A DNA stretch of 64,000 nucleotides, from NCBI GenBank assembly GCA_036245805.1, contig BTRK01000003.1:20859292-20923291 (forward strand). The letters are read 5' to 3'. Shown here in pieces: positions 1 through 64,000 of the stretch. The notes under the pieces were generated by a model. The model did no database searches and had not been told where the DNA came from. It saw nothing but the letters and a program-made list of their open reading frames with translations. The first letter of the stretch is position 1; every line of letters starts with the position of its first letter. This DNA is from Pristionchus mayeri. Taxonomy: Eukaryota > Nematoda > Chromadorea > Rhabditida > Neodiplogasteridae. The position numbers and the translations under genes are program-made.

Positions 1-4
1 TTTT

Positions 5-29
5 CGAACTTTCTGGAACATTCTAGAAG
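5..29. promoter_or_regulatory. Archetype five-pentamer heat shock element
   Basis: GAA at 6, TTC at 11, GAA at 16, TTC at 21 and GAA at 26 form five perfect alternating pentamers at exact 5-bp spacing, followed by an imperfect TTT at 31. Three alternating nGAAn units are the established minimum for an HSF trimer. This form recurs in every monomer that combines CGAAC with CTTTCTGG. The match is read directly; binding is inferred. It is given as the type example, since listing every monomer would add nothing. Confidence 0.8.
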
Positions 30-131
30 CTTTGGAACATTTTCGAACTTTCTGGAACATTCTAGAAGCTTTAGAACATTTTCGAACTTTCTGGAACATT
101 CTAGAAGCTTTGGAACATTTTCGAACTTTAT

Positions 132-146
132 GGAACATTCTAGAAG
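132..146. promoter_or_regulatory. Archetype three-pentamer HSE of the common monomer
   Basis: The commonest monomer has CTTTATGG, so the second pentamer reads TTA rather than TTC. It keeps GAA at 133, TTC at 138 and GAA at 143 as a perfect three-unit element centred on the palindrome TTCTAGAA. A further GAA at 123 remains in register, separated by the imperfect TTA unit. Confidence 0.75.
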
Positions 147-156
147 CTTTGGAACA

Positions 157-195
157 TTTTCGAACTTTATGGAACATTCTAAAAGCTTTGGAACA
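157..195 (+). repeat. K-type variant monomer (CTAAAAGC)
   Basis: First example of a recurrent monomer with CTAAAAGC in place of CTAGAAGC (the A run begins at 181). The change turns the third core pentamer GAA into AAA and removes the XbaI site but not HindIII. Only GAA-TTC remains perfect around the core, so HSF affinity should fall. K-type monomers recur at fixed places inside higher-order repeats. Confidence 0.9.
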
Positions 196-273
196 TTTTC
201 GAACTTTCTGGAACATTCTAGAAGCTTTAGAACATTTTCGAACTTTCTGGAACATTCTAGAAGCTTTGGAACA

Positions 274-312
274 TTTTCAAACTTTCGGGAACATTCTAGA
301 AGCTTTAGAACA
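274..312 (+). repeat. Q-type variant monomer (CAAACTTTCGGG)
   Basis: First example of the most diagnostic variant. CGAAC becomes CAAAC, losing the CpG and the BstBI site, and CTGG becomes CGGG, gaining a CpG about eight bases downstream. The two changes travel together, so they mark one monomer lineage. Four perfect pentamers remain (TTC, GAA, TTC, GAA). Q-type monomers occur in the first 9.5 kb at intervals that are whole multiples of 39 bp and serve as the best ruler for higher-order periods. Confidence 0.9.
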
Positions 313-3300
313 TTTTCGAACTTTATGGAACATTCTAGAAGCTTTAGAACATTTTCGAACTTTATGGAACATTCTAGAAGCTTTAGAACATTTTCGAACT
401 TTATGGAACATTCTAGAAGCTTTAGAACATTTTCGAACTTTATGGAACATTCTAGAAGCTTTGGAACATTTTCGAACTTTCTGGAACATTCTAGAAGCTT
501 TAGAACATTTTCGAACTTTCTGGAACATTCTAGAAGCTTTAGAACATTTTCGAACTTTATGGAACATTCTAGAAGCTTTGGAACATTTTCGAACTTTATG
601 GAACATTCTAGAAGCTTTGGAACATTTTCGAACTTTATGGAACATTCTAAAAGCTTTGGAACATTTTCGAACTTTCTGGAACATTCTAGAAGCTTTAGAA
701 CATTTTCGAACTTTCTGGAACATTCTAGAAGCTTTGGAACATTTTCAAACTTTCGGGAACATTCTAGAAGCTTTAGAACATTTTCGAACTTTATGGAACA
801 TTCTAGAAGCTTTGGAACATTTTCGAACTTTATGGAACATTCTAGAAGCTTTGGAACATTTTCGAACTTTATGGAACATTCTAAAAGCTTTGGAACATTT
901 TCGAACTTTATGGAACATTCTAGAAGCTTTGGAACATTTTCGAACTTTATGGAACATTCTAGAAGCTTTAGAACATTTTCAAACTTTATGGAACATTCTA
1001 GAAGCTTTAGAACATTTTCGAACTTTCTGGAACATTCTAGAAGCTTTAGAACATTTTCGAACTTTCTGGAACATTCTAGAAGCTTTGGAACATTTTCAAA
1101 CTTTATGGAACATTCTAGAAGCTTTGGAACATTTTCGAACTTTATGGAACATTCTAAAAGCTTTGGAACATTTTCGAACTTTCTGGAACATTCTAGAAGC
1201 TTTAGAACATTTTCGAACTTTCTGGAACATTCTAGAAGCTTTGGAACATTTTCAAACTTTCGGGAACATTCTAGAAGCTTTAGAACATTTTCGAACTTTA
1301 TGGAACATTCTAGAAGCTTTGGAACATTTTCGAACTTTATGGAACATTCTAGAAGCTTTGGAACATTTTCGAACTTTATGGAACATTCTAAAAGCTTTGG
1401 AACATTTTCGAACTTTATGGAACATTCTAGAAGCTTTGGAACATTTTCGAACTTTATGGAACATTCTAGAAGCTTTGGAACATTTTCGAACTTTATGGAA
1501 CATTCTAGAAGCTTTGGAACATTTTCGAACTTTATGGAACATTCTAAAAGCTTTGGAACATTTTCGAACTTTATGGAACATTCTAGAAGCTTTGGAACAT
1601 TTTCGAACTTTATGGAACATTCTAGAAGCTTTAGAACATTTTCAAACTTTATGGAACATTCTAGAAGCTTTAGAACATTTTCGAACTTTCTGGAACATTC
1701 TAGAAGCTTTAGAACATTTTCAAACTTTCTGGAACATTCTAGAAGCTTTGGAACATTTTCAAACTTTATGGAACATTCTAGAAGCTTTGGAACATTTTCG
1801 AACTTTATGGAACATTCTAAAAGCTTTGGAACATTTTCGAACTTTCTGGAACATTCTAGAAGCTTTAGAACATTTTCGAACTTTCTGGAACATTCTAGAA
1901 GCTTTGGAACATTTTCAAACTTTCGGGAACATTCTAGAAGCTTTAGAACATTTTCGAACTTTATGGAACATTCTAGAAGCTTTGGAACATTTTCGAACTT
2001 TATGGAACATTCTAGAAGCTTTGGAACATTTTCGAACTTTATGGAACATTCTAAAAGCTTTGGAACATTTTCGAACTTTATGGAACATTCTAGAAGCTTT
2101 GGAACATTTTCGAACTTTATGGAACATTCTAGAAGCTTTAGAACATTTTCAAACTTTCTGGAACATTCTAGAAGCTTTGGAACATTTTCGAACTTTCTGG
2201 AACATTCTAGAAGCTTTGGAACATTTTCAAACTTTCTGGAACATTCTAGAAGCTTTAGAACATTTTCAAACTTTCTGGAACATTCTAGAAGCTTTGGAAC
2301 ATTTTCAAACTTTCGGGAACATTCTAGAAGCTTTAGAACATTTTCGAACTTTATGGAACATTCTAGAAGCTTTAGAACATTTTCGAACTTTATGGAACAT
2401 TCTAGAAGCTTTAGAACATTTTCGAACTTTATGGAACATTCTAGAAGCTTTAGAACATTTTCGAACTTTATGGAACATTCTAGAAGCTTTGGAACATTTT
2501 CGAACTTTCTGGAACATTCTAGAAGCTTTAGAACATTTTCGAACTTTCTGGAACATTCTAGAAGCTTTGGAACATTTTCGAACTTTATGGAACATTCTAA
2601 AAGCTTTGGAACATTTTCGAACTTTATGGAACATTCTAGAAGCTTTGGAACATTTTCGAACTTTATGGAACATTCTAGAAGCTTTAGAACATTTTCGAAC
2701 TTTCTGGAACATTCTAGAAGCTTTGGAACATTTTCAAACTTTCGGGAACATTCTAGAAGCTTTAGAACATTTTCGAACTTTATGGAACATTCTAGAAGCT
2801 TTGGAACATTTTCGAACTTTATGGAACATTCTAGAAGCTTTGGAACATTTTCGAACTTTATGGAACATTCTAAAAGCTTTGGAACATTTTCGAACTTTCT
2901 GGAACATTCTAGAAGCTTTAGAACATTTTCGAACTTTCTGGAACATTCTAGAAGCTTTGGAACATTTTCAAACTTTCGGGAACATTCTAGAAGCTTTAGA
3001 ACATTTTCGAACTTTATGGAACATTCTAGAAGCTTTGGAACATTTTCGAACTTTATGGAACATTCTAGAAGCTTTGGAACATTTTCGAACTTTATGGAAC
3101 ATTCTAAAAGCTTTGGAACATTTTCGAACTTTATGGAACATTCTAGAAGCTTTGGAACATTTTCGAACTTTATGGAACATTCTAGAAGCTTTAGAACATT
3201 TTCAAACTTTCTGGAACATTCTAGAAGCTTTGGAACATTTTCGAACTTTCTGGAACATTCTAGAAGCTTTGGAACATTTTCAAACTTTCTGGAACATTCT

Positions 3301-3357
3301 AGAAGCTTTAGAACATTTTCAAACTTTCTGGAACATTCTAGAAGCTTTGGAACATTT

Positions 3358-4488
3358 TCAAACTTTCGGGAACATTCTAGAAGCTTTAGAACATTTTCGA
3401 ACTTTATGGAACATTCTAGAAGCTTTAGAACATTTTCGAACTTTTTGGAACATTCTAGAAGCTTTAGAACATTTTCGAACTTTATGGAACATTCTAGAAG
3501 CTTTAGAACATTTTCGAACTTTATGGAACATTCTAGAAGCTTTGGAACATTTTCGAACTTTCTGGAACATTCTAGAAGCTTTAGAACATTTTCGAACTTT
3601 CTGGAACATTCTAGAAGCTTTGGAACATTTTCAAACTTTCGGGAACATTCTAGAAGCTTTAGAACATTTTCGAACTTTATGGAACATTCTAGAAGCTTTG
3701 GAACATTTTCGAACTTTATGGAACATTCTAAAAGCTTTGGAACATTTTCGAACTTTATGGAACATTCTAGAAGCTTTGGAACATTTTCGAACTTTATGGA
3801 ACATTCTAGAAGCTTTAGAACATTTTCGAACTTTCTGGAACATTCTAGAAGCTTTGGAACATTTTCAAACTTTCGGGAACATTCTAGAAGCTTTAGAACA
3901 TTTTCGAACTTTATGGAACATTCTAGAAGCTTTGGAACATTTTCGAACTTTATGGAACATTCTAGAAGCTTTGGAACATTTTCGAACTTTATGGAACATT
4001 CTAAAAGCTTTGGAACATTTTCGAACTTTCTGGAACATTCTAGAAGCTTTAGAACATTTTCGAACTTTCTGGAACATTCTAGAAGCTTTGGAACATTTTC
4101 AAACTTTCGGGAACATTCTAGAAGCTTTAGAACATTTTCGAACTTTATGGAACATTCTAGAAGCTTTGGAACATTTTCGAACTTTATGGAACATTCTAGA
4201 AGCTTTGGAACATTTTCGAACTTTATGGAACATTCTAAAAGCTTTGGAACATTTTCGAACTTTATGGAACATTCTAGAAGCTTTGGAACATTTTCGAACT
4301 TTATGGAACATTCTAGAAGCTTTAGAACATTTTCAAACTTTCTGGAACATTCTAGAAGCTTTGGAACATTTTCGAACTTTCTGGAACATTCTAGAAGCTT
4401 TGGAACATTTTCAAACTTTCTGGAACATTCTAGAAGCTTTAGAACATTTTCAAACTTTCTGGAACATTCTAGAAGCTTTGGAACATTT
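3358..4488 (+). repeat. 29-monomer higher-order repeat (1131 bp), copy 1
   Basis: Q-type monomers at 3358, 3631, 3865, 4099 and 4489 are spaced 273, 234, 234 and 390 bp, summing to 1131 bp (29 x 39). The next copy repeats the same spacings. A private CTTTTTGG near 3445 distinguishes this copy. The preceding stretch 2305-3357 looks like a 27-monomer relative of the same unit. Confidence 0.9.
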
Positions 4489-5619
4489 TCAAACTTTCGG
4501 GAACATTCTAGAAGCTTTAGAACATTTTCGAACTTTATGGAACATTCTAGAAGCTTTAGAACATTTTCGAACTTTATGGAACATTCTAGAAGCTTTAGAA
4601 CATTTTCGAACTTTATGGAACATTCTAGAAGCTTTAGAACATTTTCGAACTTTATGGAACATTCTAGAAGCTTTGGAACATTTTCGAACTTTCTGGAACA
4701 TTCTAGAAGCTTTAGAACATTTTCGAACTTTCTGGAACATTCTAGAAGCTTTGGAACATTTTCAAACTTTCGGGAACATTCTAGAAGCTTTAGAACATTT
4801 TCGAACTTTATGGAACATTCTAGAAGCTTTGGAACATTTTCGAACTTTATGGAACATTCTAAAAGCTTTGGAACATTTTCGAACTTTATGGAACATTCTA
4901 GAAGCTTTGGAACATTTTCGAACTTTATGGAACATTCTAGAAGCTTTAGAACATTTTCGAACTTTCTGGAACATTCTAGAAGCTTTGGAACATTTTCAAA
5001 CTTTCGGGAACATTCTAGAAGCTTTAGAACATTTTCGAACTTTATGGAACATTCTAGAAGCTTTGGAACATTTTCGAACTTTATGGAACATTCTAGAAGC
5101 TTTGGAACATTTTCGAACTTTATGGAACATTCTAAAAGCTTTGGAACATTTTCGAACTTTCTGGAACATTCTAGAAGCTTTAGAACATTTTCGAACTTTC
5201 TGGAACATTCTAGAAGCTTTGGAACATTTTCAAACTTTCGGGAACATTCTAGAAGCTTTAGAACATTTTCGAACTTTATGGAACATTCTAGAAGCTTTGG
5301 AACATTTTCGAACTTTATGGAACATTCTAGAAGCTTTGGAACATTTTCGAACTTTATGGAACATTCTAAAAGCTTTGGAACATTTTCGAACTTTATGGAA
5401 CATTCTAGAAGCTTTGGAACATTTTCGAACTTTATGGAACATTCTAGAAGCTTTAGAACATTTTCAAACTTTCTGGAACATTCTAGAAGCTTTGGAACAT
5501 TTTCGAACTTTCTGGAACATTCTAGAAGCTTTGGAACATTTTCAAACTTTCTGGAACATTCTAGAAGCTTTAGAACATTTTCAAACTTTCTGGAACATTC
5601 TAGAAGCTTTGGAACATTT
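4489..5619 (+). repeat. 29-monomer higher-order repeat (1131 bp), copy 2
   Basis: Q-type monomers at 4489, 4762, 4996, 5230 and 5620 reproduce the 273-234-234-390 pattern exactly 1131 bp downstream of copy 1. In the stretch I compared, the visible difference was CTTTATGG here where copy 1 has CTTTTTGG. Confidence 0.9.
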
Positions 5620-7040
5620 TCAAACTTTCGGGAACATTCTAGAAGCTTTAGAACATTTTCGAACTTTATGGAACATTCTAGAAGCTTTAGAACATTTTCG
5701 AACTTTATGGAACATTCTAGAAGCTTTAGAACATTTTCGAACTTTATGGAACATTCTAGAAGCTTTAGAACATTTTCGAACTTTATGGAACATTCTAGAA
5801 GCTTTGGAACATTTTCGAACTTTATGGAACATTCTAGAAGCTTTGGAACATTTTCAAACTTTCTGGAACATTCTGGATGCTTTGGAACATTTTCGAACTT
5901 TATGGAACATTCTAGAAGCTTTGGAACATTTTCGAACTTTCTGGAACATTCTAGAAGCTTTAGAACATTTTCGAACTTTCTGGAACATTCTAGAAGCTTT
6001 GGAACATTTTCAAACTTTCGGGAACATTCTAGAAGCTTTAGAACATTTTCGAACTTTCTGGAACATTCTAGAAGCTTTGGAACATTTTCAAACTTTCGGG
6101 AACATTCTAGAAGCTTTAGAACATTTTCGAACTTTATGGAACATTCTAGAAGCTTTGGAACATTTTCGAACTTTATGGAACATTCTAGAAGCTTTGGAAC
6201 ATTTTCGAACTTTATGGAACATTCTAAAAGCTTTGGAACATTTTCGAACTTTATGGAACATTCTAGAAGCTTTGGAACATTTTCGAACTTTATGGAACAT
6301 TCTAGAAGCTTTAGAACATTTTCAAACTTTCTGGAACATTCTAGAAGCTTTGGAACATTTTCGAACTTTCTGGAACATTCTAGAAGCTTTGGAACATTTT
6401 CAAACTTTCTGGAACATTCTAGAAGCTTTAGAACATTTTCAAACTTTCTGGAACATTCTAGAAGCTTTGGAACATTTTCAAACTTTCGGGAACATTCAAG
6501 AAGCTTTAGAACATTTTCGAACTTTATGGAACATTCTAGAAGCTTTAGAACATTTTCGAACTTTATGGAACATTCTAGAAGCTTTAGAACATTTTCGAAC
6601 TTTATGGAACATTCTAGAAGCTTTGGAACATTTTCGAACTTTATGGAACATTCTAGAAGCTTTGGAACATTTTCAAACTTTCTGGAACATTCTGGATGCT
6701 TTGGAACATTTTCGAACTTTATGGAACATTCTAGAAGCTTTGGAACATTTTCGAACTTTCTGGAACATTCTAGAAGCTTTAGAACATTTTCGAACTTTCT
6801 GGAACATTCTAGAAGCTTTGGAACATTTTCAAACTTTCGGGAACATTCTAGAAGCTTTAGAACATTTTCGAACTTTATGGAACATTCTAGAAGCTTTGGA
6901 ACATTTTCGAACTTTATGGAACATTCTAAAAGCTTTGGAACATTTTCGAACTTTATGGAACATTCTAGAAGCTTTGGAACATTTTCGAACTTTATGGAAC
7001 ATTCTAGAAGCTTTGGAACATTTTCAAACTTTCTGGAACA
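5105..7040 (+). repeat. 50-monomer higher-order repeat (1950 bp), copy 1
   Basis: Q-type landmarks at 5230, 5620, 6088, 6478 and 6829 recur 1950 bp later. The rare TTCAAGAAGC monomer near 6497 is also shared, which argues for a recent duplication rather than chance. Edges are approximate, set where D-type monomers cease to match. Confidence 0.82.
5851..5889 (+). repeat. D-type variant monomer (CTGGATGC)
   Basis: First monomer carrying CTGGATGC in place of CTAGAAGC (5871-5880). It loses both XbaI and HindIII sites and converts the core GAA pentamer to GAT. The same variant recurs sparsely to the right edge, usually followed by CTTTATGG monomers, and marks homologous positions in neighbouring higher-order repeats. 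Confidence 0.9.
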
Positions 7041-7054
7041 TTCTGGATGCTTTG

Positions 7055-8990
7055 GAACATTTTCGAACTTTATGGAACATTCTAGAAGCTTTGGAACATT
7101 TTCGAACTTTCTGGAACATTCTAGAAGCTTTAGAACATTTTCGAACTTTCTGGAACATTCTAGAAGCTTTGGAACATTTTCAAACTTTCGGGAACATTCT
7201 AGAAGCTTTAGAACATTTTCGAACTTTATGGAACATTCTAGAAGCTTTGGAACATTTTCGAACTTTATGGAACATTCTAGAAGCTTTGGAACATTTTCGA
7301 ACTTTATGGAACATTCTAAAAGCTTTGGAACATTTTCGAACTTTATGGAACATTCTAGAAGCTTTGGAACATTTTCGAACTTTATGGAACATTCTAGAAG
7401 CTTTAGAACATTTTCAAACTTTCTGGAACATTCTAGAAGCTTTGGAACATTTTCGAACTTTCTGGAACATTCTAGAAGCTTTGGAACATTTTCAAACTTT
7501 CTGGAACATTCTAGAAGCTTTAGAACATTTTCAAACTTTCTGGAACATTCTAGAAGCTTTGGAACATTTTCAAACTTTCGGGAACATTCTAGAAGCTTTA
7601 GAACATTTTCGAACTTTATGGAACATTCTAGAAGCTTTAGAACATTTTCGAACTTTATGGAACATTCTAGAAGCTTTAGAACATTTTCGAACTTTATGGA
7701 ACATTCTAGAAGCTTTAGAACATTTTCGAACTTTATGGAACATTCTAGAAGCTTTGGAACATTTTCGAACTTTATGGAACATTCTAGAAGCTTTGGAACA
7801 TTTTCAAACTTTCTGGAACATTCTGGATGCTTTGGAACATTTTCGAACTTTATGGAACATTCTAGAAGCTTTGGAACATTTTCGAACTTTCTGGAACATT
7901 CTAGAAGCTTTAGAACATTTTCGAACTTTCTGGAACATTCTAGAAGCTTTGGAACATTTTCAAACTTTCGGGAACATTCTAGAAGCTTTAGAACATTTTC
8001 GAACTTTCTGGAACATTCTAGAAGCTTTGGAACATTTTCAAACTTTCGGGAACATTCTAGAAGCTTTAGAACATTTTCGAACTTTATGGAACATTCTAGA
8101 AGCTTTGGAACATTTTCGAACTTTATGGAACATTCTAGAAGCTTTGGAACATTTTCGAACTTTATGGAACATTCTAAAAGCTTTGGAACATTTTCGAACT
8201 TTATGGAACATTCTAGAAGCTTTGGAACATTTTCGAACTTTATGGAACATTCTAGAAGCTTTAGAACATTTTCAAACTTTCTGGAACATTCTAGAAGCTT
8301 TGGAACATTTTCGAACTTTCTGGAACATTCTAGAAGCTTTGGAACATTTTCAAACTTTCTGGAACATTCTAGAAGCTTTAGAACATTTTCAAACTTTCTG
8401 GAACATTCTAGAAGCTTTGGAACATTTTCAAACTTTCGGGAACATTCAAGAAGCTTTAGAACATTTTCGAACTTTATGGAACATTCTAGAAGCTTTAGAA
8501 CATTTTCGAACTTTATGGAACATTCTAGAAGCTTTAGAACATTTTCGAACTTTATGGAACATTCTAGAAGCTTTGGAACATTTTCGAACTTTATGGAACA
8601 TTCTAGAAGCTTTGGAACATTTTCAAACTTTCTGGAACATTCTGGATGCTTTGGAACATTTTCGAACTTTATGGAACATTCTAGAAGCTTTGGAACATTT
8701 TCGAACTTTCTGGAACATTCTAGAAGCTTTAGAACATTTTCGAACTTTCTGGAACATTCTAGAAGCTTTGGAACATTTTCAAACTTTCGGGAACATTCTA
8801 GAAGCTTTAGAACATTTTCGAACTTTATGGAACATTCTAGAAGCTTTGGAACATTTTCGAACTTTATGGAACATTCTAAAAGCTTTGGAACATTTTCGAA
8901 CTTTATGGAACATTCTAGAAGCTTTGGAACATTTTCGAACTTTATGGAACATTCTAGAAGCTTTGGAACATTTTCAAACTTTCTGGAACA
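7055..8990 (+). repeat. 50-monomer higher-order repeat (1950 bp), copy 2
   Basis: Landmarks at 7180, 7570, 8038, 8428 and 8779 match copy 1 at an offset of 1950 bp, including the private TTCAAGAAGC near 8447. Identity breaks at about 8991, where copy 1 has CTGGATGC and this copy has CTAGAAGC. Confidence 0.82.
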
Positions 8991-9504
8991 TTCTAGAAGC
9001 TTTAGAACATTTTCAAACTTTCTGGAACATTCTAGAAGCTTTGGAACATTTTCAAACTTTCGGGAACATTCTAGAAGCTTTAGAACATTTTCGAACTTTA
9101 TGGAACATTCTAGAAGCTTTAGAACATTTTCGAACTTTATGGAACATTCTAGAAGCTTTGGAACATTTTCGAACTTTATGGAACATTCTAGAAGCTTTAG
9201 AACATTTTCGAACTTTATGGAACATTCTAGAAGCTTTGGAACATTTTCGAACTTTATGGAACATTCTGGATGCTTTGGAACATTTTCGAACTTTATGGAA
9301 CATTCTAGAAGCTTTGGAACATTTTCGAACTTTCTGGAACATTCTAGAAGCTTTAGAACATTTTCGAACTTTCTGGAACATTCTAGAAGCTTTGGAACAT
9401 TTTCAAACTTTCGGGAACATTCTAGAAGCTTTAGAACATTTTCGAACTTTATGGAACATTCTAGAAGCTTTGGAACATTTTCGAACTTTATGGAACATTC
9501 TAGA

Positions 9505-10322
9505 AGCTTTTTAACATTTTCGAACTTTATGAAACATTCTAAAAGCTTTGGAACATTTTCGAACTTTATGGAACATTCTAAAAGCTTTGGAACATTTTCG
9601 AACTTTATGGAACATTCTAGAAGCTTTGGAACATTTTCAAACTTTCGGGAACATTCTAGAAGCTTTAGAACATTTTCGAACTTTATGGAACATTCTAGAA
9701 GCTTTGGAACATTTTCAAACTTTCGGGAACATTCTAGAAGCTTTGGAACATTTTCGAACTTTATGGAACATTCTAAAAGCTTTGGAACATTTTCGAACTT
9801 TATGGAACATTCTAGAAGCTTTGGAACATTTTCGAACTTTATGGAACATTCTAAAAGCTTTGGAACATTTTCGAACTTTATGGAACATTCTAGAAGCTTT
9901 GGAACATTTTCGAACTTTATGGAACATTCTAGAAGCTTTGGAACATTTTCAAACTTTCTGGAACATTCTAGAAGCTTTAGAACATTTTCAAACTTTCTGG
10001 AACATTCTAGAAGCTTTGGAACATTTTCAAACTTTCGGGAACATTCTAGAAGCTTTAGAACATTTTCGAACTTTATGGAACATTCTGGATGCTTTGGAAC
10101 ATTTTCGAACTTTATGGAACATTCTAGAAGCTTTGGAACATTTTCGAACTTTATGGAACATTCTAAAAGCTTTGGAACATTTTCGAACTTTATGGAACAT
10201 TCTAGAAGCTTTGGAACATTTTCAAACTTTCGGGAAATTCTAGAAGCTTTAGAACATTTTCGAACTTTATGGAACATTCTAGAAGCTTTGGAACATTTTC
10301 GAACTTTATGGAACATTCTAGA
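9505..10322 (+). repeat. 818-bp repeat with private GCTTTTTAAC monomer
   Basis: Begins with GCTTTTTAAC followed by TATGAAACATT (9531), both unique to this spot and to 10325-10353, exactly 818 bp on (21 x 39 minus 1). The missing base is the CGGGAAATTC deletion near 10236. That deletion is the first net indel in the window: the first 10.2 kb is perfectly 39-bp phased. Confidence 0.85.
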
Positions 10323-12560
10323 AGCTTTTTAACATTTTCGAACTTTATGAAACATTCTAAAAGCTTTGGAACATTTTCGAACTTTATGGAACATTCTAAA
10401 AGCTTTGGAACATTTTCGAACTTTATGGAACATTCTAGAAGCTTTGGAACATTTTCAAACTTTCGGGAACATTCTAGAAGCTTTAGAACATTTTCGAACT
10501 TTATGGAACATTCTAGAAGCTTTGGAACATTTTCAAACTTTCGGGAACATTCCAGAAGCTTTAGAACATTTTCGAACTTTATGGAACATTCTAGAAGCTT
10601 TGGAACATTTTCGAACTTTATGGAACATTCTAGAAGCTTTAGAACATTTTCGAACTTTATGGAACATTCTAGAAGCTTTGGAACATTTTCGAACTTTATG
10701 GAACATTCTAGAAGCTTTGGAACATTTTCGAACTTTATGGAACATTCTAAAAGCTTTGGAACATTTTCGAACTTTATGGAACATTCTAGAAGCTTTGGAA
10801 CACTTTCGAACTTTATGGAACATTCTAGAAGCTTTGGAACATTTTCAAACTTTCTGGAACATTCTAGAAGCTTTAGAACATTTTCAAACTTTCTGGAACA
10901 TTCTAGAAGCTTTGGAACATTTTCAAACTTTCGGGAACATTCTAGAAGCTTTAGAACATTTTCGAACTTTATGGAACATTCTAGAAGCTTTAGAACATTT
11001 TCGAACTTTATGGAACATTCTAGAAGCTTTGGAACATTTTCAAACTTTCGGGAACATTCTAGAAGCTTTAGAACATTTTCGAACTTTATGGAACATTCTA
11101 GAAGCTTTGGAACATTTTCAAACTTTCTGGAACATTCTAAAAGCTTTGGAACATTTTCGAACTTTATGGAACATTCTAGAAGCTTTGGAACATTTTCGAA
11201 CTTTATGGAACATTCTAAAAGCTTTGGAACATTTTCGAACTTTATGGAACATTCTAGAAGCTTTGGAACATTTTCAAACTTTCGGGAACATTCTAGAAGC
11301 TTTAGAACATTTTCGAACTTTATGGAACATTCTAGAAGCTTTGGAACATTTTCAAACTTTCTGGAACATTCTGGATGCTTTGGAACATTTTCGAACTTTA
11401 TGGAACATTCTAGAAGCTTTGGAACATTTTCGAACTTTCTGGAACATTCTAGAAGCTTTAGAACATTTTCGAACTTTCTGGAACATTCTAGAAGCTTTGG
11501 AACATTTTCAAACTTTCGGGAACATTCTAGAAGCTTTAGAACATTTTCGAACTTTATGGAACATTCTAGAAGCTTTGGAACATTTTCAAACTTTCGCGAA
11601 CATTCTAGAAGCTTTAGAACATTTTCGAACTTTATGGAACATTCTAGAAGCTTTGGAACATTTTCGAACTTTATGGAACATTCTAGAAGCTTTAGAACAT
11701 TTTCGAACTTTATGGAACATTCTAGAAGCTTTGGAACATTTTCGAACTTTATGGAACATTCTAGAAGCTTTGGAACATTTTCGAACTTTATGGAACATTC
11801 TAAAAGCTTTGGAACATTTTCGAACTTTATGGAACATTCTAGAAGCTTTGGAACATTTTCGAACTTTATGGAACATTCTAGAAGCTTTGGAACATTTTCA
11901 AACTTTCTGGAACATTCTAGAAGCTTTAGAACATTTTCAAACTTTCTGGAACATTCTAGAAGCTTTGGAACATTTTCAAACTTTCGGGAACATTCTAGAA
12001 GCTTTAGAACATTTTCGAACTTTATGGAACATTCTAGAAGCTTTAGAACATTTTCGAACTTTATGGAACATTCTAGAAGCTTTGGAACATTTTCAAACTT
12101 TCGGGAACATTCTAGAAGCTTTAGAACATTTTCGAACTTTATGGAACATTCTAGAAGCTTTGGAACATTTTCAAACTTTCTGGAACATTCTAAAAGCTTT
12201 GGAACATTTTCGAACTTTATGGAACATTCTAGAAGCTTTGGAACATTTTCGAACTTTATGGAACATTCTAAAAGCTTTGGAACATTTTCGAACTTTATGG
12301 AACATTCTAGAAGCTTTGGAACATTTTCAAACTTTCGGGAACATTCTAAAAGCTTTAGAACATTTTCGAACTTTATGGAACATTCTAGAAGCTTTGGAAC
12401 ATTTTCAAACTTTCTGGAACATTCTGGATGCTTTGGAACATTTTCGAACTTTATGGAACATTCTAGAAGCTTTGGAACATTTTCGAACTTTCTGGAACAT
12501 TCTAGAAGCTTTAGAACATTTTCGAACTTTCTGGAACATTCTAGAAGCTTTGGAACATTT

Positions 12561-13535
12561 TCAAACTTTCGGGAACATTCTAGAAGCTTTAGAACATTTT
12601 CGAACTTTATGGAACATTCTAGAAGCTTTGGAACATTTTCGAACTTTATGGAACATTCTAAAAGCTTTGGAACATTTTCGAACTTTATGGAACATTCTAA
12701 AAGCTTTGGAACATTTTCGAACTTTATGGAACATTCTAGAAGCTTTGGAACATTTTCGAACTTTATGGAACATTCTAGAAGCTTTAGAACATTTTCAAAC
12801 TTTCTGGAACATTCTAGAAGCTTTAGAACATTTTCGAACTTTATGGAACATTCTAGAAGCTTTAGAACATTTTCGAACTTTATGGAACATTCTAGAAGCT
12901 TTGGAACATTTTCGAACTTTATGGAACATTCTGGATGCTTTGGAACATTTTCGAACTTTATGGAACATTCTAGAAGCTTTGGAACATTTTCGAACTTTAT
13001 GGAACATTCTAGAAGCTTTGGAACATTTTCAAACTTTCTGGAACATTCTAGAAGCTTTAGAACATTTTCAAACTTTCTGGAACATTCTAGAAGCTTTGGA
13101 ACATTTTCAAACTTTCGGGAACATTCTAGAAGCTTTAGAACATTTTCGAACTTTATGGAACATTCTAGAAGCTTTAGAACATTTTCGAACTTTATGGAAC
13201 ATTCTAGAAGCTTTGGAACATTTTCAAACTTTCGGGAACATTCTAGAAGCTTTAGAACATTTTCGAACTTTATGGAACATTCTAGAAGCTTTGGAACATT
13301 TTCAAACTTTCTGGAACATTCTAAAAGCTTTGGAACATTTTCGAACTTTATGGAACATTCTAGAAGCTTTGGAACATTTTCGAACTTTATGGAACATTCT
13401 GGATGCTTTGGAACATTTTCGAACTTTATGGAACATTCTAGAAGCTTTGGAACATTTTCGAACTTTCTGGAACATTCTAGAAGCTTTAGAACATTTTCGA
13501 ACTTTCTGGAACATTCTAGAAGCTTTGGAACATTT
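12561..13535 (+). repeat. 25-monomer unit (975 bp), first tandem copy
   Basis: Starts at a Q-type monomer and contains two adjacent K-type monomers, a CTGGATGC monomer and a run of CAAACTTTCTGG monomers. All of these recur 975 bp downstream. Confidence 0.85.
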
Positions 13536-14510
13536 TCAAACTTTCGGGAACATTCTAGAAGCTTTAGAACATTTTCGAACTTTATGGAACATTCTAGAAG
13601 CTTTGGAACATTTTCGAACTTTATGGAACATTCTAAAAGCTTTGGAACATTTTCGAACTTTATGGAACATTCTAAAAGCTTTGGAACATTTTCGAACTTT
13701 ATGGAACATTCTAGAAGCTTTGGAACATTTTCGAACTTTATGGAACATTCTAGAAGCTTTAGAACATTTTCAAACTTTCTGGAACATTCTAGAAGCTTTA
13801 GAACATTTTCGAACTTTATGGAACATTCTAGAAGCTTTAGAACATTTTCGAACTTTATGGAACATTCTAGAAGCTTTGGAACATTTTCGAACTTTATGGA
13901 ACATTCTGGATGCTTTGGAACATTTTCGAACTTTATGGAACATTCTAGAAGCTTTGGAACATTTTCGAACTTTATGGAACATTCTAGAAGCTTTGGAACA
14001 TTTTCAAACTTTCTGGAACATTCTAGAAGCTTTAGAACATTTTCAAACTTTCTGGAACATTCTAGAAGCTTTGGAACATTTTCAAACTTTCGGGAACATT
14101 CTAGAAGCTTTAGAACATTTTCGAACTTTATGGAACATTCTAGAAGCTTTAGAACATTTTCGAACTTTATGGAACATTCTAGAAGCTTTGGAACATTTTC
14201 AAACTTTCGGGAACATTCTAGAAGCTTTAGAACATTTTCGAACTTTATGGAACATTCTAGAAGCTTTGGAACATTTTCAAACTTTCTGGAACATTCTAAA
14301 AGCTTTGGAACATTTTCGAACTTTATGGAACATTCTAGAAGCTTTGGAACATTTTCGAACTTTATGGAACATTCTAAAAGCTTTGGAACATTTTCGAACT
14401 TTATGGAACATTCTAGAAGCTTTGGAACATTTTCAAACTTTCGGGAACATTCTAGAAGCTTTAGAACATTTTCGAACTTTATGGAACATTCTAGAAGCTT
14501 TGGAACATTT
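13536..14510 (+). repeat. 25-monomer unit (975 bp), second tandem copy
   Basis: Repeats the landmarks of 12561-13535 at 975 bp. The paralogous block at 16.2-20.0 kb has a single such unit, so this is a recent copy-number change. The following stretch from 14666 resembles the start of a third unit and carries a private TTCAAAAAGC near 14803. Confidence 0.8.
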
Positions 14511-15287
14511 TCAAACTTTCTGGAACATTCTGGATGCTTTGGAACATTTTCGAACTTTATGGAACATTCTAGAAGCTTTGGAACATTTTCGAACTTTCTG
14601 GAACATTCTAGAAGCTTTAGAACATTTTCGAACTTTCTGGAACATTCTAGAAGCTTTGGAACATTTTCAAACTTTCGGGAACATTCTAGAAGCTTTAGAA
14701 CATTTTCGAACTTTATGGAACATTCTAGAAGCTTTGGAACATTTTCGAACTTTATGGAACATTCTAAAAGCTTTGGAACATTTTCGAACTTTATGGAACA
14801 TTCAAAAAGCTTTGGAACATTTTCGAACTTTATGGAACATTCTAGAAGCTTTGGAACATTTTCGAACTTTATGGAACATTCTAGAAGCTTTAGAACATTT
14901 TCAAACTTTCTGGAACATTCTAGAAGCTTTGGAACATTTTCGAACTTTCTGGAACATTCTAGAAGCTTTGGAACATTTTCAAACTTTCTGGAACATTCTA
15001 GAAGCTTTAGAACATTTTCAAACTTTCTGGAACATTCTAGAAGCTTTGGAACATTTTCAAACTTTCGGGAACATTCTAAAAGCTTTAGAACATTTTCGAA
15101 CTTTATGGAACATTCTAGAAGCTTTAGAACATTTTCGAACTTTATGGAACATTCTAGAAGCTTTGGAACATTTTCGAACTTTATGGAACATTCTAGAAGC
15201 TTTAGAACATTTTCGAACTTTATGGAACATTCTAGAAGCTTTGGAACATTTTCGAACTTTATGGAACATTCTAGAAGCTTTGGAACA

Positions 15288-15304
15288 TTTTATGCTTTGG
15301 AACA
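15288..15304 (+). repeat. 17-bp truncated monomer (first of three)
   Basis: CATTTTATGCTTTGGAAC is best explained by a 22-bp internal deletion of a D-type monomer, joining CATTTT to ATGCTTTGG. The deletion shifts the 39-bp phase, so it marks descent precisely. It recurs at 20022-20038 and 22050-22066. Confidence 0.85.
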
Positions 15305-16157
15305 TTTTCGAACTTTATGGAACATTCTAGAAGCTTTGGAACATTTTCGAACTTTCTGGAACATTCTAGAAGCTTTAGAACATTTTCGAACTTTCTGGAA
15401 CATTCTAGAAGCTTTGGAACATTTTCAAACTTTCGGGAACATTCTAGAAGCTTTAGAACATTTTCGAACTTTATGGAACATTCTAAAAGCTTTGGAACAT
15501 TTTCAAACTTTCGGGAACATTCTAGAAGCTTTGGAACATTTTCGAACTTTATGGAACATTCTAAAAGCTTTGGAACATTTTCGAACTTTATGGAACATTC
15601 TAGAAGCTTTGGAACATTTTCGAACTTTATGGAACATTCTAGAAGCTTTGGAACATTTTCGAACTTTCTGGAACATTCTAGAAGTTTGGAACATTTTCAA
15701 ACTTTCGGGAACATTCTAGAAGCTTTAGAACATTTTCGAACTTTATGGAACATTCTGGATGCTTTGGAACATTTTCGAACTTTATGGAACATTCTAGAAG
15801 CTTTAGAACATTTTCAAACTTTCTGGAACATTCTAGAAGCTTTGGAACATTTTCAAACTTTCGGGAACATTCTAGAAGCTTTAGAACATTTTCGAACTTT
15901 ATGGAACATTCTGGATGCTTTGGAACATTTTCGAACTTTATGGAACATTCTAGAAGCTTTGGAACATTTTCGAACTTTATGGAACATTCTAAAAGCTTTG
16001 GAACATTTTCGAACTTTATGGAACATTCTAGAAGCTTTGGAACATTTTCAAACTTTCGGGAACATTCTAGAAGCTTTAGAACATTTTCGAACTTTATGGA
16101 ACATTCTAGAAGCTTTGGAACATTTTCGAACTTTATGGAACATTCTAGAAGCTTTGG

Positions 16158-19100
16158 AACATTTTCGAACTTTATGGAACATTCTAAAAGCTTTGGAACA
16201 TTTTCGAACTTTATGGAACATTCTAGAAGCTTTGGAACATTTTCAAACTTTCGGGAACATTCTAGAAGCTTTAGAACATTTTCGAACTTTATGGAACATT
16301 CTAGAAGCTTTGGAACATTTTCAAACTTTCGGGAACATTCCAGAAGCTTTAGAACATTTTCGAACTTTATGGAACATTCTAGAAGCTTTGGAACATTTTC
16401 GAACTTTATGGAACATTCTAGAAGCTTTAGAACATTTTCGAACTTTATGGAACATTCTAGAAGCTTTGGAACATTTTCGAACTTTATGGAACATTCTAGA
16501 AGCTTTGGAACATTTTCGAACTTTATGGAACATTCTAAAAGCTTTGGAACATTTTCGAACTTTATGGAACATTCTAGAAGCTTTGGAACACTTTCGAACT
16601 TTATGGAACATTCTAGAAGCTTTGGAACATTTTCAAACTTTCTGGAACATTCTAGAAGCTTTAGAACATTTTCAAACTTTCTGGAACATTCTAGAAGCTT
16701 TGGAACATTTTCAAACTTTCGGGAACATTCTAGAAGCTTTAGAACATTTTCGAACTTTATGGAACATTCTAGAAGCTTTAGAACATTTTCGAACTTTATG
16801 GAACATTCTAGAAGCTTTGGAACATTTTCAAACTTTCGGGAACATTCTAGAAGCTTTAGAACATTTTCGAACTTTATGGAACATTCTAGAAGCTTTGGAA
16901 CATTTTCAAACTTTCTGGAACATTCTAAAAGCTTTGGAACATTTTCGAACTTTATGGAACATTCTAGAAGCTTTGGAACATTTTCGAACTTTATGGAACA
17001 TTCTAAAAGCTTTGGAACATTTTCGAACTTTATGGAACATTCTAGAAGCTTTGGAACATTTTCAAACTTTCGGGAACATTCTAGAAGCTTTAGAACATTT
17101 TCGAACTTTATGGAACATTCTAGAAGCTTTGGAACATTTTCAAACTTTCTGGAACATTCTGGATGCTTTGGAACATTTTCGAACTTTATGGAACATTCTA
17201 GAAGCTTTGGAACATTTTCGAACTTTCTGGAACATTCTAGAAGCTTTAGAACATTTTCGAACTTTCTGGAACATTCTAGAAGCTTTGGAACATTTTCAAA
17301 CTTTCGGGAACATTCTAGAAGCTTTAGAACATTTTCGAACTTTATGGAACATTCTAGAAGCTTTGGAACATTTTCAAACTTTCGCGAACATTCTAGAAGC
17401 TTTAGAACATTTTCGAACTTTATGGAACATTCTAGAAGCTTTGGAACATTTTCGAACTTTATGGAACATTCTAGAAGCTTTAGAACATTTTCGAACTTTA
17501 TGGAACATTCTAGAAGCTTTGGAACATTTTCGAACTTTATGGAACATTCTAGAAGCTTTGGAACATTTTCGAACTTTATGGAACATTCTAAAAGCTTTGG
17601 AACATTTTCGAACTTTATGGAACATTCTAGAAGCTTTGGAACATTTTCGAACTTTATGGAACATTCTAGAAGCTTTGGAACATTTTCAAACTTTCTGGAA
17701 CATTCTAGAAGCTTTAGAACATTTTAAACTTTCTGGAACATTCTAGAAGCTTTGGAACATTTTCAAACTTTCGGGAACATTCTAGAAGCTTTAGAACATT
17801 TTCGAACTTTATGGAACATTCTAGAAGCTTTAGAACATTTTCGAACTTTATGGAACATTCTAGAAGCTTTGGAACATTTTCAAACTTTCGGGAACATTCT
17901 AGAAGCTTTAGAACATTTTCGAACTTTATGGAACATTCTAGAAGCTTTGGAACATTTTCAAACTTTCTGGAACATTCTAAAAGCTTTGGAACATTTTCGA
18001 ACTTTATGGAACATTCTAGAAGCTTTGGAACATTTTCGAACTTTATGGAACATTCTAAAAGCTTTGGAACATTTTCGAACTTTATGGAACATTCTAGAAG
18101 CTTTGGAACATTTTCAAACTTTCGGGAACATTCTAGAAGCTTTAGAACATTTTCGAACTTTATGGAACATTCTAGAAGCTTTGGAACATTTTCAAACTTT
18201 CTGGAACATTCTGGATGCTTTGGAACATTTTCGAACTTTATGGAACATTCTAGAAGCTTTGGAACATTTTCGAACTTTCTGGAACATTCTAGAAGCTTTA
18301 GAACATTTTCGAACTTTCTGGAACATTCTAGAAGCTTTGGAACATTTTCAAACTTTCGGGAACATTCTAGAAGCTTTAGAACATTTTCGAACTTTATGGA
18401 ACATTCTAGAAGCTTTGGAACATTTTCGAACTTTATGGAACATTCTAAAAGCTTTGGAACATTTTCGAACTTTATGGAACATTCTAAAAGCTTTGGAACA
18501 TTTTCGAACTTTATGGAACATTCTAGAAGCTTTGGAACATTTTCGAGCTTTATGGAACATTCTAGAAGCTTTAGAACATTTTCAAACTTTCTGGAACATT
18601 CTAGAAGCTTTAGAACATTTTCGAACTTTATGGAACATTCTAGAAGCTTTAGAACATTTTCGAACTTTATGGAACATTCTAGAAGCTTTGGAACATTTTC
18701 GAACTTTATGGAACATTCTGGATGCTTTGGAACATTTTCGAACTTTATGGAACATTCTAGAAGCTTTGGAACATTTTCGAACTTTATGGAACATTCTAGA
18801 AGCTTTGGAACATTTTCAAACTTTCTGGAACATTCTAGAAGCTTTAGAACATTTTCAAACTTTCTGGAACATTCTAGAAGCTTTGGAACATTTTCAAACT
18901 TTCGGGAACATTCTAGAAGCTTTAGAACATTTTCGAACTTTATGGAACATTCTAGAAGCTTTAGAACATTTTCGAACTTTATGGAACATTCTAGAAGCTT
19001 TGGAACATTTTCAAACTTTCGGGAACATTCTAGAAGCTTTAGAACATTTTCGAACTTTATGGAACATTCTAGAAGCTTTGGAACATTTTCAAACTTTCTG

Positions 19101-20025
19101 GAACATTCTAAAAGCTTTGGAACATTTTCGAACTTTATGGAACATTCTAGAAGCTTTGGAACATTTTCGAACTTTATGGAACATTCTAAAAGCTTTGGAA
19201 CATTTTCGAACTTTATGGAACATTCTAGAAGCTTTGGAACATTTTCAAACTTTCGGGAACATTCTAGAAGCTTTAGAACATTTTCGAACTTTATGGAACA
19301 TTCTAGAAGCTTTGGAACATTTTCAAACTTTCTGGAACATTCTGGATGCTTTGGAACATTTTCGAACTTTATGGAACATTCTAGAAGCTTTGGAACATTT
19401 TCGAACTTTCTGGAACATTCTAGAAGCTTTAGAACATTTTCGAACTTTCTGGAACATTCTAGAAGCTTTGGAACATTTTCAAACTTTCGGGAACATTCTA
19501 GAAGCTTTAGAACATTTTCGAACTTTATGGAACATTCTAGAAGCTTTGGAACATTTTCGAACTTTATGGAACATTCTAAAAGCTTTGGAACATTTTCGAA
19601 CTTTATGGAACATTCTAAAAGCTTTGGAACATTTTCGAACTTTATGGAACATTCTAGAAGCTTTGGAACATTTTCGAACTTTATGGAACATTCTAGAAGC
19701 TTTAGAACATTTTCAAACTTTCTGGAACATTCTAGAAGCTTTGGAACATTTTCGAACTTTCTGGAACATTCTAGAAGCTTTGGAACATTTTCAAACTTTC
19801 TGGAACATTCTAGAAGCTTTAGAACATTTTCAAACTTTCTGGAACATTCTAGAAGCTTTGGAACATTTTCAAACTTTCGGGAACATTCTAAAAGCTTTAG
19901 AACATTTTCGAACTTTATGGAACATTCTAGAAGCTTTAGAACATTTTCGAACTTTATGGAACATTCTAGAAGCTTTGGAACATTTTCGAACTTTATGGAA
20001 CATTCTAGAAGCTTTGGAACATTTT
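16158..20025 (+). repeat. Large satellite block, copy 2 of about 5 kb duplication
   Basis: Carries TTCCAGAAGC (16341), GGAACACTTTCG (16589) and TTTCGCGAAC (about 17383), each 5788 bp from copy 1. It lacks one 975-bp unit and two further monomers, and has a private 1-bp deletion (CATTTTAAAC near 17725). It ends at the shared truncated monomer at 20022. The left edge is approximate. Confidence 0.82.
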
Positions 20026-21530
20026 ATGCTTTGGAACATTTTCGAACTTTATGGAACATTCTAGAAGCTTTGGAACATTTTCGAACTTTCTGGAACATTC
20101 TAGAAGCTTTAGAACATTTTCGAACTTTCTGGAACATTCTAGAAGCTTTGGAACATTTTCAAACTTTCGGGAACATTCTAGAAGCTTTAGAACATTTTCG
20201 AACTTTATGGAACATTCTAAAAGCTTTGGAACATTTTCAAACTTTCGGGAACATTCTAGAAGCTTTGGAACATTTTCGAACTTTATGGAACATTCTAAAA
20301 GCTTTGGAACATTTTCGAACTTTATGGAACATTCTAGAAGCTTTGGAACATTTTCGAACTTTATGGAACATTCTAGAAGCTTTGGAACATTTTCGAACTT
20401 TCTGGAACATTCTAGAAGCTTTAGAACATTTTCGAACTTTATGGAACATTCTAGAAGCTTTGGAACATTTTCGAACTTTCTGGAACATTCTATAAGCTTT
20501 AGAACATTTTCGAACTTTCTGGAACATTCTAGAAGCTTTGGAACATTTTCAAACTTTCTGGAACATTCTAGAAGCTTTAGAAAATTTTCGAACTTTATGG
20601 AACATTTTCGAACTTTCTGGAACATTCTAGAAGCTTTGGAACATTTTCGAACTTTCTGGAACATTCTAGAAGCTTTAGAACATTTTCGAACTTTATGGAA
20701 CATTCTAGAAGCTTTGGAACATTTTCAAACTTTCTGGAACATTCTGGATGCTTTGGAACATTTTCGAACTTTATGGAACATTCTAGAAGCTTTGGAACAT
20801 TTTCGAACTTTCTGGAACATTCTAGAAGCTTTAGAACATTTTCGAACTTTCTGGAACATTCTAGAAGCTTTGGAACATTTTCAAACTTTCGGGAACATTC
20901 TAGAAGCTTTAGAACATTTTCGAACTTTATGGAACATTCTAGAAGCTTAGGAACATTTTCAAACTTTCGGGAACATTCTAGAAGCTTTGGAACATTTTCG
21001 AACTTTATGGAACATTCTAGAAGCTTTGGAACATTTTCGAACTTTATGGAACATTCTAGAAGCTTTGGAACATTTTCGAACTTTCTGGAACATTCTAGAA
21101 GCTTTAGAACATTTTCGAACTTTATGGAACATTCTAGAAGCTTTGGAACATTTTCGAACTTTCTGGAACATTCTAGAAGCTTTGGAACATTTTCAAACTT
21201 TCTGGAACATTCTAGAAGCTTTAGAACATTTTCGAACTTTATGGAACATTCTAGAAGCTTTGGAACATTTTCGAACTTTCTGGAACATTCTAGAAGCTTT
21301 GGAACATTTTCGAACTTTATGGAACATTCTAGAAGCTTTGGAACATTTTCGAACTTTCTGGAACATTCTAGAAGCTTTGGAACATTTTCGAACTTTATGG
21401 AACATTCTAAAAGCTTTGGAACATTTTCGAACTTTATGGAACATTCTAGAAGCTTTGGAACATTTTCGAACTTTATGGAACATTCTAGAAGCTTTGGAAC
21501 ATTTTCGAACTTTCTGGAACATTCTATAAG
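20022..21530 (+). repeat. 2028-bp-offset duplication, copy 1
   Basis: Headed by the 17-bp truncated monomer and including a 19-bp half-monomer deletion near 20605 and TTCTATAAGC monomers near 20493 and 21526. All recur 2028 bp downstream (2067 bp after an inserted monomer). Confidence 0.85.
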
Positions 21531-21756
21531 CTTTAGAACATTTTCGAACTTTCTGGAACATTCTAGAAGCTTTGGAACATTTTCAAACTTTCTGGAACAT
21601 TCTAGAAGCTTTAGAACGTTTTCGAACTTTATGGAACATTCTAGAAGCTTTGGAACATTTTCAAACTTTCTGGAACATTCTGGATGCTTTGGAACATTTT
21701 CGAACTTTATGGAACATTCTAGAAGCTTTGGAACATTTTCGAACTTTCTGGAACAT

Positions 21757-21785
21757 TCTAGAAACTTTTTATTACATTTTCGAAC
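21757..21785 (+). repeat. Aberrant monomer junction
   Basis: CTAGAAACTTTTTATTACAT replaces the usual CTAGAAGCTTTGGAACAT, giving a 2-bp length gain and several substitutions. It is the most diverged monomer I noticed, and I did not see a second copy. Confidence 0.8.
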
Positions 21786-22049
21786 TTTCTGGAACATTCT
21801 AGAAGCTTTGGAACATTTTCAAACTTTCGGGAACATTCTAGAAGCTTTAGAACATTTTCGAACTTTATGGAACATTCTAGAAGCTTTAGAACATTTTCGA
21901 ACTTTATGGAACATTCTAGAAGCTTTGGAACATTTTCGAACTTTATGGAACATTCTAGAAGCTTTAGAACATTTTCGAACTTTATGGAACATTCTAGAAG
22001 CTTTGGAACATTTTCGAACTTTATGGAACATTCTAGAAGCTTTGGAACA

Positions 22050-23597
22050 TTTTATGCTTTGGAACATTTTCGAACTTTATGGAACATTCTAGAAGCTTTG
22101 GAACATTTTCGAACTTTCTGGAACATTCTAGAAGCTTTAGAACATTTTCGAACTTTCTGGAACATTCTAGAAGCTTTGGAACATTTTCAAACTTTCGGGA
22201 ACATTCTAGAAGCTTTAGAACATTTTCGAACTTTATGGAACATTCTAAAAGCTTTGGAACATTTTCAAACTTTCGGGAACATTCTAGAAGCTTTGGAACA
22301 TTTTCGAACTTTATGGAACATTCTAAAAGCTTTGGAACATTTTCGAACTTTATGGAACATTCTAGAAGCTTTGGAACATTTTCGAACTTTATGGAACATT
22401 CTAGAAGCTTTGGAACATTTTCGAACTTTCTGGAACATTCTAGAAGCTTTAGAACATTTTCGAACTTTATGGAACATTCTAGAAGCTTTGGAACATTTTC
22501 GAACTTTCTGGAACATTCTATAAGCTTTAGAACATTTTCGAACTTTCTGGAACATTCTAGAAGCTTTGGAACATTTTCAAACTTTCTGGAACATTCTAGA
22601 AGCTTTAGAAAATTTTCGAACTTTATGGAACATTTTCGAACTTTCTGGAACATTCTAGAAGCTTTGGAACATTTTCGAACTTTCTGGAACATTCTAGAAG
22701 CTTTAGAACATTTTCGAACTTTATGGAACATTCTAGAAGCTTTGGAACATTTTCAAACTTTCTGGAACATTCTGGATGCTTTGGAACATTTTCGAACTTT
22801 ATGGAACATTCTAGAAGCTTTGGAACATTTTCGAACTTTCTGGAACATTCTAGAAGCTTTAGAACATTTTCGAACTTTCTGGAACATTCTAGAAGCTTTG
22901 GAACATTTTCAAACTTTCGGGAACATTCTAGAAGCTTTAGAACATTTTCGAACTTTATGGAACATTCTAGAAGCTTAGGAACATTTTCAAACTTTCGGGA
23001 ACATTCTAGAAGCTTTGGAACATTTTCGAACTTTATGGAACATTCTAAAAGCTTTGGAACATTTTCGAACTTTATGGAACATTCTAGAAGCTTTGGAACA
23101 TTTTCGAACTTTATGGAACATTCTAGAAGCTTTGGAACATTTTCGAACTTTCTGGAACATTCTAGAAGCTTTAGAACATTTTCGAACTTTATGGAACATT
23201 CTAGAAGCTTTGGAACATTTTCGAACTTTCTGGAACATTCTAGAAGCTTTGGAACATTTTCAAACTTTCTGGAACATTCTAGAAGCTTTAGAACATTTTC
23301 GAACTTTATGGAACATTCTAGAAGCTTTGGAACATTTTCGAACTTTCTGGAACATTCTAGAAGCTTTGGAACATTTTCGAACTTTATGGAACATTCTAGA
23401 AGCTTTGGAACATTTTCGAACTTTCTGGAACATTCTAGAAGCTTTGGAACATTTTCGAACTTTATGGAACATTCTAAAAGCTTTGGAACATTTTCGAACT
23501 TTATGGAACATTCTAGAAGCTTTGGAACATTTTCGAACTTTATGGAACATTCTAGAAGCTTTGGAACATTTTCGAACTTTCTGGAACATTCTATAAG
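22050..23597 (+). repeat. 2028-bp-offset duplication, copy 2
   Basis: Begins with the third 17-bp truncated monomer and shares the half-monomer deletion (22631) and TTCTATAAGC monomers (22521, 23591). One extra K-type monomer near 23045 lengthens it by 39 bp. Similarity to copy 1 stops after 23597. Confidence 0.85.
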
Positions 23598-23766
23598 CTT
23601 TGGAACATTTTCGAACTTTATGGAACATTCTAGAAGCTTTGGAACATTTTCGAACTTTCTGTAACATTCTAGAAGCTTTAGAACATTTTCGAACTTTATG
23701 GAACATTCTAGAAGCTTTGGAACATTTTCGAACTTTCTGGAACATTCTAGAAGCTTTGGAACATTT

Positions 23767-24897
23767 TCAAACTTTCTGGAACATTCTAGAAGCTTTAGAA
23801 CATTTTCGAACTTTATGGAACATTCTAGAAGCTTTGGAACATTTTCGAACTTTCTGGAACATTCTAGAAGCTTTGGAACATTTTCGAACTTTATGGAACA
23901 TTCTAGAAGCTTTGGAACATTTTCGAACTTTCTGGAACATTCTAGAAGCTTTGGAACATTTTCGAACTTTATGGAACATTCTAAAAGCTTTGGAACATTT
24001 TCGAACTTTATGGAACATTCTAGAAGCTTTGGAACATTTTCGAACTTTATGGAACATTCTAGAAGCTTTGGAACATTTTCGAACTTTCTGGAACATTCTA
24101 GAAGCTTTGGAACATTTTCAAACTTTCGGGAACATTCTAGAAGCTTTAGAACATTTTCGAACTTTATGGAACATTCTAGAAGCTTTGGAACATTTTCGAA
24201 CTTTATGGAACATTCTAAAAGCTTTGGAACATTTTCGAACTTTATGGAACATTCTAGAAGCTTTGGAACATTTTCGAACTTTATGGAACATTCTAGAAGC
24301 TTTGGAACATTTTCGAACTTTATGGAACATTCTAAAAGCTTTGGAACATTTTCGAACTTTATGGAACATTCTAGAAGCTTTAGAACATTTTCGAACTTTA
24401 TGGAACATTCTAGAAGCTTTGGAACATTTTCGAACTTTATGGAACATTCTAAAAGCTTTGGAACATTTTCGAACTTTATGGAAAATTCTAGAAGCTTTGG
24501 AACATTTTCGAACTTTATGGAACATTCTAGAAGCTTTGGAACATTTTCGAACTTTATGGAACATTCTAGAAGCTTTGAAACATTTTCGAACTTTATGGAA
24601 CATTCTAGAAGCTTTGGAACATTTTCGAACTTTCTGGAACATTCTGGATGCTTTGGAACATTTTCGAACTTTATGGAACATTCTAGAGGCTTTGGAACAT
24701 TTTCGAACTTTCTGGAACATTCTAGAAGCTTTGGAACATTTTCGAACTTTATGGAACATTCTAGAAGCTTTGGAACATTTTCGAACTTTCTGGAACATTC
24801 TAGAAGCTTTAGAACATTTTCGAACTTTATGGAACATTCTAGAAGCTTTGGAACATTTTCGAACTTTCTGGAACATTCTAGAAGCTTTGGAACATTT
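23767..24897 (+). repeat. Higher-order repeat series, 29-monomer member
   Basis: Landmark CAAACTTTCTGG monomers at 23767, 24898, 25756 and 26848 bound related units of 1131, 858 and 1092 bp. This first unit has about seven extra monomers relative to the 22-monomer unit that follows, within 24.2-24.5 kb, plus a private GGAAAATTC near 24482. Confidence 0.8.
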
Positions 24898-25755
24898 TCA
24901 AACTTTCTGGAACATTCTAGAAGCTTTAGAACATTTTCGAACTTTATGGAACATTCTAGAAGCTTTGGAACATTTTCGAACTTTCTGGAACATTCTAGAA
25001 GCTTTGGAACATTTTCGAACTTTATGGAACATTCTAGAAGCTTTGGAACATTTTCGAACTTTCTGGAACATTCTAGAAGCTTTGGAACATTTTCGAACTT
25101 TATGGAACATTCTAAAAGCTTTGGAACATTTTCGAACTTTATGGAACATTCTAGAAGCTTTGGAACATTTTCGAACTTTATGGAACATTCTAGAAGCTTT
25201 GGAACATTTTCGAACTTTCTGGAACATTCTAGAAGCTTTGGAACATTTTCAAACTTTCGGGAACATTCTAGAAGCTTTAGAACATTTTCGAACTTTATGG
25301 AACATTCTAGAAGCTTTGGAACATTTTCGAACTTTATGGAACATTCTAAAAGCTTTGGAACATTTTCGAACTTTATGGAACATTCTAGAAGCTTTGGAAC
25401 ATTTTCGAACTTTATGGAACATTCTAGAAGCTTTGAAACATTTTCGAACTTTATGGAACATTCTAGAAGCTTTGGAACATTTTCGAACTTTCTGGAACAT
25501 TCTGGATGCTTTGGAACATTTTCGAACTTTATGGAACATTCTAGAGGCTTTGGAACATTTTCGAACTTTCTGGAACATTCTAGAAGCTTTGGAACATTTT
25601 CGAACTTTATGGAACATTCTAGAAGCTTTGGAACATTTTCGAACTTTCTGGAACATTCTAGAAGCTTTAGAACATTTTCGAACTTTATGGAACATTCTAG
25701 AAGCTTTGGAACATTTTCGAACTTTCTGGAACATTCTAGAAGCTTTGGAACATTT
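24898..25755 (+). repeat. Higher-order repeat series, 22-monomer member
   Basis: Shortest of the series (858 bp). It shares the CTTTGAAACATT monomer (near 25436), the CTGGATGC monomer and the CTAGAGGCTTT monomer (near 25549) with its neighbours, which establishes the alignment. Confidence 0.8.
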
Positions 25756-26847
25756 TCAAACTTTCTGGAACATTCTAGAAGCTTTAGAACATTTTCGAAC
25801 TTTATGGAACATTCTAGAAGCTTTGGAACATTTTCGAACTTTCTGGAACATTCTAGAAGCTTTGGAACATTTTCGAACTTTATGGAACATTCTAGAAGCT
25901 TTGGAACATTTTCGAACTTTCTGGAACATTCTAGAAGCTTTGGAACATTTTCGAACTTTATGGAACATTCTAAAAGCTTTGGAACATTTTCGAACTTTAT
26001 GGAACATTCTAGAAGCTTTGGAACATTTTCGAACTTTATGGAACATTCTAGAAGCTTTGGAACATTTTCGAACTTTCTGGAACATTCTAGAAGCTTTGGA
26101 ACATTTTCAAACTTTCGGGAACATTCTAGAAGCTTTAGAACATTTTCGAACTTTATGGAACATTCTAGAAGCTTTGGAACATTTTCGAACTTTATGGAAC
26201 ATTCTAAAAGCTTTGGAACATTTTCGAACTTTATGGAACATTCTAGAAGCTTTGGAACATTTTCGAACTTTATCGAACATTCTAGAAGCTTTGGAACATT
26301 TTCGAACTTTATGGAACATTCTAGAAGCTTTGAAACATTTTCGAACTTTATGGAACATTCTAGAAGCTTTGGAACATTTTCGAACTTTCTGGAACATTCT
26401 AGAAGCTTTAGAACATTTTCGAACTTTATGGAACATTCTAGAAGCTTTGAAACATTTTCGAACTTTATGGAACATTCTAAAAGCTTTAGAACATTTTCGA
26501 ACTTTCTGGAACATTCTAGAAGCTTTGGAACATTTTCAAACTTTCTGGAACATTCTAGAAGCTTTAGAACATTTTCGAACTTTATGGAACATTCTAGAAG
26601 CTTTGGAACATTTTCGAACTTTCTGGAACATTCTGGATGCTTTGGAACATTTTCGAACTTTATGGAACATTCTAGAGGCTTTGGAACATTTTCGAACTTT
26701 CTGGAACATTCTAGAAGCTTTGGAACATTTTCGAACTTTATGGAACATTCTAGAAGCTTTGGAACATTTTCGAACTTTCTGGAACATTCTAGAAGCTTTG
26801 GAACATTTTCGAACTTTCTGGAACATTCTAGAAGCTTTGGAACATTT
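25756..26847 (+). repeat. Higher-order repeat series, 28-monomer member
   Basis: A 1092-bp unit sharing CTGGATGC and CTAGAGGCTTT (near 26673) with the preceding units. A TTATCGAACATT monomer (near 26274) and a second CTTTGAAACATT monomer are shared with the later stretch around 28.5 kb. Confidence 0.8.
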
Positions 26848-27674
26848 TCAAACTTTCTGGAACATTCTAGAAGCTTTAGAACATTTTCGAACTTTATGGA
26901 ACATTCTAGAAGCTTTGGAACATTTTCGAACTTTCTGGAACATTCTAGAAGCTTTGGAACATTTTCGAACTTTATGGAACATTCTAGAAGCTTTGGAACA
27001 TTTTCGAACTTTCTGGAACATTCTAGAAGCTTTGGAACATTTTCGAACTTTATGGAACATTCTAAAAGCTTTGGAACATTTTCGAACTTTATGGAACATT
27101 CTAGAAGCTTTGGAACATTTTCGAACTTTATGGAACATTCTAGAAGCTTTGGAACATTTTCGAACTTTCTGGAACATTCTAGAAGCTTTGGAACATTTTC
27201 AAACTTTCGGGAACATTCTAGAAGCTTTAGAACATTTTCGAACTTTATGGAACATTCTAGAAGCTTTGGAACATTTTCGAACTTTATGGAACATTCTAAA
27301 AGCTTTGGAACATTTTCGAACTTTATGGAACATTCTAGAAGCTTTGGAACATTTTCGAACTTTATGGAACATTCTAGAAGCTTTGGAACATTTTCGAACT
27401 TTATGGAACATTCTAAAAGCTTTGGAACATTTTCGAACTTTATGGAACATTCTAGAAGCTTTAGAACATTTTCGAACTTTATGGAACATTCTAGAAGCTT
27501 TGGAACATTTTCGAACTTTATGGAACATTCTAAAAGCTTTGGAACATTTTCGAACTTTATGGAACATTCTAGAAGCTTTGGAACATTTTCGAACTTTCTG
27601 GAACATTCTAGAAGCTTTGGAACATTTTCGAACTTTATGGAACATTCTAGAAGCTTTGGAACATTTTCGAACTT

Positions 27675-28454
27675 TCTGGAACATTCTAGAAGCTTTGGAA
27701 CATTTTCGAACTTTATGGAACATTCTAGAAGCTTTGGAACATTTTCGAACTTTATGGAACATTCTAAAAGCTTTGGAACATTTTCGAACTTTATGGAACA
27801 TTCTAAAAGCTTTGGAACATTTTCGAACTTTATGGAACATTCTAGAAGCTTTGGAACATTTTCGAACTTTCTGGAACATTCTAGAAGCTTTGGAACATTT
27901 TCGAACTTTATGGAACATTCTAGAAGCTTTGGAACATTTTCGAACTTTCTGGAACATTCTAGAAGCTTTGGAACATTTTCGAACTTTATGGAACATTCTA
28001 GAAGCTTTGGAACATTTTCGAACTTTATGGAACATTCTAGAAGCTTTGGAACATTTTCGAACTTTCTGGAACATTCTAGAAGCTTTGGAACATTTTCGAA
28101 CTTTATGGAACATTCTAGAAGCTTTGGAACATTTTCGAACTTTATGGAACATTCTAAAAGCTTTGGAACATTTTCGAACTTTATGGAACATTCTAAAAGC
28201 TTTGGAACATTTTCGAACTTTATGGAACATTCTAGAAGCTTTGGAACATTTTCGAACTTTCTGGAACATTCTAGAAGCTTTGGAACATTTTCGAACTTTA
28301 TGGAACATTCTAGAAGCTTTGGAACATTTTCGAACTTTCTGGAACATTCTAGAAGCTTTGGAACATTTTCGAACTTTATGGAACATTCTAGAAGCTTTGG
28401 AACATTTTCGAACTTTATGGAACATTCTAAAAGCTTTGGAACATTTTCGAACTT
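27675..28454 (+). repeat. 10-monomer tandem unit (390 bp), two copies
   Basis: CTTTCTGG monomers near 27675, 27870 and 27948 recur at 28065, 28260 and 28338, and the pair of adjacent K-type monomers recurs at the same 390-bp offset. This is a short local amplification nested within a larger unit. Confidence 0.8.
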
Positions 28455-28855
28455 TATGGAACATTCTAGAAGCTTTGGAACATTTTCGAACTTTATCGAA
28501 CATTCTAGAAGCTTTGGAACATTTTCGAACTTTATGGAACATTCTAGAAGCTTTGAAACATTTTCGAACTTTATGGAACATTCTAGAAGCTTTGGAACAT
28601 TTTCGAACTTTCTGGAACATTCTAGAAGCTTTAGAACATTTTCGAACTTTATGGAACATTCTAGAAGCTTTGAAACATTTTCGAACTTTATGGAACATTC
28701 TAAAAGCTTTAGAACATTTTCGAACTTTCTGGAACATTCTAGAAGCTTTGGAACATTTTCAAACTTTCTGGAACATTCTAGAAGCTTTAGAACATTTTCG
28801 AACTTTATGGAACATTCTAGAAGCTTTGGAACATTTTCGAACTTTCTGGAACATT

Positions 28856-30550
28856 CTGGATGCTTTGGAACATTTTCGAACTTTATGGAACATTCTAGAA
28901 GCTTTGGATCATTTTCGAACTTTATGGAACATTCTAGAAGCTTTGGAACATTTTCGAACTTTCTGGAACATTTTAGAAGCTTTAGAACATTTTCGAACTT
29001 TATGGAACATTCTAGAAGCTTTAGAACATTTTCGAACTTTATGGAACATTCTAGAAGCTTTGGAACATTTTCGAACTTTATGGAACATTCTAAAAGCTTT
29101 GGAACATTTTCGAACTTTATGGAACATTCTAGAAGCTTTGGAACATTTTCGAACTTTATGGAACATTCTAGAAGCTTTGGAACATTTTCGAACTTTATGG
29201 AACATTCTAAAAGCTTTGGAACATTTTCGAACTTTATGGAACATTCTAGAAGCTTTGGAACATTTTCGAACTTTATGGAACATTCTAGAAGCTTTGGAAC
29301 ATTTTCGAACTTTATGGAACATTCTAGAAGCTTTGGAACATTTTCGAACTTTATGGAACATTCTAAAAGCTTTGGAACATTTTCGAACTTTATGGAACAT
29401 TCTAGAAGCTTTGGAACATTTTCGAACTTTCTGGAACATTCTAGAAGCTTTGGAACATTTTCAAACTTTCTGGAACATTCTAGAAGCTTTAGAACATTTT
29501 CGAACTTTATGGAACATTCTAGAAGCTTTGGAACATTTTCAAACTTTCTGGAACATTCTAGAAGCTTTAGAACATTTTCGAACTTTCTGGAACATTCTAG
29601 AAGCTTTGGAACATTTTCAAACTTTCTGGAACATTCTAGAAGCTTTAGAACATTTTCGAACTTTATGGAACATTCTAGAAGCTTTGGAACATTTTCGAAC
29701 TTTATGGAACATTCTAGAAGCTTTGGAACATTTTCGAACTTTATGGAACATTCTAGAAGCTTTGGAACATTTTCGAACTTTATGGAACATTCTAGAAGCT
29801 TTGGAACATTTTCAAACTTTATGGAACATTCTAGAAGCTTTGGAACATTTTCGAACTTTATGGAACATTCTAGAAGCTTTGGAACATTTTCAAACTTTAT
29901 GGAACATTCTAGAAGCTTTGGAACATTTTCGAACTTTATGGAACATTCTAGAAGCTTTGGAACATTTTCGAACTTTATGGAACATTCTAGAAGCTTTGGA
30001 ACATTTTCGAACTTTATGGAACATTCTAGAAGCTTTGGAACATTTTCAAACTTTATGGAACATTCTAGAAGCTTTGGAACATTTTCGAACTTTATGGAAC
30101 ATTCTAGAAGCTTTGGAACATTTTCGAACTTTATGGAACATTTTCGAACTTTCTGGAACATTCTAGAAGCTTTGGAACATTTTCAAACTTTCTGGAACAT
30201 TCTGGATGCTTTGGAACATTTTCGAACTTTATGGAACATTCTAGAAGCTTTGGAAGATTTTCGAACTTTCTGGAACATTCTAGAAGCTTTAGAACATTTT
30301 CGAACTTTATGGAACATTCTAGAAGCTTTGGAACATTTTCGAACTTTATGGAACATTCTAAAAGCTTTAGAACATTTTCGAACTTTCTGGAACATTCTAG
30401 AAGCTTTGGAACATTTTCAAACTTTCTGGAACATTCTAGAAGCTTTGGAACATTTTCGAACTTTCTGGAACATTCTAGAAGCTTTAGAACATTTTCGAAC
30501 TTTCTGGAACATTCTAGAAGCTTTGGAACATTTTCGAACTTTATGGAACA
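28856..30550 (+). repeat. 1990-bp-offset duplication, copy 1
   Basis: Shares a CTGGATGC monomer (28856), a TTTTAGAAGC monomer (near 28973), a run of CAAACTTTATGG monomers near 29.8-30.05 kb and a half-monomer deletion (30131) with the copy at 30.8-32.5 kb. The offset is 1951 bp, becoming 1990 bp after one extra monomer in copy 2. Confidence 0.82.
30115..30173. promoter_or_regulatory. Twelve-pentamer continuous HSE at a half-monomer deletion
   Basis: A 19-bp deletion joins half B directly to half B, removing the usual 1-bp register slip. The pentamers GAA 30116, TTT 30121, GAA 30126, TTA 30131, GAA 30136, TTT 30141, GAA 30146, TTC 30151, GAA 30156, TTC 30161, GAA 30166 and TTT 30171 all fall on one 5-bp grid. 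Normal monomers give eight before slipping. The last perfect stretch is GAA-TTC-GAA-TTC-GAA. Confidence 0.75.
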
Positions 30551-30806
30551 TTTTCGAACTTTCTGGAACATTCTAGAAGCTTTGGAACATTTTCAAACTT
30601 TCTGGAACATTCTGGATGCTTTGGAACATTTTCAAACTTTCTGGAACATTCTAAAAGCTTTAGAACATTTTCGAACTTTCTGGAACATTCTAGAAGCTTT
30701 GGAACATTTTCAAACTTTCTGGAACATTCTAGAAGCTTTAGAACATTTTCGAACTTTATGGAACATTCTAGAAGCTTTGGAACATTTTCGAACTTTCTGG
30801 AACATT

Positions 30807-32540
30807 CTGGATGCTTTGGAACATTTTCGAACTTTATGGAACATTCTAGAAGCTTTGGAACATTTTCGAACTTTATGGAACATTCTAGAAGCTTTGGAAC
30901 ATTTTCGAACTTTCTGGAACATTTTAGAAGCTTTAGAACATTTTCGAACTTTATGGAACATTCTAGAAGCTTTAGAACATTTTCGAACTTTATGGAACAT
31001 TCTAGAAGCTTTGGAACATTTTCGAACTTTATGGAACATTCTAAAAGCTTTGGAACATTTTCGAACTTTATGGAACATTCTAGAAGCTTTGGAACATTTT
31101 CGAACTTTATGGAACATTCTAGAAGCTTTGGAACATTTTCGAACTTTATGGAACATTCTAAAAGCTTTGGAACATTTTCGAACTTTATGGAACATTCTAG
31201 AAGCTTTGGAACATTTTCGAACTTTATGGAACATTCTAGAAGCTTTGGAACATTTTCGAACTTTATGGAACATTCTAGAAGCTTTGGAACATTTTCGAAC
31301 TTTATGGAACATTCTAGAAGCTTTGGAACATTTTCGAACTTTATGGAACATTCTAAAAGCTTTGGAACATTTTCGAACTTTATGGAACATTCTAGAAGCT
31401 TTGGAACATTTTCGAACTTTCTGGAACATTCTAGAAGCTTTGGAACATTTTCAAACTTTCTGGAACATTCTAGAAGCTTTAGAACATTTTCGAACTTTAT
31501 GGAACATTCTAGAAGCTTTGGAACATTTTCAAACTTTCTGGAACATTCTAGAAGCTTTAGAACATTTTCGAACTTTCTGGAACATTCTAGAAGCTTTGGA
31601 ACATTTTCAAACTTTCTGGAACATTCTAGAAGCTTTAGAACATTTTCGAACTTTATGGAACATTCTAGAAGCTTTGGAACATTTTCGAACTTTATGGAAC
31701 ATTCTAGAAGCTTTGGAACATTTTCGAACTTTATGGAACATTCTAGAAGCTTTGGAACATTTTCGAACTTTATGGAACATTCTAGAAGCTTTGGAACATT
31801 TTCAAACTTTATGGAACATTCTAGAAGCTTTGGAACATTTTCGAACTTTATGGAACATTCTAGAAGCTTTGGAACATTTTCAAACTTTATGGAACATTCT
31901 AGAAGCTTTGGAACATTTTCGAACTTTATGGAACATTCTAGAAGCTTTGGAACATTTTCGAACTTTATGGAACATTCTAGAAGCTTTGGAACATTTTCGA
32001 ACTTTATGGAACATTCTAGAAGCTTTGGAACATTTTCAAACTTTATGGAACATTCTAGAAGCTTTAGAACATTTTCGAACTTTATGGAACATTCTAGAAG
32101 CTTTGGAACATTTTCGAACTTTATGGAACATTTTCGAACTTTCTGGAACATTCTAGAAGCTTTGGAACATTTTCAAACTTTCTGGAACATTCTGGATGCT
32201 TTGGAACATTTTCGAACTTTATGGAACATTCTAGAAGCTTTGGAACATTTTCGAACTTTCTGGAACATTCTAGAAGCTTTAGAACATTTTCGAACTTTAT
32301 GGAACATTCTAGAAGCTTTGGAACATTTTCGAACTTTATGGAACATTCTAAAAGCTTTAGAACATTTTCGAACTTTCTGGAACATTCTAGAAGCTTTGGA
32401 ACATTTTCAAACTTTCTGGAACATTCTAGAAGCTTTGGAACATTTTCGAACTTTCTGGAACATTCTAGAAGCTTTAGAACATTTTCGAACTTTCTGGAAC
32501 ATTCTAGAAGCTTTGGAACATTTTCAAACTTTCGGGAACA
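30807..32540 (+). repeat. 1990-bp-offset duplication, copy 2
   Basis: Matches copy 1 through the half-monomer deletion at 32121 (30131 + 1990) and the following 400 bp. Two half-monomer deletions (30131 and 30541) account for the offset being 52 x 39 minus 38. Confidence 0.82.
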
Positions 32541-32949
32541 TTCTAGAAGCTTTAGAACATTTTCGAACTTTATGGAACATTCTAGAAGCTTTGGAACATT
32601 TTCGAACTTTATGGAACATTCTAGAAGCTTTGGAACATTTTCGAACTTTATGGAACATTCTAGAAGCTTTGGAACATTTTCGAACTTTATGGAACATTCT
32701 AGAAGCTTTGGAACATTTTCGAACTTTATGGAACATTCTAGAAGCTTTGGAACATTTTCGAACTTTATGGAACATTCTAAAAGCTTTGGAACATTTTCGA
32801 ACTTTATGGAATATTCTAGAAGCTTTGGAACATTTTCGAACTTTATGGAACATTCTAGAAGCTTTGGAACATTTTCGAACTTTCTGGAACATTCTAGAAG
32901 CTTTAAAACATTTTCGAACTTTATGGAACATTCTAAAAGCTTTGGAACA

Positions 32950-34199
32950 TTTCGAACTTTATGGAACATTCTAGAAGCTTTGGAACATTTTCGAACTTTA
33001 TGGAACATTCTAGAAGCTTTGGAACATTTTCGAACTTTATGGAACATTCTAAAAGCTTTGGAACATTTTCGAACTTTATGGAACATTCTAGAAGCTTTGG
33101 AACATTTTCGAACTTTATGGAACATTCTAGAAGCTTTGGAACATTTTCGAACTTTCTGGAACATTCTAGAAGCTTTAAAACATTTTCGAACTTTATGGAA
33201 CATTCTAGAAGCTTTGGAACATTTTCGAACTTTATGGAACATTCTAAAAGCTTTAGAACATTTTCGAACTTTCTGGAACATTCTAGAAGCTTTAGAACAT
33301 TTTCGAACTTTCTGGAACATTCTAGAAGCTTTGGAACATTTTCAAACTTTATGGAACATTCTAGAAGCTTTGGAACATTTTCGAACTTTATGGAACATTC
33401 TAGAAGCTTTAGAACATTTTCGAACTTTCTGGAACATTCTAGAAGCTTTAGAACATTTTCGAACTTTATGGAACATTCTAGAAGCTTTGGAACATTTTCG
33501 AACTTTATGGAACATTCTAGAAGCTTTGGAACATTTTCGAACTTTATGGAACATTCTAGAAGCTTTGGAACATTTTCGAACTTTATGGAACATTCTAGAA
33601 GCTTTGGAACATTTTCGAACTTTATGGAACATTCTAGAAGCTTTGGAACATTTTCGAACTTTATGGAACATTCTAAAAGCTTTAGAACATTTTCGAACTT
33701 TCTGGAACATTCTAGAAGCTTTGGAACATTTTCAAACTTTATGGAACATTCTAGAAGCTTTGGAACATTTTCGAACTTTATGGAACATTCTAGAAGCTTT
33801 AGAACATTTTCGAACTTTCTGGAACATTCTAGAAGCTTTAGAACATTTTCGAACTTTATGGAACATTCTAGAAGCTTTGGAACATTTTCGAACTTTATGG
33901 AACATTCTAGAAGCTTTGGAACATTTTCGAACTTTATGGAACATTCTAGAAGCTTTGGAACATTTTCAAACTTTATGGAACATTCTAGAAGCTTTGGAAC
34001 ATTTTCGAACTTTATGGAACATTCTAGAAGCTTTGGAACATTTTCGAACTTTATGGAACATTCTAGAAGCTTTGGAACATTTTCGAACTTTATGGAACAT
34101 TCTAGAAGCTTTGGAACATTTTCGAACTTTATGGAACATTCTAGAAGCTTTGGAACATTTTCGAACTTTATGGAACATTCTAGAAGCTTTGGAACATTT
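32950..34199 (+). repeat. 32-monomer unit (1248 bp), copy 1
   Basis: The CTTTAAAACATT monomer (33173) and CAAACTTTATGG monomers at 33342 recur 1248 bp later (34421, 34590). It begins just after a 1-bp deletion (ACATTTCG, near 32950). Confidence 0.78.
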
Positions 34200-35447
34200 T
34201 CAAACTTTATGGAACATTCTAGAAGCTTTGGAACATTTTCGAACTTTATGGAACATTCTAGAAGCTTTGGAACATTTTCGAACTTTATGGAACATTCTAA
34301 AAGCTTTGGAACATTTTCGAACTTTATGGAACATTCTAGAAGCTTTGGAACATTTTCGAACTTTATGGAACATTCTAGAAGCTTTGGAACATTTTCGAAC
34401 TTTCTGGAACATTCTAGAAGCTTTAAAACATTTTCGAACTTTATGGAACATTCTAGAAGCTTTGGAACATTTTCGAACTTTATGGAACATTCTAAAAGCT
34501 TTAGAACATTTTCGAACTTTCTGGAACATTCTAGAAGCTTTAGAACATTTTCGAACTTTCTGGAACATTCTAGAAGCTTTGGAACATTTTCAAACTTTAT
34601 GGAACATTCTAGAAGCTTTGGAACATTTTCGAACTTTATGGAACATTCTAGAAGCTTTAGAACATTTTCGAACTTTCTGGAACATTCTAGAAGCTTTAGA
34701 ACATTTTCGAACTTTATGGAACATTCTAGAAGCTTTGGAACATTTTCGAACTTTATGGAACATTCTAGAAGCTTTGGAACATTTTCGAACTTTATGGAAC
34801 ATTCTAGAAGCTTTGGAACATTTTCGAACTTTATGGAACATTCTAGAAGCTTTGGAACATTTTCGAACTTTATGGAACATTCTAGAAGCTTTGGAACATT
34901 TTCGAACTTTATGGAACATTCTAAAAGCTTTAGAACATTTTCGAACTTTCTGGAACATTCTAGAAGCTTTAGAACATTTTCGAACTTTCTGGAACATTCT
35001 AGAAGCTTTGGAACATTTTCAAACTTTATGGAACATTCTAGAAGCTTTGGAACATTTTCGAACTTTATGGAACATTCTAGAAGCTTTAGAACATTTTCGA
35101 ACTTTCTGGAACATTCTAGAAGCTTTAGAACATTTTCGAACTTTATGGAACATTCTAGAAGCTTTGGAACATTTTCGAACTTTATGGAACATTCTAGAAG
35201 CTTTGGAACATTTTCGAACTTTATGGAACATTCTAGAAGCTTTGGAACATTTTCGAACTTTATGGAACATTCTAGAAGCTTTGGAACATTTTCGAACTTT
35301 ATGGAACATTCTAGAAGCTTTGGAACATTTTCGAACTTTATGGAACATTCTAGAAGCTTTGGAACATTTTCGAACTTTATGGAACATTCTAGAAGCTTTG
35401 GAACATTTTCAAACTTTATGGAACATTCTAGAAGCTTTGGAACATTT
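34200..35447 (+). repeat. 32-monomer unit (1248 bp), copy 2
   Basis: Reproduces copy 1 at 1248 bp; the internal arrangement shifts by one monomer after about 34,997. It contains a long run of near-identical CTTTATGG monomers at 35.13-35.40 kb. Confidence 0.75.
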
Positions 35448-35493
35448 TCGAACTTTATGGAACATTCTAGAAGCTTTGGAACATTTTCGAACT

Positions 35494-36605
35494 TTATGGA
35501 ACATTTTTGAACTTTCTGGAACATTCTAGAAGCTTTGGAACATTTTCAAACTTTCTGGAACATTCTGGATGCTTTGGAACATTTTCGAACTTTATGGAAC
35601 ATTCTAGAAGCTTTGGAACATTTTCGAACTTTCTGGAACATTCTAGAAGCTTTAGAACATTTTCGAACTTTATGGAACATTCTAGAAGCTTTGGAACATT
35701 TTCGAACTTTATGGAACATTCTAAAAGCTTTAGAACATTTTCGAACTTTCTGGAACATTCTAGAAGCTTTGGAACATTTTCAAACTTTCTGGAACATTCT
35801 AGAAGCTTTGGAACATTTTCGAACTTTCTGGAACATTCTAGAAGCTTTAGAACATTTTCGAACTTTCTGGAACATTCTAGAAGCTTTGGAACATTTTCAA
35901 ACTTTCGGGAACATTCTAGAAGCTTTAGAACATTTTCGAACTTTATGGAACATTCTAGAAGCTTTGGAACATTTTCGAACTTTATGGAACATTCTAGAAG
36001 CTTTGGAACATTTTCGAACTTTATGGAACATTCTAGAAGCTTTGGAACATTTTCGAACTTTATGGAACATTCTAGAAGCTTTGGAACATTTTCGAACTTT
36101 ATGGAACATTCTAAAAGCTTTGGAACATTTTCGAACTTTATGGAACATTCTAGAAGCTTTGGAACATTTTCGAACTTTATGGAACATTCTAGAAGCTTTG
36201 GAACATTTTCGAACTTTCTGGAACATTCTAGAAGCTTTAAAACATTTTCGAACTTTATGGAACATTCTAGAAGCTTTGGAACATTTTCGAACTTTATGGA
36301 ACATTCTAGAAGCTTTGGAACATTTTCGAACTTTATGGAACATTCTAGAAGCTTTGGAACATTTTCGAACTTTATGGAACATTCTAAAAGCTTTGGAACA
36401 TTTTCGAACTTTATGGAACATTCTAGAAGCTTTGGAACATTTTCGAACTTTATGGAACATTCTAGAAGCTTTGGAACATTTTCGAACTTTCTGGAACATT
36501 CTAGAAGCTTTAAAACATTTTCGAACTTTATGGAACATTCTAGAAGCTTTGGAACATTTTCGAACTTTATGGAACATTCTAGAAGCTTTGGAACATTTTC
36601 GAACT
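35494..36605 (+). repeat. 1112-bp duplication, copy 1
   Basis: Starts at a half-monomer deletion that also carries a rare C-to-T change, ACATTTTTGAAC. The offset of 1112 bp is 29 x 39 minus 19, exactly one half-monomer deletion per unit. Confidence 0.88.
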
Positions 36606-37717
36606 TTATGGAACATTTTTGAACTTTCTGGAACATTCTAGAAGCTTTGGAACATTTTCAAACTTTCTGGAACATTCTGGATGCTTTGGAACATTTTCGA
36701 ACTTTATGGAACATTCTAGAAGCTTTGGAACATTTTCGAACTTTCTGGAACATTCTAGAAGCTTTAGAACATTTTCGAACTTTATGGAACATTCTAGAAG
36801 CTTTGGAACATTTTCGAACTTTATGGAACATTCTAAAAGCTTTAGAACATTTTCGAACTTTCTGGAACATTCTAGAAGCTTTGGAACATTTTCAAACTTT
36901 CTGGAACATTCTAGAAGCTTTGGAACATTTTCGAACTTTCTGGAACATTCTAGAAGCTTTAGAACATTTTCGAACTTTCTGGAACATTCTAGAAGCTTTG
37001 GAACATTTTCAAACTTTCGGGAACATTCTAGAAGCTTTAGAACATTTTCGAACTTTATGGAACATTCTAGAAGCTTTGGAACATTTTCGAACTTTATGGA
37101 ACATTCTAGAAGCTTTGGAACATTTTCGAACTTTATGGAACATTCTAGAAGCTTTGGAACATTTTCGAACTTTATGGAACATTCTAGAAGCTTTGGAACA
37201 TTTTCGAACTTTATGGAACATTCTAAAAGCTTTGGAACATTTTCGAACTTTATGGAACATTCTAGAAGCTTTGGAACATTTTCGAACTTTATGGAACATT
37301 CTAGAAGCTTTGGAACATTTTCGAACTTTCTGGAACATTCTAGAAGCTTTAAAACATTTTCGAACTTTATGGAACATTCTAGAAGCTTTGGAACATTTTC
37401 GAACTTTATGGAACATTCTAGAAGCTTTGGAACATTTTCGAACTTTATGGAACATTCTAGAAGCTTTGGAACATTTTCGAACTTTATGGAACATTCTAAA
37501 AGCTTTGGAACATTTTCGAACTTTATGGAACATTCTAGAAGCTTTGGAACATTTTCGAACTTTATGGAACATTCTAGAAGCTTTGGAACATTTTCGAACT
37601 TTCTGGAACATTCTAGAAGCTTTAAAACATTTTCGAACTTTATGGAACATTCTAGAAGCTTTGGAACATTTTCGAACTTTATGGAACATTCTAAAAGCTT
37701 TAGAACATTTTCGAACT
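36606..37717 (+). repeat. 1112-bp duplication, copy 2
   Basis: Opens with the same ACATTTTTGAAC half-deletion junction and repeats copy 1. It contains two CTTTAAAACATT monomers (near 37350 and 37624) about seven monomers apart, as in copy 1. Confidence 0.85.
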
Positions 37718-38517
37718 TTCTGGAACATTCTAGAAGCTTTAGAACATTTTCGAACTTTCTGGAACATTCTAGAAGCTTTGGAACATTTTCAAACTTTCGG
37801 GAACATTCTAGAAGCTTTAGAACATTTTCGAACTTTATGGAACATTCTAGAAGCTTTGGAACATTTTCGAACTTTATGGAACATTCTAGAAGCTTTGGAA
37901 CATTTTCGAACTTTATGGAACATTCTAGAAGCTTTGGAACATTTTCGAACTTTATGGAACATTCTAGAAGCTTTGGAACATTTTCGAACTTTATGGAACA
38001 TTCTAAAAGCTTTGGAACATTTTCGAACTTTATGGAACATTCTAGAAGCTTTGGAACATTTTCGAACTTTATGGAACATTCTAGAAGCTTTGGAACATTT
38101 TCGAACTTTCTGGAACATTCTAGAAGCTTTAAAACATTTTCGAACTTTATGGAACATTCTAGAAGCTTTGGAACATTTTCGAACTTTATGGAACATTCTA
38201 AAAGCTTTAGAACATTTTCGAACTTTCTGGAACATTCTAGAAGCTTTGGAACATTTTCAAACTTTCTGGAACATTCTAGAAGCTTTAGAACATTTTCGAA
38301 CTTTATGGAACATTCTAGAAGCTTTGGAACATTTTCGAACTTTATGGAACATTCTAGAAGCTTTGGAACATTTTCGAACTTTATGGAACATTCTAGAAGC
38401 TTTGGAACATTTTCAAACTTTATGGAACATTCTAGAAGCTTTGGAACATTTTCGAACTTTATGGAACATTTTCGAACTTTATGGAACATTCTAGAAGCTT
38501 TGGAACATTTTCGAACT
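37620..38517 (+). repeat. 898-bp duplication, copy 1
   Basis: Ends with two half-monomer deletions close together (38461 and 38521). The 898-bp offset to the next copy is 24 x 39 minus 38, matching two 19-bp losses per unit. The left edge is approximate, because the first part also resembles the 1112-bp unit. Confidence 0.8.
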
Positions 38518-39415
38518 TTATGGAACATTTTCGAACTTTATGGAACATTCTAAAAGCTTTAGAACATTTTCGAACTTTCTGGAACATTCTAGAAGCTTTG
38601 GAACATTTTCAAACTTTCTGGAACATTCTAGAAGCTTTAGAACATTTTCGAACTTTATGGAACATTCTAGAAGCTTTGGAACATTTTCGAACTTTCTGGA
38701 ACATTCTAGAAGCTTTAAAACATTTTCGAACTTTATGGAACATTCTAGAAGCTTTGGAACATTTTCGAACTTTATGGAACATTCTAGAAGCTTTGGAACA
38801 TTTTCGAACTTTATGGAACATTCTAGAAGCTTTGGAACATTTTCGAACTTTATGGAACATTCTAGAAGCTTTGGAACATTTTCGAACTTTATGGAACATT
38901 CTAAAAGCTTTGGAACATTTTCGAACTTTATGGAACATTCTAGAAGCTTTGGAACATTTTCGAACTTTATGGAACATTCTAGAAGCTTTGGAACATTTTC
39001 GAACTTTCTGGAACATTCTAGAAGCTTTAAAACATTTTCGAACTTTATGGAACATTCTAGAAGCTTTGGAACATTTTCGAACTTTATGGAACATTCTAAA
39101 AGCTTTAGAACATTTTCGAACTTTCTGGAACATTCTAGAAGCTTTGGAACATTTTCAAACTTTCTGGAACATTCTAGAAGCTTTAGAACATTTTCGAACT
39201 TTATGGAACATTCTAGAAGCTTTGGAACATTTTCGAACTTTATGGAACATTCTAGAAGCTTTGGAACATTTTCGAACTTTATGGAACATTCTAGAAGCTT
39301 TGGAACATTTTCAAACTTTATGGAACATTCTAGAAGCTTTGGAACATTTTCGAACTTTATGGAACATTTTCGAACTTTATGGAACATTCTAGAAGCTTTG
39401 GAACATTTTCGAACT
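38518..39415 (+). repeat. 898-bp duplication, copy 2
   Basis: Half-monomer deletions at 39359 and 39419 lie 898 bp from those of copy 1. The internal order of K-type, CAAACTTTCTGG and CTTTAAAACATT monomers is conserved over most of the unit. Confidence 0.82.
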
Positions 39416-40442
39416 TTATGGAACATTTTCGAACTTTATGGAACATTCTAAAAGCTTTAGAACATTTTCGAACTTTCTGGAACATTCTAGAAGCTTTGGA
39501 ACATTTTCAAACTTTCTGGAACATTCTAGAAGCTTTAGAACATTTTCGAACTTTATGGAACATTCTAGAAGCTTTGGAACATTTTCGAACTTTCTGGAAC
39601 ATTCTAGAAGCTTTAGAACATTTTCAAACTTTCGGGAACATTCTAGAAGCTTTAGAACATTTTCGAACTTTATGGAACATTCTAGAAGCTTTGGAACATT
39701 TTCGAACTTTCTGGAACATTCTAGAAGCTTTGGAACATTTTCAAACTTTCGGGAACATTCTAGAAGCTTTAGAACATTTTCGAACTTTATGGAACATTCT
39801 AGAAGCTTTGGAAGATTTTCGAACTTTATGGAACATTCTAAAAGCTTTGGAACATTTTCGAACTTTATGGAACATTCTAGAAGCTTTGGAACATTTTCGA
39901 ACTTTCTGGAACATTCTAGAAGCTTTAGAACATTTTCGAACTTTATGGAACATTCTAGAAGCTTTGAAACATTTTCGAACTTTATGGAACATTCTAAAAG
40001 CTTTAGAACATTTTCGAACTTTCTGGAATATTCTAGAAGCTTTGGAACATTTTCAAACTTTCTGGAACATTCTAGAAGCTTTAGAACATTTTCGAACTTT
40101 ATGGAACATTCTGGATGCTTTGGAACATTTTCGAACTTTATGGAACATTCTAGAAGCTTTGGAACATTTTCGAACTTTATGGAACATTCTAGAAGCTTTG
40201 GAACATTTTCGAACTTTCTGGAACATTTTAGAAGCTTTAGAACATTTTCGAACTTTATGGAACATTCTAGAAGCTTTAGAACATTTTCGAACTTTATGGA
40301 ACATTCTAGAAGCTTTAGAACATTTTCGAACTTTATGGAACATTCTAGAAGCTTTGAAACATTTTCGAACTTTATGGAACATTCTAAAAGCTTTAGAACA
40401 TTTTCGAACTTTCTGGAACATTCTAGAAGCTTTGGAACATTT

Positions 40443-41495
40443 TCAAACTTTCTGGAACATTCTAGAAGCTTTAGAACATTTTCGAACTTTATGGAACATT
40501 CTAGAAGCTTTGGAACATTTTCGAACTTTCTGGAACATTCTGGATGCTTTGGAACATTTTCGAACTTTATGGATCATTCTAGAAGCTTTGGAACATTTTC
40601 GAACTTTATGGAACATTCTAGAAGCTTTGGAACATTTTCGAACTTTCTGGAACATTTTAGAAGCTTTAGAACATTTTCGAACTTTATGGAACATTCTAGA
40701 AGCTTTGGAACATTTTCGAACTTTATGGAACATTCTAAAAGCTTTGGAACATTTTCGAACTTTATGGAACATTCTAGAAGCTTTGGAACATTTTCGAACT
40801 TTATGGAACATTCTAGAAGCTTTGGAACATTTTCGAACTTTATGGAACATTCTAAAAGCTTTGGAACATTTTCGAACTTTATGGAACATTCTAGAAGCTT
40901 TGGAACATTTTCGAACTTTATGGAACATTCTAGAAGCTTTGGAACATTTTCGAACTTTCTGGAACATTCTAGAAGCTTTAGAACATTTTCGAACTTTATG
41001 GAACATTCTAGAAGCTTTGGAACATTTTCGAACTTTATGGAACATTCTAAAAGCTTTAGAACATTTTCGAACTTTCTGGAACATTCTAGAAGCTTTGGAA
41101 CATTTTCAAACTTTCTGGAACATTCTAGAAGCTTTAGAACATTTTCGAACTTTATGGAACATTCTAGAAGCTTTGGAACATTTTCGAACTTTATGGAACA
41201 TTCTAGAAGCTTTGGAACATTTTCGAACTTTATGGAACATTCTAGAAGCTTTGGAACATTTTCGAACTTTATGGAACATTCTAGAAGCTTTGGAACATTT
41301 TCGAACTTTCTGGAACATTCTAGAAGCTTTGGAACATTTTCGAACTTTATGGAACATTCTAAAAGCTTTGGAACATTTTCGAACTTTATGGAACATTCTA
41401 GAAGCTTTGGAACATTTTCGAACTTTATGGAACATTCTAGAAGCTTTGGAACATTTTCGAACTTTCTGGAACATTCTAGAAGCTTTGGAACATTT
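40443..41495 (+). repeat. 27-monomer unit (1053 bp)
   Basis: Bounded by CAAACTTTC monomers at 40443 and 41496. The stretch from 41106 recurs at 41964 (858 bp, 22 x 39). A private GGATCATTC lies near 40571. Neighbouring units at 41.5-42.3 kb share most of the variant order. Confidence 0.72.
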
Positions 41496-42599
41496 TCAAA
41501 CTTTCGGGAACATTCTAGAAGCTTTAGAACATTTTCGAACTTTATGGAACATTCTAGAAGCTTTGGAACATTTTCGAACTTTATGGAACATTCTAAAAGC
41601 TTTGGAACATTTTCGAACTTTATGGAACATTCTAGAAGCTTTGGAACATTTTCGAACTTTATGGAACATTCTAGAAGCTTTGGAACATTTTCGAACTTTA
41701 TGGAACATTCTAAAAGCTTTGGAACATTTTCGAACTTTATGGAACATTCTAGAAGCTTTGGAACATTTTCGAACTTTATGGAACATTCTAGAAGCTTTGG
41801 AACATTTTCGAACTTTCTGGAACATTCTAGAAGCTTTAGAACATTTTCGAACTTTATGGAACATTCTAGAAGCTTTGGAACATTTTCGAACTTTATGGAA
41901 CATTCTAAAAGCTTTAGAACATTTTCGAACTTTCTGGAACATTCTAGAAGCTTTGGAACATTTTCAAACTTTCTGGAACATTCTAGAAGCTTTAGAACAT
42001 TTTCGAACTTTATGGAACATTCTAGAAGCTTTGGAACATTTTCGAACTTTATGGAACATTCTAGAAGCTTTGGAACATTTTCGAACTTTATGGAACATTC
42101 TAGAAGCTTTGGAACATTTTCGAACTTTATGGAACATTCTAGAAGCTTTGGAACATTTTCGAACTTTCTGGAACATTCTAGAAGCTTTGGAACATTTTCG
42201 AACTTTATGGAACATTCTAAAAGCTTTGGAACATTTTCGAACTTTATGGAACATTCTAGAAGCTTTGGAACATTTTCGAACTTTATGGAACATTCTAGAA
42301 GCTTTGGAACATTTTCGAACTTTCTGGAACATTCTAGAAGCTTTGGAACATTTTCAAACTTTCGGGAACATTCTAGAAGCTTTAGAACATTTTCGAACTT
42401 TATGGAACATTCTAGAAGCTTTGGAACATTTTCGAACTTTATGGAACATTCTAAAAGCTTTGGAACATTTTCGAACTTTATGGAACATTCTAGAAGCTTT
42501 GGAACATTTTCGAACTTTATGGAACATTCTAGAAGCTTTGGAACATTTTCGAACTTTATGGAACATTCTAGAAGCTTTGGAACATTTTCGAACTTTATG

Positions 42600-43980
42600 G
42601 AACATTCTAGAAGCTTTGGAACATTTTCGAACTTTATGGAACATTCTAGAAGCTTTGGAACATTTTCGAACTTTCTGGAACATTCTGGATGCTTTGGAAC
42701 ATTTTCGAACTTTATGGAACATTCTAGAAGCTTTGGAACATTTTCGAACTTTATGGAACATTCTAGAAGCTTTGGAACATTTTCGAACTTTCTGGAACAT
42801 TCTAGAAGCTTTAGAACATTTTCGAACTTTATGGAACATTCTAGAAGCTTTAGAACATTTTCGAACTTTATGGAACATTCTAGAAGCTTTGGAACATTTT
42901 CGAACTTTATGGAACATTCTAAAAGCTTTGGAACATTTTCGAACTTTATGGAACATTCTAAAAGCTTTGGAACATTTTCGAACTTTATGGAACATTCTAG
43001 AAGCTTTGGAACATTTTCGAACTTTATGGAACATTCTAAAAGCTTTGGAACATTTTCGAACTTTATGGAACATTCTAAAAGCTTTGGAACATTTTCGAAC
43101 TTTATGGAACATTCTAGAAGCTTAGAACATTTTCAAACTTTCTGGAACATTCTAGAAGCTTTAGAACATTTTCGAACTTTATGGAACATTCTAGAAGCTT
43201 TGGAACATTTTCGAACTTTATGGAACATTCTAGAAGCTTTGGAACATTTTCGAACTTTCTGGAACATTCTAGAAGCTTTAGAACATTTTCGAACTTTATG
43301 GAACATTCTAGAAGCTTTGAAACATTTTCGAACTTTATGGAACATTCTAAAAGCTTTAGAACATTTTCGAACTTTCTGGAACATTCTAGAAGCTTTGGAA
43401 CATTTTCGAACTTTATGGAACATTCTAAAAGCTTTGGAACATTTTCGAACTTTATGGAACATTCTAGAAGCTTTGGAACATTTTCGAACTTTATGGAACA
43501 TTCTAGAAGCTTTGGAACATTTTCGAACTTTCTGGAACATTCTGGATGCTTTGGAACATTTTCGAACTTTATGGAACATTCTAGAAGCTTTGGAACATTT
43601 TCGAACTTTATGGAACATTCTAGAAGCTTTGGAACATTTTCGAACTTTCTGGAACATTCTAGAAGCTTTAGAACATTTTCGAACTTTATGGAACATTCTA
43701 GAAGCTTTAGAACATTTTCGAACTTTATGGAACATTCTAGAAGCTTTGGAACATTTTCGAACTTTATGGAACATTCTAAAAGCTTTGGAACATTTTCGAA
43801 CTTTATGGAACATTCTAAAAGCTTTGGAACATTTTCGAACTTTATGGAACATTCTAGAAGCTTTGGAACATTTTCGAACTTTATGGAACATTCTAAAAGC
43901 TTTGGAACATTTTCGAACTTTATGGAACATTCTAAAAGCTTTGGAACATTTTCGAACTTTATGGAACATTCTAGAAGCTT
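42600..43980 (+). repeat. 857-bp-offset duplication ending in GCTTAGAAC
   Basis: The stretch 42.6-43.12 kb (CTGGATGC monomer, then paired K-type monomers twice) recurs at 43.46-43.98 kb. Both end in the same 1-bp deletion, GCTTAGAAC (43122 and 43980), showing that this indel is real and predates the duplication. Confidence 0.85.
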
Positions 43981-45880
43981 AGAACATTTTCAAACTTTCT
44001 GGAACATTCTAGAAGCTTTAGAACATTTTCGAACTTTATGGAACATTCTAGAAGCTTTGGAACATTTTCGAACTTTCTGGAACATTCTGGATGCTTTGGA
44101 ACATTTTCGAACTTTATGGAACATTCTAGAAGCTTTGGAACATTTTCGAACTTTATGGAACATTCTAGAAGCTTTGGAACATTTTCGAACTTTCTGGAAC
44201 ATTCTAGAAGCTTTAGAACATTTTCGAACTTTATGGAACATTCTAGAAGCTTTAGAACATTTTCGAACTTTTTGGAACATTCTAGAAGCTTTGGAACATT
44301 TTCGAACTTTATGGAACATTCTAGAAGCTTTGGAACATTTTCGAACTTTATGGAACATTCTAAAAGCTTTGGAACATTTTCGAACTTTCTGGAACATTCT
44401 AGAAGCTTTAGAACATTTTCGAACTTTATGGAACATTCTAGAAGCTTTGGAACATTTTCAAACTTTCTGGAACATTCTGGATGCTTTGGAACATTTTCGA
44501 AGTTTCTGGAACATTCTAGAAGCTTTAGAACATTTTCGAACTTTCTGGAACATTCTAGAAGCTTTGGAACATTTTCAAACTTTCGGGAACATTCTAGAAG
44601 CTTTGGAACATTTTCGAACTTTATGGAACATTTTCGAACTTTATGGAACATTCTAGAAGCTTTAGAACATTTTCGAACTTTATGGAACATTCTAGAAGCT
44701 TTAGAACATTTTCGAACTTTCTGGAACATTCTAGAAGCTTTAGAACATTTTCGAACTTTATGGAACATTCTAGAAGCTTTGGAACATTTTCGAACTTTCT
44801 GGAACATTCTGGATGCTTTGGAACATTTTCGAACTTTATGGAACATTCTAGAAGCTTTGGAACATTTTCGAACTTTATGGAACATTCTAGAAGCTTTGGA
44901 ACATTTTCGAACTTTCTGGAACATTTTAGAAGCTTTAGAACATTTTCGAACTTTATGGAACATTCTAGAAGCTTTAGAACATTTTCGAACTTTATGGAAC
45001 ATTCTAGAAGCTTTGGAACATTTTCGAACTTTATGGAACATTCTAAAAGCTTTGGAACATTTTCGAACTTTCTGGAACATTCTAGAAGCTTTGGAACATT
45101 TTCAAACTTTCGGGAACATTCTAGAAGCTTTGGAACATTTTCGAACTTTATGGAACATTCTAGAAGCTTTGGAACATTTTCGAACTTTATGGAACATTCT
45201 AGAAGCTTTGGAACATTTTCGAACTTTATGGAACATTCTAAAAGCTTTGGAACATTTTCGAACTTTCTGGAACATTCTAGAAGCTTTAGAACATTTTCGA
45301 ACTTTATGGAACATTCTAGAAGCTTTAGAACATTTTCGAACTTTATGGAACATTCTAGAAGCTTTGGAACATTTTCAAACTTTCTGGAACATTCTGGATG
45401 CTTTGGAACATTTTCGAACTTTATGGAACATTCTAGAAGCTTTGGAACATTTTCGAAGTTTCTGGAACATTCTAGAAGCTTTAGAACATTTTCGAACTTT
45501 ATGGAACATTCTAGAAGCTTTGGAACATTTTCAAACTTTCTGGAACATTCTGGATGCTTTGGAACATTTTCGAACTTTATGGAACATTCTAGAAGCTTTG
45601 GAACATTTTCGAAGTTTCTGGAACATTCTAGAAGCTTTGGAACATTTTCGAACTTTCTGGAACATTCTAGAAGCTTTAGAACATTTTCGAACTTTATGGA
45701 ACATTCTAGAAGCTTTAGAACATTTTCGAACTTTTTGGAACATTCTAGAAGCTTTGGAACATTTTCGAACTTTATGGAACATTCTAGAAGCTTTGGAACA
45801 TTTTCAAACTTTCTGGAACATTCTGGATGCTTTGGAACATTTTCGAACTTTATGGAACATTCTAGAAGCTTTGGAACATT

Positions 45881-46463
45881 TTCACTTTATGGAACATTCT
45901 AGAAGCTTTGGAACATTTTCGAACTTTATGGAACATTCTAGAAGCTTTGGAACATTTTCGAACTTTCTGGAACATTCTAGAAGCTTTAGAACATTTTCGA
46001 ACTTTATGGAACATTCTAGAAGCTTTAGAACATTTTCGAACTTTATGGAACATTCTAGAAGCTTTGGAACATTTTCAAACTTTCTGGAACATTCTGGATG
46101 CTTTGGAACATTTTCGAACTTTATGGAACATTCTAGAAGCTTTGGAACATTTTCGAAGTTTCTGGAACATTCTAGAAGCTTTAGAACATTTTCGAACTTT
46201 ATGGAACATTCTAGAAGCTTTGGAACATTTTCAAACTTTCTGGAACATTCTGGATGCTTTGGAACATTTTCGAACTTTATGGAACATTCTAGAAGCTTTG
46301 GAACATTTTCGAAGTTTCTGGAACATTCTAGAAGCTTTAGAACATTTTCGAACTTTCTGGAACATTCTAGAAGCTTTGGAACATTTTCAAACTTTCGGGA
46401 ACATTCTAGAAGCTTTAGAACATTTTCGAACTTTATGGAACATTCTAGAAGCTTTGGAACATT
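45881..46463 (+). repeat. 583-bp unit, copy 1
   Basis: Starts at the first CACTTTATGG monomer, a 2-bp deletion of CGAACTTTATGG. The period of 583 bp is 15 x 39 minus 2. It contains CTGGATGC twice and TTCGAAGTTTCTGG monomers that are peculiar to this part of the array. Confidence 0.88.
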
Positions 46464-47046
46464 TTCACTTTATGGAACATTCTAGAAGCTTTGGAACATT
46501 TTCGAACTTTATGGAACATTCTAGAAGCTTTGGAACATTTTCGAACTTTCTGGAACATTCTAGAAGCTTTAGAACATTTTCGAACTTTATGGAACATTCT
46601 AGAAGCTTTAGAACATTTTCGAACTTTATGGAACATTCTAGAAGCTTTGGAACATTTTCAAACTTTCTGGAACATTCTGGATGCTTTGGAACATTTTCGA
46701 ACTTTATGGAACATTCTAGAAGCTTTGGAACATTTTCGAAGTTTCTGGAACATTCTAGAAGCTTTAGAACATTTTCGAACTTTATGGAACATTCTAGAAG
46801 CTTTGGAACATTTTCAAACTTTCTGGAACATTCTGGATGCTTTGGAACATTTTCGAACTTTATGGAACATTCTAGAAGCTTTGGAACATTTTCGAAGTTT
46901 CTGGAACATTCTAGAAGCTTTAGAACATTTTCGAACTTTCTGGAACATTCTAGAAGCTTTGGAACATTTTCAAACTTTCGGGAACATTCTAGAAGCTTTA
47001 GAACATTTTCGAACTTTATGGAACATTCTAGAAGCTTTGGAACATT
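46464..47046 (+). repeat. 583-bp unit, copy 2
   Basis: Repeats copy 1 with both CTGGATGC monomers and both CGAAGTTTC monomers at the same places. The stretch just before 45881 is a partial, earlier relative of the unit. Confidence 0.88.
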
Positions 47047-48136
47047 TTCACTTTATGGAACATTCTAGAAGCTTTGGAACATTTTCGAACTTTATGGAAC
47101 ATTCTAGAAGCTTTAGAACATTTTCGAACTTTATGGAACATTCTAGAAGCTTTAGAACATTTTCGAACTTTATGGAACATTCTAGAAGCTTTGGAACATT
47201 TTCGAACTTTCTGGAACATTCTAGAAGCTTTAGAACATTTTCGAACTTTATGGAACATTCTAGAAGCTTTAGAACATTTTCGAACTTTTTGGAACATTCT
47301 AGAAGCTTTGGAACATTTTCGAACTTTATGGAACATTCTAAAAGCTTTGGAACATTTTCGAACTTTATGGAACATTCTAGAAGCTTTAGAACATTTTCGA
47401 ACTTTCTGGAACATTCTAGAAGCTTTAGAACATTTTCGAACTTTATGGAACATTCTAGAAGCTTTAGAACATTTTCGAACTTTATGGAACATTCTAGAAG
47501 CTTTGGAACATTTTCGAACTTTATGGAACATTCTAGAAGCTTTGGAACATTTTCGAACTTTATGGAACATTCTAAAAGCTTTGGAACATTTTCGAACTTT
47601 ATGGAACATTCTAGAAGCTTTGGAACATTTTCGAACTTTCTGGAACATTCTAGAAGCTTTAAAACATTTTCGAACTTTATGGAACATTCTAGAAGCTTTA
47701 GAACATTTTCGAACTTTATGGAACATTCTAGAAGCTTTGGAACATTTTCGAACTTTATGGAACATTCTAGAAGCTTTGGAACATTTTCGAACTTTATGGA
47801 ACATTCTAGAAGCTTTAGAACATTTTCAAACTTTCTGGAACATTCTAGAAGCTTTAGAACATTTTCGAACTTTATGGAACATTCTAGAAGCTTTGGAACA
47901 TTTTCGAACTTTCTGGAACATTCTGGATGCTTTGGAACATTTTCGAACTTTATGGAACATTCTAGAAGCTTTGGAACATTTTCGAACTTTATGGAACATT
48001 CTAGAAGCTTTGGAACATTTTCGAACTTTCTGGAACATTCTAGAAGCTTTGGAACATTTTCAAACTTTCGGGAACATTCTAGAAGCTTTAGAACATTTTC
48101 GAACTTTATGGAACATTCTAGAAGCTTTGGAACATT

Positions 48137-48387
48137 TTCACTTTATGGAACATTCTAGAAGCTTTGGAACATTTTCGAACTTTATGGAACATTCTAGAAG
48201 CTTTGGAACATTTTCGAACTTTCTGGAACATTCTAGAAGCTTTAGAACATTTTCGAACTTTATGGAACATTCTAGAAGCTTTAGAACATTTTCGAACTTT
48301 TTGGAACATTCTAGAAGCTTTGGAACATTTTCGAACTTTATGGAACATTCTAAAAGCTTTGGAACATTCTAGAAGCTTTGGAACATT
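48137..48387 (+). repeat. 251-bp unit (type copy)
   Basis: Distance between successive CACTTTATGG monomers. It is five full monomers plus one 37-bp monomer (2-bp deletion) plus one extra 19-bp half A (20-bp deletion, seen as AAAGCTTTGGAACATTCTAG). Other copies start at 51477, 53068, 53918, 54730, 56434, 58121, 59284, 60565 and 61672. The last opens with CATTTTTACTTTATGG, a C-to-T change. Between copies lie ordinary monomer runs of variable length. Confidence 0.9.
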
Positions 48388-49496
48388 TTCACTTTATGGA
48401 ACATTCTAGAAGCTTTGGAACATTTTCGAACTTTATGGAACATTCTAGAAGCTTTGGAACATTTTCGAACTTTCTGGAACATTCTAGAAGCTTTAGAACA
48501 TTTTCGAACTTTATGGAACATTCTAGAAGCTTTAGAACATTTTCGACCTTTTTGGAACATTCTAGAAGCTTTGGAACATTTTCGAACTTTATGGAACATT
48601 CTAAAAGCTTTGGAACATTTTCGAACTTTATGGAACATTCTAGAAGCTTTAGAACATTTTCGAACTTTCTGGAACATTCTAGAAGCTTTAGAACATTTTC
48701 GAACTTTATGGAACATTCTAGAAGCTTTAGAACATTTTCGAACTTTATGGAACATTCTAGAAGCTTTGGAACATTTTCGAACTTTATGGAACATTCTAGA
48801 AGCTTTGGAACATTTTCGAACTTTATGGAACATTCTAGAAGCTTTAGAACATTTTCGAACTTTCTGGAACATTCTAGAAGCTTTGGAACATTTTCGAACT
48901 TTATGGAACATTCTAGAAGCTTTAGAACATTTTCAAACTTTATGGAACATTCTAGAAGCTTTGGAACATTTTCGAACTTTCTGGAACATTCTAGAAGCTT
49001 TGGAACATTTTCGAACTTTATGGAACATTCTAGAAGCTTTAGAACATTTTCGAACTTTCTGGAACATTCTAGAAGCTTTGGAACATTTTCGAACTTTATG
49101 GAACATTCTAGAAGCTTTGGAACATTTTCGAACTTTCTGGAACATTCTAGAAGCTTTAGAACATTTTCGAACTTTATGGAACATTCTAGAAGCTTTAGAA
49201 CATTTTCGAACTTTATGGAACATTCTAGAAGCTTTAGAACATTTTCGAACTTTATGGAACATTCTAGAAGCTTTAGAACATTTTCGAACTTTATGGAACA
49301 TTCTGGATGCTTTGGAACATTTTCGAACTTTCTGGAACATTCTAGAAGCTTTAGAACATTTTCGAACTTTATGGAACATTCTGGATGCTTTGGAACATTT
49401 TCGAACTTTTTGGAACATTCTAGAAGCTTTGGAACATTTTCGAACTTTATGGAACATTCTAAAAGCTTTGGAACATTCTAGAAGCTTTGGAACATT
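48388..49496 (+). repeat. 1109-bp duplication, copy 1
   Basis: Contains a private CGACCTTTTTGG monomer (48544) that recurs exactly 1109 bp later. The length is 29 x 39 minus 22, the same 22-bp deficit as the 251-bp unit, so it is a 251-bp unit expanded by 22 monomers. Confidence 0.85.
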
Positions 49497-50217
49497 TTCA
49501 CTTTATGGAACATTCTAGAAGCTTTGGAACATTTTCGAACTTTATGGAACATTCTAGAAGCTTTGGAACATTTTCGAACTTTCTGGAACATTCTAGAAGC
49601 TTTAGAACATTTTCGAACTTTATGGAACATTCTAGAAGCTTTAGAACATTTTCGACCTTTTTGGAACATTCTAGAAGCTTTGGAACATTTTCGAACTTTA
49701 TGGAACATTCTAAAAGCTTTGGAACATTTTCGAACTTTATGGAACATTCTAGAAGCTTTAGAACATTTTCGAACTTTCTGGAACATTCTAGAAGCTTTAG
49801 AACATTTTCGAACTTTATGGAACATTCTAGAAGCTTTAGAACATTTTCGAACTTTATGGAACATTCTAGAAGCTTTGGAACATTTTCGAACTTTATGGAA
49901 CATTCTAGAAGCTTTGGAACATTTTCGAACTTTATGGAACATTCTAGAAGCTTTAGAACATTTTCGAACTTTCTGGAACATTCTAGAAGCTTTGGAACAT
50001 TTTCGAACTTTATGGAACATTCTAGAAGCTTTAGAACATTTTCAAACTTTATGGAACATTCTAGAAGCTTTGGAACATTTTCGAACTTTCTGGAACATTC
50101 TAGAAGCTTTGGAACATTTTCGAACTTTATGGAACATTCTAGAAGCTTTAGAACATTTTCGAACTTTCTGGAACATTCTAGAAGCTTTGGAACATTTTCG
50201 AACTTTATGGAACATTC
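49497..50217 (+). repeat. 1109-bp duplication, copy 2 (partial)
   Basis: Matches copy 1, including CGACCTTTTTGG at 49653, until about 50217. After that, two 1-bp deletions (50236 and 50262) and a different monomer order follow. Confidence 0.82.
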
Positions 50218-53067
50218 TAGAAGCTTTGGAACATTTCGAACTTTCTGGAACATTCTAGAAGCTTAGAACATTTTCGAACTTTATGGAACATTCTAGAAGC
50301 TTTAGAACATTTTCGAACTTTATGGAACATTCTAGAAGCTTTAGAACATTTTCGAACTTTATGGAACATTCTGGATGCTTTGGAACATTTTCGAACTTTA
50401 TGGAACATTCTAGAAGCTTTGGAACATTTTCGAACTTTATGGAACATTCTAGAAGCTTTGGAACATTTTCGAACTTTCTGGAACATTCTAGAAGCTTTGG
50501 AACATTTTTGAACTTTATGGAACATTCTAGAAGCTTTAGAACATTTTCGAACTTTCTGGAACATTCTAGAAGCTTTAGAACATTTTCGAACTTTATGGAA
50601 CATTCTAGAAGCTTTGGAACATTTTCACTTTATGGAACATTCTAGAAGCTTTGGAACATTTTCAAACTTTCGGGAACATTCTAGAAGCTTTAGAACATTT
50701 TCGAACTTTATGGAACATTCTAGAAGCTTTGGAACATTTTCGAACTTTATGGAACATTCTAGAAGCTTTGGAACATTTCGAACTTTCTGGAACATTCTAG
50801 AAGCTTTAGAATATTTTCGAACTTTATGGAACATTCTAGAAGCTTTAGAACATTTTCGAACTTTATGGAACATTCTGGATGCTTTGGAACATTTTCGAAC
50901 TTTATGGAACATTCTAGAAGCTTTGGAACATTTTCGAACTTTATGGAACATTCTAGAAGCTTTGGAACATTTTCGAACTTTCTGGAACATTCTAGAAGCT
51001 TTAAAACATTTTCGAACTTTATGGAACATTCTAGAAGCTTTAGAACATTTTCGAACTTTATGGAACATTCTAGAAGCTTTGGAACATTTTCGAACTTTAT
51101 GGAACATTCTAGAAGCTTTGAACATTTTCGAACTTTATGGAACATTCTAGAAGCTTTAGAACATTTTCAAACTTTCTGGAACATTCTAGAAGCTTTAGAA
51201 CATTTTCGAACTTTATGGAACATTCTAGAAGCTTTGGAACATTTTCGAACTTTCTGGAACATTCTGGATGCTTTGGAACATTTTCGAACTTTATGGAACA
51301 TTCTAGAAGCTTTGGAACATTTTCGAACTTTATGGAACATTCTAGAAGCTTTGGAACATTTCGAACTTTCTGGAACATTCTAGAAGCTTTGGAACATTTT
51401 CAAACTTTCGGGAACATTCTAGAAGCTTTAGAACATTTTCGAACTTTATGGAACATTCTAGAAGCTTTGGAACATTTTCACTTTATGGAACATTCTAGAA
51501 GCTTTGGAACATTTTCGAACTTTATGGAACATTCTAGAAGCTTTGGAACATTTTCGAACTTTCTGGAACATTCTAGAAGCTTTAGAACATTTTCGAACTT
51601 TATGGAACATTCTAGAAGCTTTAGAACATTTTCGAACTTTTTGGAACATTCTAGAAGCTTTGGAACATTTTCGAACTTTATGGAACATTCTAAAAGCTTT
51701 GGAACATTCTAGAAGCTTTGGAACATTTTCACTTTATGGAACATTCTAGAAGCTTTAGAACATTTCGAACTTTATGGAACATTCTAGAAGCTTTGGAACA
51801 TTTTCGAACTTTATGGAACATTCTAGAAGCTTTGGAACATTTTCGAACTTTCTGGAACATTCTAAAAGCTTTAGAACATTTTCGAACTTTCTGGAACATT
51901 CTAGAAGCTTTAGAACATTTTCGAACTTTATGGAACATTCTAGAAGCTTTAGAACATTTTCGAACTTTATGGAACATTCTAGAAGCTTTGGAACATTTTC
52001 GAACTTTATGGAACATTCTAGAAGCTTTGGAACATTTTCGAACTTTATGGAACATTCTAGAAGCTTTAGAACATTTTCGAACTTTCTGGAACATTCTAGA
52101 AGCTTTGGAACATTTTCGAACTTTATGGAACATTCTAGAAGCTTTAGAACATTTTCAAACTTTCTGGAACATTCTAGAAGCTTTAGAACATTTTCGAACT
52201 TTATGGAACATTCTAGAAGCTTTGGAACATTTTCGAACTTTCTGGAACATTCTAGAAGCTTTGGAACATTTTCGAACTTTATGGAACATTCTAGAAGCTT
52301 TAGAACATTTTCGAACTTTATGGAACATTCTAGAAGCTTTAGAACATTTTCGAACTTTTTGGAACATTCTAGAAGCTTTGGAACATTTTCGAACTTTATG
52401 GAACATTCTAAAAGCTTTGGAACATTCTAGAAGCTTTGGAACATTTTCACTTTATGGAACATTCTAGAAGCTTTAGAACATTTTCGAACTTTATGGAACA
52501 TTCTAGAAGCTTTGGAACATTTTCGAACTTTATGGAACATTCTAGAAGCTTTGGAACATTTTCGAACTTTCTGGAACATTCTAAAAGCTTTAGAACATTT
52601 TCGAACTTTCTGGAACATTCTAGAAGCTTTAGAACATTTTCGAACTTTATGGAACATTCTAGAAGCTTTAGAACATTTTCGAACTTTATGGAACATTCTA
52701 GAAGCTTTGGAACATTTTCGAACTTTATGGAACATTCTAGAAGCTTTGGAACATTTTCGAACTTTATGGAACATTCTAGAAGCTTTAGAACATTTTCGAA
52801 CTTTCTGGAACATTCTAGAAGCTTTGGAACATTTTCGAACTTTATGGAACATTCTAGAAGCTTTAGAACATTTTCAAACTTTCTGGAACATTCTAGAAGC
52901 TTTAGAACATTTTCGAACTTTCTGGAACATTCTAGAAGCTTTGGAACATTTTCGAACTTTATGGAACATTCTAGAAGCTTTAGAACATTTTCGAACTTTC
53001 TGGAACATTCTAGAAGCTTTAGAACATTTTCGAACTTTATGGAACATTCTAGAAGCTTTGGAACATT

Positions 53068-53917
53068 TTCACTTTATGGAACATTCTAGAAGCTTTGGAA
53101 CATTTTCAAACTTTCGGGAACATTCTAGAAGCTTTAGAACATTTTCGAACTTTATGGAACATTCTAGAAGCTTTGGAACATTTTCGATCTTTATGGAACA
53201 TTCTAGAAGCTTTGGAACATTTTCGAACTTTCTGGAACATTCTAGAAGCTTTGGAACATTTTCGAACTTTATGGAACATTCTAAAAGCTTTGGAACATTC
53301 TAGAAGCTTTGGAACATTTTCACTTTATGGAACATTCTAGAAGCTTTGGAACATTTTCGAACTTTATGGAACATTCTAGAAGCTTTGGAACATTTTCGAA
53401 CTTTCTGGAACATTCTAGAAGCTTTAGAACATTTTCGAACTTTATGGAACATTCTAGAAGCTTTGGAACATTTTCGAACTTTATGGAACATTCTAGAAGC
53501 TTTAGAACATTTTCGAACTTTCTGGAACATTCTAGAAGCTTTAGAACATTTTCGAACTTTATGGAACATTCTAGAAGCTTTGGAACATTTTCACTTTATG
53601 GAACATTCTAGAAGCTTTGGAACATTTTCAAACTTTCGGGAACATTCTAGAAGCTTTAGAACATTTTCGAACTTTATGGAACATTCTAGAAGCTTTGGAA
53701 CATTTTCGATCTTTATGGAACATTCTAGAAGCTTTGGAACATTTTCGAACTTTCTGGAACATTCTAGAAGCTTTAGAACATTTTCGAACTTTATGGAACA
53801 TTCTAGAAGCTTTAGAACATTTTCGAACTTTTTGGAACATTCTAGAAGCTTTGGAACATTTCGAACTTTATGGAACATTCTAAAAGCTTTGGAACATTCT
53901 AGAAGCTTTGGAACATT
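53068..53917 (+). repeat. 850-bp compound unit, copy 1
   Basis: CACTTTATGG monomers at 53068, 53319, 53590 and 53918 give sub-intervals of 251, 271 and 328 bp. A CGATCTTTATGG variant (near 53708; also seen upstream near 53187) is shared with copy 2. Confidence 0.85.
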
Positions 53918-54729
53918 TTCACTTTATGGAACATTCTAGAAGCTTTGGAACATTTTCGAACTTTATGGAACATTCTAGAAGCTTTGGAACATTTTCGAAC
54001 TTTCTGGAACATTCTAGAAGCTTTAGAACATTTTCGAACTTTATGGAACATTCTAGAAGCTTTAGAACATTTTCGAACTTTTTGGAACATTCTAGAAGCT
54101 TTGGAACATTTTCGAACTTTATGGAACATTCTAAAAGCTTTGGAACATTCTAGAAGCTTTGGAACATTTTCACTTTATGGAACATTCTAGAAGCTTTGGA
54201 ACATTTTCGAACTTTATGGAACATTCTAGAAGCTTTGGAACATTTTCGAACTTTCTGGAACATTCTAGAAGCTTTAGAACATTTTCGAACTTTATGGAAC
54301 ATTCTAGAAGCTTTGGAACATTTTCGAACTTTATGGAACATTCTAGAAGCTTTAGAACATTTTCGAACTTTCTGGAACATTCTAGAAGCTTTAGAACATT
54401 TTCGAACTTTATGGAACATTCTAGAAGCTTTGGAACATTTTCACTTTATGGAACATTCTAGAAGCTTTGGAACATTTTCAAACTTTCGGGAACATTCTAG
54501 AAGCTTTAGAACATTTTCGAACTTTATGGAACATTCTAGAAGCTTTGGAACATTTTCGATCTTTATGGAACATTCTAGAAGCTTTAGAACATTTTCGAAC
54601 TTTATGGAACATTCTAGAAGCTTTAGAACATTTTCGAACTTTTTGGAACATTCTAGAAGCTTTGGAACATTTTCGAACTTTATGGAACATTCTAAAAGCT
54701 TTGGAACATTCTAGAAGCTTTGGAACATT
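53918..54729 (+). repeat. 850-bp compound unit, copy 2 (812 bp)
   Basis: Sub-intervals of 251, 271 and 290 bp. It lacks one monomer, and its third interval lacks the 1-bp deletion of copy 1 (ACATTTCG at 53861). It shares CGATCTTTATGG near 54558. Confidence 0.85.
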
Positions 54730-55507
54730 TTCACTTTATGGAACATTCTAGAAGCTTTGGAACATTTTCGAACTTTATGGAACATTCTAGAAGCTTTGGA
54801 ACATTTTCGAACTTTCTGGAACATTCTAGAAGCTTTAGAACATTTTCGAACTTTATGGAACATTCTAGAAGCTTTAGAACATTTTCGAACTTTTTGGAAC
54901 ATTCTAGAAGCTTTGGAACATTTTCGAACTTTATGGAACATTCTAAAAGCTTTGGAACATTCTAGAAGCTTTGGAACATTTTCACTTTATGGAACATTCT
55001 AGAAGCTTTGGAACATTTTCGAACTTTATGGAACATTCTAGAAGCTTTGGAACATTTTCGAACTTTCTGGAACATTCTAGAAGCTTTAGAACATTTTCGA
55101 ACTTTATGAACATTCTAGAAGCTTTAGAACATTTTCGAACTTTTTGGAACATTCTAGAAGCTTTGGAACATTTTCGAACTTTATGGAACATTCTAAAAGC
55201 TTTGGAACATTTTCGAACTTTATGGAACATTCTAGAAGCTTTAGAACATTTTCGAACTTTCTGGAACATTCTAGAAGCTTTAGAACATTTTCGAACTTTA
55301 TGGAACATTCTAGAAGCTTTGGAACATTTTCGAACTATATGGAACATTCTAGAAGCTTTGGAACATTTTCAAACTTTCTGGAACATTCTGGATGCTTTGG
55401 AACATTTTCGAACTTTATGGAACATTCTAGAAGCTTTAGAACATTTTCGAACTTTATGGAACATTCTAGAAGCTTTGGAACATTTTCGAACTTTATGGAA
55501 CATTCAC

Positions 55508-56007
55508 NNNNNNNNNNNNNNNNNNNNNNNNNNNNNNNNNNNNNNNNNNNNNNNNNNNNNNNNNNNNNNNNNNNNNNNNNNNNNNNNNNNNNNNNNNNNN
55601 NNNNNNNNNNNNNNNNNNNNNNNNNNNNNNNNNNNNNNNNNNNNNNNNNNNNNNNNNNNNNNNNNNNNNNNNNNNNNNNNNNNNNNNNNNNNNNNNNNNN
55701 NNNNNNNNNNNNNNNNNNNNNNNNNNNNNNNNNNNNNNNNNNNNNNNNNNNNNNNNNNNNNNNNNNNNNNNNNNNNNNNNNNNNNNNNNNNNNNNNNNNN
55801 NNNNNNNNNNNNNNNNNNNNNNNNNNNNNNNNNNNNNNNNNNNNNNNNNNNNNNNNNNNNNNNNNNNNNNNNNNNNNNNNNNNNNNNNNNNNNNNNNNNN
55901 NNNNNNNNNNNNNNNNNNNNNNNNNNNNNNNNNNNNNNNNNNNNNNNNNNNNNNNNNNNNNNNNNNNNNNNNNNNNNNNNNNNNNNNNNNNNNNNNNNNN
56001 NNNNNNN
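55508..56007. other. Assembly gap, 500 N
   Basis: Exactly 500 N. A round number is the convention of scaffolding software for a gap of unknown size, so the missing length may be anything. Satellite of the same phase class and orientation lies on both sides. The flanks look ragged: the left ends CATTCAC where CATTCTA is expected, and the right begins GTAGCTTT where GAAGCTTT is expected. Confidence 0.99.
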
Positions 56008-59000
56008 GTAGCTTTGGAACATTTTCGAACTTTCTGGAACATTCTAGAAGCTTTAGAACATTTTCGAACTTTATGGAACATTCTAGAAGCTTTTAGAACA
56101 TTTTCGAACTTTTTGGAACATTCTAGAAGCTTTGGAACATTTTCGAACTTTATGGAACATTCTAAAAGCTTTGGAACATTTTCGAACTTTATGGAACATT
56201 CTAGAAGCTTTAGAACATTTTCGAACTTTCTGGAACATTCTAGAAGCTTTGGAACATTTTCGAACTTTCTGGAACATTCTAGAAGCTTTAGAACATTTTC
56301 GAACTTTATGGAACATTCTAGAAGCTTTAGAACATTTTCGAACTTTTTGGAACATTCTAGAAGCTTTGGAACATTTTCGAACTTTATGGAACATTCTAAA
56401 AGCTTTGGAACATTCTAGAAGCTTTGGAACATTTTCACTTTATGGAACATTCTAGAAGCTTTGGAACATTTTCGAACTTTATGGAACATTCTAGAAGCTT
56501 TGGAACATTTTCGAACTTTCTGGAACATTCTAGAAGCTTTAGAACATTTTCGAACTTTATGGAACATTCTAGAAGCTTTAGAACATTTTCGAACTTTTTG
56601 GAACATTCTAGAAGCTTTGGAACATTTTCGAACTTTATGGAACATTCTAAAAGCTTTGGAACATTCTAGAAGCTTTGGAACATTTTCACTTTATGGAACA
56701 TTCTAGAAGCTTTGGAACATTTTCGAACTTTATGGAACATTCTAGAAGCTTTGGAACATTTTCGAACTTTCTGGAACATTCTAGAAGCTTTAGAACATTT
56801 CGAACTTTATGGAACATTCTAGAAGCTTTGGAACATTTTCGAACTTTCTGGAACATTCTAGAAGCTTTAGAACATTTTCGAACTTTATGGAACATTCTAG
56901 AAGCTTTAGAACATTTTCGAACTTTTTGGAACATTCTAGAAGCTTTAGAACATTTTCGAACTTTATGGAATATTCTAGAAGCTTAGAACATTTTCGAACT
57001 TTTTGGAACATTCTAGAAGCTTTGGAACATTTTCGAACTTTATGGAACATTCTAAAAGCTTTGGAACATTCTAGAAGCTTTTGGAACATTTTCACTTTAT
57101 GGAACATTCTAGAAGCTTTGGAACATTTTCGAACTTTATGGAACATTCTAGAAGCTTTGGAACATTTTCGAACTTTCTGGAACATTCTAGAAGCTTTAGA
57201 ACATTTTCGAACTTTATGGAACATTCTAGAAGCTTTAGAACATTTTCGAACTTTTTGGAACATTCTAGAAGCTTTGGAACATTTTCGAACTTTATGGAAC
57301 ATTCTAAAAGCTTTGGAACATTTTCGAACTTTATGGAACATTCTAGAAGCTTTAGAACATTTTCGAACTTTCTGGAACATTCTAGAAGCTTTAGAACATT
57401 TTCGAACTTTATGGAACATTCTAGAAGCTTTAGAACATTTTCGAACTTTATGGAACATTCTAGAAGCTTTGGAACATTTTCGAACTTTATGGAACATTCT
57501 AGAAGCTTTGGAACATTTTCGAACTTTATGGAACATTCTAGAAGCTTTAGAACATTTTCGAACTTTCTGGAACATTCTAGAAGCTTTGGAACATTTTCGA
57601 ACTTTATGGAACATTCTAGAAGCTTTAGAACATTTTCAACTTTCTGGAACATTCTAGAAGCTTTAGAACATTTTCGAACTTTATGGAACATTCTAGAAGC
57701 TTTGGAACATTTCGAACTTTCTGGAACATTCTGGATGCTTTGGAACATTTTCGAACTTTATGGAACATTCTAGAAGCTTTGGAACATTTTCGAACTTTAT
57801 GGAACATTCTAGAAGCTTTGGAACATTTTCGAACTTTCTGGAACATTCTAGAAGCTTTGGAACATTTTCAAACTTTCGGGAACATTCTAGAAGCTTTAGA
57901 ACATTTTCGAACTTTATGGAACATTCTAGAAGCTTTGGAACATTTTCGAACTTTCTGGAACATTCTAGAAGCTTTAGAACATTTTCGAACTTTATGGAAC
58001 ATTCTAGAAGCTTTAGAACATTTTCGAACTTTTTGGAACATTCTAGAAGCTTTGGAAACATTTTCGAACTTTATGGAACATTCTAAAAGCTTTGGAACAT
58101 TCTAGAAGCTTTGGAACATTTTCACTTTATGGAACATTCTAGAAGCTTTGGAACATTTTCGAACTTTATGGAACATTCTAGAAGCTTTGGAACATTTTCG
58201 AACTTTCTGGAACATTCTAGAAGCTTTAGAACATTTTCGAACTTTATGGAACATTCTAGAAGCTTTAGAACATTTTCGAACTTTTTGGAACATTCTAGAA
58301 GCTTTGGAACATTTTCGAACTTTATGGAACATTCTAAAAGCTTTGGAACATTCTAGAAGCTTTGGAACATTTTCACTTTATGGAACATTCTAGAAGCTTT
58401 GGAACATTTTCGAACTTTATGGAACATTCTAGAAGCTTTGGAACATTTTCGAACTTTCTGGAACATTCTAGAAGCTTTAGAACATTTTCGAACTTTATGG
58501 AACATTCTAGAAGCTTTAGAACATTTTCGAACTTTTTGGAACATTCTAGAAGCTTTGGAACATTTTCGAACTTTATGGAACATTCTAAAAGCTTTGGAAC
58601 ATTTTCAAACTTTCGGGAACATTCTAGAAGCTTTAGAACATTTTCGAACTTTATGGAACATTCTAGAAGCTTTGGAACATTTTCGAACTTTATGGAACAT
58701 TCTAGAAGCTTTAGAACATTTTCAAACTTTCTGGAACATTCTAGAAGCTTTAGAACATTTTCGAACTTTATGGAACATTCTAGAAGCTTTGGAACATTTT
58801 CGAACTTTCTGGAACATTCTAGAAGCTTTGGAACATTTTCGAACTTTATGGAACATTCTAGAAGCTTTAGAACATTTTCGAACTTTCTGGAACATTCTAG
58901 AAGCTTTAGAACATTTTCGAACTTTATGGAACATTCTAGAAGCTTTGGAACATTTTCACTTTATGGAACATTCTAGAAGCTTTGGAACATTTTCAAACTT

Positions 59001-62000
59001 TCGGGAACATTCTAGAAGCTTTAGAACATTTTCGAACTTTATGGAACATTCTAGAAGCTTTGGAACATTTTCGAACTTTATGGAACATTCTAGAAGCTTT
59101 GGAACATTTTCGAACTTTCTGGAACATTCTAGAAGCTTTAGAACATTTTCGAACTTTATGGAACATTCTAGAAGCTTTAGAACATTTTCGAACTTTTTGG
59201 AACATTCTAGAAGCTTTGGAACATTTTCGAACTTTATGGAACATTCTAAAAGCTTTGGAACATTCTAGAAGCTTTGGAACATTTTCACTTTATGGAACAT
59301 TCTAGAAGCTTTGGAACATTTTCGAACTTTATGGAACATTCTAGAAGCTTTGGAACATTTTCGAACTTTCTGGAACATTCTAGAAGCTTTAGAACATTTT
59401 CGAACTTTATGGAACATTCTAGAAGCTTTAGAACATTTTCGAACTTTTTGGAACATTCTAGAAGCTTTGGAACATTTTCGAACTTTATGGAACATTCTAA
59501 AAGCTTTGGAACATTCTAGAAGCTTTGGAACATTTTCACTTTATGGAACATTCTAGAAGCTTTGGAACATTTTCGAACTTTATGGAACATTCTAGAAGCT
59601 TTGGAACATTTTCGAACTTTCTGGAACATTCTAGAAGCTTTAGAACATTTTCGAACTTTATGGAACATTCTAGAAGCTTTAGAACATTTTCGAACTTTTT
59701 GGAACATTCTAGAAGCTTTGGAACATTTTCGAACTTTATGGAACATTCTAAAAGCTTTGGAACATTTTCGAACTTTATGGAACATTCTAGAAGCTTTAGA
59801 ACATTTTCGAACTTTCTGGAACATTCTAGAAGCTTTAGAACATTTTCGAACTTTATGGAACATTCTAGAAGCTTTAGAACATTTTCGAACTTTATGGAAT
59901 ATTCTAGAAGCTTTGGAACATTTCGAACTTTATGGAACATTCTAGAAGCTTTGGAACATTTTCGAACTTTATGGAACATTCTAGAAGCTTTAGAACATTT
60001 TCGAACTTTCTGGAACATTCTAGAAGCTTTGGAACATTTTCGAACTTTATGGAACATTCTAGAAGCTTTAGAACATTTTCAAACTTTCTGGAACTTTCTA
60101 GAAGCTTTAGAACATTTTCGAACTTTATGGAACATTCTAGAAGCTTTGGAACATTTTCGAACTTTCTGGAACATTCTGGATGCTTTGGAACATTTTCGAA
60201 CTTTATGGAACATTCTAGAAGCTTTGGAACATTTTCGAACTTTATGGAACATTCTAGAAGCTTTGGAACATTTTCGAACTTTCTGGAATATTCTAGAAGC
60301 TTTGGAACATTTTCAAACTTTCGGGAACATTCTAGAAGCTTTAGAACATTTTCGAGCTTTATGGAACATTCTAGAAGCTTTGGAACATTTTCGAACTTTC
60401 TGGAACATTCTAGAAGCTTTAGAACATTTTCGAACTTTATGGAACATTCTAGAAGCTTTAGAACATTTTCGAACTTTTTGGAACATTCTAGAAGCTTTGG
60501 AACATTTTCGAACTGTATGGAACATTCTAAAAGCTTTGGAACATTCTAGAAGCTTTGGAACATTTTCACTTTATGGAACATTCTAGAAGCTTTGGAACAT
60601 TTTCGAACTTTATGGAACATTCTAGAAGCTTTGGAACATTTTCGAACTTTCTGGAACATTCTAGAAGCTTTAGAACATTTTCGAACTTTATGGAACATTC
60701 TAGAAGCTTTAGAACATTTTCGAACTTTTTGGAACATTCTAGAAGCTTTGGAACATTTTCGAACTTTATGGAACATTCTAAAAGCTTTGGAACATTCTAG
60801 AAGCTTTGGAACATTTTCACTTTATGGAACATTCTAGAAGCTTTGGAACATTTTCGAACTTTATGGAACATTCTAGAAGCTTTGGAACATTTTCGAACTT
60901 TCTGGAACATTCTAGAAGCTTTAGAACATTTTCGAACTTTATGGAACATTCTAGAAGCTTTAGAACATTTTCGAACTTTTTGGAACATTCTAGAAGCTTT
61001 GGAACATTTTCGAACTTTATGGAACATTCTAAAAGCTTTGGAACATTTTCGAACTTTATGGAACATTCTAGAAGCTTTAGAACATTTTCGAACTTTCTGG
61101 AACATTCTAGAAGCTTTGGAACATTTTCGAACTTTCTGGAACATTCTAGAAGCTTTAGAACATTTTCGAACTTTATGGAACATTCTAGAAGCTTTGGAAC
61201 ATTTTCGAACTTTATGGAACATTCTAGAAGCTTTGGAACATTTTCGAACTTTATGGAACATTCTAGAAGCTTTAGAACATTTTCGAACTTTCTGGAACAT
61301 TCTAGAAGCTTTGGAACATTTTCGAACTTTATGGAACATTCTAGAAGCTTTAGAACATTTTCAAACTTTCTGGAACATTCTAGAAGCTTTAGAACATTTT
61401 CGAACTTTATGGAATATTCTAGAAGCTTTGGAACATTTTCGAACTTTCTGGAACATTCTGGATGCTTTGGAACATTTTCGAACTTTATGGAACATTCTAG
61501 AAGCTTTGGAACATTTTCGAACTTTATGGAACATTCTAGAAGCTTTGGAACATTTTCGAACTTTCTGGAACATTCTAGAAGCTTTGGAACATTTTCAAAC
61601 TTTCGGGAACATTCTAGAAGCTTTAGAACATTTTCGAACTTTATGGAACATTCTAGAAGCTTTGGAACATTTTTACTTTATGGAACATTCTAGAAGCTTT
61701 GGAACATTTTCGAACTTTATGGAACATTCTAGAAGCTTTGGAACATTTTCGAACTTTCTGGAACATTCTAGAAGCTTTAGAACATTTTCGAACTTTATGG
61801 AACATTCTAGAAGCTTTAGAACATTTTCGAACTTTTTGGAACATTCTAGAAGCTTTGGAACATTTTCGAACTTTATGGAACATTCTAAAAGCTTTGGAAC
61901 ATTCTAGAAGCTTTGGAACATTTTCACTTTATGGAACATTCTAGAAGCTTTGGAACATTTTCGAACTTTATGGAACATTCTAGAAGCTTTGGAACATTTT

Positions 62001-64000
62001 CGAACTTTCTGGAACATTCTAGAAGCTTTAGAACATTTTCGAACTTTATGGAACATTCTAGAAGCTTTAGAACATTTTCGAACTTTTTGGAACATTCTAG
62101 AAGCTTTAGAACATTTTCGAACTTTCTGGAACATTCTAGAAGCTTTGGAACATTTTCAAACTTTCTGGAACATTCTAGAAGCTTTAGAACATTTTCAAAC
62201 TTTCTGGAACATTCTAGAAGCTTTAGAACATTTTCGAACTTTATGGAACATTCTAGAAGCTTTGGAACATTTTCGAACTTTCTGGAACATTCTGGATGCT
62301 TTGGAACATTTTCGAACTTTATGGAACATTCTAGAAGCTTTGGAACATTTTCGAACTTTATGGAACATTCTAGAAGCTTTAGAACATTTTCGAACTTTAT
62401 GGAACATTCTAGAAGCTTTAGAACATTTTCGAACTTTATGGAACATTCTAGAAGCTTTGGAACATTTTCGAACTTTATGGATCATTCTAAAACCTTTGGA
62501 ACATTTTCGAACTTTATGGAACATTCTAGAAGCTTTGGAACATTTTCGAACTTTATGGAACATTCTAGAAGCTTTAGAACATTTTCAAACTTTCTGGAAC
62601 ATTCTAGAAGCTTTAGAACATTTTCGAACTTTATGGAACATTCTAGAAGCTTTGGAACATTTTCGAACTTTCTGGAACATTCTGGATGCTTTGGAACATT
62701 TTCGAACTTTATGGAACATTCTAGAAGCTTTGGAACATTTTCGAACTTTATGGAACATTCTAGAAGCTTTAGAACATTTTCGAACTTTATGGAACATTCT
62801 AGAAGCTTTAGAACATTTTCGAACTTTTTGGAACATTCTAGAAGCTTTGGAACATTTTCGAACTTTATGGAACATTCTAAAAGCTTTGGAACATTTTCGA
62901 ACTTTATGGAACATTCTAGAAGCTTTGGAACATTTTCGAACTTTATGGAACATTCTAGAAGCTTTGGAACATTTTCGAAGTTTATGGAACATTCTAAAAG
63001 CTTTGGAACATTTTCGAACTTTCTGGAACATTCTAGAAGCTTTAGAACATTTTCGAACTTTATGGAACATTCTAGAAGCTTTGGAACATTTTCAAACTTT
63101 CTGGAACATTCTGGATGCTTTGGAACATTTTCGAACTTTATGGAACATTCTAGAAGCTTTGGAACATTTTCAAACTTTCGGGAACATTCTAGAAGCTTTA
63201 GAACATTTTCGAACTTTATGGAACATTCTAGAAGCTTTGGAACATTTTCACTTTATGGAACATTCTAGAAGCTTTAGAACATTTTCGAACTTTCTGGAAC
63301 ATTCTGGATGCTTTGGAACATTTTCGAACTTTATGGAACATTCTAGAAGCTTTGGAACATTTTCGAACTTTATGGAACATTCTAGAAGCTTTGGAACATT
63401 TTCGAACTTTATGGAACATTCTAGAAGCTTTGGAACATTTTCAAACTTTATGGAACATTCTAGAAGCTTTAGAACATTTTCGAACTTTCTGGAACATTCT
63501 AGAAGCTTTAGAACATTTTCGAACTTTCTGGAACATTCTAGAAGCTTTGGAACATTTTCAAACTTTCTGGAACATTCTAGAAGCTTTAGAACATTTTCGA
63601 ACTTTCTGGAACATTCTAGAAGCTTTGGAACATTTTCGAACTTTATGGAACATTCTAGAAGCTTTGGAACATTTTCGAACTTTCTGGAACATTCTAGAAG
63701 CTTTAGAACATTTTCGAACTTTATGGAACATTCTAGAAGCTTTGGAACATTTTCGAACTTTATGGAACATTCTAAAAGCTTTGGAACATTTTCGAACTTT
63801 ATGGAACATTCTAGAAGCTTTGGAACATTTTCGAACTTTATGGAACATTCTAGAAGCTTTGGAACATTTTCAAACTTTCTGGAACATTCTGGATGCTTTG
63901 GAACATTTTCGAACTTTATGGAACATTCTAGAAGCTTTGGAACATTTTCGAACTTTATGGAACATTCTAGAAGCTTTAGAACATTTTCGAACTTTATGGA
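56008..64000 (+). repeat. 39-bp HSE-like satellite array, right block
   Basis: Same monomer, same orientation and same variant classes as the left block, continuing to the window edge. It differs in texture: the 251-bp unit with the CACTTTATGG monomer recurs, TTTTTGG variants (CTTTTTGGAAC) are frequent, and single-base indels in T or A runs are common up to about 60 kb. The array has no visible end here, so its true length exceeds the window. Confidence 0.98.
62195..62974 (+). repeat. 10-monomer tandem unit (390 bp) near right edge
   Basis: The CTGGATGC monomers at 62291 and 62681 and their surrounding order recur at 390 bp. The first copy has a private GGATCATTCTAAAACC (62479-62494), the only monomer I noticed with the HindIII site mutated to AAACCT. 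Confidence 0.8.

What the first reader, a model, noticed from the sequence alone, without database searches (positions are those of the whole stretch)
1..64000. A megasatellite built from heat shock elements
The 39-bp monomer is eight alternating nGAAn/nTTCn-type pentamers minus one base. Each common monomer keeps GAA-TTC-GAA at exact 5-bp spacing, and CTTTCTGG monomers keep GAA-TTC-GAA-TTC-GAA. This matches the established HSF-trimer site and is repeated roughly 1,600 times here. Human satellite III recruits HSF1 and is transcribed on heat shock in nuclear stress bodies, so this array may be an independent system of the same kind, or an HSF sink. I do not know of a described satellite with this monomer.
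Basis: partly seen in the sequence, partly recalled or inferred. Interest (0 to 1): 0.88.

Follow-up and report, generated by a model that had tools for sequence, protein, structure and literature searches.

The report
Transposon heat-shock promoter turned megasatellite
A roughly 104,000-base repeat array in a worm genome consists of thousands of copies of a heat-shock control site; the same site sits in front of the mobility gene of a jumping element (a Helitron), and one copy of that element appears to have swelled into this array inside an intron of a kinase gene.

Summary
The whole window is a 39-bp tandem array: 1,648 complete monomers, 83% with a perfect GAA-TTC-GAA site. The monomer's HSF matrix score (13.24) is reached by none of 20,000 shuffles in each of four tests. 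The reading changes. This is the internal tandem repeat of a Helitron transposon, not a free-standing satellite III. The full array spans about 104 kb (2,654 monomers), bounded by the Helitron 3' hairpin end on one side and a 120-bp tandem repeat plus an irregular 5' end on the other, in a 110.6-kb intron of a tyrosine-kinase gene. Rep-bearing relatives with the same 3' end carry the same HSE monomers upstream of Rep: an exact 19-mer precedes 26 of 70 Rep loci, against 0.05 expected. The 39-bp satellite was listed for Pristionchus pacificus in 2013. Helitron HSEs bound by HSF-1 are known in Caenorhabditis and were suggested to be restricted to it. New here: the link between the two outside Caenorhabditis, and one blow-up to thousands of sites. 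HSF binding and heat-induced transcription were not tested. Only 17% of giant-array monomers keep the five-unit HSE, against 99% in a sister array, which speaks against selection for HSF binding there.

The parts
1..55507 (+). 39-bp HSE-type tandem array, monomer GGAACATTCTAGAAGCTTTGGAACATTTTCGAACTTT(A/C)T
   Evidence: TRF; monomer decomposition; HSF matrix scan
55508..56007 (.). 500-base assembly gap (N) inside the array
56008..64000 (+). 39-bp HSE-type tandem array, continuing beyond the window to about C3:20,945,419
50001..62000 (+). less regular stretch of the same array, lag-39 identity 0.84-0.88 per 2-kb bin, with shortened units seen on reading part of it
   Evidence: identity per bin; sequence read 53500-56500

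Best explanation
The window is the middle of one giant copy of a non-autonomous Helitron. Shown by sequence: the element runs, in array orientation, 3' hairpin end (CCAGCCGAT...ATCGACTGG) - CT-rich tract - 39-bp HSE array - 120-bp tandem repeats - 5' end (...AGCGCTTTATATATAGGTATTGA). Read in Helitron orientation this is A^TCAATACC...CGGCTGG^T, that is 5'-TC, 3'-CTRR, between A and T. Rep-bearing relatives share the 3' end and carry HSE monomers upstream of the Rep gene. Inferred: these HSEs make the transposase heat-inducible through HSF, as reported for Helitron1_CE in C. elegans; short HSE runs were amplified in non-autonomous copies; one copy, nested in a kinase intron, grew to about 2,650 monomers. 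The giant array is most likely a by-product that HSF can bind under stress, not a selected stress organelle.
For: 3' hairpin: 28-base core found 101 times exactly, reversed control 0; the 97-nt left end matches at 95-100% in the 40 places scored out of 247 candidates. Junctions: 13 of 13 inspected 3' ends read (A)CCAGCC, that is CTGG^T, though these loci were found with a query holding that end; 5' ends of L030, L043 and the C4 copy read A^TCAATACC. The hairpin folds at -21.7 kcal/mol, z -5.4. Of 12 loci fetched with the end, 10 have HSE words downstream, and in 6 of them (L035, L037-L041) the 120-bp repeats follow within the fetched stretch. Helitron_like_N: 81 matches, 70 loci after merging. 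The 3' end lies downstream of 32 (27 of them at 2,912-2,987 bp); the exact 19-mer TTCCGGAACATTCTAGAAG lies upstream of 26 (23 of them at 2,254-2,420 bp); 20 have both; for the 19-mer, random placement gives a mean of 0.048 loci and at most 1 per trial in 1,000 trials. Of the 10 HSE-bearing Rep loci on C1-C3, 7 also have the exact 5'-end motif upstream within 10 kb. One locus read directly: Rep reading frames, then HSEs, then the same 120-bp repeats. Aligned upstream regions (21 of the 26): 20 run on into at least a second 39-bp monomer. HSF DNA-binding domain present.
Against: No expression or binding data. One complete-looking copy (L030: 3' end, 120-bp repeats and 5' end within 1.4 kb) has no HSE words at all, and L034 has none in the 1.57 kb read. 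The C3 copy's own 5' end is irregular: TATATATAGG at about C3:20,945,978 is followed by GTAGGGG, and a complete ...GGTATTGAT end occurs about 640 bp further on. The CTGG is part of the hairpin arm, whereas textbook Helitrons have the hairpin some 10 bases before CTRR (recalled). The Pif1-type helicase was not checked. 44 of 70 Rep loci lack the exact 19-mer: 12 of these have the shared 3' end, 32 have neither. The 20 fetched upstream regions were chosen by the exact 19-mer, so its conservation there is by construction. Promoter position is inferred from reading frames only. Direction of change (promoter repeat to satellite, not the reverse) is inferred.
Confidence: 0.83

Rival explanations
1. 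An independent analogue of human satellite III: on heat shock HSF binds the array, recruits polymerase and makes functional repeat RNA in nuclear foci.
For: Thousands of strong sites in one place: 4,276 + and 956 - matrix sites in the 120-kb stretch C3:20,830,001-20,950,000 that contains the array; HSF DNA-binding domain; C. elegans Helitrons are bound by HSF-1 and Helitron1_CE RNA rises on heat shock, HSF-1-dependently (PMC6927752, PMC6765114).
Against: No transcription data; chromatin state unknown. Five-pentamer monomers are 456 of 2,654 in the giant array against 71 of 72 in the C4 array; no depletion of change types at HSE core positions in the giant array (44 of 45 possible core types seen, 70 of 72 non-core).
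Confidence: 0.12
2. A selected HSF sink: the array titrates HSF and buffers the heat shock response.
For: 57,282 perfect GAAnnTTCnnGAA sites genome-wide against 2,031 for the reversed pattern; the main C3 array alone holds 3,670 of them.
Against: Same decay argument. The main C3 array is only about 6% of these sites, and Helitron ends and the HSE 19-mer occur on all six large contigs. Nothing shows a dosage effect.
Confidence: 0.08
3. A structural or holocentromere-related satellite whose HSE likeness is incidental.
For: Nematode satellites have been proposed to help kinetochore assembly (PMC3634726, PMC4595182).
Against: The same repeats sit upstream of Rep genes at a near-constant distance; matrix score beyond all shuffles; array bounded by transposon sequences inside a gene intron.
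Confidence: 0.05

Closest known systems
Helitron-borne HSEs of Caenorhabditis (Garrigues et al. 2019, PMC6927752, sections 5, 6, 9 read; Schreiner et al. 2019, PMC6765114, passages)
   Same: Helitrons carrying clustered, tandem, overlapping HSEs; in C. elegans 61.4% of HSEs lie in Helitrons; Helitron1_CE has HSEs and its Rep-helicase RNA is induced by heat through HSF-1.
   Different: That paper found the enrichment only in Caenorhabditis among UCSC genomes with annotated Helitrons and said it may be restricted to that genus (its printed cross-species motif differs from GAAnnTTCnnGAA; whether Pristionchus was in its set was not seen). It reports more than 100 HSEs in eight HelitronY4_CE copies; here one element holds about 2,650 monomers. 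No ChIP or RNA data here, and descent versus independent gain was not tested.
39-base satellite with motif Mo34 GAACATTCTAGAAG of Pristionchus pacificus (Subirana and Messeguer 2013, PMC3634726)
   Same: Same 14-base motif and same period; the paper says Mo34 occurs only in satellites with a 39-base repeat and counts 88 satellites with that repeat length.
   Different: Word searches of its main text for 'heat' and 'helitron' found none. This genome (291 Mb) is larger than P. pacificus (about 169 Mb in that paper), so it is probably another species.
Helitron-related satellites of Caenorhabditis, multiples of AGAANNTTCT (Subirana et al. 2015, PMC4595182, passages)
   Same: Helitron-associated repeats built from a palindromic decamer that has the form of an HSE dimer; one C. 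elegans family has a 40-base repeat.
   Different: Different genus; the word 'heat' does not occur in its main text.
Satellites grown from tandem repeats inside Helitron/Helentron elements (Drosophila DINE-TR1 and montium group; Crassostrea Helentrons, PMC7492417)
   Same: Tandem repeat inside a Helitron-type element expands into satellite arrays.
   Different: I know of no case where that repeat is a transcription-factor site from the transposase promoter (recalled; only search listings, and an editorial passage, seen).
Human satellite III / HSF1 nuclear stress bodies
   Same: Long tandem array rich in HSF sites (recalled and from abstracts).
   Different: Different monomer and origin; binding and transcription untested here.

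Membership tests
Helitron | 5'-TC terminus after host A | tested here: met
   A^TCAATACC in L030, L043 and the C4 copy; 207 exact 5'-end motifs genome-wide, reversed control 0. Irregular in the C3 copy itself, whose complete end lies about 640 bp further on.
Helitron | 3'-CTRR terminus before host T | tested here: met
   CTGG^T in 13 of 13 junctions, loci found with a query that holds this end; the copy near the HSF gene (L047) is cut short here.
Helitron | insertion without target-site duplication (empty sites) | not tested
   no empty site examined
Helitron | hairpin close to the 3' end | tested here: met
   18 paired bases, -21.7 kcal/mol, z -5.4; CTGG lies inside the arm, unlike the textbook position (recalled)
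Helitron | autonomous partner with Rep nuclease domain and the same ends | tested here: met
   32 of 70 Rep loci have the same 3' end downstream; 7 of 10 HSE-bearing and 4 of 7 other such loci on C1-C3 have the exact 5' motif upstream
Helitron | Pif1-type helicase in the autonomous partner | not tested
   search not answered four times
Heat shock element | three or more alternating nGAAn pentamers in 5-bp register | tested here: met
   1,365 of 1,648 window monomers; none of 20,000 shuffles in each of four tests reached the matrix score 13.24
Heat shock element | bound by HSF in the cell | not testable with these tools
   needs ChIP or CUT&RUN
Satellite III-type stress array | HSF-dependent transcription on heat shock | not testable with these tools
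   needs heat-shock RNA-seq and HSF depletion

The most novel reading that the evidence does not exclude
A transposase promoter has become a stress-responsive megasatellite: under heat, HSF loads onto some 2,000 or more clustered sites in one intron, forming a focus that sequesters HSF or drives intronic transcription, and thereby ties a tyrosine-kinase gene and the genome's HSF pool to Helitron biology.
Probability: 0.2. Interest if true: 0.88.

Novelty: new variant of a known kind. Interest (0 to 1): 0.74.

Why it matters
It gives a transcription-factor satellite a traceable likely birth: HSEs beside the transposase gene of an autonomous Helitron, short runs in non-autonomous copies, then a 104-kb array. 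It extends HSE-carrying Helitrons beyond Caenorhabditis, offers an origin for a Pristionchus satellite, and provides a natural single-locus test of whether thousands of HSF sites in one place alter the heat shock response.

Tried and rejected
Chance resemblance to HSEs: rejected by shuffles and by the position upstream of Rep genes. Selection for HSE integrity in the giant array: tested and not supported. In the C4 array core positions do show fewer kinds of change (1 of 45 against 13 of 72, Fisher P 0.008); in short copies only weakly (13 of 45 against 32 of 72, P 0.07; by columns 11 of 15 against 21 of 24, P 0.24). Short copies: 56 monomers from 8 of 12 loci tried; monomers with fewer than 29 of 39 matches were dropped and 4 loci gave no run of three. 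Monomers within an array are related, so these P values are generous. A core-position list printed was off by one; searches use the right one. Regular higher-order repeat over the full array: best lag 29 monomers, 0.19 identity against 0.12 by chance, no clean order. SH2 domain upstream of the kinase: suspected by eye, no Pfam match for the piece tried. tRNA-like stretch in the inverted repeats: none found by ARAGORN in L012 or L017. Species name: not obtained; genus inferred from GAACATTCTAGAAG with its 39-bp period and, by eye, from AAAGATC and GTGGGCGGAGC words like those listed for P. pacificus. Share of HSEs in clusters: rough extrapolation from the first 100 listed places on C1 (28 clustered, 72 not), suggesting about 90% of 57,282. 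Papers: PMC6927752 sections 5, 6, 9 and passages; PMC3634726 first of four parts and passages; PMC9148306 section 6 and passages; PMC4595182, PMC6765114, PMC9297572, PMC12062965, PMC9071541, PMC11431837 passages; all others search listings only. That the link of HSEs, Helitrons and the Pristionchus satellite is not in print rests on searches, in an open-licence library only. On re-checking I lowered confidence in the main reading from 0.85 to 0.83 because L030 is a copy without HSEs.
Full report
What is there. The window is one 39-bp tandem array from end to end, with a 500-base N gap at 55508-56007. It lies at C3:20,859,292-20,923,291 of a 291-Mb genome in 73 contigs. In the neighbouring sequence the array starts at about C3:20,837,746, is interrupted at about 20,838,525-20,841,907 by an insertion with a reverse-transcriptase frame (PF00078, E 6.9e-37) and an AATG-type tail, and ends at about 20,945,419. 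The main block, 20,841,908-20,945,415, holds 2,654 complete monomers; the window holds 1,648.

Is it a heat shock element repeat? Yes. The monomer GGAAC ATTCT AGAAG CTTT GGAAC ATTTT CGAAC TTT(C/A)T is eight pentamers less one base. With the human HSF1 matrix printed in PMC9148306 (section read; threshold 9 as used there) the monomer scores 13.24; the C. elegans chaperone-gene probes tabulated in that paper score 9.1 to 13.07 (passages). None of 20,000 shuffles in each of four tests reached 13.24. In the window 1,365 of 1,648 monomers keep GAA-TTC-GAA and 275 keep all five pentamers.

What carries it. A second array on C4 (about 2.8 kb, 72 monomers) has the same neighbours on both sides: a hairpin-forming end and a CT-rich tract on one side, 120-bp tandem repeats and a TATATATAGG end on the other. 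The hairpin end occurs on all six large contigs (40 of 247 candidates scored, 95-100% identical; 101 exact copies of its 28-base core). Of the 12 loci fetched with this end (one is the C3 copy itself), 10 have HSE words downstream; in 6 (L035, L037-L041) the 120-bp repeats follow within the fetched 1.57 kb; L030 has 120-bp repeats and a 5' end but no HSE words, and L034 has none. Boundaries read in the other orientation are A^TC...CTGG^T with a terminal hairpin, the signature of a Helitron.

Where the HSEs come from. The genome has 81 Helitron_like_N matches, 70 loci after merging. Thirty-two have the same 3' end downstream and 26 have the exact 19-mer TTCCGGAACATTCTAGAAG upstream, 20 both; random placement gives 0.048 for the 19-mer (the 3'-end list shows 100 of 101 places). 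One locus read directly (L046) shows Rep reading frames on the minus strand, HSEs about 640-750 bp before the outermost long frame, then the 120-bp repeats. Alignment of 21 of the 26 upstream regions shows that 20 run on into at least a second 39-bp monomer, and that a further HSE not used for selection (TTCTAGAATGTTCT) is intact in 19 of 21. So the satellite monomer is also the HSE repeat beside the transposase gene. In C. elegans, Helitron1_CE has HSEs bound by HSF-1 and its Rep-helicase RNA rises on heat shock HSF-1-dependently (PMC6927752, PMC6765114). By analogy the original use of the repeat is heat-inducible transposase expression; this step, and the order promoter first, satellite later, are inferred.

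Can HSF of this animal bind it? The genome has one HSF_DNA-bind match. Joined exons give a domain with E 6.7e-25 in Pfam and 3.1e-26 to human HSF1, with the recognition-helix segment alike by eye. Binding itself is untested.

Does the giant array look selected for HSF binding? Not by sequence. Position C38, needed for the fourth pentamer, is C in 35% of window monomers, against 98% in short copies and 100% in the C4 array. Five-pentamer monomers: 456 of 2,654 in the giant array, 37 of 56 in short copies, 71 of 72 in the C4 array. Core positions are spared in the C4 array (P 0.008), weakly in short copies (P 0.07), not in the giant array.

Genome context. Perfect GAAnnTTCnnGAA occurs 57,282 times against 2,031 for the reversed pattern, and GAACATTCTAGAAG 14,775 times against 4; the main C3 array holds 3,670 and 2,177 of these. 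The array and its Helitron lie in an intron of 110,616 bp (C3:20,836,635-20,947,250, GT-AG by eye) of a minus-strand tyrosine-kinase gene, between the exons with HRDLAARN and DFG; the joined exons give a kinase domain with E 6.7e-68. Inverted 286-bp repeats, 93.7% identical, flank the Helitron inside that intron, suggesting that it landed in an older inverted-repeat element.

Relation to the literature. Mo34 GAACATTCTAGAAG in 39-base satellites is listed for P. pacificus (PMC3634726). Helitron-related Caenorhabditis satellites are multiples of AGAANNTTCT (PMC4595182). HSE-rich Helitrons were suggested to be restricted to Caenorhabditis (PMC6927752). The present data join these: the Pristionchus-type satellite is a Helitron HSE repeat. 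I therefore call it a new variant of a known kind: known principle, new lineage, and an extreme expansion.

Noticed in passing
L047 (C5:22,639,001-22,643,500), HSE run at about C5:22,640,880-22,641,060: A copy of this Helitron family with five HSE monomers, cut short at its 3' tip, lies roughly 2.8 kb upstream of the first ATG of the HSF gene's DNA-binding-domain exon (C5:22,638,124). Chance for one of 101 exact ends within 5 kb of one given gene start is about 0.3%, but this was seen after the fact.
   Followed up: partly
C3:20,836,635-20,947,250 (window lies inside): 110.6-kb intron in a tyrosine-kinase gene, splitting the catalytic domain between HRDLAARN and DFG; reading frame and splice sites look intact by eye.
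   Followed up: partly
C3:20,836,676-20,836,961 and 20,946,933-20,947,218: Inverted 286-bp repeats (93.7%) flank the Helitron; probably an older element into which the Helitron inserted.
   Followed up: partly
array around the window, several frames: The array is open in long frames (e.g. at least 4,452 codons in C3:20,846,645-20,860,000, cut by the end of the stretch) because the 39-bp monomer is 13 codons with few stops; automatic annotation may call false giant genes here.
   Followed up: no
C4:19,279,711-19,295,561; C4:19,368,535-19,377,201; C5:13,319,016-13,326,966; C5:26,074,740-26,077,938; C6:19,549,269-19,568,802: Clusters of the variant TTCCGGAACATTCTAGAAG point to possible further HSE arrays of up to about 20 kb; not read.
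   Followed up: no
L046:4086-8000: The 120-bp repeat beside the HSEs forms an array of at least 3.9 kb in the one autonomous copy read; its role is unknown.
   Followed up: no
L030 (C6:56,674,943 and downstream): A copy with 3' end, 120-bp repeats and 5' end but no HSE words, so the HSE run is not needed for every copy to have moved.
   Followed up: no
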